A stretch of DNA of 64,000 bases from Thiomonas sp. FB-Cd (GTDB lineage: Bacteria > Pseudomonadota > Gammaproteobacteria > Burkholderiales > Burkholderiaceae_C). Below the pieces are notes generated by a model. That model worked only from the letters and a program-made list of their open reading frames with translations. It searched no databases and was not told the DNA's origin. Where the stretch lies: NCBI RefSeq assembly GCF_000733775.1, contig NZ_JPOE01000005.1:1116001-1180000 (forward strand). The letters are read 5' to 3'. Position numbers and translations under genes: made by a program. This document shows positions 1 through 64,000 of this stretch, in pieces (position 1 is the first letter of the stretch; each line of letters opens with the position of its first letter).

Positions 1-678
1 ACCAAGCCCGGCCTGGGCGAGATCGTCACTGCGATCGACGCGAGCCGCCGCATCTATCGGCGGCTGCAGACGTTCACCCTCACGATGATGACGCGCAAAA
101 TCACCTTGCCGCTGTTCCTCGCACTGGGGGTGCTTGTGCTGAATGCCTTCGTACTCAGCCCGCTTCTCATCGTGCTGCTCATGATCACCACGGATGTGGC
201 AACCATGGCGGTCGCCACCGACCAGGTGACGGCATCGCCGGTCCCGGAGCGGTGGGCGATCGGCCCGCTGATGACGACCGCGCTCGCGCTCTCGATTCCC
301 CTGCTGATCTTGTGCTTCGGGGTGTTCTGGGCTGGAGCGCACGTCTTCGGTTTGGACACCGCAAGGACTCAGACGCTGATCTTTGCGTGGATCGTGTTCG
401 CGGGGTCGCAGGGAATCCTCTACGTGACGCGATCCCGGGGATTTCTCTGGACCAGGCCTTATCCAAGTCGCTGGCTGAACGGCGTCACGCTGGTGCTGGT
501 CGTCGCGACCATTGTCTTGGCGATCCAGGGCTGGCTGATGGCGGCAATCAGCCCCTCGCTGGTCGCCGGGATGCTGCTTCTCGCCGTCGTGTATCTCATC
601 GCGGCCGATGCCGTCAAGGTTGCGCTCGCCCGCTCTGCGTCGTCGCGCCATCGCGCGTCTGCGCTGCCGGTGCGCTGA
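1..678 (+). CDS. P-type ATPase, C-terminal part (P3A proton-efflux type), 5' truncated by window
   Basis: The reading frame is open from base 1, so only the C-terminal ~225 residues of a larger gene are present. The start shows the conserved cytoplasmic segment SRRIYRRLQTFT that precedes the last membrane helices in plasma-membrane proton-efflux (P3A) ATPases. After it come about five hydrophobic segments, with polar residues in the block TDVATMAVATDQV that are typical of this family. The catalytic DKTGT and nucleotide domains lie outside the window. The likely role is ATP-driven H+ (or cation) export at the inner membrane. The tail after the last helix is short and basic. An N-terminal fragment of the same family lies 43 kb away (43380-43484), which suggests the locus has been rearranged. 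The family call is strong; the ion is inferred. Confidence 0.85.
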   Translation, partial: TKPGLGEIVTAIDASRRIYRRLQTFTLTMMTRKITLPLFLALGVLVLNAFVLSPLLIVLLMITTDVATMAVATDQVTASPVPERWAIGPLMTTALALSIPLLILCFGVFWAGAHVFGLDTARTQTLIFAWIVFAGSQGILYVTRSRGFLWTRPYPSRWLNGVTLVLVVATIVLAIQGWLMAAISPSLVAGMLLLAVVYLIAADAVKVALARSASSRHRASALPVR

Positions 679-790
679 AATCGGGATAGGGATTCCATGC
701 ATTGTTGCGAAGCAAGACGTTGATTGTCGGGCGCACGGCGAGAACGAGCGCAAACAGGACGAAGAAGGTCCATGATCCCCCAAACTGTCG
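677..790 (-). pseudogene. DUF1003 membrane protein remnant
   Basis: On the minus strand a ~38-residue stretch reads FGGSWTFFVLFALVLAV, then NVLLRNNAWNPYPD. This matches the signature of DUF1003 membrane proteins (GSW plus a hydrophobic helix, then a DPYPF-like motif), with D replaced by N. The frame carries on in both directions without family similarity and runs antisense into the end of the ATPase gene, so only one helix of the original protein survives. I treat it as a scar of an earlier gene next to an insertion site, not as a working gene. Confidence 0.5.
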
Positions 791-859
791 CGAGGCCCGA
801 CCTGCGGATCTGCGCTCACCCGAGGGTTTCGATCCCGGGCCAGCCCCATCAAGGCAAGG

Positions 860-1039
860 ATGACCATCGCGCGCCTCGACCGCCTCACACTCCACTGCAA
901 CATTCTGGAGACGGGCAGCGAGAGGCTTCGCTTCCGCCACAGCACGGCAATTGCCAAGACGGGTATCAAGGCCCGGGAGCAGAAACTCTCCAATGCCGGA
1001 GAGCCCGTCCATCCGCGCGAACCCGAGTCAACGCGTTGA
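860..1039 (+). pseudogene. IS21-family IstB (transposition ATPase) C-terminal remnant
   Basis: From the ATG at 860 the frame reads TIARLDRLTLHCNILETGSE followed by RLRFRH. This is the C-terminal signature of IS21 IstB helper ATPases (DRL-HHC-IIETG-S-RF). The Walker motifs and the whole N-terminal domain are absent, and the frame ends at 1037-1039. The following bases to about 1205 (including tgggtcaaaattc at about 1182) resemble the non-coding end of such an element. With the DUF1003 fragment it fills the 530-base gap between the ATPase and the efflux operon. No intact transposase is nearby. Confidence 0.55.
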
Positions 1040-1209
1040 AGCCCAGGCCCTTGGGGCAAGCCGCTTTGGGATTCGCCCGTCGCAGCTTGCCCCAGGAACC
1101 ATCACCCGCAAAGCAGGAGACCCATCCCTCAAAAGCGCAGACTTGTCCATATCCGACTGCATCGCAGTCGGCATCGGACCTGGGTCAAAATTCCGTCGGC
1201 ATGAACACT

Positions 1210-2688
1210 CTACGCGGGCCCATTGCCCATAGCCTGATAGAAAGCTGCACTGTCAGCTAGTCGCTGCGCCTGCGCAGCGATCAGATTGATGCGGGTCTGC
1301 TGAGCCTGCTGTTGCGCGACGAGGAGTTGTACATAGTTCGCCGCTCCCAATCGATATTGGCGTTGCACCAGTTCAAGCGATTGCTGGGATGCGATGTTGG
1401 CAGCGCTCTGTGCCTGCAGGTACTGGGCGTCATCGTCGAGAGCGCGCAAGACGTCGGCCACATTGCGCAGGGCTTGCAAAACGGTAGCTTTGTAGTTGGC
1501 AGCCGCGGCGTCGAAGCCGGCCTCGGCTCCCCGCGCCGCAGGTCGCAATCCAGCATTGAATAGCGGCTGTGCCAATTGCCCGGCCAGCCCCCAGACCAGT
1601 GAACCAGGGCCGAACAGACCCGCAGTGGTGAGCGCCTGAGAGCCGAGACTGCCGCTGAGGGTGATCTGGGGATAAAGGCGAGAGACAGCCACGCCGTATT
1701 GAGCGCTCGCAACGTGGAGCAAAGCCTCAGAAGCACGAATGTCCGGACGCTGCCGCACCAATTCCGACGGGACGCTCAGCGGCAGTTGCCTCGGCAAGTG
1801 GAAATCCGTCAAGATGAAATGGGGCAAGCCCGTGGCTGCTGGCGGCAAACCAGCCAAAATTGCCAGCAGATGGTTGGTTTGTTCCAGTCGGTTGCGTAGC
1901 GGCACGATACTGGCGCGCGTCTGCTCGACTTGGGTTTGCAGCGCCAGTACATCAGGCTCGGAAGCATTGCCTAGCGCCAACCTCTGGCGGGTCAGGTCAA
2001 GCTGGCTGGCCTGGGCGGCCAGGATTGCCTCGCTCGCCGCGATTTGCCCTGCAAGTTGAGCCTGGGTGATGGCGGTGGTCACAATATTGGCTGCGACCGT
2101 CAGGCGAGCACCTTTGAGTTGGTAGCGCTGATAATCCGCCTGCGCCGCTAGGGCTTCGAGCGCGCGACGGTTACCCCCTGCAAGATCCAGGTTGTAGCTC
2201 ACACCGACGCTGGCGTTGTAGAGACTGAACGTGCGCTCGGGGCCAAGCTGGCCCTGCTGCGCTGGGCTGATACGCTGACGCTGTAGACCGAGTTGCGCAT
2301 TGGCCACGGGGTACAGCGTTGTACCGGCTTGCGCTGCGTAGGTCTCTTCGGCTTGCCGCAGCGTGGCTTGCGCTGCATCCAGCGTGGGGTTCGATTGAAG
2401 CGCCTGCCCGATGAGGTCATCAAGTTTGCGAGAACCGAATTGCCGCCACCAAATATGGTCGCTGGGGGCTTGCACCGCACCTTGTGCATCGCCCAGAGCT
2501 GTGGGCGAGGACGCGAAGGCGACGGGAAGCTTCCCCGCTGTGTAGGATTGCACGACGGGAGGTGCAGGACGCTTGAAATCCGGCCCCGTAGTGCAGCCAA
2601 CGAGCCCAGCGGCAACAAGCATGATCCACGCCTGGCGCAACTTGATCGCGGAGCGCGATAGGCCCACCGCAGGTAAGGCGATCGTCAT
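1210..2688 (-). CDS. Outer-membrane efflux factor, NodT/OprM family lipoprotein
   Basis: This 492-residue protein is a TolC-like outer-membrane channel of the NodT/OprM lipoprotein family. A signal peptide ends in a lipobox (LVGCTTGPDF, Cys at ~32), followed by the usual FKRPAPP start. Two OEP repeats follow, with long helical stretches rich in Ala, Gln and Leu (for example LRQAEETYAAQAG and ALRNVADVLRALDDDAQ). Length is normal for the family. It is the last gene of a four-gene operon: its ATG overlaps the stop of the ATPase gene (ATGA at 2685-2688). Context implies it completes a tripartite ABC exporter spanning both membranes, not an RND pump. The substrate cannot be told from sequence. Confidence 0.92.
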   Translation of the reverse strand: MTIALPAVGLSRSAIKLRQAWIMLVAAGLVGCTTGPDFKRPAPPVVQSYTAGKLPVAFASSPTALGDAQGAVQAPSDHIWWRQFGSRKLDDLIGQALQSNPTLDAAQATLRQAEETYAAQAGTTLYPVANAQLGLQRQRISPAQQGQLGPERTFSLYNASVGVSYNLDLAGGNRRALEALAAQADYQRYQLKGARLTVAANIVTTAITQAQLAGQIAASEAILAAQASQLDLTRQRLALGNASEPDVLALQTQVEQTRASIVPLRNRLEQTNHLLAILAGLPPAATGLPHFILTDFHLPRQLPLSVPSELVRQRPDIRASEALLHVASAQYGVAVSRLYPQITLSGSLGSQALTTAGLFGPGSLVWGLAGQLAQPLFNAGLRPAARGAEAGFDAAAANYKATVLQALRNVADVLRALDDDAQYLQAQSAANIASQQSLELVQRQYRLGAANYVQLLVAQQQAQQTRINLIAAQAQRLADSAAFYQAMGNGPA

Positions 2689-3416
2689 TGGAGTGGTTTC
2701 CCTTCGCCAGTTTCCTCTTCGGTCCGTCCGTCGCGAATGTGATAAAGGCGTTTGAAGGTCGGGATGATTTTGTCGTCATGCGTCACGACGATGATGGCCG
2801 CCGCGTATTTACTGGCCATCTCGTTGAGGATGCGCATCACGGCGAGCGCACGCTCGCTATCCAGCGGTGCCGTCGGTTCGTCCGCAAGAACGACAGGGGG
2901 CCGATTGACTAAAGCACGCGCGATGGAAACACGCTGTTGTTCGCCGCCGGAGAGTTCAGGCGGCATGGCATTGGCGCGGTGATCGACATCAAGCGCCTTG
3001 AGTAGTTCATGCGCGCGCTTACGGGCCTCTGTGTTGGAGGTGCCGGCAAGCATTGGCAACAGGGCCACGTTGTCCGTGACGTCCAGAAATGGAATCAGAT
3101 AGGGGGATTGGAAAATGAACCCGATTTTGTCGCGGCGCAAAGCCCGAAGATCGGTGATCTTCCAGCCTTGGTCATAAATCACCGCCGACCCAACAGTCAT
3201 GCGTCCGGCACTGGGTTCGATCACGGCACCAAGGCACTTGAGTAGCGTGCTTTTGCCCGATCCCGAAGGACCAACCAAACCCACCACCTCTCCTGCAGCG
3301 ACTTGCATGTTCACGCCCTTGAGCGCATCGACAGCGGTATCGCCTTTGCCATAGCGTTTCGCGACGCCCTCGATGCGCACGCCCTGTTCCACGGGCTGAG
3401 CCTGTGGCTTATCCAC
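2685..3416 (-). CDS. ABC exporter ATP-binding subunit (DevA/LolD/MacB type)
   Basis: A 243-residue ATPase of the MacB/LolD/DevA group. Walker A is GPSGSGKST, the signature LSGGEQQR, and Walker B VVLADEPTAPLDSE. I chose the GTG at 3416, which overlaps the permease stop codon (GTGGATAA). A longer in-frame extension upstream would translate permease DNA out of frame and carries no family sequence. The protein energises the FtsX-like permease encoded just upstream. The overlap at both ends shows translational coupling within the operon. The transported substrate is unknown; relatives export lipoproteins, glycolipids or peptides. Confidence 0.9.
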   Translation of the reverse strand: MDKPQAQPVEQGVRIEGVAKRYGKGDTAVDALKGVNMQVAAGEVVGLVGPSGSGKSTLLKCLGAVIEPSAGRMTVGSAVIYDQGWKITDLRALRRDKIGFIFQSPYLIPFLDVTDNVALLPMLAGTSNTEARKRAHELLKALDVDHRANAMPPELSGGEQQRVSIARALVNRPPVVLADEPTAPLDSERALAVMRILNEMASKYAAAIIVVTHDDKIIPTFKRLYHIRDGRTEEETGEGKPLQ

Positions 3417-4623
3417 CAATCGCCTCCGCAGGGTCAACCTTGAGTGCGACACGGATGGCCAGCAAACTTGCCAGCACGCAGATGAGCACGACAAGGAAAA
3501 AGGCGCGTGCCGTATCCCCGGGTTCCAGAAGGACGTACTTCGGAAAAAGCGGTCCCCAGTAGGTCGCAGCAATCTTGCCGACCACGAACCCGATGAGCCC
3601 AAGCCCGACGGCTTGCTGCATGATCATTGCAGCGATGGTGCGGTCTCGGGTGCCGATGAGCTTGAGCACAGCAACCTCGCGGATCTTGCCCATGGTGAGG
3701 GTGTAAATGATGAATGCAACGATCGCCGCGCTGACGATGGCCAGGATGACGAGAAACATGCCAATTTGTTTGGACGCGGTGGCAATCAGTTTCTTGATCA
3801 AGATCGCTTCCATCTGTGCGCGGGTGTAGACCGTCAGCCGCTTCCAGCGGCGAATGGACGTCGCCACTTCGTCGGGTGTGTAACCGGGTCTGATTTGCAC
3901 GAGCACCGCGTTGACATAGGGATTGGTGCTTTGCGAGGCGATCACGGCGTTGAGCAGGCCTGGCACGCCGGGCCGGTTGAAAGCGGGATTCTCCGCAGTG
4001 CGCGCACGATTGCGCACGATCGAGTCGTTATCCTTGAGAAACTGGGCCTGCTGCGCGTCCTGCAGCGGAATGAAAACCATCGGATCTCCTGCCGAGGACA
4101 CCATGCGGCGGGTCAAGCCCACGACGGTGTATCGCTCCCGGCGAGTCTGGACAACCTCGCCGAGCTTGAAGCCAGTCGTGATGTCCGCGACCGCCTCATA
4201 ATGGCTTCGGGTAATTTGTCGGCCTGCAACGAGATAGGGCGGCCAACCGGGCGTGCCAGGCTCACCCGGCGCGATACCCGCCACCATGACGCGCACATCG
4301 CTGCCGCCCCCTTGATCGATTCCACGCACCTGCATGGTCAGGTAAGTGACGTCGGCAGCATCAGCAACACCGGGCATTGCCCGAACGCCACGCCAGGTGT
4401 CATCGTTCAGGCTGGATGGCTCTGCGTAGGGTCCGAGCGTGTCCTTTTGTACGACCCAGAGGTCAGCCCCACTGTTGTCAAGAAGTGCCTCAGCATCGTC
4501 CACCATGCCACGATACACCCCGGCCATGGTGAGCGTTACCCCAATCAGCAACCCCAGGCCGATGCCGGTCAGGACGAATTTCCCGAGCGAATGCAGAATG
4601 TCGCGGCCTGCCAAGCTGATCAT
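3409..4623 (-). CDS. ABC exporter permease, FtsX/MacB-like (DevC type)
   Basis: This 404-residue permease has the DevC/MacB layout: an N-terminal helix (about residues 14-35), a large periplasmic domain (about 40-275, starting LLDNSGADLWVV), then three helices near 285-310, 335-355 and 370-395. The C-terminal FtsX domain includes REVAVLKLIGTRDRTI. Such mechanotransmission permeases do not move substrate through a channel but drive extrusion of periplasmic substrates through a fusion protein and outer-membrane factor. All four partners are encoded here in order. Start and stop overlap with neighbours by 4-8 bases. The DevC-like annotation is confident; the cargo is unknown. Confidence 0.9.
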   Translation of the reverse strand: MISLAGRDILHSLGKFVLTGIGLGLLIGVTLTMAGVYRGMVDDAEALLDNSGADLWVVQKDTLGPYAEPSSLNDDTWRGVRAMPGVADAADVTYLTMQVRGIDQGGGSDVRVMVAGIAPGEPGTPGWPPYLVAGRQITRSHYEAVADITTGFKLGEVVQTRRERYTVVGLTRRMVSSAGDPMVFIPLQDAQQAQFLKDNDSIVRNRARTAENPAFNRPGVPGLLNAVIASQSTNPYVNAVLVQIRPGYTPDEVATSIRRWKRLTVYTRAQMEAILIKKLIATASKQIGMFLVILAIVSAAIVAFIIYTLTMGKIREVAVLKLIGTRDRTIAAMIMQQAVGLGLIGFVVGKIAATYWGPLFPKYVLLEPGDTARAFFLVVLICVLASLLAIRVALKVDPAEAIGG

Positions 4624-5819
4624 GAGGGGGCCCCCGGTATCTGGTGCACGATCCGGATGCGTGTATGGGCGCCGAGCGTACTTTGGCTGTATTCCACGAT
4701 CTGATCGCCTGCCTTGATCCCTTCGAGAACCTGCACATGCCCGTCCAGGTCGTTTGTGCCCAGCTTGACTGGCAGGTAGCGCAGACGTCCGCCGCGGACC
4801 AGCCAGACCCCGGTTCGCCCGTCGATGCGCTGAATGCTGGCATTGGGGATGACTGGCATGGGTGGTTGCGTCGGCAGGGATACCGTGGCCTCAGCCAATT
4901 CCCCGAGCGGTGGGAGCGGCTGCGGGATCCGGTCGAACACGATCTTCGCCAAGGTCTCTTCAGTTACTGAATCGGCTAACGGATCGACCCACAGGACATG
5001 ACCCTGGTAGGTCTGTCCGGAACGGGAGCGCAGCACGATCTTCACGGGAAGACCCGCCCGCAATCCAGTCGAGTTCAACTGATCAAAACGGACGTCGATC
5101 CACAGGCTCTTTGGATCAAGCATCTCAACGACAGGCGTGCCCGCCACCACCGTGCTGCCAGGATTGACATCGCGCGCTGTGACCACGCCCGCCACCGGAG
5201 CAATCAGATTCAAATTGCTGCGCTGAGCGAGAAGTCCTTGGAGCGTGGATCGACTGCTGTCAAGCGACTGCCGCGCTGCGGACAGGGCGGATCTCGCCGA
5301 ATCCCGCCCTGCCAAGGCGTCCTGGAGTGCCTGCTGCTGCGCGGCGAGCGTCTCTTCGCTCGTGGTGTGCGCTTGCAGCAACCGTGCATAGCGTTGGGCC
5401 TGCGCTTCGGCATAAGCCTTGCGCGCCTCGGCGTCACGACGCTGCACCTCGGCCGTCTGCACGGCTGCTTCAGCTCCTCTGAGCGCGGCGCGCTGCGCGG
5501 CGATTCTGTCATCGAGATCGACCGGGTCCATCTTGCCCAGCACTTGCCCGGCGCGCACGGAATCGCCGACATCAACGAACAACCGGTCGAGCTTTCCCGT
5601 CGCTGTTGGCCCTATCTGGTAGGTGTAGTGCGCCCCAACCGTCCCAATGCCGAACAGCGCAGGTCTGATGCTCTGGCGCTCAACCTTGACGACCGTCACC
5701 GCCACGGGGGCTAACGGGCCCGCATACAGGATTCCGTACACAAACAGCGCCAGCAGCACGACCACTGCGGCGATGATTGCCAGCGCGCGAGCGCTGACGG
5801 GCATAAATCGGCTTTTCAT
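4620..5819 (-). CDS. Membrane fusion (periplasmic adaptor) protein, HlyD family
   Basis: A 399-residue adaptor with one N-terminal membrane anchor (about residues 11-32). It carries a biotinyl-lipoyl-like half (VDVGDSVRAGQVLGKMD, ~80-96), a long coiled-coil hairpin (about 100-205, rich in A, Q, R, E) and the return lipoyl half (LIAPVAGVVTARDVNPGS). Beta-barrel and membrane-proximal domains follow. It links the FtsX-like permease to the outer-membrane factor. It is the first gene of the exporter operon, and its stop overlaps the permease ATG. No strong promoter was identified in the 95 bases upstream. Length and layout are typical. Confidence 0.92.
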   Translation of the reverse strand: MKSRFMPVSARALAIIAAVVVLLALFVYGILYAGPLAPVAVTVVKVERQSIRPALFGIGTVGAHYTYQIGPTATGKLDRLFVDVGDSVRAGQVLGKMDPVDLDDRIAAQRAALRGAEAAVQTAEVQRRDAEARKAYAEAQAQRYARLLQAHTTSEETLAAQQQALQDALAGRDSARSALSAARQSLDSSRSTLQGLLAQRSNLNLIAPVAGVVTARDVNPGSTVVAGTPVVEMLDPKSLWIDVRFDQLNSTGLRAGLPVKIVLRSRSGQTYQGHVLWVDPLADSVTEETLAKIVFDRIPQPLPPLGELAEATVSLPTQPPMPVIPNASIQRIDGRTGVWLVRGGRLRYLPVKLGTNDLDGHVQVLEGIKAGDQIVEYSQSTLGAHTRIRIVHQIPGAPS

Positions 5820-5914
5820 GGTGGGTCTTGGCGACCGGTCTGGCCGCGAGCACTACGTGATCGCCGAATCTCAAATTGACCGCAATCTCGTGCGAAACGC
5901 GCCACCTGTGGTGA

Positions 5915-6814
5915 TCACTGGATCACGAGGTGGATGACGCATTGCGGACCGCCACGGAGTTCCGCCACGATTTGCGCCATGCCGGGCGCGGAGCCCGCCT
6001 TGGCTCGCACCTCGACGATCCCGAGCCTCGCATAGCCGGGGCCAAACGGGTGCGGTGTCAGCGTGACGGGCGCACCGGTCGCGGAAATCGAACCCACAGG
6101 TTTGCCATCGGCGAGAATCGTGAGCCCGCCATTCGCCGACTCTGCAAGACTGAGTGAGGCGCGGGGCTGATCAGGCAAGGTTGCCAGGAAGTCGATGGGA
6201 ATTGGCGCCTCCTCACCAGCCCCCACACGTTGCCAGTCCTCACCCTTCCCGCCATGGAGTTGGTTATAGACAGCGATGTTTGGCACAGGTTTGGGCGTAA
6301 TGCGCGCGACCGCGTGGGTCGTCCCCGAAAGAGGTCCCGCGTCCACGAATTGGACCGAGATCGGATAGTCGCCCGCTTCGGGGTTGATCTCGGGTGTGCG
6401 CAAATGGATGGCCTTGATGCCGGGATTGCCCTTCTCGCCAGCGGGAACGGCCGCGTTGAAGTGAACGGCGATCACGCGCGGATCCTGAGGATCTTGCTGG
6501 ACCGAAAACTTCGCTGGAACGGACCCTTGGGTCCACCGGATCATCACCGAGCCGAGCGGCAAACCGGGTTTCGGCGTGAACTGTTCCGGGAAAGTGAAGC
6601 GGATGGTCGCCCCCGCCGGGATCGCCAAACCAGGAACGGAAGGATCGAAGGATTTGTCAAAGACAAACCAAGCCTCGAATGGCTCCTGCGCAGCCAGCCC
6701 CGTGCTGATCATCGGCTGATAAGCGATCGTCGTCGACGGCGCATCGGCCAGCGCCGAGCCCACGAGGAACGAACTCAAGGCGACGACTGCGCCTGCGACA
6801 AATCCGATTTTCAT
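5915..6814 (-). CDS. Secreted protein of unknown function
   Basis: A 299-residue protein I do not recognise. It has a clear signal peptide (MKIGFVAGAVVALSSFLVGSALA, cleavage after ALA), so it is probably periplasmic. The mature part is beta-rich with Pro/Gly turns and no cysteine pairs or catalytic motif that I can see. It reads like one or two immunoglobulin-like sandwich domains. An ATG at 6820 lies only one base after the GGAGG, whereas the ATG at 6814 has a seven-base spacer, so I prefer 6814. It ends 95 bases before the exporter operon on the same strand and could be read together with it. That proximity raises the possibility of a cargo or partner role, which is only inference. Confidence 0.65.
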   Translation of the reverse strand: MKIGFVAGAVVALSSFLVGSALADAPSTTIAYQPMISTGLAAQEPFEAWFVFDKSFDPSVPGLAIPAGATIRFTFPEQFTPKPGLPLGSVMIRWTQGSVPAKFSVQQDPQDPRVIAVHFNAAVPAGEKGNPGIKAIHLRTPEINPEAGDYPISVQFVDAGPLSGTTHAVARITPKPVPNIAVYNQLHGGKGEDWQRVGAGEEAPIPIDFLATLPDQPRASLSLAESANGGLTILADGKPVGSISATGAPVTLTPHPFGPGYARLGIVEVRAKAGSAPGMAQIVAELRGGPQCVIHLVIQ

Positions 6815-6900
6815 GGCCATCCCTCCTGCACGTGTCTCGTATCAAAATACGACGCCGACACGCACATCGCCTTGATCCACGACAAGGTCATTACGTATTG

Positions 6901-7386
6901 CTAGTGCAACCGATACGTCGCGTGGCAGGCCACGCAGGTCTGGGTCATGCGTGACAGTGCAAGCAAGGGCTTGGCGCTATCGCCCGTTACGGCAGCGTCC
7001 TGTGCCGCTACGGCAAATTCACCCGCCTGCTGATGCAATTGCGCCCCCAGGTGCCGCATGCCGGGCGGCATGTACCGGGCCTCTTCGGTCATCTGGTCGC
7101 CATGCATGGACGACATGCCGAGCTTCATCGTGGCGATCTGCGCCGCAGCGTCGAAACGATGTTCGGCCAGCGCTTGCTGGATTTCTGCCAGCCCTTGAAG
7201 ATGCATGCGCATGGTGGCGAGCGTCTTCTGCTTGAGCATAGGGGGAAAGTCAACGTTCTGTCGCGTGTCCGCAGGAGACGCCGCATGTTGCGTGCTTGGC
7301 GGCATCGATGCTTGCATCTGCGCATGCGCAGATGCAAGCATCACTCCACCAAGCAATGCCAGTGTGATCCGGTACGCGCTGTGCAT
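6901..7386 (-). CDS. Cytochrome c'-like / c556-like periplasmic haem protein
   Basis: A 161-residue protein with a signal peptide (MHSAYRITLALLGGVMLASA, then HAQ) and a single C-terminal haem-binding CVACH motif followed by ATYRLH. A four-helix composition precedes it (for example MRMHLQGLAEIQQALAEHRF). A C-terminal CxxCH in a helical bundle is the cytochrome c'/c556 arrangement. The region between signal peptide and bundle is Met/Gln rich. The ATG at 7386 is preferred over 7416 because it starts the signal peptide. The DNA encoding the end of the signal peptide is a perfect 36-base palindrome (separate entry). Function is probably electron transfer or gas/haem binding in the periplasm. Confidence 0.75.
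   Translation of the reverse strand: MHSAYRITLALLGGVMLASAHAQMQASMPPSTQHAASPADTRQNVDFPPMLKQKTLATMRMHLQGLAEIQQALAEHRFDAAAQIATMKLGMSSMHGDQMTEEARYMPPGMRHLGAQLHQQAGEFAVAAQDAAVTGDSAKPLLALSRMTQTCVACHATYRLH
7307..7342. repeat. Perfect 36-bp palindrome inside a coding region
   Basis: Bases 7307-7324 are the exact reverse complement of 7325-7342 (half-site starts gatgcttgcatctgcgca). It lies within the signal-peptide region of the cytochrome gene, encoding LASAHAQMQAS, and reads identically on both strands. With no spacer it can form a cruciform in DNA or a long RNA hairpin near the 5' end of the message. Confidence 0.9.
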
Positions 7387-7580
7387 TTTGAGCCCCGAGT
7401 TGAAAGGGAAACTCACCGTACCATACGCGCCAAATCAGGAATTGCACATGATCGCGAGCATCTTGTTCCCACAAGCTTGAGTCCTATCAAATAGGTTGTC
7501 CGCGACTGCCGTGGTCATCTATGGACCGCCAACGACACCAATGCGGCCCGCCGAGACACGAGCGGAATGTCGCGAATGGG

Positions 7581-7614
7581 CCGACTCGCGTCGGTCGCCG
7601 CTGCCGCGAGTCGG
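7581..7614. terminator. GC-rich hairpin downstream of the NRAMP operon, possible terminator
   Basis: Arms ccgactcgcg (7581-7590) and cgcgagtcgg (7605-7614) pair perfectly over 10 bases with a 14-base loop. It sits about 80 bases past the stop of the last gene of the minus-strand NRAMP operon. No T-tract follows on either strand, so intrinsic termination is uncertain. Confidence 0.35.
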
Positions 7615-7694
7615 CCGCGGGCTCCGCTTCGCGAACATCGAGTAGCAGGAGGCCATTTCACTGCTTGCGCGCACCAAGCGCGCCGCCGCGGTGT

Positions 7695-7892
7695 TCAGCG
7701 GGTTGCGCCATGCAGGAAGGCCCAGACGACCACGGCCGTCATCACCGTCACATAGATGCGCAGCCCCCAGAACACGACTTGCTGCCGGGGTGTGAGTTGC
7801 ACCCGCCGCACATCCGCCAGAGGCTTCTCCCAGCCTTCGCTTTCGATGAGGCGGCGAATGACGGCTGGATCGAATTCGTGCAGTTGCTTCAT
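7695..7892 (-). CDS. Small single-helix membrane protein, NRAMP operon
   Basis: A 65-residue protein beginning MKQLHEFDPAVIRRLIESEG, with one hydrophobic segment at about residues 40-60 (VVFWGLRIYVTVMTAVVVWAF). It starts three bases after the transporter stop codon, so the two are surely co-translated. The soluble part is charged and faces the cytoplasm if the short C-terminus is outside. No family is recognised. A small accessory subunit of the transporter is a reasonable inference from position and size. Confidence 0.6.
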   Translation of the reverse strand: MKQLHEFDPAVIRRLIESEGWEKPLADVRRVQLTPRQQVVFWGLRIYVTVMTAVVVWAFLHGATR

Positions 7893-7895
7893 GAC

Positions 7896-9278
7896 TCATC
7901 CTCCGAGGGCATGGGGAAACAAGGTGGCGATGCCATACAGGACATTGCACACAATCAGCCCAACCATGATGGCGATCGACACCGCATTGCGTCGCGCCGA
8001 GTTGACGTGGTCTCCCATGAGTTCGCGGTCATTGAGCAACATGAGCAGGAACAACATGGCCGCCGGCATGAAGACTGTGGCAATGACCTGCACACTCAGG
8101 TTCAGAAAACCCAGGGGAATCTGAGGGATCATCACGGCGATAGCCGCCAAGGCCGTGCCGACGATTGCCGGCAGATAGAACCCCATGGCCTTGCGCGGCG
8201 GCGCGTTGATTGAGCGGTCGATCTCAAACGCCTCTCCAATCGCCCAGGCACTGCTGGCGGTAATCACGATGGAGGCGATCAGACCGGCCTCCATGAGCCC
8301 CAAAGCAAACAAGGCCATCATCCCATCGCCCAGTTTGCTGCGAATGGCGCGCAGCACCATGTCGGCATCAAGATTCTGCACATTGGGCACACCTTTCAGC
8401 GTTTGTGTGGCCAGAACGATGATCGCCATGGCGACCAGCACCATGCCGATGATGCCGAGCATCAAATCGCGCCGACCCGCGCGGATGTCTTGCGGCAGCA
8501 AACCTTTGTCGACGACACAGGATTGCTGGAAGAACAACTGCCAGGGTGCAATGGTTGTCCCGATATTGGCCGAGATCAGGATCAAGAACGTGAGGGACAG
8601 AAATCCACCTGGGACGATCCAGCCGTGGCCGACGAAGGCTTGGGTCACCGCATGCCAGTTCGGATGCGAGAACAGAGCGAGTGGCACGAAGATCAGGTTG
8701 AACACCGCGATGGAGAGCGAAATCCGCTCCCAGGTCCAGTACCGTAAAAACACCAGGACATACGTAATGAAAACCATTGCGGCAGGCACCGTGAGCCACT
8801 GCGAAAGCCCCAGGGCCTGACCACCCAGGCGAATGCCGATGAACTCGGTCATCAGTGTCAGCACATTGGCGACCACCAGGTCGATGAGTGAGAACCACCC
8901 CCAAAAGGCGCCGTAGCGCTTCCAGATGAGTTCAGCATGGCCGCGACGGGTCACTGCGCCCAAGCGCACGGTCATTTCCTGCACCACATAGGCGACAAAG
9001 CCCAAGAGAATCATCATGGGCAGAAAAATGCCCAATCCGAAAGTCGCACCAGTCTGCGCGTAGGTCACGACGCCACCGGCGTCGTTGTCCCCCAGCATGA
9101 CCAGCACACCGGGCCCGATGAGGGCCAGTCCCAGGGCCAGGCGCGTGCGCCAGTTCTGCTTGCCTCGGCGCAGTTCATCCACATGCAGGCGATCGCGCAA
9201 ACGCTGCTCAAGGTTCTCCGGCAAGGGGGGGCAGTCCGGGCAAAGCTTGGAGTCGAGGGTCGCGGCATCCGTGCTCAT
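7896..9278 (-). CDS. Divergent NRAMP-family divalent metal transporter
   Basis: A 460-residue protein with about 11 membrane helices that fits the NRAMP (SLC11) family. The classical metal-site motifs are changed. TM1 has GDNDAGGV (about residues 63-70) instead of the DPGN motif, and TM6 has ANIGTTIAPWQ (about 237-247) where classical members have a Met-Pro-His block. These changes resemble the divergent bacterial branch that includes magnesium-type NRAMP-related transporters, so Mg2+ or another hard cation is possible. The N-terminus carries a CPDCPP motif (13-18) that could bind metal. Its ATG overlaps the stop of the small upstream ORF, and another small ORF follows it. The family is sure; the substrate is not. 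Confidence 0.85.
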   Translation of the reverse strand: MSTDAATLDSKLCPDCPPLPENLEQRLRDRLHVDELRRGKQNWRTRLALGLALIGPGVLVMLGDNDAGGVVTYAQTGATFGLGIFLPMMILLGFVAYVVQEMTVRLGAVTRRGHAELIWKRYGAFWGWFSLIDLVVANVLTLMTEFIGIRLGGQALGLSQWLTVPAAMVFITYVLVFLRYWTWERISLSIAVFNLIFVPLALFSHPNWHAVTQAFVGHGWIVPGGFLSLTFLILISANIGTTIAPWQLFFQQSCVVDKGLLPQDIRAGRRDLMLGIIGMVLVAMAIIVLATQTLKGVPNVQNLDADMVLRAIRSKLGDGMMALFALGLMEAGLIASIVITASSAWAIGEAFEIDRSINAPPRKAMGFYLPAIVGTALAAIAVMIPQIPLGFLNLSVQVIATVFMPAAMLFLLMLLNDRELMGDHVNSARRNAVSIAIMVGLIVCNVLYGIATLFPHALGG

Positions 9279-9481
9279 GGACGGCTTCCCCGCGTCGGGG
9301 TGTTTCGGGCCTGGCGTTGATCAAGACGCTCCAGGATGACACCCAGTGTGGCCAGGCGCACATCCATGATGGTGATCTGCACCGGTTCTGCGACAAGCGC
9401 GCCAACGGAGGCTGCGGCACGCGGCGCTGACCTGCTACGGCACGGCAGCAGGCGGGCGATGAGGTTTTGAAGCACAAACAT
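9275..9481 (-). CDS. Small protein coupled to the NRAMP transporter
   Basis: A 68-residue ORF (MFVLQNLIARLLPCRSRSAP...) starting at the ATG 9481 behind a good GGAGG, six bases upstream of the start. A longer frame to 9577 exists but lacks such a site. The stop codon overlaps the transporter ATG (ATGA), so it likely drives translational coupling. The middle reads VQITIMDVRLATLGVILERLDQ, a beta-helix pattern. No family is recognised, and no membrane helix is obvious beyond a weak amphipathic N-terminus. Confidence 0.5.
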   Translation of the reverse strand: MFVLQNLIARLLPCRSRSAPRAAASVGALVAEPVQITIMDVRLATLGVILERLDQRQARNTPTRGSRP

Positions 9482-9902
9482 CAGTTCCTCCGTTCGTGTG
9501 AGACGGCACAACAAAAGTTGCGCGCAGGCGTCGCAAACACGCTTACGCGATAACCAACACGAAGAGGGGGAGTACAAGAACGAGGAACTCGTTCTGGAAC
9601 CACCGCCAGCCAGAGGGCGGCGGCAGCGAAGAACAGGGTCTGCTGTCGAAAGCCTTCAGGCGTTCACTTCACTGATCGACAACTGTCACTGTCCATTGGG
9701 TGGATTTGAGCCGGGATACGGCAAAATATGAAACATCGGCAATCATAGTTGCAGCGCAACATACGAGTCAAGCAGGCATCAAGGTGCGTCAGATGGCTGC
9801 TCGTCAACCGATGCGAACGTCGTGCCTGATGCGTGTTCCCTTCGGGGCATGCCGCATTCCGACGCACGCCCCGACCCGCTCCACTCGTCCTAACATTGCG
9901 GC
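9482..9902. other. 420-base gap between divergent units; small hairpin, possible decayed ORF
   Basis: No convincing gene is present. A perfect stem agaacgag-gaa-ctcgttct lies at 9577-9595. On the minus strand two overlapping frames (9544-9659) encode hydrophobic stretches LFFAAAALWLAVV and FLVLVLPLFVLVIA, as if a small membrane protein had frameshifted. I looked for a yybP-ykoY manganese riboswitch upstream of the transporter and did not find its core. Confidence 0.3.
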
Positions 9903-10412
9903 ATGGATACAGCCTCTCCGACACCCGCCTCGAGCCACCACACCCTGTACTGGGAAGACTTTCCCGCAGGCCACGTGACGGATTGCGGCAGCACCACCAT
10001 CAGCCGCGAAGCCATCCTGGACTTCGCCCGCCAGTTCGACCCCCAGCCCTTCCACGTGGACGAAGAGGCAGCTCGCCATTCATTGTTTGGCGGCTTGGTC
10101 GCCAGCGGCTGGCACACCTGCTCCGTCGCCATGCGCCTGATGTGTGATGCCTACCTCCTGCGCACAAGCAGCCAAGGTTCTCCAGGTATCGACGAGCTTC
10201 GCTGGCTTAAGCCGGTGCACCCTGGAGACACGCTGACGCTGCGCATGACTGTCCTCGATTCGCGCCCGATGCGCAGCAAACCGCATCTGGGACTCGTGCA
10301 ATCGCAATGGGAGATGCGCAATCAAAACGGCGAGTCCGTGCTCAGCATGAAGGGCTGGGGCATGTTCAAGCGCCGCCCTGACGCGCTGCCGACGCAGGAG
10401 ATCGCCGCTTGA
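9903..10412 (+). CDS. MaoC-like hot-dog fold hydratase/dehydratase
   Basis: A 169-residue single hot-dog domain protein of the MaoC family. The hydratase motif FDPQPFHVDEEAA (about residues 45-57) supplies the Asp/His pair, followed by GGLVASGWHT, a hallmark of the family. Such enzymes hydrate enoyl-CoA or related acyl-thioesters. The start ATG opens the frame directly, and length is normal. The next gene overlaps by four bases. Clear family; substrate unknown. Confidence 0.88.
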   Translation: MDTASPTPASSHHTLYWEDFPAGHVTDCGSTTISREAILDFARQFDPQPFHVDEEAARHSLFGGLVASGWHTCSVAMRLMCDAYLLRTSSQGSPGIDELRWLKPVHPGDTLTLRMTVLDSRPMRSKPHLGLVQSQWEMRNQNGESVLSMKGWGMFKRRPDALPTQEIAA

Positions 10413-10849
10413 GCGTCGGCACGCAATCTCGCCTATGGGTGGCAGCGCAGTTTGGGCTCATTGCCTTGATGCTGGCGTGGCCAGCCGATTGGGCGTGGGA
10501 CGCCACGGCCATCGCGCTTGGCGTGCTGGCTGTGGCATTGGGTCTCTGGGTGTTCGCCTACAACCGTCCGGGCAATTTCAATATCCGGCCCGAGCCCAAG
10601 GCTGGCGCCACGCTCGTCACGCGCGGACCGTACCGCTGGGTCCGCCACCCCATGTACGTGGCGCTGTTGCTGGGCATGGCTGCGGTGGCGGCGCAGGCGC
10701 ATAGCCCTGTACAACCCCTCCTGTGGGTGGTTCTGGTCGCCGCACTCAACTTCAAAGCCGCGCTTGAGGAGCGCCTGCTGGCAACAAAGTGGCCCGATTA
10801 CGCCGCCTACTGCGCCCGCACCAAGCGGTTCATCCCGGGCGTCTGGTGA
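10409..10849 (+). CDS. Isoprenylcysteine carboxyl methyltransferase-like membrane methyltransferase
   Basis: A 146-residue integral membrane protein with four or five helices and the ICMT/PEMT signature GPYRWVRHPMYV (about residues 71-82), plus a distal EERLLATKWPDYAAYCARTK block that binds the AdoMet cofactor. The family methylates prenylated or lipid-like substrates with S-adenosylmethionine. Bacterial members of this size are common and mostly uncharacterised. Start ATGAGC... is preferred as GTG/TTG-type overlap with the MaoC gene (TTGAGC at 10409). It converges with the EamA gene, overlapping its 3' end by 20 bases. Confidence 0.8.
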   Translation: MSVGTQSRLWVAAQFGLIALMLAWPADWAWDATAIALGVLAVALGLWVFAYNRPGNFNIRPEPKAGATLVTRGPYRWVRHPMYVALLLGMAAVAAQAHSPVQPLLWVVLVAALNFKAALEERLLATKWPDYAAYCARTKRFIPGVW

Positions 10850-11705
10850 GCCACGCGGCAAGCGACAGCAAGACACTGGCGGCCGCGATCGGCGCGCCAG
10901 GCCAGGCAACGACCCAGGTTTGCAACGCCAGCGTCGCCACGGGGGCAATCCGTGCCAGTGCCGCAAGCGGGCGGGGGCGATGCTGCGCACCTGGTGCAAA
11001 CCACAGCAATGGCAAGACCAGACCGCCCACGGCGACCTGCACGGCCAGGGCCGCCCAGCCTGCGCTGCTTGGAGCAAGCAGCCAGTTCTCCCCCGCCGCA
11101 ACGGATGCCACCGGCAGGGTGACGGCGGCGCCGATGAGCTGATAGAAAAGGAATTTCTCACCACCGCAGTGCACGAGGCGCGCATCGCGCGTGAGGCGCG
11201 CCTCTGCCGCCCACACCAAGCCGGCGCCCATCGCGCACGCCGCGGCCCAGCCCCTTGCCAGAAGAAGCCCGCCGAGCAAGGCCATGATGGCCAGTAATAG
11301 GCCGATCAGAATGGTGCGCCGCGGGCCTCGGCTCACGAGCGCGTAACCGCCCTGCATGGCCACCAACACGCCGAATCCTAGGACAACGGCTAGCGGCGCA
11401 TGGACCTGCGCAATGGCGACGTACAGCAGGCCCAGGCGGAGGCTGAACAGCAGGCCTAACCAGGCCCCGGGAGCCAGTGTGTCATCCTGCGCAAACACGG
11501 CCACGTTGTGCCAGCGCGTCCACAGCCAAACCAAAAGCAACGCGGAGGTCGTCGCGATGGTGGCCTGCAACAGCGGCGGCACGCTCGCCGCGGCCACTCC
11601 GATAGCGACCGGCTGGGTGGTCCAGAGCAGGGCGCTGCCCAGCTCGCGCGAGCGCACGGCGTGCGCGGCTGGGTCACCGATGAGGGGAGGAACAGCGGCC
11701 GTCAT
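10830..11705 (-). CDS. EamA/DMT-type inner-membrane permease
   Basis: A 291-residue protein with about ten hydrophobic helices, fitting the drug/metabolite transporter superfamily layout of two five-helix halves. The upstream frame extension to 11879 is low-complexity and out of family, so I start at the ATG 11705 (MTAAVPPLIGDP). The region QPVAIGVAAASVPPLLQATIA begins the first helices. The tail overlaps the convergent methyltransferase gene by 20 bases. Substrate and direction cannot be told; the call rests on topology more than on motifs. Confidence 0.6.
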   Translation of the reverse strand: MTAAVPPLIGDPAAHAVRSRELGSALLWTTQPVAIGVAAASVPPLLQATIATTSALLLVWLWTRWHNVAVFAQDDTLAPGAWLGLLFSLRLGLLYVAIAQVHAPLAVVLGFGVLVAMQGGYALVSRGPRRTILIGLLLAIMALLGGLLLARGWAAACAMGAGLVWAAEARLTRDARLVHCGGEKFLFYQLIGAAVTLPVASVAAGENWLLAPSSAGWAALAVQVAVGGLVLPLLWFAPGAQHRPRPLAALARIAPVATLALQTWVVAWPGAPIAAASVLLSLAAWLTRRPG

Positions 11706-11752
11706 GCACGCAACGCCCAGGTCTTGCGCATGGCCGGTTGCTTTGCGGGGGC

Positions 11753-12366
11753 TCAGGCCTTCTTGGTGTTTCGCTCGGCCGCCAGCGTGGCCGCCACCGC
11801 GGGGCGGGCCTGCATGCGCGCCATAAAGGCTTGCAACGCCGGCCAGGGCGCCAGATCTGGACCGACAAAGCCAGCCCACGTCAGCACCGTGAACAAGTAG
11901 GCATCGGCCACCGAGAAGCCGGAGGGCAACAGATAGTCTTGCTTGGACAGGGTCTGGGCGATGTAATCGAATCGCTCGCTCAGGCGCTTCTTCTGCGCCT
12001 CTTTCAGCGCTTCGGTTGAGTCCGGATTGAACAGCGGGCTGAACTGCTTATGCAGCTCGGTGGAGATGAAGTTCAACCATTCCTGCAAGCGGTAGCGCTC
12101 CATGGTGCCATTGGCCGGGCCAGATGCGCCTCGGGTTTGCGGTCGGCCAGGTACTGCACGATGGCTGGACCCTCGGTGAGAAGGCTGCCGTCATCGAGTT
12201 GCAGGACCGGCACATACCCCTTGGGGTTGATGGCGCGGAAATCGCCGCCGCCGTCCATTGCTTTCGTACGCAGGTCCACCTTGACCGTTTCCACCGGCAG
12301 GCCGAGCTCGTGCAAAACGATGTGCGGGGACAGCGAACACGCGCCGGGACTGAAATACAGTTTCAT
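11753..12366 (-). pseudogene. gst: Glutathione S-transferase gene with a single-base frameshift
   Basis: Two frames together encode a complete ~204-residue bacterial beta-class GST. The first (12366 to about 12120) reads [18 protein letters not shown], with the catalytic-site CSLSPH motif, and [14 protein letters not shown]. It then runs off as [14 protein letters not shown] and stops. The second (about 12118 to 11753) continues the family sequence from [18 protein letters not shown] through SVADAYLFTVLTWAGF. One C is missing in the run at 12117-12119 (plus-strand ggg), where family members have LAPANGT. This is either a real inactivating deletion or a sequencing error in a short homopolymer. 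No other damage is seen, so the event would be recent. Confidence 0.85.
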
Positions 12367-12487
12367 GCAAGATCTCCTTCAAAGCGAAAAAAGTAAGGGG
12401 CAAGGCGTGCGAGCTGCCCCGCACGAACCGTACCGCATGCTAGCCACGCATCGGAAATCGTGCAGGCGATGCGTCAACTGCACCCCT

Positions 12488-13987
12488 TCAGCCGTCTAGA
12501 CCTTCCTGCACTTGCTCGGCCGCGCGCAACACGGCTCTGGCCTTGGCTTCGGTTTCGCGCCATTCCATCTCCGGCACCGAGTCGGCAACCACGCCAGCAG
12601 CCGCCTGCACATACAGCCAGTTGTCCTTCACGATACCCGTGCGGATCGCAATGGCCACATCCATGTCCCCCGCGAAGCTCCAATACCCAATGGCGCCGCC
12701 ATACAACCCGCGGCGAGTCGGCTCAAGCTCGTCGATCACCTCCATGGCCCGGATCTTGGGCGCGCCCGACAGGGTCCCCGCAGGAAAAGTCGCACGCAAG
12801 ACATCCATGGCTGAAAGCCCTGGCTTGAGCAAGGCCTCGACATTGCTGACGATGTGCATGACGTGCGAATAGCGCTCGATGGCGAAGGCTTCCGTGACCT
12901 TCACGCTACCCGTCGTGGCGATACGACCGAGGTCATTGCGCGCAAGATCGATGAGCATCAGGTGCTCGGCGCGCTCCTTCGGGTCCGCCAACAGCTCGCG
13001 CTCCTGGCGCGCATCATCCTCAAGCGTTGCGCCCCTCGGGCGGGTTCCAGCAAGGGGGCGGATGGTGATCTTGCGTCCCTGCGTCACCGCTTCCTGGCGC
13101 ACCAGAATCTCGGGCGACGAGGCCGCCACCTGAAAGTCGCCGAAATTGAAGTAAATCATGTACGGCGAGGGGTTGAGCGAACGCAGCGCGCGGTACAGTG
13201 ACAATGGCGACTCGGTATAGCGCTTGCGCAGCCGCTGGCCGACTTGCACCTGCATGAAATCGCCGGCCGCGATGTAGTCCTTGGCACGCTCCACGGCGTT
13301 GATGTAATCGGCCTTGTCGAACTCGCGCTCCGTCGGGGTCACGGTGCTGCGGGTCATGGCAGGCGCAGTCACGGAAAAGCGCAATTGCTCACGAAGCGCA
13401 CGCAGGCGCGAGCGAGCCCGTGTAAAGGCCTCGGGCTGGGTGGGGTCAGCGTAGACAATCAGGTACAGCCGCCCCGACAGATTGTCGATCACGGCAAGCT
13501 CCTCGCTCAGCAGCAGCAGAATGTCGGGCAGTCCCAGCGGGTCGGGCTTGGGGTGGCGCCTGCCTGAGGCCATCAGGCGCGGCTCGATGTAACGCGCGGC
13601 GTCATAACCGAAGTAACCGGCCAAACCACCGCAAAATCGCGGCATTCCCGCCGGCAGCGCAACCTTGAAGCGCTGGTAGTAGCTTTCGATGAAATCCAGC
13701 GGCGGCTGCTCGGAACGCTCGACCTCGACGCCGTCGTGCAGAACCCGCGTGACGCCGTCCTTCACGCGAAGCTCTGTGCGTGCGGCCAGTCCGATGAAGG
13801 AATAGCGCCCGAAACGCTCGCCGCCCACAACCGACTCCAAGAGAAAGGTATTGCGCCCCCCTTGTGCGGGGTGCGCCAGCTTGAGATAGAGCGAAAGCGG
13901 GGTCTCCAGATCCGCGAATGCCTCGGAAACCAGGGCGATGCGGTTGTAGCCCTCGCGCGCTAAAGATTGAAATTCGAGTTCGGTCAT
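12488..13987 (-). CDS. trpE: Anthranilate synthase component I
   Basis: A 499-residue chorismate-utilising enzyme that makes anthranilate in tryptophan synthesis, with TrpG supplying ammonia. The N-terminal regulatory part has the tryptophan-site pattern LLESVVGGERFGRYSFIG. The catalytic part has IRPLAGTRPRGAT, LMLIDLARNDLGRI and GAPKIRAMEVIDELE. Length is standard. In many betaproteobacteria trpE follows rpe and gph and precedes trpG, but here no trpG follows (a broken gst does), and gph lies 2 kb away behind two plus-strand genes. A small hairpin lies 39 bases upstream of the ATG (14026-14043). I saw no Trp-rich leader peptide. Confidence 0.96.
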   Translation of the reverse strand: MTELEFQSLAREGYNRIALVSEAFADLETPLSLYLKLAHPAQGGRNTFLLESVVGGERFGRYSFIGLAARTELRVKDGVTRVLHDGVEVERSEQPPLDFIESYYQRFKVALPAGMPRFCGGLAGYFGYDAARYIEPRLMASGRRHPKPDPLGLPDILLLLSEELAVIDNLSGRLYLIVYADPTQPEAFTRARSRLRALREQLRFSVTAPAMTRSTVTPTEREFDKADYINAVERAKDYIAAGDFMQVQVGQRLRKRYTESPLSLYRALRSLNPSPYMIYFNFGDFQVAASSPEILVRQEAVTQGRKITIRPLAGTRPRGATLEDDARQERELLADPKERAEHLMLIDLARNDLGRIATTGSVKVTEAFAIERYSHVMHIVSNVEALLKPGLSAMDVLRATFPAGTLSGAPKIRAMEVIDELEPTRRGLYGGAIGYWSFAGDMDVAIAIRTGIVKDNWLYVQAAAGVVADSVPEMEWRETEAKARAVLRAAEQVQEGLDG

Positions 13988-14408
13988 GGCGTCATGTCTT
14001 TTGATCAGAGCCCCTGCCGCGCTTGGCCTTCCCGACGGAAGGCTGTGTCATGTGCGGCCTCATGGCCAGCACGAGGCACCGGTGCGGGCAGGGCTACGGC
14101 GCAGGTGCGGATTGCAAGGGCGCACGCGCAGTCGAGTGGGTGGGAATCGGGCGCTCAGGCCCGCCAGGGCCAAGCCCCCCGGTCCGCTGAACCGAAGATG
14201 TGTTTGCGATGGACGAACATGCGCGCGATCAAGTGCGTTGCCGGGCACGCTAGCGCAGCGCCCGAAATGGCTCGACTGTAGCAAACCCGCGCCCCTCTCG
14301 GCGCCGGGACGTTGGAGCATGACGGTCGTGCGGGCTTGCCAAGCCCGGGAATTTGTCGGAAACTGAACGAACGTGCTTTTTTCCACCCATCCGCACTTCG
14401 GAGACGCC
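13988..14408. other. 420-base gap upstream of trpE, with a small hairpin
   Basis: No gene is recognised. A perfect 7-base stem gccttcc-cgac-ggaaggc lies at 14026-14043. It falls in the trpE 5' leader if transcription starts upstream. No U-tract follows on the trpE sense strand, so it is not a classic attenuator. The rest is GC-rich with no visible repeats. Confidence 0.4.
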
Positions 14409-15020
14409 ATGCCCCCTACCAGCCGCGCACCGGGCCTCGTGCCACGCCTGCTTCTCGCCGCCACGCTCACGGTATGCGCACAGGCTGCCCATGCGCTGGA
14501 CATCCACGGGGTGCAGATCGAGCCATCACAGCAACTTGCGGGCAAGAACCTCGTGCTCAATGGGGCTGGAACACGCTACTTCGTCTTCTTCAAGGTTTAT
14601 GTTGCAGCGCTGTACCTGCCCAGCAAGACCGGCAGTGCGAAAGCTGCGCTGGACATGCCCGGACCCAAGGAATTGCATCTGGTCATGCTGCGCAATATCA
14701 GCGGCAAGGAACTGGGTGACAAGCTCACCGAGGGGATTCAGAACAATGTCTCGGCACAGGAATTCTCGGGATTGATTCCGGCGATGGCCCGACTTGGCGG
14801 ACTGTTCGCCCGAAAGCGCAACCTCAAGACCGGCGAGACGGTAAGCCTGCGGTTTGTTCCCGGACAAGGCACGACCATCGACATTGACGGCGCGCCCGCC
14901 GATGCGCCCTACGCCGAGCCTGACTTTTTCAATGCCATGCTCAAGATCTGGCTGGGCAAGGATCCCGCCGACGCCCGGCTCAAGGGTGCCCTCCTCGGGG
15001 ATGCAGCGCAGAGCAACTGA
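14409..15020 (+). CDS. Secreted chalcone-isomerase-like domain protein (copy 1)
   Basis: A 203-residue protein with a signal peptide (LLLAATLTVCAQAAHA) followed by a chalcone-isomerase-like domain. The family pattern is clear: FFKVYVAALYLPSKTG, GPKELHLVMLRNISGKELGD, and a C-terminal LKIWLGKDPADARLKGALLG. Bacterial members are periplasmic and lack the plant catalytic residues; their function is largely unknown, with lipid or fatty-acid binding suggested for relatives. I choose ATG 14409, which has GGAGA a few bases upstream, rather than 14373. A paralogue follows 200 bases later in the same direction. Confidence 0.8.
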   Translation: MPPTSRAPGLVPRLLLAATLTVCAQAAHALDIHGVQIEPSQQLAGKNLVLNGAGTRYFVFFKVYVAALYLPSKTGSAKAALDMPGPKELHLVMLRNISGKELGDKLTEGIQNNVSAQEFSGLIPAMARLGGLFARKRNLKTGETVSLRFVPGQGTTIDIDGAPADAPYAEPDFFNAMLKIWLGKDPADARLKGALLGDAAQSN

Positions 15021-15222
15021 GCCCGGTTGCCGCGCCTGCCGCCCGCGCTCCGGGCCTGACACGGCGCAAGATGTGAACTGGCTCGGCGCACGCCAGCGCG
15101 CGCTGCGGCATGCGCTTGCGAGCGCTCACAGATTGTTGCGAAATCACACCCCTCACGCCCGGAATGCGTGAATAATTGATCACTTATATTGAACGCTCAA
15201 GCAAGAGCCCGAGGAGTCATCG

Positions 15223-15831
15223 ATGAAAAAAATCATGTTGGCCGCAGCGCTGGCCACAAGCTTCGCAACCATGAATGCCAATGCCGCGATCAAGGTTGGC
15301 GGTGTGTCGGTTGAACAATCCAGTCCAGCCAACGGCACCCCCCTCTGGATCAATGGCGCGGGCGTGATCTCCCTGGCCGGCCAGCGCATGGCAGCAGCGC
15401 TGTACGTGCCGGAAAACAGCACGTCCGACTCCGCCATCATGACCGCAAGTCCGAAGGAATTGCGACTGATCCCAATGAAAGCCGTTGGCGGCGCGCAGCT
15501 CGGCCAAGCCATTGATGCCCTCGTGAAGAAAAGCGTATCGGCTGCTCAATACAAGCAGTACGAGCCCGATCTCGCAAAGGTGAAGGACATGTTCAAGAGT
15601 GTGAAAACGATCCCCGCAGGGCAGACGGTGTCCCTGCGATCCTTTGGCAAGCAAGGCACTTACATCATGGTCCCCGGCGGACTGAAAATGGCTCCCCTTG
15701 GCGGGGCCGAGCTGTTCGACAGCCTGGCCCGGGCGCTGCCGCACGCCGTGATCAACAGCGCCGCAGTGCAAAAGCAGAACCATCCCTCAGCCGATTGCTT
15801 GGGCTGTGCAAAGCCCGCGAAGGCGCTTTGA
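15223..15831 (+). CDS. Secreted chalcone-isomerase-like domain protein (copy 2)
   Basis: A 202-residue paralogue of the preceding gene, with signal peptide MKKIMLAAALATSFATMNANA and an AGGAG site seven bases upstream. It keeps the family frame (AGQRMAAALYVPENSTS, ASPKELRLIPMKAVGG) but diverges strongly from copy 1, so the duplication is old or the two were acquired separately. The C-terminus carries an extra CLGC motif near residues 193-196 (ADCLGCAKPAKAL), absent from copy 1. That motif could bind a metal or form a disulfide. It is convergent with gph. Confidence 0.75.
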   Translation: MKKIMLAAALATSFATMNANAAIKVGGVSVEQSSPANGTPLWINGAGVISLAGQRMAAALYVPENSTSDSAIMTASPKELRLIPMKAVGGAQLGQAIDALVKKSVSAAQYKQYEPDLAKVKDMFKSVKTIPAGQTVSLRSFGKQGTYIMVPGGLKMAPLGGAELFDSLARALPHAVINSAAVQKQNHPSADCLGCAKPAKAL

Positions 15832-15879
15832 CCGCACGGCCGCCGTCCCGCACCGCGGCTGCTGCGCCAGGCATGGCTA

Positions 15880-15909
15880 GGCCGGCGCGGGATTAGCCAT
15901 CCGCCGGCC
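15880..15909. terminator. GC hairpin between convergent genes, possible bidirectional terminator
   Basis: Arms ggccggcg (15880-15887) and cgccggcc (15902-15909) pair perfectly around a 14-base loop. It lies between the stop of the second chalcone-isomerase-like gene and the stop of gph. No T-tract is present on either side. Confidence 0.35.
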
Positions 15910-15938
15910 GTTCGTCGACGGCTGGTGGCCCTTGCCGC

Positions 15939-16646
15939 TCAGGCCGGCAGCTGCAGCGGAAGCTGATCGAGGCGGTCAAAGTAGGCGGCAGCAGCCGTGG
16001 CGCGAATGGGCTCGCCGTGGTTGTAGCCGTAGGTCGCCAGAACCACGGCGCATCCGGCACCTCCAGCCGCCAGCGCGTCGTTTTGCGAGTCGCCCACCAT
16101 CAGCGTGTGGGCCGGATCGATGCCAATTTGCCGGCAGGTCTCCACCAGGGGCATGGGATCGGGCTTCTTGCGCGCAAACGCATCGCCGCCATTGACCGCG
16201 CGAAAAAAGTCCAGCAGCCCCTTCTGGCGCAACAGCTCACGCGCATACGCGGTGGGCTTGTTGGTGATGCAAGCGAGCACCAAGCCCGTGTCGGTAAAGC
16301 GCTGCAGGCCCTCCAGCACTCCTGGGAACACGTCCGAATGCTTGCCGTTCACGTCGGCATAGTGACGCTGGTAGGCGTCGATGGCCCGCGGATAGAGTTC
16401 GTCAGCCTGGGCGTCAGACACGTGGATGCGAAGGGTCTGTGCAACCAGGTATTCCGAGCCCTTGCCGATGCGCACCTCGACCTGGTCACGGCTGACCTCG
16501 GGCAGGCCAAACTCAGGAAGCATCCGGTTCAGCGTGGCGTGAAAGTCGCCAAGCGTATCCACCATGGTGCCGTCGAGATCGACGATCGCGGCACGCATGG
16601 ACCGTCCATTCACGCTGAGCCCCGGCAGTTGTAGCTGTGCATTCAT
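15939..16646 (-). CDS. gph: Phosphoglycolate phosphatase
   Basis: A 235-residue HAD phosphatase that hydrolyses 2-phosphoglycolate. Motif I is DLDGTMVDT (about residues 23-31), motif [12 protein letters not shown], and motifs [18 protein letters not shown] and [11 protein letters not shown]. The ATG overlaps the rpe stop codon (ATGA), which is the usual rpe-gph pairing in betaproteobacteria. An internal Met at residue 17 could also serve as start, but the overlapped ATG is favoured. Gph clears the by-product of Rubisco oxygenation or of DNA repair. Confidence 0.93.
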
Positions 16647-17341
16647 TTGACGGACTCCAGATTGGCACGCATCGCGTCAATCACAACCTTGTAGTCGGGT
16701 TGCCCGAAGATGGCGCTGCCGGCGACAAAGGTGTCAGCGCCAGCGGCTGCGACCTTGGCGATATTGTCCGCCTTGATCCCGCCATCGACCTCGAGCAGGA
16801 TGCTGCGCCCGCTCCTGGCCGCATAGGCGTCAATCTTGCCACGCACCAGCGCGGTCTTGTGAAGCGCCTCCTCGATGAAGCTCTGGCCGCCAAAGCCCGG
16901 ATTGACGCTCATGATCAGCACCAAGTCCACCTTGTCAAGCACGTAGTCCAGCACTTCCAGGCTCGAGGCCGGGTTGAATACGAGCCCTGCCTTGCAACCG
17001 GCATCCCGAATGAGTTGCAGGGTCCGATCCACGTGGCGGCTCGCCTCGGGGTGGAAGCTGATGATGTCGGCCCCCGCCTTGGCGAAAAGCTGCGCCAGGG
17101 CATCCACGGGCTCAACCATCAGGTGCACGTCCAGGGCCACGGGTGAGCCATTGGCGCGCTTGCAATAGGGCTTGATCGACTGCGCGACCTGCGGACCGAT
17201 GGTCAGGTTGGGCACGTAATGGTTATCCATCACGTCAAAGTGAATGAAGTCGGCGCCGGCGTCGATGACCGTGCGCACTTCCTCGCCCAGACGGGCAAAG
17301 TCGGCTGAGAGGATACTGGGTGCGATGCGGTATGGTTTCAT
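16643..17341 (-). CDS. rpe: Ribulose-phosphate 3-epimerase
   Basis: A 232-residue TIM-barrel enzyme interconverting ribulose-5-P and xylulose-5-P. The signatures are [12 protein letters not shown] (metal-site His/Asp, about residues 34-45), [16 protein letters not shown] and EVDGGI. Length is normal. Only nine bases separate its ATG from a TACAAT box on its own strand, and there is no Shine-Dalgarno, so the message may be nearly leaderless. It could supply xylulose-5-P to the phosphoketolase module 24 kb away, which has no rpe of its own. Confidence 0.97.
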
Positions 17342-17406
17342 GGTGGCGCGATTGTAAAAGCCCTGGATCCTCGAAAACGCCCCGGGTGTCTACAATCGGA
17401 CGCACC
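17342..17406. promoter_or_regulatory. Compact divergent promoters, rpe and apaG
   Basis: Only 65 bases separate the two divergent ATGs. They contain mirrored TACAAT boxes: attgta at 17351-17356 (TACAAT for rpe) and tacaat at 17391-17396 (for apaG), forming an inverted repeat cgattgta / tacaatcg. Each box ends 9-10 bases before its ATG. Good -35 hexamers were not found. Confidence 0.5.
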
Positions 17407-17784
17407 ATGAATGTCTATCAATTTTCCGTGGCTGTGACGCCCGAATTTCTGCCCGAGCAGTCCGACACTGAACAAGGTGTGTGGGCTTACAGCTACACCG
17501 TCAACATCCGCAACACCGGAAGCAAACCCGCGCAGCTCATCGCACGCCACTGGGTGATCATGGACGAAACCGGCCGCGTGGAAGAGGTCAAGGGCCTGGG
17601 CGTTGTCGGCCACCAGCCATTGCTCAAGCCAGGAGAGACCTTCGAGTACACAAGCTGGACGCGCCTGAATACCCCCTCGGGCAGCATGCGCGGCAGCTAT
17701 TTTTGCGTGGCCGAGGATGGCACCCGGTTCGACGCACCGATCTCGGAATTCGCACTCATGCCGCCTGGCGTGACCCTGCACTGA
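17407..17784 (+). CDS. apaG: ApaG domain protein (Co2+/Mg2+ efflux-associated)
   Basis: A 125-residue single-domain ApaG protein with an immunoglobulin-like fold. Family landmarks are GVWAYSYTVNIRNTGS, QLIARHWVIMDETG, VKGLGVVGHQPLLKPGE and the C-terminal MRGSYFCVAEDG. Start at 17407 (MNVYQFSVAVTPEF); a longer frame upstream would overlap the promoter region. ApaG is implicated in cobalt/magnesium homeostasis in some enterics, but its biochemical role is not settled. It is followed after 14 bases by the SpecificRecomb gene, as often seen in Burkholderiales. Confidence 0.95.
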   Translation: MNVYQFSVAVTPEFLPEQSDTEQGVWAYSYTVNIRNTGSKPAQLIARHWVIMDETGRVEEVKGLGVVGHQPLLKPGETFEYTSWTRLNTPSGSMRGSYFCVAEDGTRFDAPISEFALMPPGVTLH

Positions 17785-17798
17785 GCGCGCTTCCCGGC

Positions 17799-19928
17799 AT
17801 GGAAGCCCGGCCCGGCAACAGCGCTCAGGCGCAGCTCGAGGCCCTGCTACGCAGTGCGGATCCGGCTTCCTTGCGCCCTGAGCGCCACTTGTGGCTCATC
17901 GCACTGCTGCACTGGCTGCGCGCCGGCCCCCAGCCCCATCTCCTCATGCCGGCGCTGACCACCGAGCAGCTCGCGTCGCTTCCGGCTCCGGTGTGGCGAG
18001 CGCAGGCGGTGCTCGACGCCCTGGACGCCGACGCTGGCGCCCACGCCAGCGTGGTGGCGCTGCTCCAGCGCTTTATTGTGCACAACGACGCCACTGCGCT
18101 GCTGGCTGACTTCGGCTTCACCGCCCGCCCGGCGTTCTGGTCCGAGTTCGCCGCGCGCCTGCGCCTCAAGCTTCTGCCCGCCACACCGGACACCAGCGAC
18201 TTGGCCGCCCTGTTTGGACTGCTGTTTCCCAGCGCGGATGACGCCGCCTGGCTCGTGGCTGTACCCGACCCCGTGCTGGCGCGCATCGCCGCGCTGCTCA
18301 CCGTGCAGCGGGCGCCCAACGCCCCCGCGGAAGCGGCGGCGGGCGAGGCCCCGACTCAGCGCGCCGGGCAGGATATCGCCGCACATTGGCGCGGCGAAAT
18401 TCAGGAGGCGATCACGTACAGCGTGAGTCAAATTCGCGCCGCGGCGTTTTCCCCCGATCTGCGGCGGCGCATGCGCGCCACCAGCGAAGCCGTGGAGGAC
18501 GCGGTATCCCCGTTTCGTCAACTGGCCGCCGCCTGGGAGGCGCTGCAACCGCAACTCCAAGCTCCCGTCGACTCGGGTTTGCCGAAGGCAGATGCCGACG
18601 GCGCCGCGCTGCCCCAGGCGCTCACCTATTTCCGCGCGCTCCTCAGCGCCTGCGCACAGGCCGTGCGAACCGTACCCGAGCATCTGGAAGACAACGGCGT
18701 ATCGGTTGCCATCGTCTTCGACGCCACCCAGCTGGGGCGGCGCATCGCGCGGGTTGAGACCTTGCTCGGCTGCTTGCTGCACGCCAACGCAGCGCGCGGG
18801 CACGCGCAGATGCTTGGCGAATTCGTGGGCATTGCCAGCCGGCGCCGCAGCATCCGTGCGCTGCTGGCGCGCAACACGTCGCTGCTGGCGCGCAAGATCG
18901 CCGAGCGCCACGCCGAGACCGGCGAACACTACATCACCCGCACGCCGAGCGAGTACCGCGCAATGCTCTTCGCTGCCGCCGGCGGCGGGCTCGTGATGGG
19001 ATTCACCACATGGGGCAAACTCGGCCTTCTGGGGCTGCGGTTGCCGCTCATTCCTTCCGGGTTCTGGGTCGGAATGAACTATGCGACCACCTTCGTGGTC
19101 GTCTCGCTGTTGCATTGGACGATTGCCACCAAGCAGCCTGCCATGACCGCGCCGGCCATGGCCGACAAACTTTCCGACCTCTCCGACCGCGCGGCGGTGG
19201 AGAGCTTTGTTGGCGAGGTCGCCGCTCTCATTCGCTCACAAGCCGCCGGCATCCTTGGCAATATCGCCATGGTCTTCCCCGTTGCGCTCGTCCTGGGATT
19301 GGCCATGGCCCGGGCGACTGGGCACCCATTGCTCAGTGCAATGCACGCCGAGCACGAAATTCGCTCGCTGTCGTTGCTTGGGCCCACGCCGCTGTTTGCC
19401 ATGCTCACCGGGCTTTTGCTTTTCGCCTCCAGCGTCGTCGCAGGCTGGGCTGAGAACGCCTTCGTCCTGAACAGGCTCGACAGCGCCATTCGCTGGAACC
19501 CGCGCATCCGCAGCACCCTTGGCCCTGAGCGCGCGGCGCGCTGGGCCACGTGGTGGCGCAGCAATGTCAGCATGATGGCGGGCAACGTGTCGCTGGGCCT
19601 TCTCATGGGGCTGCTGCCGGCGCTGCTGGCCGGCTTCGGCATCGCGTTTGCTGTTCGGCACGTCACCCTGTCCGCGGGCATGATGGGCGCATCGGTCGCC
19701 TCGCTGGGGCTCGGCGTGCTGCGCGAAGGCTGGTTCTGGTGGGCGGTGGCCGGCATCGTGGCAACCGGGTTGCTCAACGTGGTGACGAGCTTTTATCTCG
19801 CGTTTCGTCTGGCGCTGCGCTCACGCGGCATCGGCCTGCAGGACCGCCGCCTGCTCAACGCGGCGCTGCGCCGTCAACTCTGGCGCAGGCCTTTGAGCTT
19901 TGTCTGGCCACCGACGGAGGCGCCATGA
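17799..19928 (+). CDS. SpecificRecomb-family multi-spanning membrane protein
   Basis: A 709-residue protein of the Pfam 'site-specific recombinase' (SpecificRecomb, Gcr-like) family. The N-terminal half is soluble and helical. The C-terminal third has five or six membrane helices beginning MLFAAAGGGLVMGFTTWGKL, followed by the family block MNYATTFVVVSLLHWTIATK then QPAMTAPAMADKL. The name is probably misleading: I see no tyrosine or serine recombinase catalytic set, and membrane localisation argues against DNA recombination. Start ATG 17799; the longer frame to 17481 overlaps apaG out of phase. Its stop overlaps the mltA ATG (ATGA). Confidence 0.85.
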   Translation: MEARPGNSAQAQLEALLRSADPASLRPERHLWLIALLHWLRAGPQPHLLMPALTTEQLASLPAPVWRAQAVLDALDADAGAHASVVALLQRFIVHNDATALLADFGFTARPAFWSEFAARLRLKLLPATPDTSDLAALFGLLFPSADDAAWLVAVPDPVLARIAALLTVQRAPNAPAEAAAGEAPTQRAGQDIAAHWRGEIQEAITYSVSQIRAAAFSPDLRRRMRATSEAVEDAVSPFRQLAAAWEALQPQLQAPVDSGLPKADADGAALPQALTYFRALLSACAQAVRTVPEHLEDNGVSVAIVFDATQLGRRIARVETLLGCLLHANAARGHAQMLGEFVGIASRRRSIRALLARNTSLLARKIAERHAETGEHYITRTPSEYRAMLFAAAGGGLVMGFTTWGKLGLLGLRLPLIPSGFWVGMNYATTFVVVSLLHWTIATKQPAMTAPAMADKLSDLSDRAAVESFVGEVAALIRSQAAGILGNIAMVFPVALVLGLAMARATGHPLLSAMHAEHEIRSLSLLGPTPLFAMLTGLLLFASSVVAGWAENAFVLNRLDSAIRWNPRIRSTLGPERAARWATWWRSNVSMMAGNVSLGLLMGLLPALLAGFGIAFAVRHVTLSAGMMGASVASLGLGVLREGWFWWAVAGIVATGLLNVVTSFYLAFRLALRSRGIGLQDRRLLNAALRRQLWRRPLSFVWPPTEAP

Positions 19929-21163
19929 TCCGGTCGCGCGCACGAGGCGCATGGCTGCTTGAGCGCTCCCGTGCCGCGGCGCGACGGGCAGCGCTGGCAC
20001 TGGCTTGTGCCCTGCTCGCCAGCTGCGCGTCACCGCCTTCTCAGGCGCCGTTGCGCTCCGCACCCATCGCGCCCGCCGCCGCGCCGAGTGCACCGCCTGG
20101 GGCCATGGCGCCGCTCACCGGCAACGGATTGCGCCTGCAACCCGCCAGTTTCGACGACCTGCCGGGGTGGCAGGCTGATGATTTCGGCAACGTCTGGTCA
20201 GCCTGGCTTCAGGACTGCCGCGCCCCGGTGCCCCAGCTGGCTGCGGCGTGCGCCGCGGCACGCGGCGTGGCCGCTGATGACATCGCTGCCCAGCGCGCGT
20301 TTTTCGAGCAATGGTTCCAGCCCTGGCAAGCCGCCAGCGTAAACGGGCAGGATCAGGGGCTCGTCACCGGCTACTACGAGCCCGTATTCAGGGGATCGCG
20401 CACTCGCGGCTGGCCTTACGTCGTACCGATCTACGGCTTGCCGGGTGACCTGCTGGCCCGGCCCGATGCACCGGACGGCATCACACGCGGCCGCATCGCA
20501 TGGAGCAACGGGCGCAAGGAGCTCCTTCCCTACTGGAGCCGCGCACAAGTCAGCGCAGATCCGCAGGCATTGGCCGCGCTTGGGCGCCATGTCGTGGCGT
20601 GGCTGGACAGCGCCGTCGACGCGCTCTTTCTTCAAGTGCAGGGCTCCGGCCTGGTGGAGTTGCCCGACGGGCACATGCTGCGCCTGAGCTACGCAGGCGA
20701 CAACGGCTGGCCGTATAAATCCGTAGGCCGCTGGCTCCTCGAGCAAGGTGAGCTCCGAGGCACGGTGACCATGCAGATCATCCGCGCGTGGGCGCAGATG
20801 CACCCGAACCGCCTGCCGCAAATGCTCGACGCCAACCCGCGCATGGTGTTCTTTCACGCCACGCCGCTCGAGCACCCCGGACGCGGCCCCATCGGGGCCA
20901 TGGGCGTGCCACTCACGCCCATGCGCAGCGTGGCGGTGGACAAGCGACTGCTCACGCTTGGCACACCGTTGTGGCTTGCCACAAACGTTGCTGGGCAACC
21001 ATTCACCCGCCTGGTGTTTGCCCAGGATGTCGGCGGCGCCATTACGGGCTCGCTTCGCGCGGACTTGTTCTTTGGCACCGGGGACGCCGCCGGGGATGCG
21101 GCCGGGCGCATGCAATCGCCGGGACGCATGTGGGTGTTGCTGCCGCGCGGCGTTGCACCCTGA
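19925..21163 (+). CDS. mltA: Membrane-bound lytic murein transglycosylase A
   Basis: A 412-residue lipoprotein that cleaves peptidoglycan to 1,6-anhydromuropeptides. The basic N-terminus leads to a lipobox LLASCAS (Cys at about 37). The MltA domain follows, with GQDQGLVTGYYEPVFRGSR, VDALFLQVQGSGLVELPDG and RLSYAGDNGWPYKSVGRWL. The 3D domain has the catalytic Asp in FAQDVGGAITGSLRADLFFG. Start overlaps the upstream stop. An MliC-domain lipoprotein follows 113 bases later. Confidence 0.95.
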   Translation: MIRSRARGAWLLERSRAAARRAALALACALLASCASPPSQAPLRSAPIAPAAAPSAPPGAMAPLTGNGLRLQPASFDDLPGWQADDFGNVWSAWLQDCRAPVPQLAAACAAARGVAADDIAAQRAFFEQWFQPWQAASVNGQDQGLVTGYYEPVFRGSRTRGWPYVVPIYGLPGDLLARPDAPDGITRGRIAWSNGRKELLPYWSRAQVSADPQALAALGRHVVAWLDSAVDALFLQVQGSGLVELPDGHMLRLSYAGDNGWPYKSVGRWLLEQGELRGTVTMQIIRAWAQMHPNRLPQMLDANPRMVFFHATPLEHPGRGPIGAMGVPLTPMRSVAVDKRLLTLGTPLWLATNVAGQPFTRLVFAQDVGGAITGSLRADLFFGTGDAAGDAAGRMQSPGRMWVLLPRGVAP

Positions 21164-21276
21164 TGCACGCGTGGCACGGGTGTGGCTCGCCGCGCTGCCC
21201 TGCCTAATCTTCTGGTGTAATTGCCCCAAGTCCCCTCATGCCAACCGTGCATGCCCGACCGTAGGAGAAGCCCACG

Positions 21277-21993
21277 ATGCGCCCCAGCCCGCACACGCGA
21301 TGCACCCGCTTGCAAACTTCGCAACACCCGCCGTCCTCCGGGTGCCAGCGCCTTGGGACCGTCTTTGGCACCGTCGCGCTTGCTGCGCTGCTGGCGGGCT
21401 GCGAGACCGCGGTGCCCCTCAATGGGCCCGCGCCGATCGTCAACATCCCGATGAGTGCGCCGCCAGCTCGCGTCCCGCCCGCGCCGCGCAACACGTACAG
21501 CCCGCCACCTGCGCCAAGCGCCCAGCCGCCCGCTGCGGAAGCTCAGCCCCTGCAGCCCACGCCCGGGATTGCCGTGCAGCCGCTGGCGCCCGAATCGGCG
21601 CCCCTGCCCGCTCCGCTCGCACCCAGTTCACAAGCCGCGCCCCCTGCCTCAGGCGCCATGGCACCCCCTGCAGTCTCGGTATACCCGCCGGTTCCCACTG
21701 CGCCGGCGCAGCAGCCAATGCCGTCTGCCTCCGGCCCGCAACCATCGGGGCCGTTGCCGGCCAACGCCGTGCGTTTCGTGTGCAATGACGGCACGTCATT
21801 TATCGCCACGTTTGGCGACGTCAGCGTCACACTTTCCACCGCCTTGGGCGTCGTACGGCTCGACCAGACGGTCGCCGCCGATGGTGCCCGCTACAAGAAC
21901 GGCGACCTGCAAGTCTGGTTCAAGGGCCGCCAGGCAACCGTGACCAACCTCACCCAAGCCGGGGGCAGCGCGCTATGCGTGGAGCAGCGTTGA
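21277..21993 (+). CDS. Proline-rich lipoprotein with C-terminal MliC (lysozyme-inhibitor-like) domain
   Basis: A 238-residue protein with an AGGAG site before the ATG. A lipobox LLAGCET (Cys at about 42) follows a long basic leader. A ~110-residue Pro/Ala linker (for example PPAPRNTYSPPPAPSAQPP) then leads to a C-terminal domain of ~75 residues matching MliC/PliC inhibitors: VRFVCNDGTSFIATFGD, ADGARYKNGDLQVWFKG and a final ALCVE. The two cysteines would form the family disulfide. MliC proteins inhibit C-type lysozyme. Here the gene sits just downstream of a lytic transglycosylase, so a role in restraining MltA or guarding the wall is a fair inference. Confidence 0.7.
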   Translation: MRPSPHTRCTRLQTSQHPPSSGCQRLGTVFGTVALAALLAGCETAVPLNGPAPIVNIPMSAPPARVPPAPRNTYSPPPAPSAQPPAAEAQPLQPTPGIAVQPLAPESAPLPAPLAPSSQAAPPASGAMAPPAVSVYPPVPTAPAQQPMPSASGPQPSGPLPANAVRFVCNDGTSFIATFGDVSVTLSTALGVVRLDQTVAADGARYKNGDLQVWFKGRQATVTNLTQAGGSALCVEQR

Positions 21994-22057
21994 GGACCGG
22001 CAGCGGCGAGCACGGCCGATTGCATCCGCCGGTCTGAGGCCCTTCCCAAGGCCCTGC

Positions 22058-22106
22058 GGCGAATGCCGCGCTCTGCAGCCGGTGATTGCGGACTCCGGCA
22101 TTCGCC
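22058..22106. repeat. 11-bp perfect inverted repeat in the gap before the indolepyruvate oxidoreductase
   Basis: Arms ggcgaatgccg (22058-22068) and cggcattcgcc (22096-22106) pair perfectly around a 27-base loop. They lie in the 342-base gap between the MliC-domain gene and the oxidoreductase gene. It may be a terminator for the mltA operon or an operator. I see no other gene or RNA in this gap. Confidence 0.5.
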
Positions 22107-22335
22107 CGCCTCGGGTCCGAAACGCCGACCGGCTCCGTCACCCCAGGGTTGCCCAAGCCGCTGGCAATTCCCACAATCCGGCACTAGCATCGCGTTGCTG
22201 ACGATCAGCCCGTGCCCACAAGGCGCGGAGGCGGCCCGGGCGCAACACGTTTAGGGCCAGACGCACAACCCGCAGCACGCGCTGCATGCGGCGGCCGCTC
22301 ATCCCCCAAGGCTGCCCACCAAGGAGACAAGTGCC

Positions 22336-25300
22336 ATGGACGCACCCCTTCCCGAAGCGATACGCCGAGCACTCGCATCGGTCTCGCTCGACGACAAATA
22401 CACCCTTGAATCGGGCCGCGCCCTAATGAGCGGCATTCATGCCCTGGTGCGCCTGCCGATGCTGCAGCGCCAACGCGACGCCGCGGCGGGCCTGAACACG
22501 GCCGGATTCATCTCCGGCTATCGCGGATCTCCGCTTGGTGGCTATGACCAGGCGCTGTGGAAGGCTAAAAAGCTGCTTGCCGCCAACAACATCGTCTTCC
22601 AGCCCGGCGTGAACGAGGAGCTGGCAGCGACGGCGCTGTGGGGCACGCAGCAGTTAGACCTGTATCCGCAAAGCAAGCAGTATGACGGCGTGTTTGGCAT
22701 CTGGTACGGAAAGGGCCCCGGAGTGGACCGTTGCTCGGACGTGTTCAAGCATGCCAACATGGCCGGCACGGCACGACACGGCGGAGTCATCGCAGTGGCC
22801 GGCGACGACCATGTCGCCAAGAGCTCCACTGCGGCGCACCAGAGCGACCACATTTTCAAGGCCGTGGGTTTCCCGGTGTTTTTTCCGAGCAACGTGCAGG
22901 ATATCCTGGACCTCGGCCTGCATGCGCTGGCGATGAGCCGCTACAGCGGGGTGTGGGCAGGGATGAAGACCATCCAGGAGGTGGTCGAGTCCTCGGCATC
23001 GGTCGACGTGTCGCATGACCGCGTGCGCATCATCCTGCCCACCGATTTCGAGATGCCGCCGGAAGGCGTGCACATTCGCTGGCCGGACGACCCCTTGTCG
23101 CAAGAAGCGCGGCTGATGGACGTGAAGTGGTACGCGGCCCTGGCCTATATCCGCGCGAACCGTCTGAACCACACCGTGATCGATAGCCCGCGTGCGCGGC
23201 TGGGCATCATGGCCTCGGGCAAAGCCTACAACGACACACGCCAGGCGCTCGCCGACTTGGGCTTGGACGCCGAGGCCTGCGCGCAGCTGGGAATCCGCCT
23301 GCACAAGGTGGCCGTCGTGTGGCCACTGGAAGCTGCCATCACGCGCGAATTCGCCACCGGCTTGCAGGAAATCCTGGTGGTCGAGGAGAAGCGCCAAGTC
23401 ATTGAATATCAGCTCAAGGAAGAGCTCTACAACTGGCGCGAGGACGTGCGCCCGAATGTGATTGGAAAGTTCGACGAGCGCGAGGGAGACCGCACAGGAG
23501 GCGAGTGGAGCCAACCGAACCCGGGCGGCAACTGGTTGCTGCCCGCCAAGGCCGACCTGAATCCAGCCATCATCGCCCGCGCGATCGCCAGCCGGCTCGA
23601 CCGCCTGGGCATCCTGCGTGAGGCCGGGGTGGACGTGCAGCGCGGAATTCGGGAGCGCATGGAAATCATCGGCGCCAAGGAACGGGCGCTTGCCGCGATG
23701 CCCATCTCCGAGAAGCGTCCACCATGGTTCTGCTCGGGCTGTCCGCACAACACCAGCACGCGCGTGCCGGCAGGCTCGCGCGCGACGGCCGGCATCGGCT
23801 GCCACTACATGGTCGTGTGGATGGATCGCAGCACGACAACCTTCAGCCAGATGGGGGGCGAGGGCGTGGCGTGGGTCGGACAGGCACCGTTCAGCAAGGA
23901 CAAGCACGTGTTTGCCAATCTCGGCGATGGCACGTACTACCACTCCGGTCTGCTGGCCATCCGCCAGGCCATTTCCAGCCAGGCCAACATCACCTACAAG
24001 ATTCTGTTCAACGATGCGGTGGCGATGACCGGTGGCCAGCCCGTGGAGGGCGGCCTCACGGTCCCGCAAATTACCCGCGAGCTGCAAGCTGAAGGTGTGC
24101 GCGAGATCGTCGTCGTCACCGACCAGCCACAGAAATATGCGGGCGTCCACGACCTCGGGCCCAACATCGCCGTGCACCACCGCGACGAACTCGACGCGAT
24201 CCAGCTGCGCCTGCGTGACGTGCCCGGCACCACGGTCATTGTCTACGACCAGACCTGCGCGACCGAGAAGCGCCGGCGTCGCAAGCGCGGGTTGATGGAG
24301 GATCCGCCGCGGCGCGTCGTGATCAACCCGTTGGTGTGCGAAGGGTGCGGCGACTGCTCCGAGCAGAGCAACTGCTTGTCCGTGGAGCCGCTGGAAACCG
24401 AGTTCGGCCGCAAGAGGGCGATCAACCAAAGCACCTGCAACAAGGATTACTCCTGCCTCAAGGGATTCTGCCCGAGCTTTGTCACGGTCGAGGGCGGAGC
24501 CTTGCGCAAGCCCAAGCCAGCCCAGGCCCCCAGCGCAGATGCACTGCCCGTCTTGCCCGAGCCGGCCATTCCCGATCCCGTGAAGGCCGACCGCGCCGGC
24601 GGCGGCTGCTACGGCATCCTGGTGGCGGGCGTGGGTGGCACCGGGGTCATCACGATCGGCCAGCTCCTGGGAATGGCCGCGCACATCGAGGGCAAGGGCA
24701 TCGTCACCCAAGACGCGGCGGGCCTTGCCCAAAAAGGCGGCGCGACATGGAGCCACGTGCTCATCGCCGACACGCCGGAGCACATCCACACCACGCGCGT
24801 TGCCATGGCCGAGGCCGAGCTCATCCTCGGTTGCGACAGTATCGTGACGGCCGACCGCGAGACGCTCTCGCGCGTGCGTGAAGGCCGCACCTATGTGGCG
24901 CTCAACACCCACGGCACCCCCACGGCGACCTTCGTGCACCAGCCGGACTGGCAGTTCCCGGCCGCAGCCTGCCGCGCAGCCATTGAGCAGGCTGCAGGGG
25001 CCGGGCAAATCGCCGGGTTCGATGCCGAGGATGCTGCCGTGCAGTTGCTGGGCGATGCGCTGTATGCCAACCTCATGCTTCTGGGTTTCGCATGGCAAAA
25101 GGGCTGGCTACCGCTGCAGCGTGCTTCACTGCTGCGCGCCATTGAGCTCAATGCCGTGGGGGTCGAGAAGAACAAGACCGCGTTTGAATGGGGTCGTCGC
25201 GCTGCCGCCGACCCCCAGGGCTTTGCCGCGCTCACGGCGACCGGACAGGTGATCCGCTTCGTTCGCCGCCCCTCGCTGGACGAGGTCATCAAGCGGCGCG

Positions 25301-25962
25301 TGGAGTTTCTCACCGATTACCAGAGTGCTGGCTACGCAGCGCAATACGCTGCGTTCGTCGCCAAGGTGCGCGCGGGCGAGGGCCCACTGCAATCGAGCCG
25401 GCTGAGCGAGGCGGTGGCGCGCTACCTTTTCAAGCTCATGAGCTACAAAGACGAATATGAAGTGGCCAGGCTGCACCGCACCCCGGAGTTCGCCGCGCAA
25501 ATCCAGGAGCAGTTCGAGGGTGACTTCAAGCTGCATTACCACCTCGCACCGCCTTTGCTGTCAAAGCGCGATGCGAAGGGGCACTTGGTGAAGCGCGAAT
25601 TCGGGGCCTGGATCGGCACCGTCTTCGGCGCCCTGCGCCACTTCAAGGTGCTGCGCGGCACCGCGCTGGATCCGTTTGGGCACACGGCGGAGCGCCGGCA
25701 AGAGCGCGCGCTCATCGCGCGCTACCGTGACACCGTGGGCGAACTGCTGGGCGGGCTCAATGCGCAAAACCTTGAGCTTGCCGTGCGCATAGCCAGCGTG
25801 CCGGAACATATTCGCGGCTTTGGCCACATCAAGGCCGATCAGCTGGAGCAGGCGCTTGCGCAGTGGGATGCGTTGATGCTGCAGTGGCGCCAAGGCGGAT
25901 CGAACACCGGCGATGGAGCGCCGGCGTTGACCGCCGCACGTCCACAGCCCGAGCACGCCTGA
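22336..25962 (+). CDS. Indolepyruvate:ferredoxin oxidoreductase, fused alpha/beta type
   Basis: A 1208-residue single-chain 2-oxoacid oxidoreductase that decarboxylates aryl-pyruvates to acyl-CoA and passes electrons to ferredoxin. The N-terminal pyrimidine-binding half has NTAGFISGYRGSPLGGYD. The TPP-binding half has FCSGCPHNTSTRVP and ANLGDGTYYHSG. A 4Fe-4S region CEGCGDCSEQSNC plus CNKDYSCLKGFCPSF follows. The C-terminal gamma-like domain has AGVGGTGVITIGQLLG. Domain order and length match the fused beta/gammaproteobacterial enzymes. A strong AAGGAG precedes the ATG. It probably serves aromatic amino-acid catabolism and stands as a single gene ending at a convergent hairpin. Confidence 0.94.
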   Translation: MDAPLPEAIRRALASVSLDDKYTLESGRALMSGIHALVRLPMLQRQRDAAAGLNTAGFISGYRGSPLGGYDQALWKAKKLLAANNIVFQPGVNEELAATALWGTQQLDLYPQSKQYDGVFGIWYGKGPGVDRCSDVFKHANMAGTARHGGVIAVAGDDHVAKSSTAAHQSDHIFKAVGFPVFFPSNVQDILDLGLHALAMSRYSGVWAGMKTIQEVVESSASVDVSHDRVRIILPTDFEMPPEGVHIRWPDDPLSQEARLMDVKWYAALAYIRANRLNHTVIDSPRARLGIMASGKAYNDTRQALADLGLDAEACAQLGIRLHKVAVVWPLEAAITREFATGLQEILVVEEKRQVIEYQLKEELYNWREDVRPNVIGKFDEREGDRTGGEWSQPNPGGNWLLPAKADLNPAIIARAIASRLDRLGILREAGVDVQRGIRERMEIIGAKERALAAMPISEKRPPWFCSGCPHNTSTRVPAGSRATAGIGCHYMVVWMDRSTTTFSQMGGEGVAWVGQAPFSKDKHVFANLGDGTYYHSGLLAIRQAISSQANITYKILFNDAVAMTGGQPVEGGLTVPQITRELQAEGVREIVVVTDQPQKYAGVHDLGPNIAVHHRDELDAIQLRLRDVPGTTVIVYDQTCATEKRRRRKRGLMEDPPRRVVINPLVCEGCGDCSEQSNCLSVEPLETEFGRKRAINQSTCNKDYSCLKGFCPSFVTVEGGALRKPKPAQAPSADALPVLPEPAIPDPVKADRAGGGCYGILVAGVGGTGVITIGQLLGMAAHIEGKGIVTQDAAGLAQKGGATWSHVLIADTPEHIHTTRVAMAEAELILGCDSIVTADRETLSRVREGRTYVALNTHGTPTATFVHQPDWQFPAAACRAAIEQAAGAGQIAGFDAEDAAVQLLGDALYANLMLLGFAWQKGWLPLQRASLLRAIELNAVGVEKNKTAFEWGRRAAADPQGFAALTATGQVIRFVRRPSLDEVIKRRVEFLTDYQSAGYAAQYAAFVAKVRAGEGPLQSSRLSEAVARYLFKLMSYKDEYEVARLHRTPEFAAQIQEQFEGDFKLHYHLAPPLLSKRDAKGHLVKREFGAWIGTVFGALRHFKVLRGTALDPFGHTAERRQERALIARYRDTVGELLGGLNAQNLELAVRIASVPEHIRGFGHIKADQLEQALAQWDALMLQWRQGGSNTGDGAPALTAARPQPEHA

Positions 25963-26012
25963 CATTCTTCGGCCGCTTTGGGCGAGGTGGCGGGTCCCAG
26001 GAGGCGCGGATG

Positions 26013-26043
26013 GCGCGCACCCAGGCGAGTCCTGGGTGCGCGC
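26013..26043. terminator. Long GC hairpin between convergent genes
   Basis: A perfect 13-base stem (gcgcgcacccagg at 26013-26025, its complement at 26031-26043) with a 5-base loop lies between the stops of the oxidoreductase and benE genes. Outer bases gaggcg and cgcctc can extend the structure. It has no T-tract but is the best terminator candidate in the window and would work from both sides. Confidence 0.55.
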
Positions 26044-26096
26044 TCGCCGCCTCAGTCCGGATGCGCTCCGGATGCTTTGTGGGGCGTGCCGCTGCG

Positions 26097-27266
26097 CTAC
26101 CGGCGCTCGAAGATCCAGGACGCCGCAATGCCCAGCGCGAGGCCCCAGAAGGCACTTCCGATGCCGAACATGGTGAGGCCGGACGCGGTGACGAGAAAGG
26201 TGACGAGTGCAGGCTCGCGTTCGTCTTCTGTGCCGAGCGCATTGAGCAAACTGTTGCCGATGGTGCCCAGCAGAGCCAGTCCAGCGATGGCGACCACCAG
26301 AGCGCGCGGAAACGCGGCGAAAACGCTGGCAATCGTCGCGCCCATGATGCCTGTCACCAGATAAAACACGCCGGCCCAGACGGCCGCGCGATAGCGCCGC
26401 GCCGGGTCGGGGTCCGCATCCTTGCTCATGCAGATCGCTGCGGTAATTGCCGCGAGATTGAACGAAAATCCGCCAAACGGTGCGAGCAGCACGCCGGTAA
26501 GACCGGTCCAGCTGATCAAGGGTGATGATGGCGTGGCGTAGCCGTTGGTGCGAAGGACCGCCATGCCGGGAACATTTTGCGAGGCCATCGTGACGATGAA
26601 CAGCGGCAACCCCACCCCCAGCACAACGGGTAGGGAAAACGCCGGTGAGGTCCATATGGGGTGCGTGAATGCGACCCTGATGCTGCCCACCCTGATCATG
26701 CCCTGCGCCGCGGCAACAAGGAGCCCGAGCAGGAAGGTCAGGGGCACGGCATAACGCGGCAGATGACGTCGGGCGAGGAGAAAGAGCCCCAGCATGAGGC
26801 TGACGAGCAGGCGCTGGTCGGGTAAGGCGGCAAAAACATCCAAGCCGAACTGCAAAAGCACGCCGGCGAGCATCGCTGAAGCCAACGCCTTGGGAATGCG
26901 TCGCATGATCTGGTCAAACCAGCCTGTCACGCCGCAAAGTGCGATCAGCGCCGATGCGAAAACAAAGGCGCCGATTGCCTCGGCCATGGGAACTCCCGCT
27001 AATCCAGTGGCCAGCAAGGCCGCACCTGGTGTTGACCAGGCGGTCAGCACCGGGCTTCGAAAATAAAGAGACAGTCCGATGCATGTCAGCCCCATGCCGA
27101 TTCCAAGGGCCCACAGCCAGGACGCCATCTCGGCCGGCGAAGCGCCCGCGGCGCGCGCCGCCTCAAAAACAATGGCCGCTGAACTCGTGTACCCGACCAG
27201 CACGGCAATAAAGCCGGCCGATACGTGCGCGGGCGAGAACCAGCTCGCGATGCGATTGCCCACCAT
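26097..27266 (-). CDS. benE: Benzoate/H+ symporter family transporter
   Basis: A 389-residue, ~12-helix inner-membrane protein of the BenE family. It carries the family pattern SAGFIAVLVGYTSSAAIVF near the N-terminus, WSTPGAALLATGLAG, and a conserved FGGFSFNLAAITAAICM block in the middle helices. Start at ATG 27266, preceded by GAGGAG; the frame extension to 27308 runs through the operator. It is divergent from a cupin-XRE regulator, and the palindrome lies 15 bases upstream of its start, so repression by that regulator is very likely. Family members import benzoate or related aromatic acids with protons; the true substrate is not shown. Confidence 0.88.
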   Translation of the reverse strand: MVGNRIASWFSPAHVSAGFIAVLVGYTSSAAIVFEAARAAGASPAEMASWLWALGIGMGLTCIGLSLYFRSPVLTAWSTPGAALLATGLAGVPMAEAIGAFVFASALIALCGVTGWFDQIMRRIPKALASAMLAGVLLQFGLDVFAALPDQRLLVSLMLGLFLLARRHLPRYAVPLTFLLGLLVAAAQGMIRVGSIRVAFTHPIWTSPAFSLPVVLGVGLPLFIVTMASQNVPGMAVLRTNGYATPSSPLISWTGLTGVLLAPFGGFSFNLAAITAAICMSKDADPDPARRYRAAVWAGVFYLVTGIMGATIASVFAAFPRALVVAIAGLALLGTIGNSLLNALGTEDEREPALVTFLVTASGLTMFGIGSAFWGLALGIAASWIFERR

Positions 27267-27280
27267 TGGCTCCTCTGTTG

Positions 27281-27343
27281 TAATCTTCCACCGTGCGCTA
27301 TGACGCACGGTGAAAGATTAGCAGATGGGCGTTATAACGCACG
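27281..27343. promoter_or_regulatory. Operator region between benE and its XRE-cupin regulator
   Basis: An almost perfect palindrome spans 27281-27320: 17-base arms with one mismatch and a 6-base spacer. Its core gcgctatgacgcacg (27295-27309) is repeated as gcgttataacgcacg at 27329-27343 (13 of 15 bases the same), 34 bases further on, about three helical turns. The second copy is itself centred on a 12-base palindrome. This looks like a two-site operator for the divergent pair. Confidence 0.7.
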
Positions 27344-27366
27344 CTCAGGCGTTGGGAGAAGCCGTC

Positions 27367-28011
27367 ATGACCGCAGAGCCCGCAGTGGATGACCCGCCTG
27401 GTCCGCACGAGATCGGTCGGACCGTGGCCACGCGGTTGCGTGAATTGCGCAAGCAGCGCGGCTGGAGTCTTGACCGTGCCGCGCTCCAGACCGGAGTGAG
27501 CAAGGCCATGCTCGGGCAGATTGAACGCGGGGAGTCGAGCCCAACGGTCGCGACGTTGTGGAAGATTGCGGGGGGATTTGCCTGCTCCCTGACGAGCTTT
27601 CTTGTTGACGCGGCCGAGCCCTGGGCTGACAGTCATGTGCGCAATGCCGCCGCTGCGCGCGCGAAGCCGGCCAGCGACGACATGCTCGTGGCCCCGATCT
27701 TTGCCTACGACCCGCGGTTTGCATTCGAATTGCTCGAGCTCACGTTGTTGCCCGGGTACGTCCGCCACTCCGAACCGCATACGGCTGGCGTGACGGAGCA
27801 CGTGATCGTTCTGCAGGGACGCATGGATGTGATGTTTGCCGGGCAATGGACATCGCTTGCGCCCGGCGACGCCGTCCGGTTTGCCGCTGACAGGCCCCAT
27901 GGCTATCGCAATCTCGGCGACTCAGCCGCTGTTTGCCTCAATCTCATCCATTACGCCGTCACCGCACCGCACCCAAGCCACGGAGGACCATCGGCGCCTG
28001 CACAACCATGA
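27367..28011 (+). CDS. XRE-type regulator with C-terminal cupin domain
   Basis: A 214-residue regulator. The helix-turn-helix at about residues 18-72 reads RLRELRKQRGWSLDRAALQ, then GVSKAMLGQIERGESSPTVA, which is typical XRE. The C-terminal cupin (about 120-195) has HSEPHTAGVTEHVIVLQGRM with candidate ligand-binding residues and the return strand PGDAVRFAADRPHGYRNLGD. I choose ATG 27367, behind GGGAGA, because an earlier ATG at 27325 lies in the operator. Such regulators sense small metabolites through the cupin and control adjacent transporters. Here the partner is benE, transcribed divergently. Confidence 0.85.
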   Translation: MTAEPAVDDPPGPHEIGRTVATRLRELRKQRGWSLDRAALQTGVSKAMLGQIERGESSPTVATLWKIAGGFACSLTSFLVDAAEPWADSHVRNAAAARAKPASDDMLVAPIFAYDPRFAFELLELTLLPGYVRHSEPHTAGVTEHVIVLQGRMDVMFAGQWTSLAPGDAVRFAADRPHGYRNLGDSAAVCLNLIHYAVTAPHPSHGGPSAPAQP

Positions 28012-28123
28012 GGCCACTGCGGCGCGGCGACACGCCGGCCTGCCCAAAGGCAGATTCAGGCGTCGACCGGAGCACCCACGCCGATGCTGCAGCGGCACGG
28101 CATCAAGGTTGTGCGTGGCGCGA

Positions 28124-30520
28124 TCAAAATTCGGTCGGGTCCACGTCGATGGCCCAGCGAACGCGCGCCTTGCTTTCCAGCAGGGATGCGCGCCACTGCG
28201 TGAGAAAACCCTGCAACGCTGCGCGGCTCGCGCCTTCCACCAGGATGTGCTGCCGGTGGACCCCGGCCACGCGGGCCAGGCTTGCAGGCACCGGCGGGTA
28301 GACCATCAGGCCCGCCGCCTGTGCCGGCGCAGCCGCCAAGTCGGTGGCCAGAAGCAGGAAGGCCTCGAGAGTCTCGGGCCGTTTGTGCTCGGCGCGCAGC
28401 AGCGCCTGGTACGAAAAAGGCGGCATCCCCGCCCGCCGGCGCTCGACCAGCTCCTGCGCAGCAAAACTGCGGTAGTCGTGAGCCCGCAGCGTCTGGTACA
28501 CCATATGCTCGGGGTATGCGGTTTGCACCAGCATCTCCGCGGCGTGGACGGGCGCCGCAGCGGAACCGTCGGTGTCAGCAGTACCGGCGGTGGGCACCGT
28601 GTTTGCACCCGGCTCGCCACTGGCGCGCCCGGCTCGTCCGGCTGCCTGCATGATTTGGGCGAACAGGCGCTCTGGACCGCGCACGTCGTGGGTGAACAGA
28701 CCGGCGTCGGGGTTGAGTGCGGCCACGAGGGTGACGCGCTGAAAGTCATGCCCCTTGGTAATCATCTGGGTACCCACGAGGATGTCGACCTCACCCGAAT
28801 GGACCTTGGCGAATCCGCTTTGCGCAGCGCCTCTGCGCCGCACGCTGTCGGCGTCAATGCGCGCAATGCGCGCCTGGGGGAACAGCGCCACCAGCGCCTC
28901 TTCCACGCGCTGGGTCCCGCGCCCCAGGGGCTGAAGGTCAAGACTTCCGCAATCCGGACAGGCACGTGGAACCGGGGTGCGATGACCGCAGTGGTGGCAG
29001 CGCAGTGTTCGGTCGGTGCGATGGAAGACAAGGTGCGCGTCGCAATGCGGGCAATCCGATAGCCAGCCGCAATCCGGACAGCGCAGCACTGGCGCGTAGC
29101 CGCGCCGATTGATGAAAAGCAGGCATTGCTCGCCGCGCGCCAGACGCTGCAGGATGGCCTCCTGCAGTGCGGCGCCAACCAGTCCGCCAGTGCGCAGCAG
29201 CGGGTCTTGCCTCGCGTGCAGCAGGCGCACTTCGGGCAAGCGGCCCGCGGCACGCTCAGGCAGCTCCAACAAGCGGTACCGCCCCCGTTGGGCCGCGTGC
29301 CAGCTCTCAAGCGCGGGTGTGGCCGAGCCCAGCACCACGGGCACGCCGCGCTGGCGGGCACGCCAAACCGCCAAGTCGCGTGCGGAATAACGCGCGCCTT
29401 CCTGCTGCTTGTACGAGGGATCGTGCTCCTCGTCCACAATGATCAGGGCCAGGCGTGGCAGACTGGCCAGCGCCGCCAGACGGGTGCCCAGCACGATGCG
29501 CGCCTCGCCGCTGTGCGCCGCGCGCCAATGGTCGAAGCGCTCGGCCTCTGCAAGACCACTGTGCAACAAGGCGATCGACTCCTGCGGAAACCGCTCGGCC
29601 AGGCGCGTTGCCAGCGGTGGCGTCAGGTTGATTTCGGGGGTGAGCACCAAAACCTGCGTGCGTGGATCCTTCGCCAGCGCATGCGCCACGATGCGCAGAT
29701 AGACCTCGGTCTTTCCGCTGCCGGTGACTCCGAAAAGCAGGAAAGGTGCGAAGCCCTGGGCCTCGCACACCGCGCTCACGGCGGCCTGCTGCGCCGCCTG
29801 CAGGACGTGAGGCGGCCTGGCCTCCGCGGGTAACCCGGGGTCATCCGGCATGCGCGCCGCCGGCGCCGGCACAGGCTCCACCCAGCCCTGGGCAGTCCAG
29901 TCGCGCAAGAGCGCCGCAGCCTTCGGATGAAGCCGGCGCGCAGCGGCGAGCGCCAGAGGCGGTGTGGCGCGTGTCTCGGCGGCGCTCGCGCCCTCCTCCA
30001 ATGGTGCAAGCCCGAGCGCGGAGGTCAAGCGCGCAAGGGCGGCATGGCGGGGGACGATCGCGGCGCGCAGCCCCAGCTGCCCGGCCGGGGTCAGCCGAAA
30101 GGCTGCGCGCTCCCGGCGTGCGCGCTGTGCCGCCACGCGCGCCGCCACAGCGGCCGCACTGCGGCTGCGAAGCCAGCCGGGCAAGGCCGCCCCCATCAGC
30201 TCGCCCAGTGGCCGCTGGTAATAGCTCGCGGCAAAGCGCAGGAGGGCCAGCCAGTCCGCACCGAGCGGCGGCAACGCGTCCACAACCTCGGTCACCGCGC
30301 GCAACGTTGCCGACGCCGCGCGCGCTGGCCCGGCTGCATCCAGCACAACCCCTCCCACCGTCTGGCGCCCGAGCGGCACGCGCACCAGCGTGCCGGGTAC
30401 CAAGGCTTCGGTGTGCGTGTAATCCAGGACGTCCCAAAGCGGTGCATCCACCGCGATGTGAAGCACAACCACGGGCGGATTCCCGACTGTCGGCCTTTGC
30501 GCTGGGTCAGGGTTTTCCAC
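28124..30520 (-). CDS. priA: Primosomal replication protein N' (PriA helicase)
   Basis: A 798-residue 3'-5' helicase that restarts stalled forks. The N-terminal 3'-DNA-end-binding domain has VAVDAPLWDVLDYTHTEAL. Walker A is GVTGSGKTEVYL, the DEAH box VDEEHDPSYK, and two zinc modules read CPDCGWLSDCPHC and CHHCGHRTPVPRACPDCG. Motifs V/VI are present (GTQMITKGHDFQ, QAAGRAGRA). Directly after motif VI is an extra Gly/Ala/Thr-rich stretch of about 20 residues (SGEPGANTVPTAGTADTDGS) before the usual EMLVQT; it looks like a flexible insertion. Start as given. The upstream gap holds DnaA boxes. Confidence 0.95.
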   Translation of the reverse strand: MENPDPAQRPTVGNPPVVVLHIAVDAPLWDVLDYTHTEALVPGTLVRVPLGRQTVGGVVLDAAGPARAASATLRAVTEVVDALPPLGADWLALLRFAASYYQRPLGELMGAALPGWLRSRSAAAVAARVAAQRARRERAAFRLTPAGQLGLRAAIVPRHAALARLTSALGLAPLEEGASAAETRATPPLALAAARRLHPKAAALLRDWTAQGWVEPVPAPAARMPDDPGLPAEARPPHVLQAAQQAAVSAVCEAQGFAPFLLFGVTGSGKTEVYLRIVAHALAKDPRTQVLVLTPEINLTPPLATRLAERFPQESIALLHSGLAEAERFDHWRAAHSGEARIVLGTRLAALASLPRLALIIVDEEHDPSYKQQEGARYSARDLAVWRARQRGVPVVLGSATPALESWHAAQRGRYRLLELPERAAGRLPEVRLLHARQDPLLRTGGLVGAALQEAILQRLARGEQCLLFINRRGYAPVLRCPDCGWLSDCPHCDAHLVFHRTDRTLRCHHCGHRTPVPRACPDCGSLDLQPLGRGTQRVEEALVALFPQARIARIDADSVRRRGAAQSGFAKVHSGEVDILVGTQMITKGHDFQRVTLVAALNPDAGLFTHDVRGPERLFAQIMQAAGRAGRASGEPGANTVPTAGTADTDGSAAAPVHAAEMLVQTAYPEHMVYQTLRAHDYRSFAAQELVERRRAGMPPFSYQALLRAEHKRPETLEAFLLLATDLAAAPAQAAGLMVYPPVPASLARVAGVHRQHILVEGASRAALQGFLTQWRASLLESKARVRWAIDVDPTEF

Positions 30521-30619
30521 GAGATGGGGTCGCGAGGGAGAGAATTAAGTGAGTGTTGACTCGCACGCAGCCGCCCGATTTTTCAGGCCGTGGACAAACG
30601 GAAAAAAGTCAAGTCTGCT

Positions 30620-30807
30620 TGTGAATAACTTTGTGCATAGGCTGCGTCTTATGCGAAATCAAGCTTGTGGATAACAATGTGAGTATCTTTTCACGCAGTT
30701 GCACAAACCTGAGATAGGCTTTTTAAATCAAAAGGTTAGTCAGGTGAACTTCAAGTCAAGCCTGTGATTTTCATGCTGCACTGCATATCATCCCAAAATG
30801 TGCATAA
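30620..30807. other. DnaA-box cluster between priA and hemE
   Basis: Three sequences match the DnaA box TGTGNATAA exactly, all on the same strand: tgtgaataa (30620-30628), tgtggataa (30666-30674) and tgtgcataa (30799-30807). A fourth, tgtgcatag (30632-30640), has one mismatch. The gap (30521-30867) is distinctly AT-richer than its surroundings, including ctttttaaatcaaaagg at about 30719-30735. No gene lies in it. It may be an origin-like or DnaA-titrating/regulatory region. Confidence 0.55.
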
Positions 30808-30867
30808 GCACGCACCGTTCTTGACCTGAACGCACGTTTGTGGTGGGCTATGCGCACCGCCACGGGT

Positions 30868-31956
30868 CTAGACGCGCAGTGTTCGACTATGCCCGTGCAC
30901 GGCCTCGACCAGCGCGGCCACATGCTCGGGCGGCGTGAATTGCGAGATGCCGTGCCCGAGATTGAAGACATGCCCCACAGCCGCGTTCGCCGTCACGGGA
31001 CCAAAACTCTCAAGAACCGTGCGCGCCTGCGCCGCGATGCGGTCCGGTGGCGCGAACAGTATGGCGGGATCGAGATTGCCCTGAAGTGCCACACGGTGGC
31101 CAACCTGCGCCCGCGCGGCACCGAGATTGACCGTCCAGTCCACGCCCAAGGCGTCGGCGCCGCTATGGCTCATGGCTTCGAGCCACGGACCGCCACCCTT
31201 GGCAAACAAAATGACCGGCACCCGCCTGCCCTCATGCTCCCGCTTGAGCTGGGAAATGACGCGCTGGCTGTAACCCAGCGAAAACTCCTGAAAGGCGCCG
31301 TCCGCCAGGGCACCGCCCCAGGAGTCGAAGATCATGGCCGCCTGCGCGCCGGCATCGATCTGCGCGTTGAGGTACGCGGCAACGGCGTCGGCGTTCACGG
31401 CCAGGATGCGGTGCATCAAATCAGGGCGTGAATACAAAAGCGTCTTGGTGAGGCGCCAGTCATCGCTGCCGTGTCCCTCCACCATGTAACACGCCAATGT
31501 CCACGGGCTTCCGGAAAAGCCAATGAGCGGCACACGCTGGGTGTCGCCCTGCTGCAGCGCCCGGCGGATTTGTGCCACCGCGTCGAAGACATAGCGAAGC
31601 TGGTCAAGATCTGGCGGGCGCAACGCCAGAACGTCCGCCTCGGTGCGCAGCGGGCGCTCGAAGCGTGGCCCTTCGCCTGCCGCGAACTGCAGGCCAAGGC
31701 CCATCGCATCTGGCACGGTGAGGATGTCGGAAAACAAGATCGCCGCGTCCAGAGGGAAGCGATCCACCGGCTGCAGCGTGACCTCGGTTGCGAAATCCGG
31801 ATTCTGGGCCAGGGCCAGAAAGCTGCCGGCGCGCGCGCGTGTGGCGTTGTACTCGGGCAGGTAGCGCCCGGCCTGGCGCATCAGCCACACTGGCGTGTAG
31901 TCAGTCGGCTGACGCAGAAGGGCGCGAAGAAAAGTGTCGTTCGAGAGGGCGGTCAT
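30868..31956 (-). CDS. hemE: Uroporphyrinogen decarboxylase
   Basis: A 362-residue enzyme removing four carboxylates from uroporphyrinogen III in haem synthesis. The signature near the N-terminus is [15 protein letters not shown] (catalytic-site Arg/Asp region), followed by [19 protein letters not shown] with the key Asp, and later the conserved [16 protein letters not shown]. Length is standard and no damage is seen. It lies upstream of priA in the same direction, separated by the DnaA-box gap, and downstream of an unknown cytosolic gene. Confidence 0.97.
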
Positions 31957-32013
31957 CGGGGTATTGTCGCAAACCCCGGATGCCCGACCTCCAGCGCCCC
32001 ATCCTTGCAGCGG

Positions 32014-32658
32014 CTAAACCTTCCGTAATCGATTGAGCTGTTGCAACTCGTATTGCACGCGCACTTTGGAAGCGTTGACCTTCGCCACCGTCTCCTCGAT
32101 CCCCTTCACCGCACGTCCGGCTGTGGGCGCGTACCAAAAATGGGTGATGACCGTTGCATTGGGCGTGGCGTAGCGCCCCTGAAGGCGCAGCGTGTTGAAC
32201 GTTCCCGCGGGCACCTGCACCGATTCCTCCGCTTCAACCGTCACCTGGACCTCGATGGACGCATGCAACTCCCACTCCGGTTGGCTTTGAATGATGGTCT
32301 CGCTCCAGCTCTCGCCCGGCGCCATGGGAAAGCGGAATTGCGGAAAGGCCGGGCTGTAGGTCACGGCCTCCCCCGGGACCATTTCACGCGAAACCAAGTC
32401 AAACTGGTCACTGTAGATATTCTTCAACCACGTGGCGTCCGTCTTGTCCCCGTTGTTGACCTCGATTTGAATATGCCCGCCGTCGAGCAGGGCCACGACC
32501 CGGCTGCGCATGAGCAAGCCGGCGTCCCGGTGATCGCTGTCGTCCAGCGTGCGTGTGAGGAACAGCCACTCATCGCCGACGCGAATATCGGGGCGAAGCA
32601 GCCTGCTGAAGGACTGCGCAGAAGGGGTCGAAGATGCGGTGAGCGAAGTCGTGTCCAT
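32014..32658 (-). CDS. Conserved-looking cytosolic protein of unknown function
   Basis: A 214-residue protein from ATG 32658 with GGAG upstream; the longer frame to 32799 is not family-like. It has no signal peptide or membrane helix. The sequence is beta-rich: VGDEWLFLTRTLDD, IQIEVNNGDKTDATWLKNIY, VTVEAEESVQVPAGTFNTLR and a terminal VRVQYELQQLNRL. This alternating pattern resembles a beta-sandwich or lipocalin-like barrel (the VPAGTF turn recalls DUF3108-type proteins), but I cannot name a family. It is divergent from the zinc importer, with the candidate Zur site 226 bases upstream of its start. Confidence 0.6.
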   Translation of the reverse strand: MDTTSLTASSTPSAQSFSRLLRPDIRVGDEWLFLTRTLDDSDHRDAGLLMRSRVVALLDGGHIQIEVNNGDKTDATWLKNIYSDQFDLVSREMVPGEAVTYSPAFPQFRFPMAPGESWSETIIQSQPEWELHASIEVQVTVEAEESVQVPAGTFNTLRLQGRYATPNATVITHFWYAPTAGRAVKGIEETVAKVNASKVRVQYELQQLNRLRKV

Positions 32659-32883
32659 GCGCGGTGCTCCAAGCGTGTCTTGAGCCGCAGAGCATATCCG
32701 GCATGGATATCCGGCATTGCATGCGGTGGAATATTGCGAAGGTTGCCGCGCCCGGCGACCCTGCCGCGCTGCGGAGCAGGGATGTGCAGATGGAACCAAC
32801 CGAAAGCATCATCACAGCGCCCCAACGACGCCCGTGGCCGCCCGGAAGTGCCCTACCAGGAGTGGCGCGACAGCGCTTGACAG

Positions 32884-32908
32884 TCTATTGCAACTCAGTT
32901 GCAATAGA
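32884..32908. promoter_or_regulatory. Candidate Zur operator upstream of znuA
   Basis: A perfect 25-base palindrome with a single central base. Its core is tgcaact-c-agttgca, the 7-1-7 arrangement used by Fur-superfamily regulators. It lies 72 bases before the znuA ATG, and a Zur-like gene closes the operon. It could also act on the divergent gene at 32658. The rest of the 321-base gap shows nothing else. Confidence 0.7.
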
Positions 32909-32979
32909 TCCGTGATAGGAGGACGCCCGGTGGGGCTATTGACTCCGATTGGCCCCTTCTCCCTCCGATCCAGAACCCC

Positions 32980-33861
32980 ATGCGTTCAAACCCGTTGGCT
33001 GCGCTCGGCCTATGGCTGTTTTCAGCGATATTCGCCTGCGCCCAGGCGGCGCCGGTCCCGGTCGTGGCCGCGGAAAGCACATACGGCACCATCGCCCAAG
33101 CCATTGGCGGGCCCCATGTGCGGGTCAACAGCATCATCCAAAACCCGAACGTGGATCCCCACCAATTCGAGGCCTCACCGCAGACAGCCCTCGCGGTGGC
33201 ACAGGCTGCGTTGGTGATCATGAACGGTCTGGGCTATGACGACTGGATGCGCAGGATGCTGGCTGCCAACCCCAAGCCTGGCCGGGTTGTGATGATTGCA
33301 GCGCAGCTGGGGGCAGCCATCGTGATGCCCAACAAGAATCCGCACGTGTTCTACGACCCGCGCGTCGGCCTGTTGGTGGCCCAGCGATTGGCACGCCAGC
33401 TGGAGGCCCTCGACCCGGCACATGCGGACGATTTCCGGCGCAATTTGCAGGTCTTCGCACAGAGTCTGCAGCCGGTCGACGCCGCGATTGCCCAGCTTCG
33501 TGCGCAGCACCCGCATCTTGCCGTGACGGCCACGGAGCCGCTTTTCGATTACATGCTGGGCCTGCTGGACTGGAAAAGCCTTGGCGAGACTTTCCAGTTG
33601 AACGTGATGAATGGCACCGAGCCAACACCAGGGGTGGTTGTGCGCTATGAGGACAATCTTCGCCACCGCCGTGTGGCGCTCTTGATCTATAACCGGCAAG
33701 TGAGCGATCCGCTGACTCAACGCATGCGCGATATCGCGCGCGCGAGCGGCATTCCCACCGTAGGACTCGATGAATTCGCGCCACCCGGTACGGGTTACGC
33801 GCAATGGTTGCTGGCCAGCTTGCGCAACGTGCAGCTGGCGCTGCACAAGGAGGCGCAATGA
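32980..33861 (+). CDS. znuA: Zinc/manganese ABC transporter substrate-binding protein
   Basis: A 293-residue periplasmic binding protein (TroA/ZnuA cluster) with signal peptide LAALGLWLFSAIFACAQAAP. The first metal-ligand region is NPNVDPHQFEASP (His), the second MPNKNPHVFYDPRVGL (His). At the third position families usually have His before a Tyr-containing helix, but here it reads VTATEPLFDYMLGLLDW, giving Glu or Thr. No His-rich loop is present. The site is therefore variant. It is the first gene of the operon, and its stop overlaps the ATPase start. Confidence 0.88.
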   Translation: MRSNPLAALGLWLFSAIFACAQAAPVPVVAAESTYGTIAQAIGGPHVRVNSIIQNPNVDPHQFEASPQTALAVAQAALVIMNGLGYDDWMRRMLAANPKPGRVVMIAAQLGAAIVMPNKNPHVFYDPRVGLLVAQRLARQLEALDPAHADDFRRNLQVFAQSLQPVDAAIAQLRAQHPHLAVTATEPLFDYMLGLLDWKSLGETFQLNVMNGTEPTPGVVVRYEDNLRHRRVALLIYNRQVSDPLTQRMRDIARASGIPTVGLDEFAPPGTGYAQWLLASLRNVQLALHKEAQ

Positions 33862-34763
33862 GCGCTGTGCAGCGCGGCGCGACCCTTGGCGGCCGCGATC
33901 CCGGTGCTGCGGCCGCGACGCCATCAGCCTGGGCCGTCCGTGCCAATGCCCTGACGTGCAGGCGCGCGGCACGCGCGGTAATCGAAACGCTGGATCTGCG
34001 CATCGCCCCTGGCCAGTTGGTCGGCGTATTCGGGAGTAACGGATCGGGCAAGACCACACTGCTGCAAACCCTGGCCGGCATTTTGCCTGTCGGTGGGGGC
34101 GAGCTCGCATTGCTCGGAGAAGAGCCCGCGCAGGCACGCACGCGCGTTGGTTACGTTGCCCAGAGCGTCCCCGAAGGCGCATACGGTCGCGTGGCTGTGG
34201 CCAGCTTCGTCGGCGCCGCCTGGCAGGGTGAGCGCTGGGGCCTGGGCCTGGTTGGGGCGAGCAGGCGAAGCCAAGCCCTGCAGCGGGCGCTGCGCAGCGT
34301 GGATGCGCTGCACCTGGCCGCTCGGCCAATGGCAGGGCTTTCGGGCGGCGAGCGCCAGCGCGTGTGCATCGCGCAGGCGCTGGTCAATCCGGTGCGTCTT
34401 CTTCTTCTGGACGAGCCGCTGTCGAACCTCGACCCGCGCGCCCAACAAAGCGTTCTGCTGCTGGTGAACAGACTGTGCCGTGACGAAGGCCTGACGGTGT
34501 TACTGACCGCGCATGACATCAATCCCTTGCTGCCCGTGATGGATCAAGTGCTCTATCTTGCTGGCAAACGCGGTCGCATGGGCACGGTCGACGAAGTGGT
34601 CAACGCCGAGTCGCTCAGTGCGCTGTATGGCCTGCCCATGTCCGTGGCGCGGCATGACGGCTACATGTTCATTCACCCGACACATGGTTTCATGCCCGAG
34701 GTCTCACCCCATTGTGGCCATGCGCACACGCACACCGACCTCACCTCCGGGAGCCCGCCGTGA
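33858..34763 (+). CDS. znuC: Zinc ABC transporter ATP-binding protein with His-rich tail
   Basis: A 301-residue ATPase. Walker A is GSNGSGKTTL, the signature LSGGERQRVC, and Walker B LLLLDEPLSNLDPRAQ. An AAGGAGG precedes the ATG, which overlaps the znuA stop. After the ATPase core comes an unusual tail of about 35 residues ending HPTHGFMPEVSPHCGHAHTH, rich in His plus one Cys, as if to bind zinc in the cytoplasm. A tail of this kind would be unusual for ZnuC. The next gene overlaps by four bases. Confidence 0.88.
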   Translation: MSAVQRGATLGGRDPGAAAATPSAWAVRANALTCRRAARAVIETLDLRIAPGQLVGVFGSNGSGKTTLLQTLAGILPVGGGELALLGEEPAQARTRVGYVAQSVPEGAYGRVAVASFVGAAWQGERWGLGLVGASRRSQALQRALRSVDALHLAARPMAGLSGGERQRVCIAQALVNPVRLLLLDEPLSNLDPRAQQSVLLLVNRLCRDEGLTVLLTAHDINPLLPVMDQVLYLAGKRGRMGTVDEVVNAESLSALYGLPMSVARHDGYMFIHPTHGFMPEVSPHCGHAHTHTDLTSGSPP

Positions 34764-35575
34764 TCCTCGGTTTGGACTATGGCTTCATGCGCCATGCGCT
34801 CTTGGCTGCCAGCAGCATCGCCGTGGCCAGCGCGGCGATCGGCTACTTCGTCACGCTACGGCGACAAGCCTTTGCCGCTCATGCGCTGTCGCACGTCGGC
34901 TTCACCGGCGCAGCAGGCGCCATTTTGCTGGGACTGAGCCCCTATCTCGGCCTGTTTGCCTTCACGCTGGCGGCTGCGCTGGCGCTGGGCCTGGCCGGCG
35001 GCAGGCTGCGCGAGCGCGATATCGGCATCGGCATGGTGCTGATGTTCGCGCTTGGCCTGGGCGTGCTGTTCCTTAACCTGTACACGGCCAACGCGCAGGC
35101 TGCCATGAGCATCCTGTTCGGCAGCATCGTCGGGATCACGGCGCAGCAGGCCGCCTTGTCGCTCGGCGTGGCACTCGCCTGCCTGCTGGCGCTTGCGGGC
35201 ATCTACCGCCCGCTGGCTTTCGCCAGCCTCAACCCCGAGGCCGCGCGCGCGCGCGGTGTGCCGGTGCGCGCTCTGGATCTTCTGTTTATCGCCGTGGTGG
35301 CTGCGGTGGTGGCCATTGCCGTGCCGGTGATCGGCGCACTGCTGATTTTCGCTTTCCTCATCGGCCCAGCCGCTGCAGCGCAGGCGCTGACGCGCGGCAT
35401 GGCGCGCGGCGTGCTGTTGGCCATGGCTCTTGCCCTCCTCCTCACCTGGGCCGGGCTCGCGGCAGCGTATTACATCGGCTATCCGTCCAGCACCTGGATT
35501 GCTTCGCTGAGTTTCGCACTCTACCTCGCAGCGCAATTCATGCGTCCCGCCGATGCGCCAGACGTCGCCTCCTGA
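34760..35575 (+). CDS. znuB: Zinc ABC transporter permease
   Basis: A 271-residue, ~8-helix permease of the ABC-3 family (ZnuB/MntB). It begins with GTG at 34760, overlapping the ATPase stop (GTGA), and reads VILGLDYGFMRHALLAA. Family features are the HALSHVGFTGAAGAILLG block and the C-terminal IPVIGALLIFAFLIGPAA-like segment (VPVIGALLIFAFLIGPAAAA). A longer frame back to 34712 would overlap the ATPase gene by 50 bases. Imports zinc (or manganese) with the two partners upstream. The Zur-like gene starts inside its 3' end. Confidence 0.9.
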   Translation: MILGLDYGFMRHALLAASSIAVASAAIGYFVTLRRQAFAAHALSHVGFTGAAGAILLGLSPYLGLFAFTLAAALALGLAGGRLRERDIGIGMVLMFALGLGVLFLNLYTANAQAAMSILFGSIVGITAQQAALSLGVALACLLALAGIYRPLAFASLNPEAARARGVPVRALDLLFIAVVAAVVAIAVPVIGALLIFAFLIGPAAAAQALTRGMARGVLLAMALALLLTWAGLAAAYYIGYPSSTWIASLSFALYLAAQFMRPADAPDVAS

Positions 35576-36026
35576 ATCCCTCGTGCGGGCCTCGGCACGA
35601 ATGGAGCAATTGGCCCAGACGCTGCGCCGGCACGGATTGCGTGCCACGCCGGCCGCGCTGGCAGTCCTGCATGCGCTCGATCAAGCGGCTGCGCCACTTG
35701 CACACGATGCCATCGCAGCCCGGCTGGCCACATCGTCGCCCGTCGATCGCGTCACGCTTTACCGAATCCTCGACCGCATGACCTGCGCCGGCTTGATCCA
35801 TCGCTTTCAGGGCCCGGACCGCACCTGGCGCTTCAGCTCGAATGCCAGCGGCAGCACGGCCAGCATATTTGCCTGCACGCGCTGCCACAGCGTGGCCCCG
35901 CTTCCTGCCGCTCCCGACTTACCGAAGGCGCTGGCCCAGGTGCAGGACAAACTGCGCCAGCAAGGACTGACGAGCCTGGCGACCGAAATTACCGTGCACG
36001 GACTGTGCCCGCGTTGCCAGGGTTGA
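35553..36026 (+). CDS. zur: Fur-family regulator, Zur-like
   Basis: A 157-residue winged-helix repressor. The N-terminal DNA-binding part has LRRHGLRATPAALAVLHAL and the recognition segment RVTLYRILDRMTCAGLIHRF. The dimerisation domain keeps two CxxC pairs for structural zinc (FACTRCHSV and GLCPRCQG). The HHxH-type regulatory metal motif that normally precedes the first CxxC is missing (SNASGSTASIFACTRC), so its sensory site must be built differently. It overlaps the permease 3' end by 23 bases, and the 7-1-7 palindrome upstream of znuA is its probable target. Confidence 0.88.
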   Translation: MRQTSPPESLVRASARMEQLAQTLRRHGLRATPAALAVLHALDQAAAPLAHDAIAARLATSSPVDRVTLYRILDRMTCAGLIHRFQGPDRTWRFSSNASGSTASIFACTRCHSVAPLPAAPDLPKALAQVQDKLRQQGLTSLATEITVHGLCPRCQG

Positions 36027-36041
36027 CCCAAGCCCGCTGCG

Positions 36042-36203
36042 TCAAAGGTGTGAAGCGGCGGTGCCCGCAAGCCACGACACGGCGCTGGCCAAGAGGAAAA
36101 TGAGAAACTTCGTGTTGGACGCGAGCCCGATGTTCTCGAAAAGGCGTCGCAGCCACCACACCGCCACCGGGTAGGAAATGAAGGATACGGCCAAGCCAAA
36201 CAT
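36042..36203 (-). CDS. Possible 53-residue membrane protein
   Basis: A short frame reading MFGLAVSFISYPVAVWWLRR, then LFENIGLASNTKFLIFLLAS and ending AVSWLAGTAASHL. It has two hydrophobic segments around a short polar loop, which is unlike the surrounding GC-rich noise. It is too short for most ORF lists. No strong ribosome-binding site precedes the ATG. It could be a real small protein or the tail of a decayed gene. Confidence 0.4.
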   Translation of the reverse strand: MFGLAVSFISYPVAVWWLRRLFENIGLASNTKFLIFLLASAVSWLAGTAASHL

Positions 36204-36298
36204 GGGTCACAGCGGACAGGTTCGCGTATGGCCCGCATTATCGGCAGGGTCGCCTCGACGCACTGTGTGCGCCTGTAACAGGAAACGCCGTCACCTCC

Positions 36299-37252
36299 TC
36301 ACGCGGAGGCTTTCGTGCCGGGCGTCGCGGAGCCCTGGGCCGTTGCCGACCAAGGCCAGAGCGTGGGATCGGCAAAACAGTCCTTCAGATAGTCCACCCA
36401 CAGCCGCAGGCGCAACGGCATGTGCTTGCGTTGCGCAAATACGGCGTGAATGCCCACGGGAGGCGCGCAGAAGTCGGCAAGGACCTCCACCAAACGTCCG
36501 GCTGCCAAGTCTTCGCCCACTTCCCACATCGAGCGCCAAGCCAGGCCGTGACCCTCCAGGCACCACTGATGGAGCACCGCCCCGTCGGTGCAGTCAAGGG
36601 GACCGCTCACGCGCAAGTGCTGCAGTTCGCCATCAATTTGAAAGACCCATCCGCGGGGCTGGCTTGCCACCGAGGAATAGGCCAGGCAGCGGTGACGCGA
36701 TAGATCCTGCGGCGTGTGCGGCGCCCCATGGCGGCCGATGTAGGCTGCCGAGGCCACGCAGGCACGACGGCTTTCACCCAAGCGAACGCCAATCAGCGAC
36801 GAGTCAGCTAGCGCGCTCACGCGCACGGCGCAATCGTAGCCTTCGTTGACCAGGTCAACGAGGCGGTCGGTCAGGTCCAGCGACAAGGTGACGTCGGGAT
36901 TGCGCTCGCGGAACGCAGGCACCAGCGGCGCGACATGCTTGCGGCCAAACCCGGCGGGTGCGGTAATGCGCAGGTGACCGCTGGCCTTGACCCCGCCGGC
37001 TGTCACGCTGGCTTCCGCGCTTTGCAGGTCGGCAAGCAGCCGCTGGCAGTCTTCCAGGAAGGACACGCCTTCGTGCGTGAGCGTGATGCGCCGGGTGGTG
37101 CGCACCAGCAACTTGACCCCCAAGCGGGCCTCCAGCCCGTCGATGCGTCGCCCAATGATTGCGGGCGCCACGCCCTCGGCATTTGCCGCGGCCGTCAGGC
37201 TTCCGCGGCTGGCTACGGCGACGAACGTTTCCATCTGCTTGAGTCGATCCAT
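36299..37252 (-). CDS. LysR-type transcriptional regulator
   Basis: A 317-residue LTTR. The N-terminal HTH is MDRLKQMETFVAVASRGSLT, AAANAEGVAPAIIGRRIDGLE, LVRTTRRITLT. The effector domain follows, with the typical ASGHLRITAPAGFGRKHVAPL start of the CrgA/YafC-like subgroup. Start at ATG 37252; the frame to 37306 adds a non-family leader. It is divergent from malate synthase across 252 bases, so it may regulate that gene, but I saw no clear T-N11-A site I would trust. Confidence 0.9.
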   Translation of the reverse strand: MDRLKQMETFVAVASRGSLTAAANAEGVAPAIIGRRIDGLEARLGVKLLVRTTRRITLTHEGVSFLEDCQRLLADLQSAEASVTAGGVKASGHLRITAPAGFGRKHVAPLVPAFRERNPDVTLSLDLTDRLVDLVNEGYDCAVRVSALADSSLIGVRLGESRRACVASAAYIGRHGAPHTPQDLSRHRCLAYSSVASQPRGWVFQIDGELQHLRVSGPLDCTDGAVLHQWCLEGHGLAWRSMWEVGEDLAAGRLVEVLADFCAPPVGIHAVFAQRKHMPLRLRLWVDYLKDCFADPTLWPWSATAQGSATPGTKASA

Positions 37253-37504
37253 GTTGGTGGGCTTCCTGATTCGGGTGTGCAGGCGAGGGACCCTTTCAAA
37301 TTTCATGGGTATCCAGACCGCGATTCGGCCTTATTACCGCCATTCATGTCAAGACTGTCTTACGCTGGCACGGCCACGGCGCGCCCCGATCGACCTACAC
37401 TTTGCAGTGCAGCATAAAAAATAGCTTTCGCGCCAAGAGCGACATGTCCAATTGACGCACCGCATCATTTTTTAGTTCTGAAAAGCCGTTCACAGGAGAT
37501 TCGC

Positions 37505-39091
37505 ATGCAATCCATAGACCTGCCCCAGGGCATCAGCATCACCGCTCCCCACAACCCGGCGTTCGACGGCGTGCTTACGCCGCAGGCGCTGAGCTTCGTG
37601 GCGACGCTACACCGGGCCTTTGAGCCACGCCGCCAAGCGCTCCTGGCCGAACGCGCGGCACGCACGAAGCGGCTCGATGCAGGCGAGCGCCCTGACTTTC
37701 TCCCCGACACACTTGCCATCCGTGAGGGGAATTGGAGCATTGCCGCGCTGCCGAAGCCGCTCGTGAAGCGGCGCGTGGAGATCACCGGTCCAGTGGATCG
37801 CAAGATGGTCATCAACGCCTTCAACTCAGGCGCCGACAGTTACATGGCGGACTTCGAGGATGCGAATACCCCGAACTGGGACAATCAGATCCAGGGTCAG
37901 ATCAACCTGTCGGAAGCCATACGCCGCACCATCGTGCTTGAGCAGGGCGGCAAAACCTACAAGCTGAACGACCAGATCGCCACGCTGCAGGTGCGCCCGC
38001 GTGGCTGGCATCTGGACGAGAAGCACATGCGCGTGGACGGCCAGCGCGTGAGCGGCTCCTTGTTTGATTTCGGCCTTTATCTCTTTCACAACGCGAAAGA
38101 GCTCATCGGGCGCGGCGCGGGGCCCTACTTCTATCTGCCGAAGCTGGAAAGTCATCTGGAGGCCCGCCTGTGGAATGACGTGTTTGTGATGGCCCAGGAC
38201 ACACTTGGCATTCCACGGGGCACCATCAAGGCCACGGTGCTGGTGGAGACGATCCTGGCCGCGTTCGAAATGGATGAAATCCTCTACGAACTTCGCGAAC
38301 ACAGTGCTGGCCTGAACGCAGGGCGCTGGGACTACATCTTCAGCGCCATCAAGAAGTTCAAAGTCGACCGCAACTTTTGCCTGGCCGACCGCGCGCAGAT
38401 CACCATGAACGTGCCCTTCATGCGGGCCTACGCGCTCCTTCTGCTCAAAACCTGCCATCGCCGTGGCGCGCCAGCCATTGGTGGCATGAGCGCGTTAATC
38501 CCCATCAAGAATGATCCGGAGAAAAATGCCCGCGCCATGGAGGGCATCCGCGCTGACAAGCGGCGCGATGCAACCGACGGCTATGACGGCGGCTGGGTCG
38601 CCCACCCGGGGTTGGTTGCCTCCGCGATGGAGGAGTTTGTTGCCGTCCTTGGCAACAAGCCGAATCAGATCGAAAAGACGCGCGATGACGTGACCGTCAC
38701 GGCTGCCGATTTGCTCAACTTCGTGCCTGAACAGCCGATTACGGAAGCGGGCGTGCGCAACAACATCAACGTCGGCATCCATTACCTCGGTGCATGGCTT
38801 TCCGGCAGCGGTGCCGTGCCCATTCACAACTTGATGGAAGACGCCGCCACGGCTGAAATCTCACGCAGCCAAGTGTGGCAGTGGATCCAGTCTCCAAAGG
38901 GCGTGCTTGACGACGGGCGCAAGGTCACGGCCGACATGGTGCGTGCGCTCATACCCGAAGAGCTTGCCCGTGTGAAGGCAACCGGCGCCCATGGGCAGTT
39001 CGACAAGGCTGCGCAGATTTTCGAGCGTATGGCCACCGGTCAGGAATTCACGGAATTCCTGACGTTGCCGCTGTATGAAGAATTGGGCTGA
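37505..39091 (+). CDS. aceB: Malate synthase A
   Basis: A 528-residue enzyme condensing glyoxylate with acetyl-CoA in the glyoxylate cycle. Signatures: [31 protein letters not shown] (catalytic Arg region), [18 protein letters not shown] and [10 protein letters not shown]. Length is that of isoform A. It has an AGGAGA before the ATG. Isocitrate lyase is not in the window. Malate synthase would use acetyl-CoA of the kind a phosphoketolase shunt supplies, which makes the proximity suggestive. Confidence 0.95.
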
Positions 39092-39137
39092 GCGACGCCC
39101 CCGCAGCAGTCCTTGCTGCTGCCTTGCGCGGGTTGGG

Positions 39138-39332
39138 TCAGGTCTTGGGCAAGGAGTCGATCTCCAGTCCATGGGCTGCGACCCCGCACTGCGCGACGGC
39201 GTGCCGCGTTTTTTCACACTGATGCTTCGCAAGAAGGGCGACGATGTCCGAAGTGCGCCCTTCCAATCCCCGATCCACGATGGCATCGATGTAACCAGCC
39301 TCACCTGGATATCCCTGGGGCGGCGGGATCCT
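39138..39332 (-). pseudogene. Open frame with coding-like sequence, no start codon, family unknown
   Basis: A 64-codon minus-strand frame bounded by TGA upstream (39333-39335) and TGA at 39138. It reads GYPGEAGYIDAIVDRGLEGR, then TSDIVALLAKHQCEKTRHAV and AQCGVAAHGLEIDSL. Composition looks like the C-terminus of a helical protein, but it has no Met near the front and I cannot name it. It may be a truncated remnant at the edge of the accessory region. The rest of the 39092-39590 gap shows nothing. Confidence 0.25.
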
Positions 39333-39590
39333 TCAGGGAACACAGTGCGGAGATGCCCAACGGTTTGCGTGCAGGCGCCACGATCCAAGCCTAGCCCGCA
39401 TCGGCAATCTTGAGTCGGTCCTGCATTGCGCCGGTCGAGCAGGGCAGGGAGATGGCGCCGGCTCGTCGGGCAATGCTGAGAGTCATCGAGGCGGCTCGAC
39501 CAAATGGCTGGGTTTCGTCGCAGCAAATCCAGCACTTAGGCTGGGTGCTCGGCACACCGCACACGCACCCGTTGTCAAGCGCCGGGAAAA

Positions 39591-39788
39591 TCAGGTGGTG
39601 GTGCCGGGGGCTGCCCCGGGCACCTCTGCAGGGCTTGGGCTATCGTTTGCAGCACTACCGCCCTGGGCATCGCCCGAAGTCGGGTGATCGTCCGGCTTGT
39701 GCGCCTTGCGCTGGAGCTTTTCCTGCTTCTTGCGCTGCTTGGCGAGTTCCTTCTGGCGTTTTTCGTAGGAGTAATTCGGCTTGGCCAA
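39591..39788 (-). CDS. Small basic protein (65 residues), TTG start
   Basis: Begins at TTG 39788, preceded by AGGA. The protein reads MAKPNYSYEKRQKELAKQRK then KQEKLQRKAHKPDD, followed by a Gly/Ser/Pro-rich tail. Short KR-rich proteins with the same MAKPNYS(F/Y)xKRQ(R/K)ELAK start are widespread in betaproteobacteria, usually unannotated. A nucleic-acid or ribosome-associated role is plausible from charge only. A gene-poor 1.1 kb region lies just beyond its start. Confidence 0.7.
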   Translation of the reverse strand: MAKPNYSYEKRQKELAKQRKKQEKLQRKAHKPDDHPTSGDAQGGSAANDSPSPAEVPGAAPGTTT

Positions 39789-40919
39789 TGGTTATCCTGA
39801 TGAAGTGAGAAAGGGTGAAAGCACGCGGCGGCGAACCGATCGGACGCGCCGCGCCGTTTTCGCTGTGAAAGCGGCCTCGATTATTGCCCATCCAATGACG
39901 ACGCGTGACTCGATTTCCACGCGAACCGCCACCGACAGCATCCACTCGACGTTGCCCGTGAAGAAATCACACCGTGAAACGGCGGTGGTTCAGCTTAGCA
40001 CTTCGTCGAGCCAGCCGGGGGCGAATCAACAGGATGTGCCGATCTCGCTGTGACCCGGCGCTCTCTCACTTCGATTTTGCAGCCACTGATCCCCCGCGCG
40101 CATGCTCCCGGTCACCCGTTCGTCTGCGTGCGGATCAATCAGGCATTGCCGCGGACAGCTATGGCCATCTTCGGGCCCATGCTGCCGATCGAAGCAATTC
40201 GCTTGAGCTGCACGCAGGGCGGCGATCCGAAAAAGGGCTCGACTGGAGAGGAAGATCCTTGGGTTTCTCAGCTTATGCGTGGCCGCGTCCCACGCGGCGG
40301 ATGCACTTGACCTCGCGCCCGAAATTGTTAGGACATGCATGCCTGCTGGGTCGTGCATGTTGCCCCGGAAGTCGATTGGCGCGCTCTGCGCGACCCTTGT
40401 GGTCACGCCTTGGTGCGGCAGCGTACAGACGCATGCTGTTCGCGCCACCAAAGTGCAGTGGGCCCGTTCACCTGTATCTCGATAGGAAACCATCATGGGT
40501 TACTCAACATCCGCTGTGGCGCGGCTGGAGATCTGGCGCTTGGAGCTTGTGCAGGTCCGCTGGGGCCCCAAGGCAACCCGCGCAAGACGGAAATGCACGG
40601 GATGACCGGCGATGTCGGCGTGAAGGGAACTTGAGCAAGGAGTGGCGGCACCCTCGTTGTCGTCCGACCGCCGCACGCGCCTGTCGCGCAGCAGGCGGGC
40701 GGTTTATGTGAATGCTGCGATCAGCCGCCGTGCAACACCATGTCCGAATCAGCACATCGACTCGGCCAGTCTGCAATCACTGCTTCGCGCCCAGAGAAGG
40801 TCTTGCGCACTGATCAACATCTGTTGTCCCGTTGGCTTTCGTTGCTGCCGACAACGATCGCATGAGCACGTGGCGTGTGTTGCAGCCGTTCGTCCGGCTG
40901 CGTACGGAAACCCAGAGCC
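39789..40919. other. 1.1-kb gene-poor stretch before phosphoketolase
   Basis: I see no gene I can support here. Long frames exist on both strands (for example 39974-40711) but are Arg/Ser/Cys-rich with no family pattern. One frame (about 40240-40485) has a signal-peptide-like segment (ILGFLSLCVAASHAADALDL) but no proper start codon, so it may be a decayed secreted protein. No repeats or transposase motifs stand out. Confidence 0.4.
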
Positions 40920-43370
40920 ATGAAAACACCCACACTTTCGACCGATTTGCTGCAGCGCATGGACGCCTACTGGCGTGCCGCCAATTACCTGGCGGTCGGC
41001 CAGATTTTCCTGTGTGACAACCCGCTGCTGAAACGACCGCTGGCGCTGGCGGACGTGAAACACATGCTGCTCGGCCACTGGGGCACCACGCCAGGGCAGA
41101 ACTTTATCTACGTCCACCTGAACCGGCTCATCAAGCAATACGACCTCGACATGATCTATGTCTCCGGCCCCGGCCATGGGGGCCCGGCTGTGGTTGGCAA
41201 CACCTATCTGGAAGGCACGTACAGCGAGATCTATCCCGATATCAGCCAGGACGAAGCGGGACTGCAAAAGCTGTTCAAGCAGTTTTCGTTTCCCGGCGGC
41301 ATTCCCAGCCACGCCTCGCCGGAGTGCCCCGGCTCAATCCACGAAGGCGGCGAACTGGGCTACTCGCTCAGCCACTCGTTCGGCGCGGTGTTCGACAACC
41401 CCGGCCTGATCGTCGCATGTGTCATTGGCGATGGCGAAGCCGAGACGGGGGCGCTGGCCACCTCGTGGCACTCGAACAAGTTTCTCGATGCGGCGACAGA
41501 CGGCGCGGTGCTGCCAATCCTGCATCTGAACGGCTACAAGATTTCCAACCCCACCGTGCTCGCGCGCATCAGTCACGAGGAGCTGGAGCAGTTGCTGCGC
41601 GGCTATGGCTGGGCGCCGATCTTCGTCGAAGGGCACGAGCCGGCGCTGATGCACGCGGCGATGGCGACCGCGCTCGACGCGGCGCTGGAGCAGATCAGGT
41701 CGATCCAGCGCGACGCCCGTGAGCATGGCAATTTCACGCGGGCGCGCTGGCCGATGATCGTTCTCAGGTCGCCCAAGGGCTGGACCGGGCCGAAGGTGGT
41801 CGATGGCCTGCAGATCGAAGGCACCTTCCGGGCGCATCAGGTGCCCATCGCGATATCGGCCTCCTCGCCGCCCGAACATCTGCAGCAGCTGGAAGCCTGG
41901 CTGAAGAGCTACCACCCCGAGGAACTGTTCGACTCCCACGGCCGCTTGCGGCCGGAGCTGGCCGAACTGGCGCCCACAGGCACGCGTCGCATGGGAGCCA
42001 ATCCGCATGCCAACGGCGGCATCCTGCTGCGCGACCTGCGCATGCCCGATTTCCGCGACTACGCCGGCGCCGTGCCGCAACCGGGTGCGCCCGGTTGCGG
42101 CGATACCCACGTGCTCGGCCCATTTCTGCGCGACGTGGCGAGAAACAATGGCGCGCAGCGGAATTTCCGCGTGTTCGGCCCGGACGAGACGCTCTCCAAC
42201 GGGCTGGAGTCCCTGTTCGAGGTCACAATGCGCCAGTGGGACGCAGCCACCTTGGCGAACGACGAATGGCTGGCTCCCAGCGGCCGGGTGATGGAAATGC
42301 TCAGCGAACACCAGTGCGAAGGCTGGCTGGAAGGCTATCTGCTGACAGGGCGGCACGGCCTGTTCAATTGCTACGAGGCGTTCGTTCACATCGTCGATTC
42401 GATGTTCAACCAGCACGCCAAGTGGCTGCAAGTCAGCTCGCACCTTCCCTGGCGGCACAAGATCGCCTCGCTCAATTACCTGCTGGCCTCGCATGTCTGG
42501 CAGCAAGACCACAACGGCTTCACGCACCAGGACCCGGGTTTTATCGACGTGGTCATGAACAAGAAGGCGGGGGTCGTGCGCGTCTACTTCCCGCCGGATG
42601 CCAACTGCCTGCTGTCGGTGATGGATCACTGCCTGCGCAGCCGCCACTACGTCAACGTGGTGGTCGCGGGCAAGCATCCGGCACCGCAGTGGCTGGACAT
42701 GGAGGCCGCGGTCAAGCATTGCGCTGAGGGCATCGGCATCTGGCAATGGGCCAGCAACGATCAGGAGGGAGACTCGCCCGACGTCGTGATGGCCTGCTGC
42801 GGCGACGTGCCCACGAAGGAGACGCTGGCCGCGGTATCGATCCTGCGCGAGCACCTGCCCGCGCTGAAGATTCGCGTGGTCAACGTGGTCGACCTGATGC
42901 GCCTGCAACCGCAAAGCGAGCATCCGCATGGCTTGAGCGACGTCGACTTCGACGCGCTGTTCACCGCGGACAAGCCGGTCATCTTCGCCTTCCACGCCTA
43001 CCCGTGGGCAATCCACCGGCTAACCTATCGCCGTACCAACCACCACAACGTCCACGTCCGTGGCTACAAGGAAGAAGGCACCATCACGACGCCGTTCGAC
43101 ATGACCGTGCTGAACGAGCTGGACCGTTTCCATCTGGTGATGGACGTGGTCGACCGCTTGCCGCAAACCGGCGACCGTGGCGTGTACCTGAAGCAGCAAA
43201 TCCAGGACAAGCTGATCGAGCACAAACACTACATCGACCAGCATGGCGAGGACATGCCCGAAATCCGCAACTGGGCATGGGCCATCCGCAATGAACACGC
43301 CAATGTCCAAAGACGGCACAAGGAAACCGCCACGAAACCGGACGCCGACCCGGCTAAGCCTGCAGCGTAG
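40920..43370 (+). CDS. xfp: Phosphoketolase (xylulose-5-P / fructose-6-P)
   Basis: An 816-residue TPP enzyme that cleaves xylulose-5-P (or fructose-6-P) with phosphate to acetyl-P plus glyceraldehyde-3-P (or erythrose-4-P). Signatures: [59 protein letters not shown] (TPP/Mg), [14 protein letters not shown] and the C-terminal [18 protein letters not shown]. Start at 40920 ([12 protein letters not shown]); a frame to 40875 uses a non-ATG start. Right after its stop the same frame continues into a P-type ATPase N-terminal remnant. It converges on the sugar operon that would feed it. Confidence 0.96.
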
Positions 43371-43379
43371 CCCGCGGCA

Positions 43380-43484
43380 AAGGATGACCTGAAAACCGAG
43401 CCGCTGCCGGCGCTGGAAACGAAGCTGCGGTCCTTGCCCGAGGGCCTCACGCAAGCTGCGGTATCCAGGCGTCTGTCAGCACAA
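43380..43484 (+). pseudogene. P3A-type ATPase N-terminal remnant
   Basis: Immediately after the phosphoketolase stop, in the same frame, the sequence reads KDDLKTEPLPALETKLRSLP then EGLTQAAVSRRLSAQ. This is the N-terminal cation-ATPase domain pattern (L-x-x-L...GLT-x-A-x-x-RL) of proton-efflux P-type ATPases. It breaks off where TnpB homology begins. It has no start codon of its own. Confidence 0.55.
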
Positions 43485-43494
43485 GTTCTCGCGC

Positions 43495-43845
43495 CGAGCC
43501 AAGAGCGGCCTGAACAAGTCCATTCTCGATCAGGGCTGGGCCGAGTTCCGCAGGCAACTGGACGACAAGCTCCAGTGGAGTGGCGGGTGGCTTGTTGCGG
43601 TGCCGCCGCACCACACCAGTCAGACCTGTCCATGCTGCGGCCACATCGCGGCCGACAATCGCCGCACGCAGGCGCAATTCAAGTGCGTGGCGTGTGGCCA
43701 TGCGAACCACGCCGACCTGGTTGGCGCGATGAATATCCTGGCGCGGGGACACCGCGTTGCAGCCCGTGGAGAGGTGGCGCATTCAGGCCCCTCGATGAAG
43801 CAGGAACCCACCGAAGCGACTGCGCACGAGGTCACTCATGCCTAG
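43495..43845 (+). pseudogene. TnpB (IS200/IS605 OrfB) C-terminal remnant
   Basis: The frame from about 43495 reads RAKSGLNKSILDQGWAEFRR, PHHTSQTCPCCGHIAADNRR, and CVACGHANHADLVGAMNILA. These are the RuvC-II-adjacent helix, the CxxC...CxxC zinc finger and the RuvC-III Asp (HADLVGAMN) of TnpB. Everything N-terminal, including RuvC-I, is missing and is replaced by the ATPase fragment. The frame ends at a stop at 43843. It is a dead copy, but the zinc finger and the right end of the element remain. Confidence 0.85.
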
Positions 43846-43852
43846 CGCCGCA

Positions 43853-43912
43853 GGAATCCCCGTCCTTGCCGCGCAAGCGGTGGCCACTGGCCAAGGGCGG
43901 GGTGGATGTCAA
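43853..43912 (+). mobile_element. Right end of an IS200/IS605-type element
   Basis: Just downstream of the TnpB stop lies ggaatccccgtccttg, an imperfect inverted match to caagggcggggtggatgtcaa at about 43892-43912 (stem of 11 bases with one mismatch). The gaatcccc...ggatgtcaa pattern is the usual right end of these elements, near where the guide RNA of TnpB would be made. The final tca also serves as the stop codon of the next minus-strand gene. Confidence 0.55.
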
Positions 43913-45444
43913 CGGTTCACCCATGCGCGCAACAGCCGGGCGACAACATGTGGGTGCTGCGTACGCAGATAGGCTTCTCCTGCCATTTTGATCGCCTCAC
44001 CTTGCGTGGGATGCGCATGCACCACGGTGGCCAGTGCGCCCAAGCCCATTCCGGCCACCATCGCCATTGAAATGCCGTTGATCATTTCACCAGCATCCCG
44101 GGCAACAATGGTGGCTCCAAGAATGGTATCGGTCCCTTCCCGGACGTGAATTTTCACAAAGCCGTTTTCTTCGCCATCGGTGATGGCGCGGTCGTCATCA
44201 TGCATCGGCACCGTAAAGGTTTTCACTGGAATATCGCGTTCGCGCGCCTGCCGCACCGACATGCCAATGTGGGCGATTTCCGGGTCGGTGTAGGTGCACC
44301 ACGGAATCGTCAAGACGCTCATGCGCTTGCGTCCATAGAACAAGGCGTTTTGAACCGCGACGCACGCCGACGCCACCGCCATATTGCTGTACTTGTGCTC
44401 CAGGCAAACATCTCCAGCGGCGTAAATGCGTGGATTGCTGGTGCGCAGGAAATCATCGACGTGGACCCCTGCTTCAGGGTCGTAAGCTACGCCGGCAGCT
44501 TCCAGCCTGAGCGCACGCACTGCCGGCATGTGACCGATCCCAGTCAAAATTTCATCGACATCGACGGTGGTGAGCTGACCGTCATTGACCAGTTCGACGC
44601 GTTTGCGGCCGTGTTCCATGCGGGCGCTGAGGACATCGCTATTCAGGTGGATCTCGACGCCATCGCGGGCCAATGCGTCAGACATCATCTGCGCTGCGTC
44701 ACGCTCTTCCTTGGGCAAAAACAAGGGGGCGTTGTGGGCGATGATGGTTTTCACGCCCAAGCGACTGAACGCCTGCGCCAATTCGCAGCCAAGCGGACCG
44801 CCGCCAATCACCAGCAGACTGCGCGGAGGCACCGTCAGGTTGAACACCGATTCGTTGGTCAGGTAACCCACCTCGGTCAGGCCCGGGATTTCGGGCACGA
44901 TGGAGCGTGATCCGGTGGCAATCAGCGCCTTCTTGAAGCGCAGGCGCTGGCCGGCAACTTCGACCGCATCGGCGCCGACGAAGTGTGCAACCCCGAAATA
45001 CAGATCGATGCCTTCAGCGATCAGTCTGGCAGCTGAGTCCACGCGGCTGATGCGGGCGCGGATGTGTCTCAACCGCTCCATCGCCATCTGGAAATCAACC
45101 TCGATTGCCCGCGGTGGAACAGCGCCAAAATTTGGGGCGTTGCGCATGTCGGCATACACGCGCGCGGTTCGAATCATCGCCTTCGAAGGCACGCAACCGT
45201 AACTCAGCGAGCCGCCGCCAAGCCGGTGGCGCTCGATCAACGCCACTTTCACGCCAAGTGCGGCTGCGGTGCGTGCGGCTGCAATGCCACCAGGGCCGGC
45301 GCCAATGATGAGCAGCTGATAAACGCCGGATGGCGTCGGGTTGACCCAGTCGGCCGGCCTGACGTTGGACAGAAGCTCTTGCTCGTGGGGATCTCCTCCC
45401 AGGCCAGCGCTTGCGTTCGTGGGGGGCGGCGTGGTTATCTGCAT
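43909..45444 (-). CDS. Pyridine nucleotide-disulfide oxidoreductase with one redox cysteine lost
   Basis: A 511-residue FAD enzyme of the dihydrolipoamide dehydrogenase / mercuric reductase family. FAD site IIGAGPGGIAAARTA (about residues 46-60), NAD site VIGGGPLGCELAQAFSR, AAGDVCL, and the C-terminal HAHPTQGEA with the catalytic His-Glu. The redox motif reads GGGSLSYGCVPSK (about 76-88) where the family has GGTCLNxGC: the first Cys is Ser (TCG codon, residue 79), so no active-site disulfide can form. The last codons and stop lie in the IS right end. It is last in the operon; its 5' end is 19 bases after the glycoamylase stop. Start at ATG 45444 because 45564 is a TTG. Confidence 0.85.
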   Translation of the reverse strand: MQITTPPPTNASAGLGGDPHEQELLSNVRPADWVNPTPSGVYQLLIIGAGPGGIAAARTAAALGVKVALIERHRLGGGSLSYGCVPSKAMIRTARVYADMRNAPNFGAVPPRAIEVDFQMAMERLRHIRARISRVDSAARLIAEGIDLYFGVAHFVGADAVEVAGQRLRFKKALIATGSRSIVPEIPGLTEVGYLTNESVFNLTVPPRSLLVIGGGPLGCELAQAFSRLGVKTIIAHNAPLFLPKEERDAAQMMSDALARDGVEIHLNSDVLSARMEHGRKRVELVNDGQLTTVDVDEILTGIGHMPAVRALRLEAAGVAYDPEAGVHVDDFLRTSNPRIYAAGDVCLEHKYSNMAVASACVAVQNALFYGRKRMSVLTIPWCTYTDPEIAHIGMSVRQARERDIPVKTFTVPMHDDDRAITDGEENGFVKIHVREGTDTILGATIVARDAGEMINGISMAMVAGMGLGALATVVHAHPTQGEAIKMAGEAYLRTQHPHVVARLLRAWVNR

Positions 45445-45463
45445 GGCTGCAAGGTTGCGGCGA

Positions 45464-46843
45464 TCACAGCCACCCGCCTTTGAATCCAGCACGGCGCAAG
45501 CCGGTCTGGAGGATTCTTGACTGACGGCCCAATTCCCATAAGAGGCCGCTGCGGTAGTTTTCAATCATCAACACTGTCATGCCCTGGTCCAGCCCAAATT
45601 CGCCCTCGGAAATCCAGCATGCATCGAGCGCGTTGAAACTGGCGTTAATGCCGCTGGAACGCAAGGCCTCCCCTTGGTGAGGCGCGCCTGTGGCAAAGAG
45701 ATTGCGCATGGCGGGCAGCGCAATCTCTGGCGCAAAAACCAGCGACGCCGTGATCGATGGACCCGCGATGGTGCCGTCATCAGGGCCGTACGGAACACCC
45801 CGCGCGGCATAGCCGAAGAACCGTTGTTGCTGAGCGCCGATGAGTCGCGGCTCTGCGCTTGGCCCTTCACCCGCAGAAAGGCCCCAGCAGTTATCTGCAT
45901 ACCCGATGAAGCTGTGCGGATTGCGAATGGCATATTCGCGCTGCACATAGGTGGCACGACGGCTGTTTTCGAAATAGTCGCTTCGCTTCTCGCGCATGAA
46001 TCGATCGCGGATGCCCCGAAAGTCGATCCACGCATGGGAGAACTGGTGAATGAACAGAGGCCCCGCATAGAGAAAATCGTAGCCGTAGAGATTCTCCCAT
46101 TGATAGGTCACCGTCCACGCCTCAAAGCTTGCCGCGGTGAACGGATGCGTCGGCGAACCCAGGCCCAAGGCATAAAGCAGGATGGCTTCGCTATAGCCCT
46201 CCCAACCATAGTGCAAGAAGCCACATTCGGGCTTCCAGCCTTGGGCCACGGTTGCACCCTTGTATTGCGCCCAGCGCCAATTCACCCTGCGGTACAAGCG
46301 ATCGGCCAGTTCACGCATTTCCACCTCGGCAGGGGTACTCGCGTCAAAGTACGCGGCGGCGGTGAGCATTCCGGCGATCAGCAAGGCGGTGTCAATCAGC
46401 GACAGTTCGGACTGCCAGACACGGACGCCTGTTTCCATGTCGAGAAAATGAAAGTAAAAGCCTTGATAACCGGTGGCCTCAGGGCTTCCCGTCTGGTCGC
46501 TGTTCCAGAAGAACCGCATGCAGCTGAGGCAGGCTTGCACGGCAGCGTCGCGTTCGATCCAGCCATGCTCCACCGCCACCGGATAGGACGAGAGTGCAAA
46601 GCCAGCCACCGCGATGCTTGCGGGCGATCCCTGCCGTGTGGTGTCGGCGACCAAACCGTTTCGCGGGTTGCTTGCTTTCGGAAAGTAGTTGAAGGCGGCC
46701 TGCTGCAGGCTGTCGAACATGGTCGCATCGGCGTGTTTCATCGCCTCAGCCGTGATCGCCGCGTCAAGCTGGATCGACGTATGCATCATCACCATTCCAG
46801 CGGGTTTGTCGGAGTCTGAAATCAGACAAGATGCCGGCACCAT
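45464..46843 (-). CDS. Glycoamylase-family protein (free-standing NdvB-type domain)
   Basis: A 459-residue all-helical (alpha/alpha-barrel) protein of the glycoamylase (PF10091) family, the domain found in the middle of cyclic beta-1,2-glucan synthases. Signatures: LQQAAFNYFPKASNPRNGLV, VAGFALSSYPVAVEHGWIER, SELSLIDTALLIAGMLTAA, YGWEGYSEAILLYALGLGSP and the hallmark DNCWGLSAGEGP. No signal peptide is seen. Its ATG directly follows the pgm stop (TGAATG); alternative starts at 46795 or 46786 are possible. The GH94 half of the same multidomain family is encoded at the other end of this operon, so the two may act together on a beta-glucan. Confidence 0.85.
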   Translation of the reverse strand: MVPASCLISDSDKPAGMVMMHTSIQLDAAITAEAMKHADATMFDSLQQAAFNYFPKASNPRNGLVADTTRQGSPASIAVAGFALSSYPVAVEHGWIERDAAVQACLSCMRFFWNSDQTGSPEATGYQGFYFHFLDMETGVRVWQSELSLIDTALLIAGMLTAAAYFDASTPAEVEMRELADRLYRRVNWRWAQYKGATVAQGWKPECGFLHYGWEGYSEAILLYALGLGSPTHPFTAASFEAWTVTYQWENLYGYDFLYAGPLFIHQFSHAWIDFRGIRDRFMREKRSDYFENSRRATYVQREYAIRNPHSFIGYADNCWGLSAGEGPSAEPRLIGAQQQRFFGYAARGVPYGPDDGTIAGPSITASLVFAPEIALPAMRNLFATGAPHQGEALRSSGINASFNALDACWISEGEFGLDQGMTVLMIENYRSGLLWELGRQSRILQTGLRRAGFKGGWL

Positions 46844-48535
46844 TCAGCCGGTTTGGCTCGTTACTGCTGCGGCCCTCGGGGCCACTGGCGCAATGGCAGC
46901 ATCCACAATGCGTTGCGCTTCTTGGAGAATGCGCTGCAAGTGCTCTGGGCCCTGAGTGCTCTCGGCATAAATTTTGTAAATGTCTTCCGTGCCCGACGGC
47001 CGCGCCGCAAACCAGCCGCTGCTGGCCACAACCTTGATGCCGCCAATCGGTGCATCGTTGCCGGGCGCCTTGTTGAGGATGTTCTCGATTTTTTCTCCAG
47101 CCAGTTCGGTTGAGGCGATCTGTTGCGGCGTCAATGCAGCCAACTGCTTTTTCTGCAGCGCTGTGGCCGGCGCTTCCACTCTGTCAGCCAGCGGAGGATT
47201 GCCGAAGGCCCTGGCCAATTCCTTATACAGGGCGCCGGGATCGTGGCCCGTGCGGGCGGTGATTTCGGCAGAAAGAAGCGCCGCCGTCAGGCCATCCTTG
47301 TCAGTGGTCCAGACCGTGCCGTCGCGGCGTAAAAATGCAGCGCCTGCGCTTTCCTCGCCTGCAAAGCCCAGCGTACCGTCCAGCAGGCCTTTGGAGAACC
47401 ATTTGAACCCGACGGGCACTTCGTCGAGGGTACGACCAAGTCGGGCTGTGATCTGGTCGATCAAGCGCGTGCTGACAACGGTCTTGCCAACGGCAGCCTG
47501 CGCGCTCCATTGCGGCCGATGCCGAAACAGGTAATCGATTGCGACCGAAAGATAGTGATTCGGCATGAGCAAGCCAGCGGTGGGAGTGACGATGCCGTGG
47601 CGGTCGTGGTCGGTATCGCAGGCAAAGGCGATGTCGAAGCGGTCCTTCATCGCGAGCAAGCGTTGCATCGCGTATTTCGATGACGGGTCCATTCGAATCT
47701 GCCCGTCCCAGTCCAGAGTCATGAAGCGAAAGGTCGGGTCGACGATCTCGCTGACCACTTCCAAATCGAGCTTGTAGCGCTCCGCGATGCGGGCCCAATA
47801 GTGAGCGCCCGCGCCGCCCAGCGGGTCGACGCCCATGTGGATCTTGGCGCTGCGAATCACGTGCATATCAATGACGCTTCCAAGATCGCCGACATAGGCG
47901 CCGAGAAAATCATGCCGACGCGTGGTCGCTGCACGCAGGGCCTTGGTGTGCAGCATGCGCTTCACACCATCAAGGCTCTTTTCGAGAAGGCGGTTGGCCG
48001 CAGCGCCAATCCAGTCGGTGATGTCCTGACCGGCGGGGCCGCCATTGGGCGGGTTGTATTTAAAGCCGCCATCGCGCGGCGGGTTGTGCGACGGCGTCAC
48101 CACAATCCCGTCGGCCAGCCCTGTGCTGCGGCCACGGTTGTGGGTCAGGATCGCATGCGAAATGGCCGGCGTCGGCGTGTATTCATCGTTCAATGCCAGC
48201 ATCACCTCGACGCCATTGGCAGCCAGAACTTCCAGCGCACTTGCGCATGCTGGCTCGGATAACGCATGCGTGTCGATTCCCAAGAACAGCGGCCCATTGA
48301 TGGCATGCGCCTTGCGGTATTGGCATATGGCCTGCGTGATGGTGAGGACATGCGCTTCGTTGAACGAAGCGTCAAAGGCCGAACCACGGTGCCCCGAAGT
48401 GCCGAAGGTCACGCGCTGCGCTGCGACCGTTGGATCGGGGATGTTGACGTAATACGCTGTCACGAGCTTTGGCACATCGACCAGCGATTCGACAGGCGCT
48501 GCCTTGCCCGCAAGCGGGCTTATGTGGGTGCTCAT
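46844..48535 (-). CDS. pgm: Phosphoglucomutase (alpha-D-glucose phosphate-specific)
   Basis: A 563-residue enzyme interconverting glucose-1-P and glucose-6-P. The active-site serine lies in VTPSHNPPRDGGFKYN, the metal loop in ACDTDHDRHGIVT, the sugar loop in GFAGEESAGAAF, and the phosphate loop in ASSGWFAARPSGTEDIYKIY. Length is normal. It overlaps the tkt stop by four bases. In this operon it would turn glucose-1-P from the GH94 phosphorylase into glucose-6-P. Confidence 0.96.
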   Translation of the reverse strand: MSTHISPLAGKAAPVESLVDVPKLVTAYYVNIPDPTVAAQRVTFGTSGHRGSAFDASFNEAHVLTITQAICQYRKAHAINGPLFLGIDTHALSEPACASALEVLAANGVEVMLALNDEYTPTPAISHAILTHNRGRSTGLADGIVVTPSHNPPRDGGFKYNPPNGGPAGQDITDWIGAAANRLLEKSLDGVKRMLHTKALRAATTRRHDFLGAYVGDLGSVIDMHVIRSAKIHMGVDPLGGAGAHYWARIAERYKLDLEVVSEIVDPTFRFMTLDWDGQIRMDPSSKYAMQRLLAMKDRFDIAFACDTDHDRHGIVTPTAGLLMPNHYLSVAIDYLFRHRPQWSAQAAVGKTVVSTRLIDQITARLGRTLDEVPVGFKWFSKGLLDGTLGFAGEESAGAAFLRRDGTVWTTDKDGLTAALLSAEITARTGHDPGALYKELARAFGNPPLADRVEAPATALQKKQLAALTPQQIASTELAGEKIENILNKAPGNDAPIGGIKVVASSGWFAARPSGTEDIYKIYAESTQGPEHLQRILQEAQRIVDAAIAPVAPRAAAVTSQTG

Positions 48536-50700
48536 GGTCGTGCTCCTGACTCGGATGATGGCCGGCGCGCCAGTTGCTGCCTGGCGGCCGCCACGACATG
48601 CGCGACGTCAAAGCCAAAAAGCGCTTGGGCGATTTTGCCCGGCGCCGACAAGCCAAACGTACGCATGCCGAGAATGGCGCCGTGTTGTCCAGCATAGCGC
48701 TCCCAGCCCAGCGGCGATGCCGCCTCGACGGATACACGCGCCGTCACCGCTGGCGGCAAAACGCTATCGCGGTATGCCCCGGATTGCGCCTCGAACAGCT
48801 CCCACGATGGCATGCTGACGACGCGGGCCTGTATGCCGTCACGCATCAATTCTTCACGCGCGGCAACGCACAACGCCACTTCGCTTCCCGTCGCCAGCAG
48901 CAGTACGTCCGGCTTTCCATCAGCCGTGTCGGCCAGCACATAGGCACCTCGCGCGAGCCCGGAGGCGCTGGCGTAGCGGCTGCGGTCGAGTGTGGGAAGC
49001 GCCTGGCGTGTCAGCACCAGGCTGACCGGCCGGTCCGTCATGTGCATGATGACCTTCCACGCCTCGACCACTTCATTGGCGTCAGCCGGGCGCAGCAGCA
49101 CCATGCCGGGCATCGCCCGAAACGAGGCCAGCTGCTCGACGGGCTGGTGCGTCGGTCCGTCTTCGCCCATGATGATGGAGTCGTGCGTCCAGATGTAGAT
49201 CAGCGGAAGCCCCATCATCGCGCTGAGCCGAATGGAGCCCCGGCAGTAGTCGGTGAAGACAAGGAAGCTGGCGGCGAAGGCACGCAGTTTCGACAGCGAC
49301 AGGCCGCTCGCCACAGCGCACATTGCATGTTCGCGAACGCCGAAATGAAGGTTGCGCCCGGCATAGGAATGCGCCCTGTCTTCATGACCAGCAGGTGGCT
49401 CGAAGTCGCCTGCAAAGTCAAAGCTCAGATGGGTTTTGGTCGATGGTGACAAGTCGGCCGCGCCCCCGAGCAGCCAAGGCATGTGCGCGGCAATGGCATT
49501 GAGCACCTTGCCCGAAGCGTCCCGCGTGGCGATGCCCGTGGAATCCGCCGCGAAACTCGGCAGCGATCTGTCCCAGCCGTCGGGTAAGGCACGCTGCTGC
49601 ATGCGCTCGAATTGCAATGCCAGATCGGGATACTGACGCCGATACGCGTTGAATAACGTCGTCCAATCGGCATGGGTCCTGGCGCCACGCGTGCCGAAGT
49701 GCGCGCTGAAGTGCTCAGTCACTCCATCCGGAACCGCAAATTGCACGTCCGGGTCGAAGCCGAAAAACTCTTTGGCAAGCCGCACCTCTGCGATGCCAAG
49801 CGGTTCCCCGTGGGCTTCCTTGGTGTCTTGCTTGTGAGGCGCGCCGTAACCAATGTGGCTTTGCACGATGATCATCGTCGGGCGGTCATCGGTGTTGATG
49901 AAGCGCTGCAAGCCGTGCGTCAGCGCGTCGAGGTCGTTCGCGTCCGCCACCTGCACAACCTGCCAGCCGTAGGCTTCGAAGCGCGCGCCAACGTCCTCCG
50001 TGAAGGTGATGGCGGTCGAGCCCTCAATGCTGATGTGGTTGTCGTCGTAGATCCAGCACAAATTGGCGAGCTTCAAATGACCGGCCAGTGATGCCGCCTC
50101 GCTGCTGATGCCCTCCATCATGTCGCCGTCGCCGCACAAGGTGTAGACGTTGTGATCGAACAGCGCGAAGCCTGGGCGGTTGTAGGTGGCTGCAAGCCAA
50201 GCTGACGCCATTGCCATGCCAACGCTGGTCGCCGCGCCCTGGCCAAGCGGCCCGGTCGTGGTCTCGACGCCGGTCGCGGCACCGAATTCCGGGTGACCGG
50301 TGCAGCAACTTCCCGCTTGGCGAAAGTGCTGCAGCGCGTCCATGGTGACGGCCTTGCCGAACGGCTCGGCCTCCGTCTCGCTGCCGAGCGCGCCCTGCGG
50401 CTTCACCCGGCACAGCAACAAGAGGCTGTAGAGCAGCGCCGAGGCATGGCCCGCTGAGAGCACGAAGCGGTCGCGGTTTGGCCAGTCGGGCGCGTTCGGG
50501 TCGTAGCGCAGAAAACGCTGCCACAGGCAGTAAGCGGCGGGTGCTGCATCCAATGGCGTACCGGGGTGGCCGGAGTTTGCCCTTTGCACGGCGTCGATGG
50601 ACAGCGCACGCAGCGTGTTGATACAGAGCTGATCGAGCTGCGCCGGAGTCGGCGCCTCGTTGCGATCGGCGGGGAGAGTGCTCTGCGCACGCTGGTTCAT
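48532..50700 (-). CDS. tkt: Transketolase
   Basis: A 722-residue TPP enzyme moving two-carbon units in the pentose-phosphate pathway. TPP motif GDGDMMEGISSEA, substrate His in SGHPGTPLDAAP and TGHPEFG, and the second-domain THDSIIMGEDGPTHQPVEQL block with the conserved Glu. It is full length and overlaps both neighbours by four bases. It cooperates with Tal, and phosphoketolase uses its products. Confidence 0.96.
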   Translation of the reverse strand: MNQRAQSTLPADRNEAPTPAQLDQLCINTLRALSIDAVQRANSGHPGTPLDAAPAAYCLWQRFLRYDPNAPDWPNRDRFVLSAGHASALLYSLLLLCRVKPQGALGSETEAEPFGKAVTMDALQHFRQAGSCCTGHPEFGAATGVETTTGPLGQGAATSVGMAMASAWLAATYNRPGFALFDHNVYTLCGDGDMMEGISSEAASLAGHLKLANLCWIYDDNHISIEGSTAITFTEDVGARFEAYGWQVVQVADANDLDALTHGLQRFINTDDRPTMIIVQSHIGYGAPHKQDTKEAHGEPLGIAEVRLAKEFFGFDPDVQFAVPDGVTEHFSAHFGTRGARTHADWTTLFNAYRRQYPDLALQFERMQQRALPDGWDRSLPSFAADSTGIATRDASGKVLNAIAAHMPWLLGGAADLSPSTKTHLSFDFAGDFEPPAGHEDRAHSYAGRNLHFGVREHAMCAVASGLSLSKLRAFAASFLVFTDYCRGSIRLSAMMGLPLIYIWTHDSIIMGEDGPTHQPVEQLASFRAMPGMVLLRPADANEVVEAWKVIMHMTDRPVSLVLTRQALPTLDRSRYASASGLARGAYVLADTADGKPDVLLLATGSEVALCVAAREELMRDGIQARVVSMPSWELFEAQSGAYRDSVLPPAVTARVSVEAASPLGWERYAGQHGAILGMRTFGLSAPGKIAQALFGFDVAHVVAAARQQLARRPSSESGARP

Positions 50701-51635
50701 GAGGCCACTCCTGGCATGGCGCGCGCCATGCGTCCACGCTCGAAAATATCAACCCACTCGCGTAGGCGTCCGGCAATTTGTGCTGCCGCCGCCACGCGCG
50801 TCAGGGTCCCCGTGCGGTAAGCGGCAACCGCATCCCAAAAGCTGGTGCGGCCCACGGCGAATCCGATGAACCCTGGCACGCCGGCAGCCGTCGCAAGCCA
50901 ACTGCGTACGCTGGCTTCGTCCGCACCACGGCCAAGCACGATGCAACTGACCGTGCTGCGCCCACCGCGCCGCACCGCGTCGACTATCCCGACGCAATCG
51001 TCACGCTCGGCGAGTCCCTCGATCTTCCACACGTCGGGCTCAATCCCGGCGTCTTGCAAGGCATGGATCGCTTCGACCATGAGCTTGGGGCGCATCGTGA
51101 GGTCATACGCTGCACGGTCGCCCTTCAGCCCGGCAAGTTGTTGCTCGGTCGCTGGCACCAGCAGTTCGAACATGAAGCGGCGCTCGTTGGCCTGGCAGAC
51201 ATCGGACAGTTGCTTCAGGCGTTGCGCCTGGCGCAAGTTCATCGCATGGTCGCCCTCGGGGTTGTAGCGCACCAGCACCTTGGCAAACGTCGGATCGAAG
51301 ACTTCGATATGACGGGCAAAGTCGTCGCCGTATTCGAACCTGAACTCCTCCGAGCCACTGCTCTCGGTAGACAGCGCGGTGATGAAACCGCGCTGGTGCG
51401 CATCTCGCAAGATGGCGCTGCCAAATTCTTCGTCGACCAAGATGCCCGCCGCATCGCGCGGCACACCCGCCTCCAGGGCCAGCTGAAAGCCTTCATAAAT
51501 GAGCTGCTTGCTGTCGCAGACGTCTGCGTGCTGCTGCGTGGTCAGGGGCGGCTTGAAGTGAAACATCCCGGTGAGGTAGGAATGTCGGTGGTCGAATGGC
51601 AGCAAATACAGCGCCTGGTCGTCGCCTGATGTCAT
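50697..51635 (-). CDS. DUF2090-type aldolase-like TIM-barrel protein
   Basis: A 312-residue protein of the DUF2090 family, related to the C-terminal domain of bifunctional IolC and to tagatose-bisphosphate aldolases. Landmarks: [65 protein letters not shown] and [18 protein letters not shown]. It is likely a class-I type barrel using the conserved Lys in VWKIEG or KVLVRYN, but that is inference. It sits between tkt and pgi with four-base overlaps. Could act on a keto-sugar phosphate or be a lactonase substitute; no 6-phosphogluconolactonase gene is present. Confidence 0.75.
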
Positions 51636-53317
51636 GATGACTCCTTACGTTGGCGTTCGTAACGCCGTATGAGGGTGTTCGTCGAGCTGTCATGGGTCAG
51701 GGGGGCATGGCTGGTGTCGGCCAACTCCGTCACGATGCGCTGAGCCAGAACCTTGCCCAGTTCGACACCCCACTGGTCAAACGAATCGATATTCCAGATG
51801 ACCCCTTGCGTGAAGACACTGTGTTCGTACAGCGCCACCAGGGCTCCGAGTGTGTGTGGTGTCAGTCGCTCGGCCAGCAAGGTATTGCTAGGTCGGTTGC
51901 CCTCGCACACCCGTTGCGCGACCTGTGCTTCAGTCACGCCTTCAGCCAAAAGCGCCTGCGCCGTTTTGCCAAACGCCAGGGCCTCGCTCTGCGCAAACAG
52001 ATTGGCCATCAATACGTCGTGCTGGTCGCCCAGCGGGTTTTGGCTGTGGGAGAAGCCGATGAAATCACACGCCACCAGCCGGGTTCCCTGATGCAGAAGC
52101 TGGAAAAACGAGTGCTGGCCATTGGTCCCCGGTTCTCCCCAAACAATGGGCGACGTGGAGCAGCTCACGGCTTGCCCGGATGCGGTGACATGCTTGCCAT
52201 TGCTTTCCATCGTCAACTGCTGCAGGTAGGCAGGAAAGCGCTTGAGATCGTGGCCGTAGGGCAGCACGGCGAGCGTCTCGGCGCCAAGGAAGTTGTTGTT
52301 CCAAATGGCCAGCAAACCAAGCAGCACGGGCATGTTGCGGGACAGCGGTGTGCTGTGAAAATGCTGGTCCATGGCGCGAAAGCCGTCCAGCATTGCTCGA
52401 AAGTGCTCTGGCCCGACGGCAACCATGGTGATGAGGCCGATGGCCGAATCCATCGAGTAGCGACCACCAACCCAGTCCCATAAGGCAAACATATGGGCGG
52501 GATCGATGCCAAACGCGGCAACCGCTTCGGCGTTCGTCGACACGGCGACAAAATGGCTGGCAATGGCGCGCTCATTCCCGAGTTGCGCCAGGTTCCAGGC
52601 GCGCGCCGCGTGTGCGTTGGTCAGCGTGTCGAAGGTTCGGAAACTCTTGGAGCAAATGATGAAGAGGGTTTCGCCGGCATCCAGACCTCGGGTCGCTGCG
52701 ACCAGATCGGTGGGATCGATATTGGAGACGAAGCCCAAGTGCAAACCGGCCTGGCTGTAGTGGCGCAAGGCTTCGCAAGCCATCACCGGGCCGAGATCCG
52801 AGCCTCCAATGCCGATGTTGATCACATTGCGTATGGGCTTGCCGGTATGGCCCCGCCATTCGCCACTGCGAATGCGCCTCGCAAAATTCGCCATACGGTC
52901 GAGTACGGCGTGGACCTCGGGCACGACGTTGATGCCGTCCACGACAATGCGCTCGTCAGCTGGCGCGCGCAGCGCCGTATGCAGCGCTGCACGCTTCTCG
53001 GTCGCGTTGATCGGGTCGCCACGGAACATGGCGTCCCTGCGCTCGCGCACGCGACATTGCTCGGCCAGCTCAAGCAGCAAGGCAAGCGTTTCGTCGGTGA
53101 TCCGGTTTTTGGAATAGTCGAAATAAAGCCCGGCGGCTTCGACCTGCAGGCGTTCGCCGCGCTGCGGATCATCAACGAAAAACTGGCGCAGGTGCCGCGA
53201 AGCCATGCTGCGGTGGTGATCGATGAGCGCCTGCCACGCAGGAAGCTGGCTCAGCGGTGGTGCCGATGGGTGCGGGTGCAGCAAGCTCGGCGAACGCGAA
53301 GGCTCTGTGCGGTTCAT
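51632..53317 (-). CDS. pgi: Glucose-6-phosphate isomerase
   Basis: A 561-residue enzyme interconverting glucose-6-P and fructose-6-P. Signatures: [61 protein letters not shown] and the C-terminal [15 protein letters not shown]. Start at ATG 53317, which overlaps the tal stop; the frame to 53380 is out of family. Full length, no damage seen. Confidence 0.96.
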
Positions 53318-54405
53318 GACGTGCTGACCTGCGCAAGACGCGCTGCTTTGGTGCCGATTGCCTGCAAGAGCTGACGCCACGATGCAACAAACGCCTCAGC
53401 GCCTTCGCGCTGCAGGCGCTCGGCCAGTGCCTCGAGGTCGATGCCCTCGCGGCCGAAGTCTGCAAGCACAGCCTCTGCTGCGCCTCCATCCGGAGGCAGC
53501 ATGTGCTTAACTTGGCCGTGGTCGGCGAAGGCAAGCAGCGTCTTTTCTGGTGCGGTGTTGATGGTGAGTGGCGCTGCCAGGGCCTCGACATACAGGGTGT
53601 CGGGTGCCTGCGGGTCCTTGGTGCCCGTGCTGGCCCAAAGCACGCGCTGCGCGCGGGCACCAGCCGCAGCCAACTTCTGCCAACGGGGCGTGCCGAGCAA
53701 GGCGCAATACGCTTGGTACGTTTGCATGGCCACCGCAATGCCGAGGCGGTTGCGCAACCGCGGTGGAACGGCGTCTTTCACCGCGACATCCCAGCGACTG
53801 ATGAAGAGGGACGCGACCGAGCCGACATTGGGATCGCGCCCCGCCTCGATGCGCCGCTCGATGCCTCGCAAATAGGCCTCCGCCGCAGCCAGGTATTGAT
53901 TGCACGAGAACAGCAGCGTGACATTGACGGGAGTGCCGGCAAAGATGCACGCTTCAAACGCCACCAAACCTTCGACGGTACCCGGAATTTTGATGAACAG
54001 GTTGGGCCGATTGGCGCGCGCATGCAGTTCGATCGCTTCCTTGATGGTGTTCGCGGCGTCATGGGCCAACAGGGGAGACACTTCCAGCGAGACCCAGCCA
54101 TCCACCCCGGCGCTGGCATCGAAGGTGGGGCGGAACAAGTCGGCCGCCTGGGTCAGGTCTTCCAGCGCCAACTCAAAAAACAGGCTGCCGTCCGACTTGC
54201 CTGTGCCGGTCTGGCGGCGAATTGCGGCGTCGTAGGCCGTGGAGTGGCCGATGGCGTGCTCGAAGATGGTCGGGTTCGAGGTCAGGCCAGTCACATGCAA
54301 GTCGCGGATATAGCGTGCCAGCGTACCGCTGGCGAGCAACTCTCGCGTGATGTTGTCGAGCCATATGCTTTGGCCGAGGTCGTGCAATTCCTGTGTGGGA
54401 TTCAT
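53314..54405 (-). CDS. tal: Transaldolase
   Basis: A 363-residue transaldolase. The Schiff-base lysine lies in [16 protein letters not shown]; also [16 protein letters not shown] at the N-terminus and [20 protein letters not shown]. Length fits the longer bacterial/plant-type subfamily. It starts in overlap with the HAD gene. Together with Tkt it converts pentose phosphates to fructose-6-P, another phosphoketolase substrate. Confidence 0.95.
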
Positions 54406-55115
54406 GGCAATTCCTCTTTTGAACGACTGGTTGATTTTTGCCCCAACAACGTGGGGAGATCGATGGCCAGCAAATCACCGATGCAGTCGAGGCTGATGTC
54501 GGCCTGCGGATAATTCGCAATGTTGGTCGGGTCGGTGGCGTAATGGCCCTGGCGTGCAAATATGGTCGTCAGGCGTGCGCCGAGGCCTTGCTTCATGGCG
54601 GCAAGAATGCGCAGCTTGTCGTCCACCATGACATAGTGTTGCGCCGGGAAGCGTTCCTGCATCGGGTGGAGCATGCGTTCCTTGTGGAGATAGATGAGCA
54701 CGCGGCCTTCGACGGCGCGCCACAGGCCGGAGCGCTGCACCTTGCGCGGCTGGAACACAACGTCGCCATCGGTCAGCACCACCGTCGTGCCCAATGTCTG
54801 GAGTCGCTTGATGACGCCGAGCGCCCCGGCATAGAGCCGCTCGGCGAAGGGATAGTCGATGAGAAAAGTGGACATTTCGAGAAGCCGCGGATCGCTCTGC
54901 GCATCGCTTAGCTCATCCATGCGGTAGAGCTGCAAGGCGCCCAGGTAGTCGGCATAGCCGAGTTCGCTGCGCAATTGCTCGAAGAGTGCCCAGTAGCGCT
55001 CAGCGCTGACGTGGCCGAAAGTGCGCTCCAGGTGCTGCCTGAGATCGTGGATGACACGGTCGTTGTCGAGTAGCGTGTTGTCCACGTCCAGCAAGAAAAC
55101 GATATCCGAGGTCAT
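54402..55115 (-). CDS. HAD-superfamily hydrolase
   Basis: A 237-residue HAD phosphatase with motif [11 protein letters not shown] (residues 10-19), motif II VVLTDGD, the conserved Lys in [10 protein letters not shown] and motif [12 protein letters not shown]. The cap is helical. It lies between zwf and tal with four-base overlaps on both sides, so it clearly belongs to the sugar module, perhaps as a sugar-phosphate phosphatase. The exact substrate cannot be told. Confidence 0.85.
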
Positions 55116-56524
55116 GGCATCACCGCTTCAGGGTTGGACCAGCCGCCGTCGGCTGCAATCAAGCGGTCGGCCTGGTCTGGCCCCCAGCTGCCAGTCGGGT
55201 AGGCCAGGGCACGCGGGTGTTTGGAGAGAACCGGCTCAACCACGGCCCAGGCAGCCTCCACGGTTTCTTCGCTGGTGAACAAGGCGTTGTCGCCAGACAT
55301 GGCATCGGTGAGCAGGCGCTCATAGGGCGTTTCTTCACCGGCGTCATCTTCAGCCAGGGTCAGTTCGCGTTGATCGCCCTCATAGCCCTTGCCAGGGCGT
55401 TTGACGCGGGCGGCGAGTGCGATCATCGACGTGGGCGATAGCTGGAAGCGCAGGTAATTGGTCTGCACGCCGCTTGCCACGGCGTCGGCGAACAGCGCCT
55501 GGGAAGGCGGCTGCAAACGAATCAGCACCTCGCAGCTGGTCACTGGCAGCTGCTTGCCAGCCCGCAAATACCAGGGCACGCCGGCCCAGCGTTTGGAGGC
55601 GATGTGCAGACGCATCGCGCAATAGGTCTCAACATCCGAATCCCTCGCGACCTGCGGCTCATCTCGATAACCCGCGTACTGGCCGCGCACCATGTCGGCA
55701 GGGTGCAAGGGACGCATCGCCTTGAAGATCTTGAGCTTTTCGGCGTTGACGGCCGCGAAGTCGCGCCTTGTGGGTGGCTCCATCGCCAGCAGGGCTGCAA
55801 TCTGAAAGAGGTGGTTCTGGATAACGTCGCGCAGGCATCCGGCGCTCTCATAGAACTTTCCGCGTCCAAGGACGCCAAAAGCCTCGGCAAGCGTGATTTG
55901 CACACTTGCCACATGCTGGCGGTTCCAGATCGGTTCGAGAAAGGCATTGGCGAAGCGAAAATAAAGGATGTTCATGATCGCCCCCTTGCCCAGGAAGTGA
56001 TCAATGCGGAAGATGGCCTCGCTGGGAAAGGCGTCGGAGGCGACACGGTTGAGTTCGCGCGCCGAGGCCAGGTCGCGGCCGAATGGCTTCTCGACGATGA
56101 CACGCCCCTGCGCAGCCAGACCCGATTTGCTCAGCCCTTGTATGACCGTGGCAAACAGCGCGGGGGGAATGGCCAGATAGTGGGCTGGCCGCTGGGCGGC
56201 ACCAAGTGCCTGTTTGAGTCTGGCGTAGGTGCCCGCGTCGTTGTAATCACCACTGACGTATTGAATTTGAGAGAGGGTTTGGGCCAGTGCGGGCGCATCG
56301 TCCACGGCGCCAGCGCGCTCGATGCTTTGCTTCGCATGGGCACGCAATTGCTCAAGCGTCCAGGGCGAAGAGGCCACGCCGATAACGGACCCATTCAGTG
56401 AGCCGCTCTTTCGCATGGCATAGAGCGCCGGAAAAATCATCTTGTCGGCGAGATCACCGGTGGCGCCAAACACCACCAGCGCATCCGACTGCTGGGCTGA
56501 GGCGGGAGAAGGGTCATCATGCAT
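55112..56524 (-). CDS. zwf: Glucose-6-phosphate dehydrogenase
   Basis: A 470-residue enzyme oxidising glucose-6-P to 6-phosphogluconolactone. NADP-site [19 protein letters not shown] and catalytic [18 protein letters not shown] with the conserved His/Asp/Lys. It is slightly shorter than the usual ~490 but has all domains. I start at ATG 56524 ([11 protein letters not shown]), one base after the gnd stop; the frame to 56656 runs inside gnd. No lactonase gene accompanies it. Confidence 0.95.
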
Positions 56525-56525
56525 G

Positions 56526-57560
56526 TCAGGACTTCGCCTTTGGTGAATCCGGCTTGGGTTCGACGTGACCGCCGAATTCATGTCGCATGGAGGACAGCAC
56601 GCGGTTGGCGAAATCCGCCTGATTGCGCGAGCTGAAACGGGCGTAGAGCGCGGCACTCAGCACCGGCGCCGGCACCGCTTCGTCAATCGCGGCCTGAATC
56701 GTCCAACGACCTTCGCCGGAGTCCGAGACATGGCCCTGAAAGCTGTGCAAGGCGGGATCGGCGGCCAACGCCGTGGCAGTGAGATCAAGCAGCCACGATC
56801 CGATCACACTGCCCCGCCGCCAGACTTCCGTGATCTCAGGCAGGTTCATGTCGAACTGGTACATGGCGGGATCGCGCAGCGGGGTGGTTTCGGCATTGAC
56901 AACGTCGGCCCGTTGACCCACGTTGGCGTTGCGCAAAATATTCAGCCCCTCGGCATACGCGGCCATGACGCCGTACTCAATGCCGTTGTGAACCATCTTG
57001 ACGAAATGCCCTGCGCCATGCAGCCCACAGTGCAAATAGCCCTGGTCGGCGCTGCCGGCATCGGCTCTGCGCCCCGGCGTCGGCACGGCGGTGCCGGCAC
57101 CGGGGGCCAGGGCTACAAACAAGGGATCAAGGTGTTTGACGGTCGCCGCCTCACCACCAATCATCAGGCAATAGCCGCGTTCCAAGCCCGCTACGCCACC
57201 ACTGGTGCCAACATCGACATAGTGCAGGCCCAACGCATGCAATGTGCTCGCGCGACGTATGTCGTCGCGGTAGTAGGAGTTGCCGCCATCGATCACGATG
57301 TCGCGCCTGTCAAGCAGCGGGGTCAGTGCGTCCAGCGTGTCGTCAACGACGGCTGCTGGCACCATCAGCCAGATGGTCCGCGGCTTGGCCAGCGCCTTGA
57401 CCAACTGCCGCAGAGTCTTTGCGCCCTGAGCGCCCTCCTCCTCAAGTGGCTCCATGGCGTCTGCTCGCTTGTCGTGGACGACGCAGCTGTGGCCCGCGCG
57501 CATGAGCCGGCGGGTCATGTTCGCGCCCATGCGTCCCAGTCCAATCATGCCGATTTGCAT
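56526..57560 (-). CDS. gnd: 6-phosphogluconate dehydrogenase, short (decarboxylating) type
   Basis: A 344-residue enzyme of the short GndA/YqeC type that converts 6-phosphogluconate to ribulose-5-P and CO2. Rossmann motif [14 protein letters not shown]; substrate-site [19 protein letters not shown]; catalytic block [20 protein letters not shown]. It starts 15 bases after the GH94 stop. The short form is often NAD-dependent, which would yield NADH rather than NADPH. Confidence 0.95.
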
Positions 57561-57575
57561 GGTGATACTCCTTGT

Positions 57576-60500
57576 CTAGTGGGGTTCTTCCTGAGTTGGA
57601 CATTGCACGCTGACCCTGTGTTCCAGACCATCATCAAGCAATACAAGGACTACTCCTGGTCGATCAACCCCGTCGAGGGACAACCTTGGCTCGCCTTCGC
57701 TCGCAGCCGCCTTTTTCAGCGTGATGTGATAGGTTGTTTTCAGATAGCGGTAATGCACCTTGAATGAAGTCCAGCTTTGCGGCATGCGGGGAGCGAAGCG
57801 CAGCCGGTTGCCCACGCGTTGCAGACCGAGCAGCGATTCGACGATGAAGCGGTACATCCAACCGGCCGAACCCGTGTACCAGGTCCATCCGCCACGGCCA
57901 ATGTGGGGTGCGCAGGCGTAGACGTCAGAGGCCATGACATAAGGTTCTGTTTTGTAGACCGCAATGGCCTTTGGCGAGTTGGCATGCTGAATGGGATTGA
58001 GCATGTTGAACAGCTCCCAGGCCCGATCGGCATCACCAAGCGCGGCACACGCCATGGCCACCCAGACCGCGCCGTGCGTGTACTGGCCACCGTTTTCGCG
58101 CACACCGCCGACATAGCCCTGGATGTAGCCGGGGCTCGGGTCAGAGTGATTGAAGGGCGGGGCCAGCAGCTCGATCAAGGCGGCGTCGCGACGCACGAGC
58201 CGGGTATCCACAGCGTGCATGGCGCGCCGCGCGCGCGTCGCTTGCGCTGCCCCAGACAACACGGCCCAGCTTTGAGCGATGGAGTCGATCTGACACTCGG
58301 CATTGCTCGACGTGCCAAGCGGTGAGCCGTCATCGAACCAACCACGACGGTACCAGTCTCCGTCCCAGCATTGTTGTTCGATAGCATCGCGCAGACGCGT
58401 GGCCTCGCTTGCGCAATGGCTGGCGAATTTGGCGTCACCACGCCGCCGCGCGATATCGCCGAACTGTGAGAGAACGGTGTGCAGGAAGAAGCCGAGCCAT
58501 ACGCTTTCGCCCTTCCCACGCACGCCCACCAGATTCATCCCGTCGTTCCAGTCACCCGAGCCCATGAGCGGCAAGCCATGCTCGCCGAAGCGCGAGCCAT
58601 GCTCAATGGCACGCACGCAATGGGTGTACAGACTTGCCGTTTGCTCGGACCTTGTGGGCAATGCGTAGTCGGACACCGCATCAGGCTTGAGGGCCGCGCC
58701 GTCGATGAATGGCACGATGACATCCAGCACAGCGTGGTCACCCGTGACCTCGACATAGCGACATGTCGCCAGCGGGAGCCAAAGGGCGTCATCCGAGCAG
58801 CGCGTGCGGATGCCGCGGCCTGCCGGTGGATGCCACCAGTGCTGAACATCGCCTTCGGGAAACTGCCGGGAGGCACTGCGCAGCAAGTGCTCGCGCACCA
58901 AGTCAGGGGTGGCATGAACCAAGGCCATCACATCCTGCAATTGATCACGAAAGCCGAAGGCTCCACTTGACTGATAAAACGCCGTGCGCCCCCAGAGGCG
59001 GCAAGCAAGCACCTGATAGACCAGCCAGCCGTTGACGAGGACATCCAGCGCTGGGTCGGGTGTTTCCACCTGCACGGCGCCCAGCGTCAGCGCCCAGTGC
59101 TGCTTCACCGCATCGAGCGCATCGTGCGCTGCGGCGGCTCCACGCCAGCGGTGCACAAGACTGGCGGCCACCGCATCACTCTCGGCCGCACCGAGTCGGA
59201 AAATGAGCTCGCAGGTTTGCCCCGGGGCCAATGTCTGCGGCACACGGATGGCCGCGCATGGGTCGAGCGCGAAGCCGACGGCTCCGCCGAGCAGCGGTTG
59301 TGACATGGCAGCTGGATTGCGCAGAGTGCCGTTGCGCCCGAGAAAGGCCTGGCGGTCACCACATACGGTGGCTTTGGCGATGCCGTCAACATCCAGAAAT
59401 GCAACCCGGCCCGCGAAATCGGTGTTGTAGGGGTTGCGGGCGAATATCGCGCCGCTGCCAGCAGCGATTGCTGTTCCCACAAACATGCGGGTTTTCGCAT
59501 GCTCATCGCCCAGCACCCACTCCACATAGGCCGTCACCGAGAGCCGTCGAACCACGGTCGATGTGTTGTGCAGCTTCAGCGCGGCGAATTTGATCGGTGC
59601 GTCGATGGCCACATACACGATGAGTTCCGAGTCGATGCCATGCTCGCTGTGCCCAAACACGCTGTAGCCGAAGCCGTGCCGTGTCACGTAGGGTGCGGCT
59701 CCTGGCGTGGGCAGCAACGTGGGGGACCAGAACTGGCCATTGTCTTCGTCGCGGATGTAATACGCCTCGGTGTTGGCATCGCCAACAGGATCGTTCGACC
59801 ACGGGGTGAGGCGATATGTCTGTGCGTTCTCGCTCCAGGTGTTTGCGCTGCCGCTCTCCGAAATGAGACTGCCGAATGACGGATTCGCCAGCACATTGAT
59901 CCACGGCGCGGGCGTCATCTGCCCCGGCTTGACCGTGATGACGTACTCACGCCCATCGGCGCTGAACCCGCCCAAGCCGCAGTCCATGAGCAACAGATCG
60001 TGCGCAGGCGCCGGTAGCGAAGGCTTTGTCGCGTCGTCGGCATTGCCCGCATGACGATCGGCCGCGGATGGCGCTGGAGCTTTGGTCGCACTTCGGCGGG
60101 CGAGCTGCTGCGACAAAGAGCCGTCGCCATCGTGCATCACGATGCGCGACGCCGTTTGCAAAAGGACGCGGTCTGACGGGGACACGTCTTTGGCGTCTCG
60201 CAACCATAGCCCGCCCGGTTGATTCATCAATTCAGCCGTGTTGCAAGCACTGCTCGAACGCAGGAGCAGCGCCTGCAGATCCGCCAGGCTCACGGTACCG
60301 CGGTCACTTTCACACAGAAAGACCGTGTCCACCTTCAGGCCATGCCATCGCCAATACGCATGGGCCTGAACGAACTCTCTGACCACATCACCCTGCGACG
60401 GGCACTTCACCTGCAACAGCGCGATCGGCAAATCGCCAGAAATCGAATGCGCCCATAGTGCCGATTGTCCCTGGTTGTTGCTCGCGATGATGCCCGGGCC

Positions 60501-61499
60501 TGCACGCATGGATGCGTTGGCATAAATCAGCGAACTGGCAAGCCCCGCATACAACTGCACATCGCCTTCGCTCATAGCCAGCCGATGCAGGGTTTCGCGT
60601 CCGCGCTTTGCCGCGTCCACAAGAATTTGGTCAGCAGCGGCTCCACTCCGATATCGCTCGATGTCTTGCAGGCAGACTTTGCGTGTTTGCGCCACGCCGC
60701 AAAGCCAACGCACGACAACGGTTTCACCAGGTTCAAGCTCAAGCGGATAACGAATCGACACGGCCGCATCGAGCACCGAGCCGGAGCGCCCCGAAAGCAT
60801 TGCGGCATGGTCCATGGCTTGCGGATGCTCCACGGTGCGTCCGCGTCCGATGAAGTCCGCGCGGTCCGTGTTGTAAGACACACCCCCCAAAGCCGGTTTC
60901 GATGCCTGCAGCAGGTGAAACGCCGATGCCGGGTGGTCCCTGGCACTGCTCACCCGGCGGGTGCACAAGACGGCTTGCTGTGCAGGCAAGATTTCCGTTT
61001 CTACGAACAGCTTTTCAAATGCAGGATGCGTGGAATCCGCTGCATTCGACGTAAGCACGATTTCCGCATAACTTGTGATTTCAATCGCTCTCTTGCCGAG
61101 CGATTGGTTGCTGATCCTGATTCTGCGGAGCTCCACGTCATCGAACGGCGAGACCGCAATTTCCATTTCGATGCTTATGCCATGATCAAGCCGGCGCACG
61201 ATTGCCAGCCCTTCCGAGAACACCGTTTCGTAGACATCTCCCCGTTTCAACGTCGGCTGATACGTCGTCGACCAAACCTGCCCACTCGCGAGATCGCGGA
61301 TATAGCAAAACGGTCCCCAGTGATCGCTGGTTGCATCGTCGCGCCAGCGGGTAACAGCAAGATCCTTCCATCGGCTGTAGCCACCACCGGAGCTTGTGAG
61401 CATGACGTGGTATTCATCATTCGACAGCAAATGCACGTCGGGACGCAAATGACTCAAGTTGCGGCATGAACCTGGCTTGACGGTCCGAGATCTGCTCAT
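57576..61499 (-). CDS. GH94-type glycoside phosphorylase half of an NdvB-like protein
   Basis: A 1307-residue protein corresponding to the C-terminal half of cyclic beta-1,2-glucan synthase (NdvB/ChvB). It has a first beta-sandwich region at about residues 20-260 (LLSNDEYHVMLTSSGGGYSR), a middle region, and a second sandwich at about 490-780. A GH94 (alpha/alpha)6 catalytic domain follows, with GAFGFRDQLQDVMAL at about 845 (general acid Asp) and MGSGDWNDGMN at about 978. The membrane and GT84 synthase half is missing, so it should phosphorolyse or trim beta-glucan, releasing glucose-1-P, and not make it. Start ATG 61499 behind a GGAGG with a six-base spacer; the frame to 61634 is not family-like. 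First gene of the operon. Confidence 0.85.
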   Translation of the reverse strand: MSRSRTVKPGSCRNLSHLRPDVHLLSNDEYHVMLTSSGGGYSRWKDLAVTRWRDDATSDHWGPFCYIRDLASGQVWSTTYQPTLKRGDVYETVFSEGLAIVRRLDHGISIEMEIAVSPFDDVELRRIRISNQSLGKRAIEITSYAEIVLTSNAADSTHPAFEKLFVETEILPAQQAVLCTRRVSSARDHPASAFHLLQASKPALGGVSYNTDRADFIGRGRTVEHPQAMDHAAMLSGRSGSVLDAAVSIRYPLELEPGETVVVRWLCGVAQTRKVCLQDIERYRSGAAADQILVDAAKRGRETLHRLAMSEGDVQLYAGLASSLIYANASMRAGPGIIASNNQGQSALWAHSISGDLPIALLQVKCPSQGDVVREFVQAHAYWRWHGLKVDTVFLCESDRGTVSLADLQALLLRSSSACNTAELMNQPGGLWLRDAKDVSPSDRVLLQTASRIVMHDGDGSLSQQLARRSATKAPAPSAADRHAGNADDATKPSLPAPAHDLLLMDCGLGGFSADGREYVITVKPGQMTPAPWINVLANPSFGSLISESGSANTWSENAQTYRLTPWSNDPVGDANTEAYYIRDEDNGQFWSPTLLPTPGAAPYVTRHGFGYSVFGHSEHGIDSELIVYVAIDAPIKFAALKLHNTSTVVRRLSVTAYVEWVLGDEHAKTRMFVGTAIAAGSGAIFARNPYNTDFAGRVAFLDVDGIAKATVCGDRQAFLGRNGTLRNPAAMSQPLLGGAVGFALDPCAAIRVPQTLAPGQTCELIFRLGAAESDAVAASLVHRWRGAAAAHDALDAVKQHWALTLGAVQVETPDPALDVLVNGWLVYQVLACRLWGRTAFYQSSGAFGFRDQLQDVMALVHATPDLVREHLLRSASRQFPEGDVQHWWHPPAGRGIRTRCSDDALWLPLATCRYVEVTGDHAVLDVIVPFIDGAALKPDAVSDYALPTRSEQTASLYTHCVRAIEHGSRFGEHGLPLMGSGDWNDGMNLVGVRGKGESVWLGFFLHTVLSQFGDIARRRGDAKFASHCASEATRLRDAIEQQCWDGDWYRRGWFDDGSPLGTSSNAECQIDSIAQSWAVLSGAAQATRARRAMHAVDTRLVRRDAALIELLAPPFNHSDPSPGYIQGYVGGVRENGGQYTHGAVWVAMACAALGDADRAWELFNMLNPIQHANSPKAIAVYKTEPYVMASDVYACAPHIGRGGWTWYTGSAGWMYRFIVESLLGLQRVGNRLRFAPRMPQSWTSFKVHYRYLKTTYHITLKKAAASEGEPRLSLDGVDRPGVVLVLLDDGLEHRVSVQCPTQEEPH

Positions 61500-62641
61500 T
61501 GACGGCCTCCACTTGGTCTCCGTGGGCGTTCTGGAAAGGCGCGCATCGTGTTGACTCGGTTCCTTCGTCGCACTGTCGGAAAGCCACGACGGCAATCCAA
61601 CTGGATTGATCGTGCCTGGATTGGGTCTATCCACCTCAAGCGGCCCAACCTGATGGAACTCCGAGATGAGGTGTTTGGTATCGGTTAAGAGTTACGGCAG
61701 AACAGCCGTTCAAACAGTACGCTACCGCACACACGACATACTTATTTACGCGTGTCACATGGTGGTTTCGAAATCTTGCCGGGCGGCGGGCTTGTCCCTT
61801 GACAGCGCGTTCTGGCCTTGACGGGGCAGTGGCACGGCCCAGGCGCTCGACACTTATACCCCCGAGCCGGCGAAATGGTTTGAGCAGGCATCGAAGCATT
61901 CCCCTCGGTAGGGCTACCGGGTTCGGCTTCGCGACGCGGTGCACGACCAGGCACCGGATCAGCGTATGGACGAGGATGCGCGCAGGCGACGCCAATACAG
62001 GGAGATCTGAATCTGCACGCAACGCAAGCCAGCAACGCACTGTCAGGAATGCTGTACTTAAGTCCGAGCGCGATGGTCTTGCCTCAGCACATGCCGATGG
62101 CTGGGGGCAACACCTTCGGGGTCGCCCATAGGGTCGGGCGCATTCGCGGGCTCCGGCCGCCCGGCATTGCAAATGGCAAATGGCGCCGGTTCGCCCGCCA
62201 GGCTTTGCGCAGGGCGAACGTGCCCATGGGCTCGCAGTCGCCTCTCGCGGAGGATCGACACCATCTTCTCTTCACTGAACCCGCGCTTCCTCGCCAATCC
62301 TTCCTTGTCGGTGGGAGGCATCATCTCAAAGTTCAGACGGCCCCAAAATTCCGGGGGCAGATTACCTCCCCAGGATCGTCAAAGTGCCCCAGCGCCCGGC
62401 TGATGTCGGCGTAGCGCTGCGCATGGTCGCGCATGCGCCGAAAGCCTGACTTGGGCATGGGGAACAGAACACTGGATCACCATCCATGCACAGTCAATGC
62501 TCGGGGCCCATCCCAAGGTTCCCTGCAAACTTGAGGATCGCGATGATTTATTTCTTTGCGATCGCCTCATGGTTCGTCCTGCTACGCCTACACTTGTTCG
62601 ACTGGATCCGCATTCGCGGGCTGCTATTTTGGAGGTTTATC
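61500..62641. other. 1.1-kb gap upstream of the sugar operon
   Basis: No intact gene is seen. The operon promoter should lie here, but I found no convincing -35/-10 pair. Only an IS3 OrfA scar (62230-62330) is recognisable. A short minus-strand frame (about 62345-62460) reads MPKSGFRRMRDHAQRYADIS, then RALGHFDDPGEV, but matches nothing I know. Confidence 0.4.
62230..62330 (-). pseudogene. IS3-family OrfA remnant
   Basis: The minus-strand segment reads ARKRGFSEEKMVSILRE, the helix-turn-helix start of IS3/IS911 OrfA (KRFSEEQIIxxLREA). After LRE the frame is shifted, with a possible continuation GDCEPMGTFA in another frame. Only the first ~20 residues are recognisable, so it is a scar. Confidence 0.5.
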
Positions 62642-62767
62642 ATGCCTAAAGGTCATCAGCGCGGCAACAAAGAAGCGAAGAAGCCCAAGAAGGACAAGCC
62701 AATCGTTCTTCCCGCTGGCAGTGTCCCCCTGACACCATTGGTTCCTGAGCCGCGCAAGAAGAAGTAA
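62642..62767 (+). CDS. Short basic protein, 41 residues
   Basis: Starts at ATG 62642 behind an excellent GGAGG with a six-base spacer. It reads MPKGHQRGNKEAKKPKKDKP then ends in a Pro-rich KKK tail. Very similar MPKG(Q/H)xRGNxEAKKPKK proteins occur in many proteobacteria, often near stress or mobile genes, without known function. The upstream frame to 62486 is hydrophobic but lacks such a site. It is probably soluble and may bind nucleic acid. Confidence 0.65.
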   Translation: MPKGHQRGNKEAKKPKKDKPIVLPAGSVPLTPLVPEPRKKK

Positions 62768-63027
62768 GTAGGCCCATGTTGAAATCCGGCGGGCCTGGTT
62801 TTTCCTTGCCGTAGGCCGTGCCCGTTGCCATTGACCCCCTTGTTGTTTCGGACCGCCTCCACGGTGGGCTCCTGCAAGGCTGGGTTCCCGCCAACGGGCA
62901 TGGACCTGTCCACGCTCCACGGCTTCTTCACCCACAAAGTGTAGGTTGGGCAGCCCAACATGACACCGGCACGCGTGTCGTGCACGGGGAGCGGTCCTGC
63001 GACTGATCCGAAAGTCGGTGGCGTGGC

Positions 63028-63465
63028 TCAGACCGGAGTCGGCCGCCAAGACCATAGCGCTCTGTGGCGGTATTTCGCGCTCCTATTGCCAGCGCTGAGA
63101 TGAACTCTCCCGCCGCTAAACGCATGGCGTTGTCGCGCGCGAGGGGTGTCCTTCGTTGACCCGACCGTGGGGCTGCTTCCAGCGCCGCGACTGCACTTTG
63201 TCTCCGCAGGCGTGACATCGGACTGTTCCGGCCCTCGCTGTTCCTGGGGCAGGCGCATCGTGCACTTGCGATCTGGCTCCCGGTACGCGCCAGAGAAAAT
63301 CCGAATCACGCCGCGCTGGGCAATCACACGGGATGCGTTGGCGTCGGCGTTGTCCGTGGCCCCGCAGCGCGCACAGACGAACACAGCCTGTGAAGGCCTG
63401 TTGTCGGTGTCAATGTGGCCGAACGCGGGTCCAATCCCACGCGAACGGCCGCATTTGTGATTTAT
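63028..63465 (-). pseudogene. TnpB C-terminal remnant (second copy)
   Basis: A minus-strand frame reads FGHIDTDNRPSQAVFVCARC then GATDNADANASRVIAQRGV, the zinc-finger and RuvC-III region of TnpB (NADANAS keeps the Asp). The first CxxC of the finger is lost (GIGPAFGH instead of a Cys pair), and all N-terminal domains are missing. The tail then runs to 63028. It is unrelated in detail to the remnant at 43495. It faces away from the TnpB at 63606. Confidence 0.75.
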
Positions 63466-63584
63466 TGATTGAACATGTGCCCGCGCATTCCCCTTCCTCG
63501 CCCGGCCCGACGCACAGCGTCGCTCAGGCGAAGCCGTCCGGGCAGGAGGGGTCAAGCGGGCGGGTTTCGCTTGTTGTTCCTCGC

Positions 63585-63608
63585 CATGCTGGATAAAATA
63601 CCAGCATG
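63585..63608 (+). promoter_or_regulatory. Hairpin covering the tnpB start codon
   Basis: Arms catgctgg (63585-63592) and ccagcatg (63601-63608) pair perfectly around an 8-base AT loop ataaaata. The right arm contains the ATG of the downstream tnpB. It may mark the left end of the element or hide the start codon in the message. The loop also resembles a -10 box. Confidence 0.55.
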
Positions 63609-64000
63609 CAACGGCGCAAAGTCACGCTCAAGCTGTATCCCAATGCCGCGCAGATGGCGCGGCTGGAGGCGTGGACGCGGCTGCACTGCGAGTTGTACAA
63701 CGCGGCGCTCGAAGAACGCATCGATGCCTGGCGCAAGGCCGGCAAGCATGTCTCCTACTACGACCAACAAAACGTCCTACCGCAGATCAAGGCAGATCGG
63801 CCTGAGTTCAACGAACTCGGCAGTCATGCCTTGCAGCAGACGCTGCGCCGCCTCGACCTGGCCTTCCAGGCGTTCTTTCGCCGGGTCCAAGCCGGGCAGA
63901 CGCCCGGCTTTCCGCGTTTCAAGGCAGCGAAGCGGTTCTCGGGCTTCGCGTATCCAGACCCGTCGGGATGGAAGCTCATGCAGCACGGCGGCCGTGGCGC
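63606..64000 (+). CDS. tnpB: TnpB (IS200/IS605 family RNA-guided nuclease), N-terminal part, runs off window
   Basis: The frame from ATG 63606 to the window end (131 codons, no stop) reads MQRRKVTLKLYPNAAQMARL, LHCELYNAALEERIDAWRKA and ALQQTLRRLDLAFQAFFRRV, then GFPRFKAAKRFSGF. This is the helix-turn-helix and wedge/REC start of IS200/IS605 OrfB (TnpB), including the G(F)PRFK motif. It looks intact here. The RuvC active site lies outside the window. No tnpA is seen next to it, as in many IS1341-type elements. Confidence 0.9.
   Translation, partial: MQRRKVTLKLYPNAAQMARLEAWTRLHCELYNAALEERIDAWRKAGKHVSYYDQQNVLPQIKADRPEFNELGSHALQQTLRRLDLAFQAFFRRVQAGQTPGFPRFKAAKRFSGFAYPDPSGWKLMQHGGRG

Follow-up and report, generated by a model that had tools for sequence, protein, structure and literature searches.

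The window, which is the whole 64-kb stretch of DNA that was analysed, carries a compact run of sugar-metabolism genes on its minus strand, raising the question whether these genes form one unit, which sugar would enter it and how such a set came to lie at this place. Between 43909 and 61499 eleven intact open reading frames (ORFs), each with a terminal stop only, were found for the families GH94, Gnd, Zwf, HAD, Tal, Pgi, DUF2090, Tkt, Pgm, GH144-like and a flavoenzyme. An earlier note on this DNA had described such a one-strand block; all of its ORFs are present and its family names were borne out at strong scores. Six of the ten junctions (zwf/HAD, HAD/tal, tal/pgi, pgi/DUF2090, DUF2090/tkt and tkt/pgm) are ATGA overlaps, in agreement with the statement that most of them are, and the other four are gaps of 0–19 nt (GH94-gnd 15, gnd-zwf 1, pgm-glam 0 and glam-flavoenzyme 19 nt). 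Comparison of the window genes with those of three genomes of the same gene order gave dN/dS values of 0.087–0.244 in all 33 gene comparisons; purifying selection acts on all eleven cluster genes. No 6-phosphogluconolactonase, Rpe, Rpi, Tpi or sugar transporter is encoded among the eleven, and neither RNA families nor tRNA genes were detected in the 64-kb window.

The central part of the cluster was assigned by profile searches (all cluster genes on the minus strand). The short-type 6-phosphogluconate dehydrogenase gnd (56526..57560) matches both TIGR00872 (406.9 bits, cut-off 297.2) and PRK09599 (458.4 bits, cut-off 271), and since the former stands for NAD+ and the latter for NADP, the cofactor choice is left open. 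It is followed by the glucose-6-phosphate dehydrogenase zwf (55112..56524, ATG at 56524; TIGR00871, 460 bits), a HAD-family hydrolase (54402..55115; PF00702), a mycobacterial-type transaldolase tal (53314..54405; TIGR00876, PRK03343 and PF00923) and the glucose-6-phosphate isomerase pgi (51632..53317; PF00342, 674 bits; ATGA start). Downstream of the DUF2090 gene lie the transketolase tkt (48532..50700; TIGR00232, 765 bits) and the alpha-phosphoglucomutase pgm (46844..48535; TIGR01132, 847 bits). The last gene encodes a pyridine-nucleotide-disulfide-type flavoenzyme (43909..45444, ATG at 45444; Pyr_redox_2; PRK06370.1-3 with 700 bits, cut-off 620), in which a serine takes the place of the first redox cysteine (motif GGGSLSYGCVPSK; not included in the motif count are L024, a fragment that lacks the motif, and L065 and L085, which match at 29%).

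Conservation of the gene order had been proposed as a check of the cluster as a unit, and five other genomes keep all eleven genes in the identical order (L011; L012 = L118; L015 = L146; L040; L145, whose GH94 is cut by the end of the sequence stretch examined). Reshuffled forms extend to other phyla and to plasmids. For a broader view 80 of 457 DUF2090 loci were retained, with an identity bias, and their neighbours were counted by tblastn; none of the six pentose phosphate pathway (PPP) and Pgm genes was found in 19 of these 80. Counting the eleven families plus xfp as twelve, plasmid pPNAP02 of Polaromonas naphthalenivorans carries eight together with ack, but in scrambled order, and the part of it seen contains no gene for GH94, zwf, pgi or the flavoenzyme. 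Plasmid 3 of Variovorax WDL1 carries ten of the twelve together with ack, but lacks pgi and DUF2090 and has gained a GH15 gene. In this Variovorax form the GH94 acid is E instead of D and D151 of the glucanase is replaced by A; with the added GH15, these exchanges mean that glucan use is not universal among the cassettes. These plasmid forms, the DUF2090 aldolase candidate, the flanking TnpB sequences and a second, full-length NdvB of the host go beyond the content of the earlier note.

The host is Thiomonas-like, and the cassette was found in four of the 21 genomes of the genus, the window's own included, and is therefore accessory; a malate synthase gene adjoins it in the window's genome only. 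Compared with the relative closest at this locus, synteny stops at 40019, so that 40020..40874 marks the left edge of the insertion: the G301 contig is 92.7% identical up to 40019 and then continues with other genes and a TnpB copy. TnpB sequences lie on both sides of the cassette. On the plus strand, a remnant of IS605 OrfB type (43495..43914), recognised from the sequence and an own-genome search, abuts the end of the flavoenzyme gene, and a TnpB/OrfB_IS605 frame identified via Pfam starts at 63597 (63597..64000 in the window) and runs past the window end to 64880. The remnant is multicopy, with 38 matches among 40 scored own-genome candidates, itself included, of which ten (again counting itself) reach at least 86% identity over about 418 bp. 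In a concatenated three-gene tree, from which L026 and L044 of the 18 loci were dropped for a missing gene, the Pandoraea copies branch from within the Thiomonas copies with 100% bootstrap support, despite HemE identities of 73–74% versus 88–89%, and the cassette must therefore have moved between genera. Patchy presence, differing surroundings, this intergeneric transfer and the TnpB flanks show the cassette to be a horizontally moving accessory element; together with the plasmid forms, they uphold the proposed transferability. Within the genus, DUF2090 identities of 78–92% are not far from those of core genes, and vertical descent with losses is therefore possible there. Base composition was considered as a sign of foreign origin and discarded as uninformative, the GC content of the cluster lying inside the window range of 0.59–0.69 (2-kb steps). 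Outside the cassette the host holds further copies of Zwf, Pgi, Tkt and Xfp as well as the full-length NdvB.

The sugar that enters the cassette can be judged from its two glucan genes. The CGS-type GH94 gene (57576..61499; PF06165 in two stretches and PF17167) encodes 1307 aa from the ATG at 61499 and comprises the GH94 half only. The longest ORF reaches 61634, but the start at 61499 fits the relatives tested, most of which begin to align at residues 46–65 of that ORF (L011 from residue 30). The best PDB match is Cgs of A. tumefaciens (8rf0 residues 1559–2802, 971 bits), and the catalytic Asp is kept: in the alignment, D1031 (numbering of the longest ORF) falls on D2528 of R. radiobacter CGS. 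Among 23 homologous stretches, some of them from the same genome and some from full synthases, this position is D in 21, E in one and not covered in one. Thus the window protein shares supersandwich and catalytic domains with Cgs/NdvB and has 54% identity with the NdvB of the host itself, but its gene stands alone and lacks the GT84 and cyclase parts. Its reading as a broken NdvB is ruled out by the intact frame, the purifying selection and a separate tree grouping, in which ten stand-alone forms from betaproteobacterial loci are set apart from full-length synthases with a local support of 0.997 (matches of more than 900 residues and more than 33% identity, L037 and others being absent and the ten synthases L100–L109 shortened by short flanks). 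Most betaproteobacterial stand-alone forms are thus separate from the synthases, but the Gemmatimonadetes half (L035) and the Polaromonas-type halves (L115, L117) take other positions in this tree, and stand-alone halves may therefore have arisen more than once.

The second glucan gene, glam (45464..46843; PF10091), had been labelled glycoamylase-family. The family assignment stands, but its closest relatives are GH144 beta-1,2-glucanases and not starch glucoamylases: the best PDB match is XCC2207/XcSGL (370 bits), and the ranking of PDB matches rules out a starch-type reading. Matched by motif and spacing, the acidic residues D151 and E219 correspond to E142 and E211 of CpSGL, so that the acidic catalytic positions of GH144 are kept. 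A descent of glam from the host NdvB was likewise rejected (best BLAST match E 0.65). No signal peptide is evident on the GH94 or the GH144-like protein, for the latter by simple hydropathy, which sets it apart from the GH144 enzymes; the XcSGL study (PMC12102758) reports that predicted signal peptides were taken off its constructs. Because the catalytic acids are kept and signal peptides are not evident, the two proteins are read as a putative cytosolic beta-1,2-glucan phosphorylase and a putative cytosolic beta-1,2-glucanase. Family membership and catalytic residues allow the beta-glucan entry of the earlier note to be specified as beta-1,2-glucan.

Less obvious is the role of the DUF2090 gene (50697..51635), whose 312-aa product contains PF09863 only, with no fusion to an IolC kinase. 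Matches to LacD and 8tnf are weak but in register, and in the aligned stretches, some from the same genome, K119 and E157 are invariant (86 of 86) and K204 is kept in all but one (85 of 86). With these LacD-like class I residues, as in LacD tagatose-bisphosphate aldolase and IolC-fused DUF2090, the protein is a candidate LacD-type class I aldolase; it differs from the fused form in standing alone inside a PPP operon. The gene directly follows pgi in 37 of the 80 related loci. Some sources name stand-alone DUF2090 as an inositol-catabolism protein. The corresponding alternative, in which it acts as 5-dehydro-2-deoxygluconate-6-phosphate aldolase and the cluster feeds in inositol carbon, can point to PMC9007349, which proposes IolC-fused DUF2090 for this step, and to the catalytic residues that both types have in common. 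We consider it highly improbable, as the window protein is unfused, at least one of the six PPP/Pgm genes lies in 61 of the 80 loci, and iolC-annotated plasmid copies (among the 30 of 130 plasmid records listed) are about 26–31% identical to it. A Deinococcus plasmid encodes a DUF2090 of 55% identity amid sugar uptake genes. On a related Polymorphobacter plasmid the place of DUF2090 is taken by a class I FBP aldolase (PF00274), accompanied by a histidine phosphatase (PF00300). For the HAD protein the sole PDB relative at E ≤ 0.01 is 2p11, a 'Hypothetical protein'; it is a candidate sugar-bisphosphate phosphatase.

On the plus strand, the phosphoketolase gene xfp (40875..43370; PF09364, PF03894 and PF09363) is encoded convergently to the cluster, as had been noted, at a distance of about 540 bp with the TnpB remnant in between. 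The earlier note let the pathway run to acetyl-phosphate, which is not fully supported: in the window Xfp lies beside the cluster, but it is present in 18 of the 80 related loci, and of the three other carriers in the genus one gave no match at E 1e-50, while the sole Xfp of the other two lies elsewhere and is 50% identical. Xfp is facultative in the cassette. That the route would dispense with the lower half of glycolysis was deduced rather than seen, and lactonase, epimerase and pentose isomerase are absent from the window cluster. Xfp, Tkt, Tal and Pgi recall the bifid shunt and synthetic non-oxidative glycolysis, a likeness extended by the Polymorphobacter plasmid, which adds Rpe, Rpi, Tpi, the class I FBP aldolase, the phosphatase and acetate kinase. 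The window differs in having Zwf and Gnd, an aldolase and a phosphatase that are only candidates, and an optional Xfp.

Taken together, we think it probable that this is a mobile catabolic cassette which degrades beta-1,2-glucan in the cytosol to glucose-1-phosphate and feeds it into a second PPP. The GH144-type glucanase and the stand-alone GH94 phosphorylase would convert the glucan, most likely the product of the host's own NdvB, into glucose-1-phosphate with no ATP spent, and Pgm would turn this into glucose-6-phosphate. Dedicated isozymes (Zwf, short-type Gnd, Tkt, Tal and Pgi) would then cycle glucose-6-phosphate through the PPP, lactonase, Rpe and Rpi coming from the host, and would yield reduced nicotinamide cofactors as well as pentose phosphates. 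A neighbouring Xfp, sometimes with Ack, would in some carriers draw acetyl-phosphate from the cycle. DUF2090 as aldolase and HAD as phosphatase would probably turn triose phosphate back into hexose phosphate, and the cycle may in this way become a closed natural PPP/phosphoketolase route. A full-length NdvB frame is more frequent in DUF2090 carriers, with five of six versus 76 of 293 (Fisher p = 0.006, ignoring kinship), NdvB adjoins the cassette in two Polaromonas-type genomes, and an NdvB-like ORF is found on the Polymorphobacter plasmid. The most far-reaching version, a natural mobile counterpart of synthetic non-oxidative glycolysis with an NdvB-made cytosolic glucan store, phosphorolysis, DUF2090 as FBP/SBP aldolase, HAD as bisphosphatase and no lower glycolysis, is speculative and appears to us rather doubtful.

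The glucan genes might instead merely trim or recycle the osmoregulated glucan made by NdvB, the PPP genes having joined by chance or co-regulation without a dedicated flux. Literature descriptions of GH94 within Cgs as a length-control phosphorylase, the tendency of carriers toward a full NdvB and the frequency of DUF2090-PPP clusters lacking GH94 (GH94 in only 12 of the 80 loci) are in line with such a role. Nevertheless, we hold it to be unlikely: GH94 and PF10091 occur together in eight of these 12 loci, with Pgm and PPP genes, the order of the glucan and Pgm/PPP set recurs in several genera as well as on the Variovorax plasmid, and Pgm, the link from glucose-1-phosphate to glucose-6-phosphate, sits within the same gene run.

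A stronger contender, although we incline against it, is a generic island for survival under stress or low oxygen, which would mainly supply reducing power and ATP (via acetyl-phosphate and acetate kinase) from an interchangeable substrate and which overlaps with the glucan-to-PPP explanation. Substrates of such an island would be those of GH15/trehalase-like enzymes, GH130 or alpha-glucan phosphorylase, or beta-1,2-glucan. Plasmid relatives indeed adjoin metal efflux, universal stress proteins, Ack, Xfp, GH15, GH130, GlgP or an alternate F1F0 ATPase, but no such stress gene was present among the window and flank proteins scanned (part of the window ORFs), and upstream of the cluster there is no good FNR-like site. 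The FNR-like pattern TTGATNNNNATCAA with up to two mismatches has 28 matches in the whole window versus 11.6 expected, and only one of them, at 62473 with two mismatches, lies upstream of the cluster; FNR-like sites were consequently dropped as evidence. A link to the Burkholderia low-oxygen (lxa) locus is not claimed: the main texts of the lxa papers searched contain no phosphoketolase, glucan, transaldolase or phosphoglucomutase, and acetate kinase in one general mention only.

Judged by title or abstract start, none of the papers listed by literature searches describes the cluster, and the combination of glucan breakdown with a second PPP in one cassette was not found described. If the glucan-to-PPP reading holds, bacteria can burn or ferment an envelope-type glucan via a duplicate PPP by means of a transferable cassette, and beta-1,2-glucan would be a usable carbon and energy reserve beyond its role as osmoregulant or symbiosis factor. 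Stand-alone DUF2090, a widespread orphan group, would at the same time be offered a concrete and testable function, and an engineered carbon-conserving pathway may have its counterpart in nature.

The ORF listing of the window unveiled eleven co-directional ORFs on the minus strand, running from 61499 down to 43909 and encoding GH94, Gnd, Zwf, HAD, Tal, Pgi, DUF2090, Tkt, Pgm, a PF10091 (GH144-like) protein and a flavoenzyme, with Xfp encoded convergently at 40875–43370, as the earlier note had placed it. Pfam and NCBIfam confirmed all eleven families it had named, two profile models for Gnd disagreeing on the cofactor. ATGA overlaps, which it had described for most junctions, were counted at six of ten, the other four being gaps of 15, 1, 0 and 19 nt. 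None of the eleven frames contained an internal stop, and dN/dS varied between 0.087 and 0.244 in 33 comparisons of the window with three carriers. On the plus strand, 22336–25962 encodes a large indolepyruvate ferredoxin oxidoreductase-type protein (DUF6537, POR domains).

A DUF2090 alignment was used to scan one genome per species and 457 relatives were confirmed; the following counts are biased to close relatives because the best 80 of the 457 were retained, and many of these 80 loci end at contig ends. The complete eleven-gene order, whose conservation in other genomes had been proposed as a check, was found in the related locus L011, in T. delicata DSM 16361 (L012, fetched again as L118), in L015 (again as L146) and in Simplicispira psychrophila (L040); the genus member L145 has the same order with GH94 cut by the edge of the fetched stretch. 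The nearest named DUF2090 protein outside the window (91%) belongs to a Thiomonas MAG. Among the best 80 of 457 loci, gnd was present in 40, pgi in 39, tal in 37, zwf in 35, pgm and tkt in 26 each, HAD in 35, xfp in 18, PF10091 in 13, GH94 in 12, the flavoenzyme in 10 and ack in 7, always with xfp. At least one of the six pentose phosphate pathway (PPP)/Pgm genes occurred in 61 of these 80 loci and at least three in 39 (25 and 18, respectively, when restricted to the 36 fully flanked loci), and the gene immediately 5′ of DUF2090 on the same strand was pgi in 37 and HAD in 8. The 19 loci with none of the six genes included six with HAD, three of which also carried xfp. Taxa among the 80 loci, mostly MAGs, include Acidobacteriaceae, Alphaproteobacteria, Planctomycetota, Verrucomicrobia and Ktedonobacteria. 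A Deinococcus plasmid (NZ_CP092189 281058–310944) carries a stand-alone 55% DUF2090 gene amid sugar ABC transporter, GH1 and dehydrogenase genes, with no PPP genes in the stretch seen, and this context suggests that DUF2090 proteins may act in several pathways. At two Polaromonas loci (L009:5565–7397, L025:18838–20652) an N-acetylglutaminylglutamine amidotransferase gene (osmoprotectant synthesis) adjoins a reshuffled cassette.

In the window the cluster is flanked on one side by malate synthase and xfp and on the other by TnpB sequences, a GTPase gene and an IS1595-type transposase gene, followed by gyrB, dnaN and dnaA about 13–18 kb off. A TnpB remnant (43495–43914), characterized by a search of the host's own genome, abuts the end of the flavoenzyme gene; itself included, 38 of 40 scored genome candidates match it and ten copies reach at least 86% over about 418 bp. 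One near-full copy lies just 3′ of the host's own NdvB (full-length glucan synthase) gene (C2:1287217–1287633), an open TnpB frame beginning at 63597 extends past the window end, and in L011 a 72% TnpB-like stretch likewise lies 3′ of the flavoenzyme gene.

Of 299 family genomes, 6 had a DUF2090 orthologue (E ≤ 1e-60), as did 4 of the 21 from the genus; these counts include the host's own genome and some incomplete ones. Malate synthase is present in 20 of the 21 genus genomes, and the window's is the sole one in which it neighbours the cassette; the other three genus carriers have it on a separate contig or millions of bases from the cassette, and the DNA past their flavoenzyme gene, compared with the window for each, differs from the window's. 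Synteny with the relative closest at the malate synthase locus (G301) ends at window position 40019, where a TnpB copy and other genes take over, and no DUF2090 match was obtained in this 86% complete genome. Other host copies stand at 42% (tkt), 38% (zwf) and 50% (xfp); for pgi there are two, at 54%, with one TAA inside the match, and at 36%. Within the genus, vertical descent with losses is possible. In a concatenated Zwf-Pgi-DUF2090 tree (17 sequences, unrooted, distant copies taken as outgroup) two Pandoraea copies formed a group with those of the window, L011 and T. delicata that left out the genus members L145 and L146 (100% bootstrap), whereas HemE identity is 73–74% for Pandoraea versus 88–89% within the genus. 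This grouping, together with the patchy carriers and the plasmid forms, upholds the proposal of a transferable module. Both Pandoraea cassettes are partial, one (L013) retaining zwf, tal, pgi and DUF2090 and the other (L014) zwf, pgi, DUF2090, PF10091 and the flavoenzyme; whole genes were lost, with sequence and order of the remaining ones retained. The retained genes may reveal what the host cannot supply.

Thirteen plasmid records with a transaldolase at 60–80% identity were found and ten examined by tblastn, except L162 and L163, which were assessed by annotation. At least four further cassette families lay near transaldolase in four of the ten (WDL1, pPNAP02 and both Polymorphobacter plasmids), three in L155 and L158, two in L156, one in L154 and L161, and none by annotation in L162. 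Polaromonas pPNAP02 carries tal, pgm, xfp, ack, tkt, HAD, gnd, DUF2090 and PF10091 in an order different from the window's. Variovorax WDL1 plasmid 3 (L148, typed mobilizable) shows the window's order minus pgi and DUF2090: GH94 (absent from the gene table), gnd, zwf, an inserted GH15, HAD, tal, tkt, pgm, PF10091 and flavoenzyme, then convergent ack and xfp. Unlike other copies covering these positions, it has E at the GH94 acid position (L148:531–4553) and A at the D151 position of PF10091 (L148:14857–16293), residues which, read from sequence, would speak against a universal glucan function of the cassette. On pACRY01 a 2842-aa NdvB-like frame lies near PF10091 and a flavoenzyme. A Criblamydia plasmid (NZ_LK031773 4652–33980) combines a PF10091 gene with acetate kinase, phosphoketolase, GlgP, thymidine phosphorylase, PRPP synthetase and metal efflux genes, which suggests another way of supplying this chemistry.

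Polymorphobacter p29334-1 carries the run tkt-zwf-rpe-ack-gnd-tal-pgi-rpiA-xfp-class I FBP aldolase-histidine phosphatase, then a 3001-aa NdvB-like ORF, pgm and tpiA, and a second Polymorphobacter plasmid repeats the run with mostly identical protein accessions. On L160 (NZ_CP080242 340000–385000) and L163, both from Polymorphobacter, an alternate F1F0 ATPase operon directly adjoins the PPP/phosphoketolase/aldolase run, followed on L160 by the NdvB-like gene, pgm and tpiA. DUF2090 matched tagatose-bisphosphate aldolase (LacD, 3myo) and 8tnf weakly (E 2e-4 and 3e-4) in the correct register. All 86 aligned stretches carry K119 and E157, and 85 of them carry K204, which we take to be the match of the Schiff-base lysine. 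By motif, K119 and E157 align with two LacD residues named in the excerpts of PMC9007349. As the Polymorphobacter run, which corresponds to the window's, includes a class I FBP aldolase and a histidine phosphatase, we infer by analogy that DUF2090 and HAD would fill these two slots. Non-oxidative glycolysis employs Xfp, Tkt, Tal, Pgi, an aldolase and a phosphatase, plus Rpe, Rpi and Tpi; with the putative DUF2090 and HAD roles the window set matches it apart from Rpe, Rpi and Tpi, but adds an oxidative branch. In the excerpts of PMC12965863 this route is cited as synthetic. Three DUF2090 proteins of about 315 aa (P0002, P0006, P0011) bear the source name IolC or myo-inositol catabolism protein and are too short to include the kinase.

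At the glucan end, GH94 aligned with residues 1559–2802 of the A. tumefaciens cyclic glucan synthase Cgs (8rf0) at 971 bits (next family 290), placing D1031 at position 2528, the catalytic residue number of a Cgs-type enzyme in the excerpts of PMC11842490. Those of PMC10901819 describe all soluble Cgs domains as cytoplasmic and the GH94 part as a phosphorylase. The PF10091 protein is closest to XcSGL/XCC2207, for which β-1,2-glucan hydrolysis is reported (PMC12102758, in excerpt), and D151 and E219 are kept in 20 and 21 of 22 homologous stretches. Simple hydropathy gave no hydrophobic N-terminus for the glucan-end proteins (best 12-residue means 0.95 and 0.15; the PF10091 protein of locus L120, read from one possible start, gives 1.84), from which we infer a probable cytosolic location. 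The host's own NdvB has 2894 aa. In two Polaromonas-type genomes that share a genus with each other (G070, G254) NdvB, the GH94 half, PF10091 and the flavoenzyme adjoin PPP genes, and in G254 a PF01182 (6-phosphogluconolactonase-type) gene lies 3′ of the flavoenzyme.

The CxxxxC redox pair of the flavoenzyme is SxxxxC in the window, L011, L012, L014 and L015, SxxxxS in L040, L043, L079, L081 and L149, and intact in L030 and L148. Judged by its residues, the window flavoenzyme cannot work as a standard disulfide reductase; our guess is a role of the transhydrogenase-like or NAD(P)H oxidase type.

The combination had not been recognised as a described system, and in the open-licence literature no description of the cluster was found among the matches listed, judged by title and abstract start, with the Thiomonas genome paper (PMC2829063) covered by term matching only. 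The enzyme families are ordinary; their combination is conserved, mobile and apparently undescribed, and the role of one orphan aldolase family, DUF2090, is now testable.
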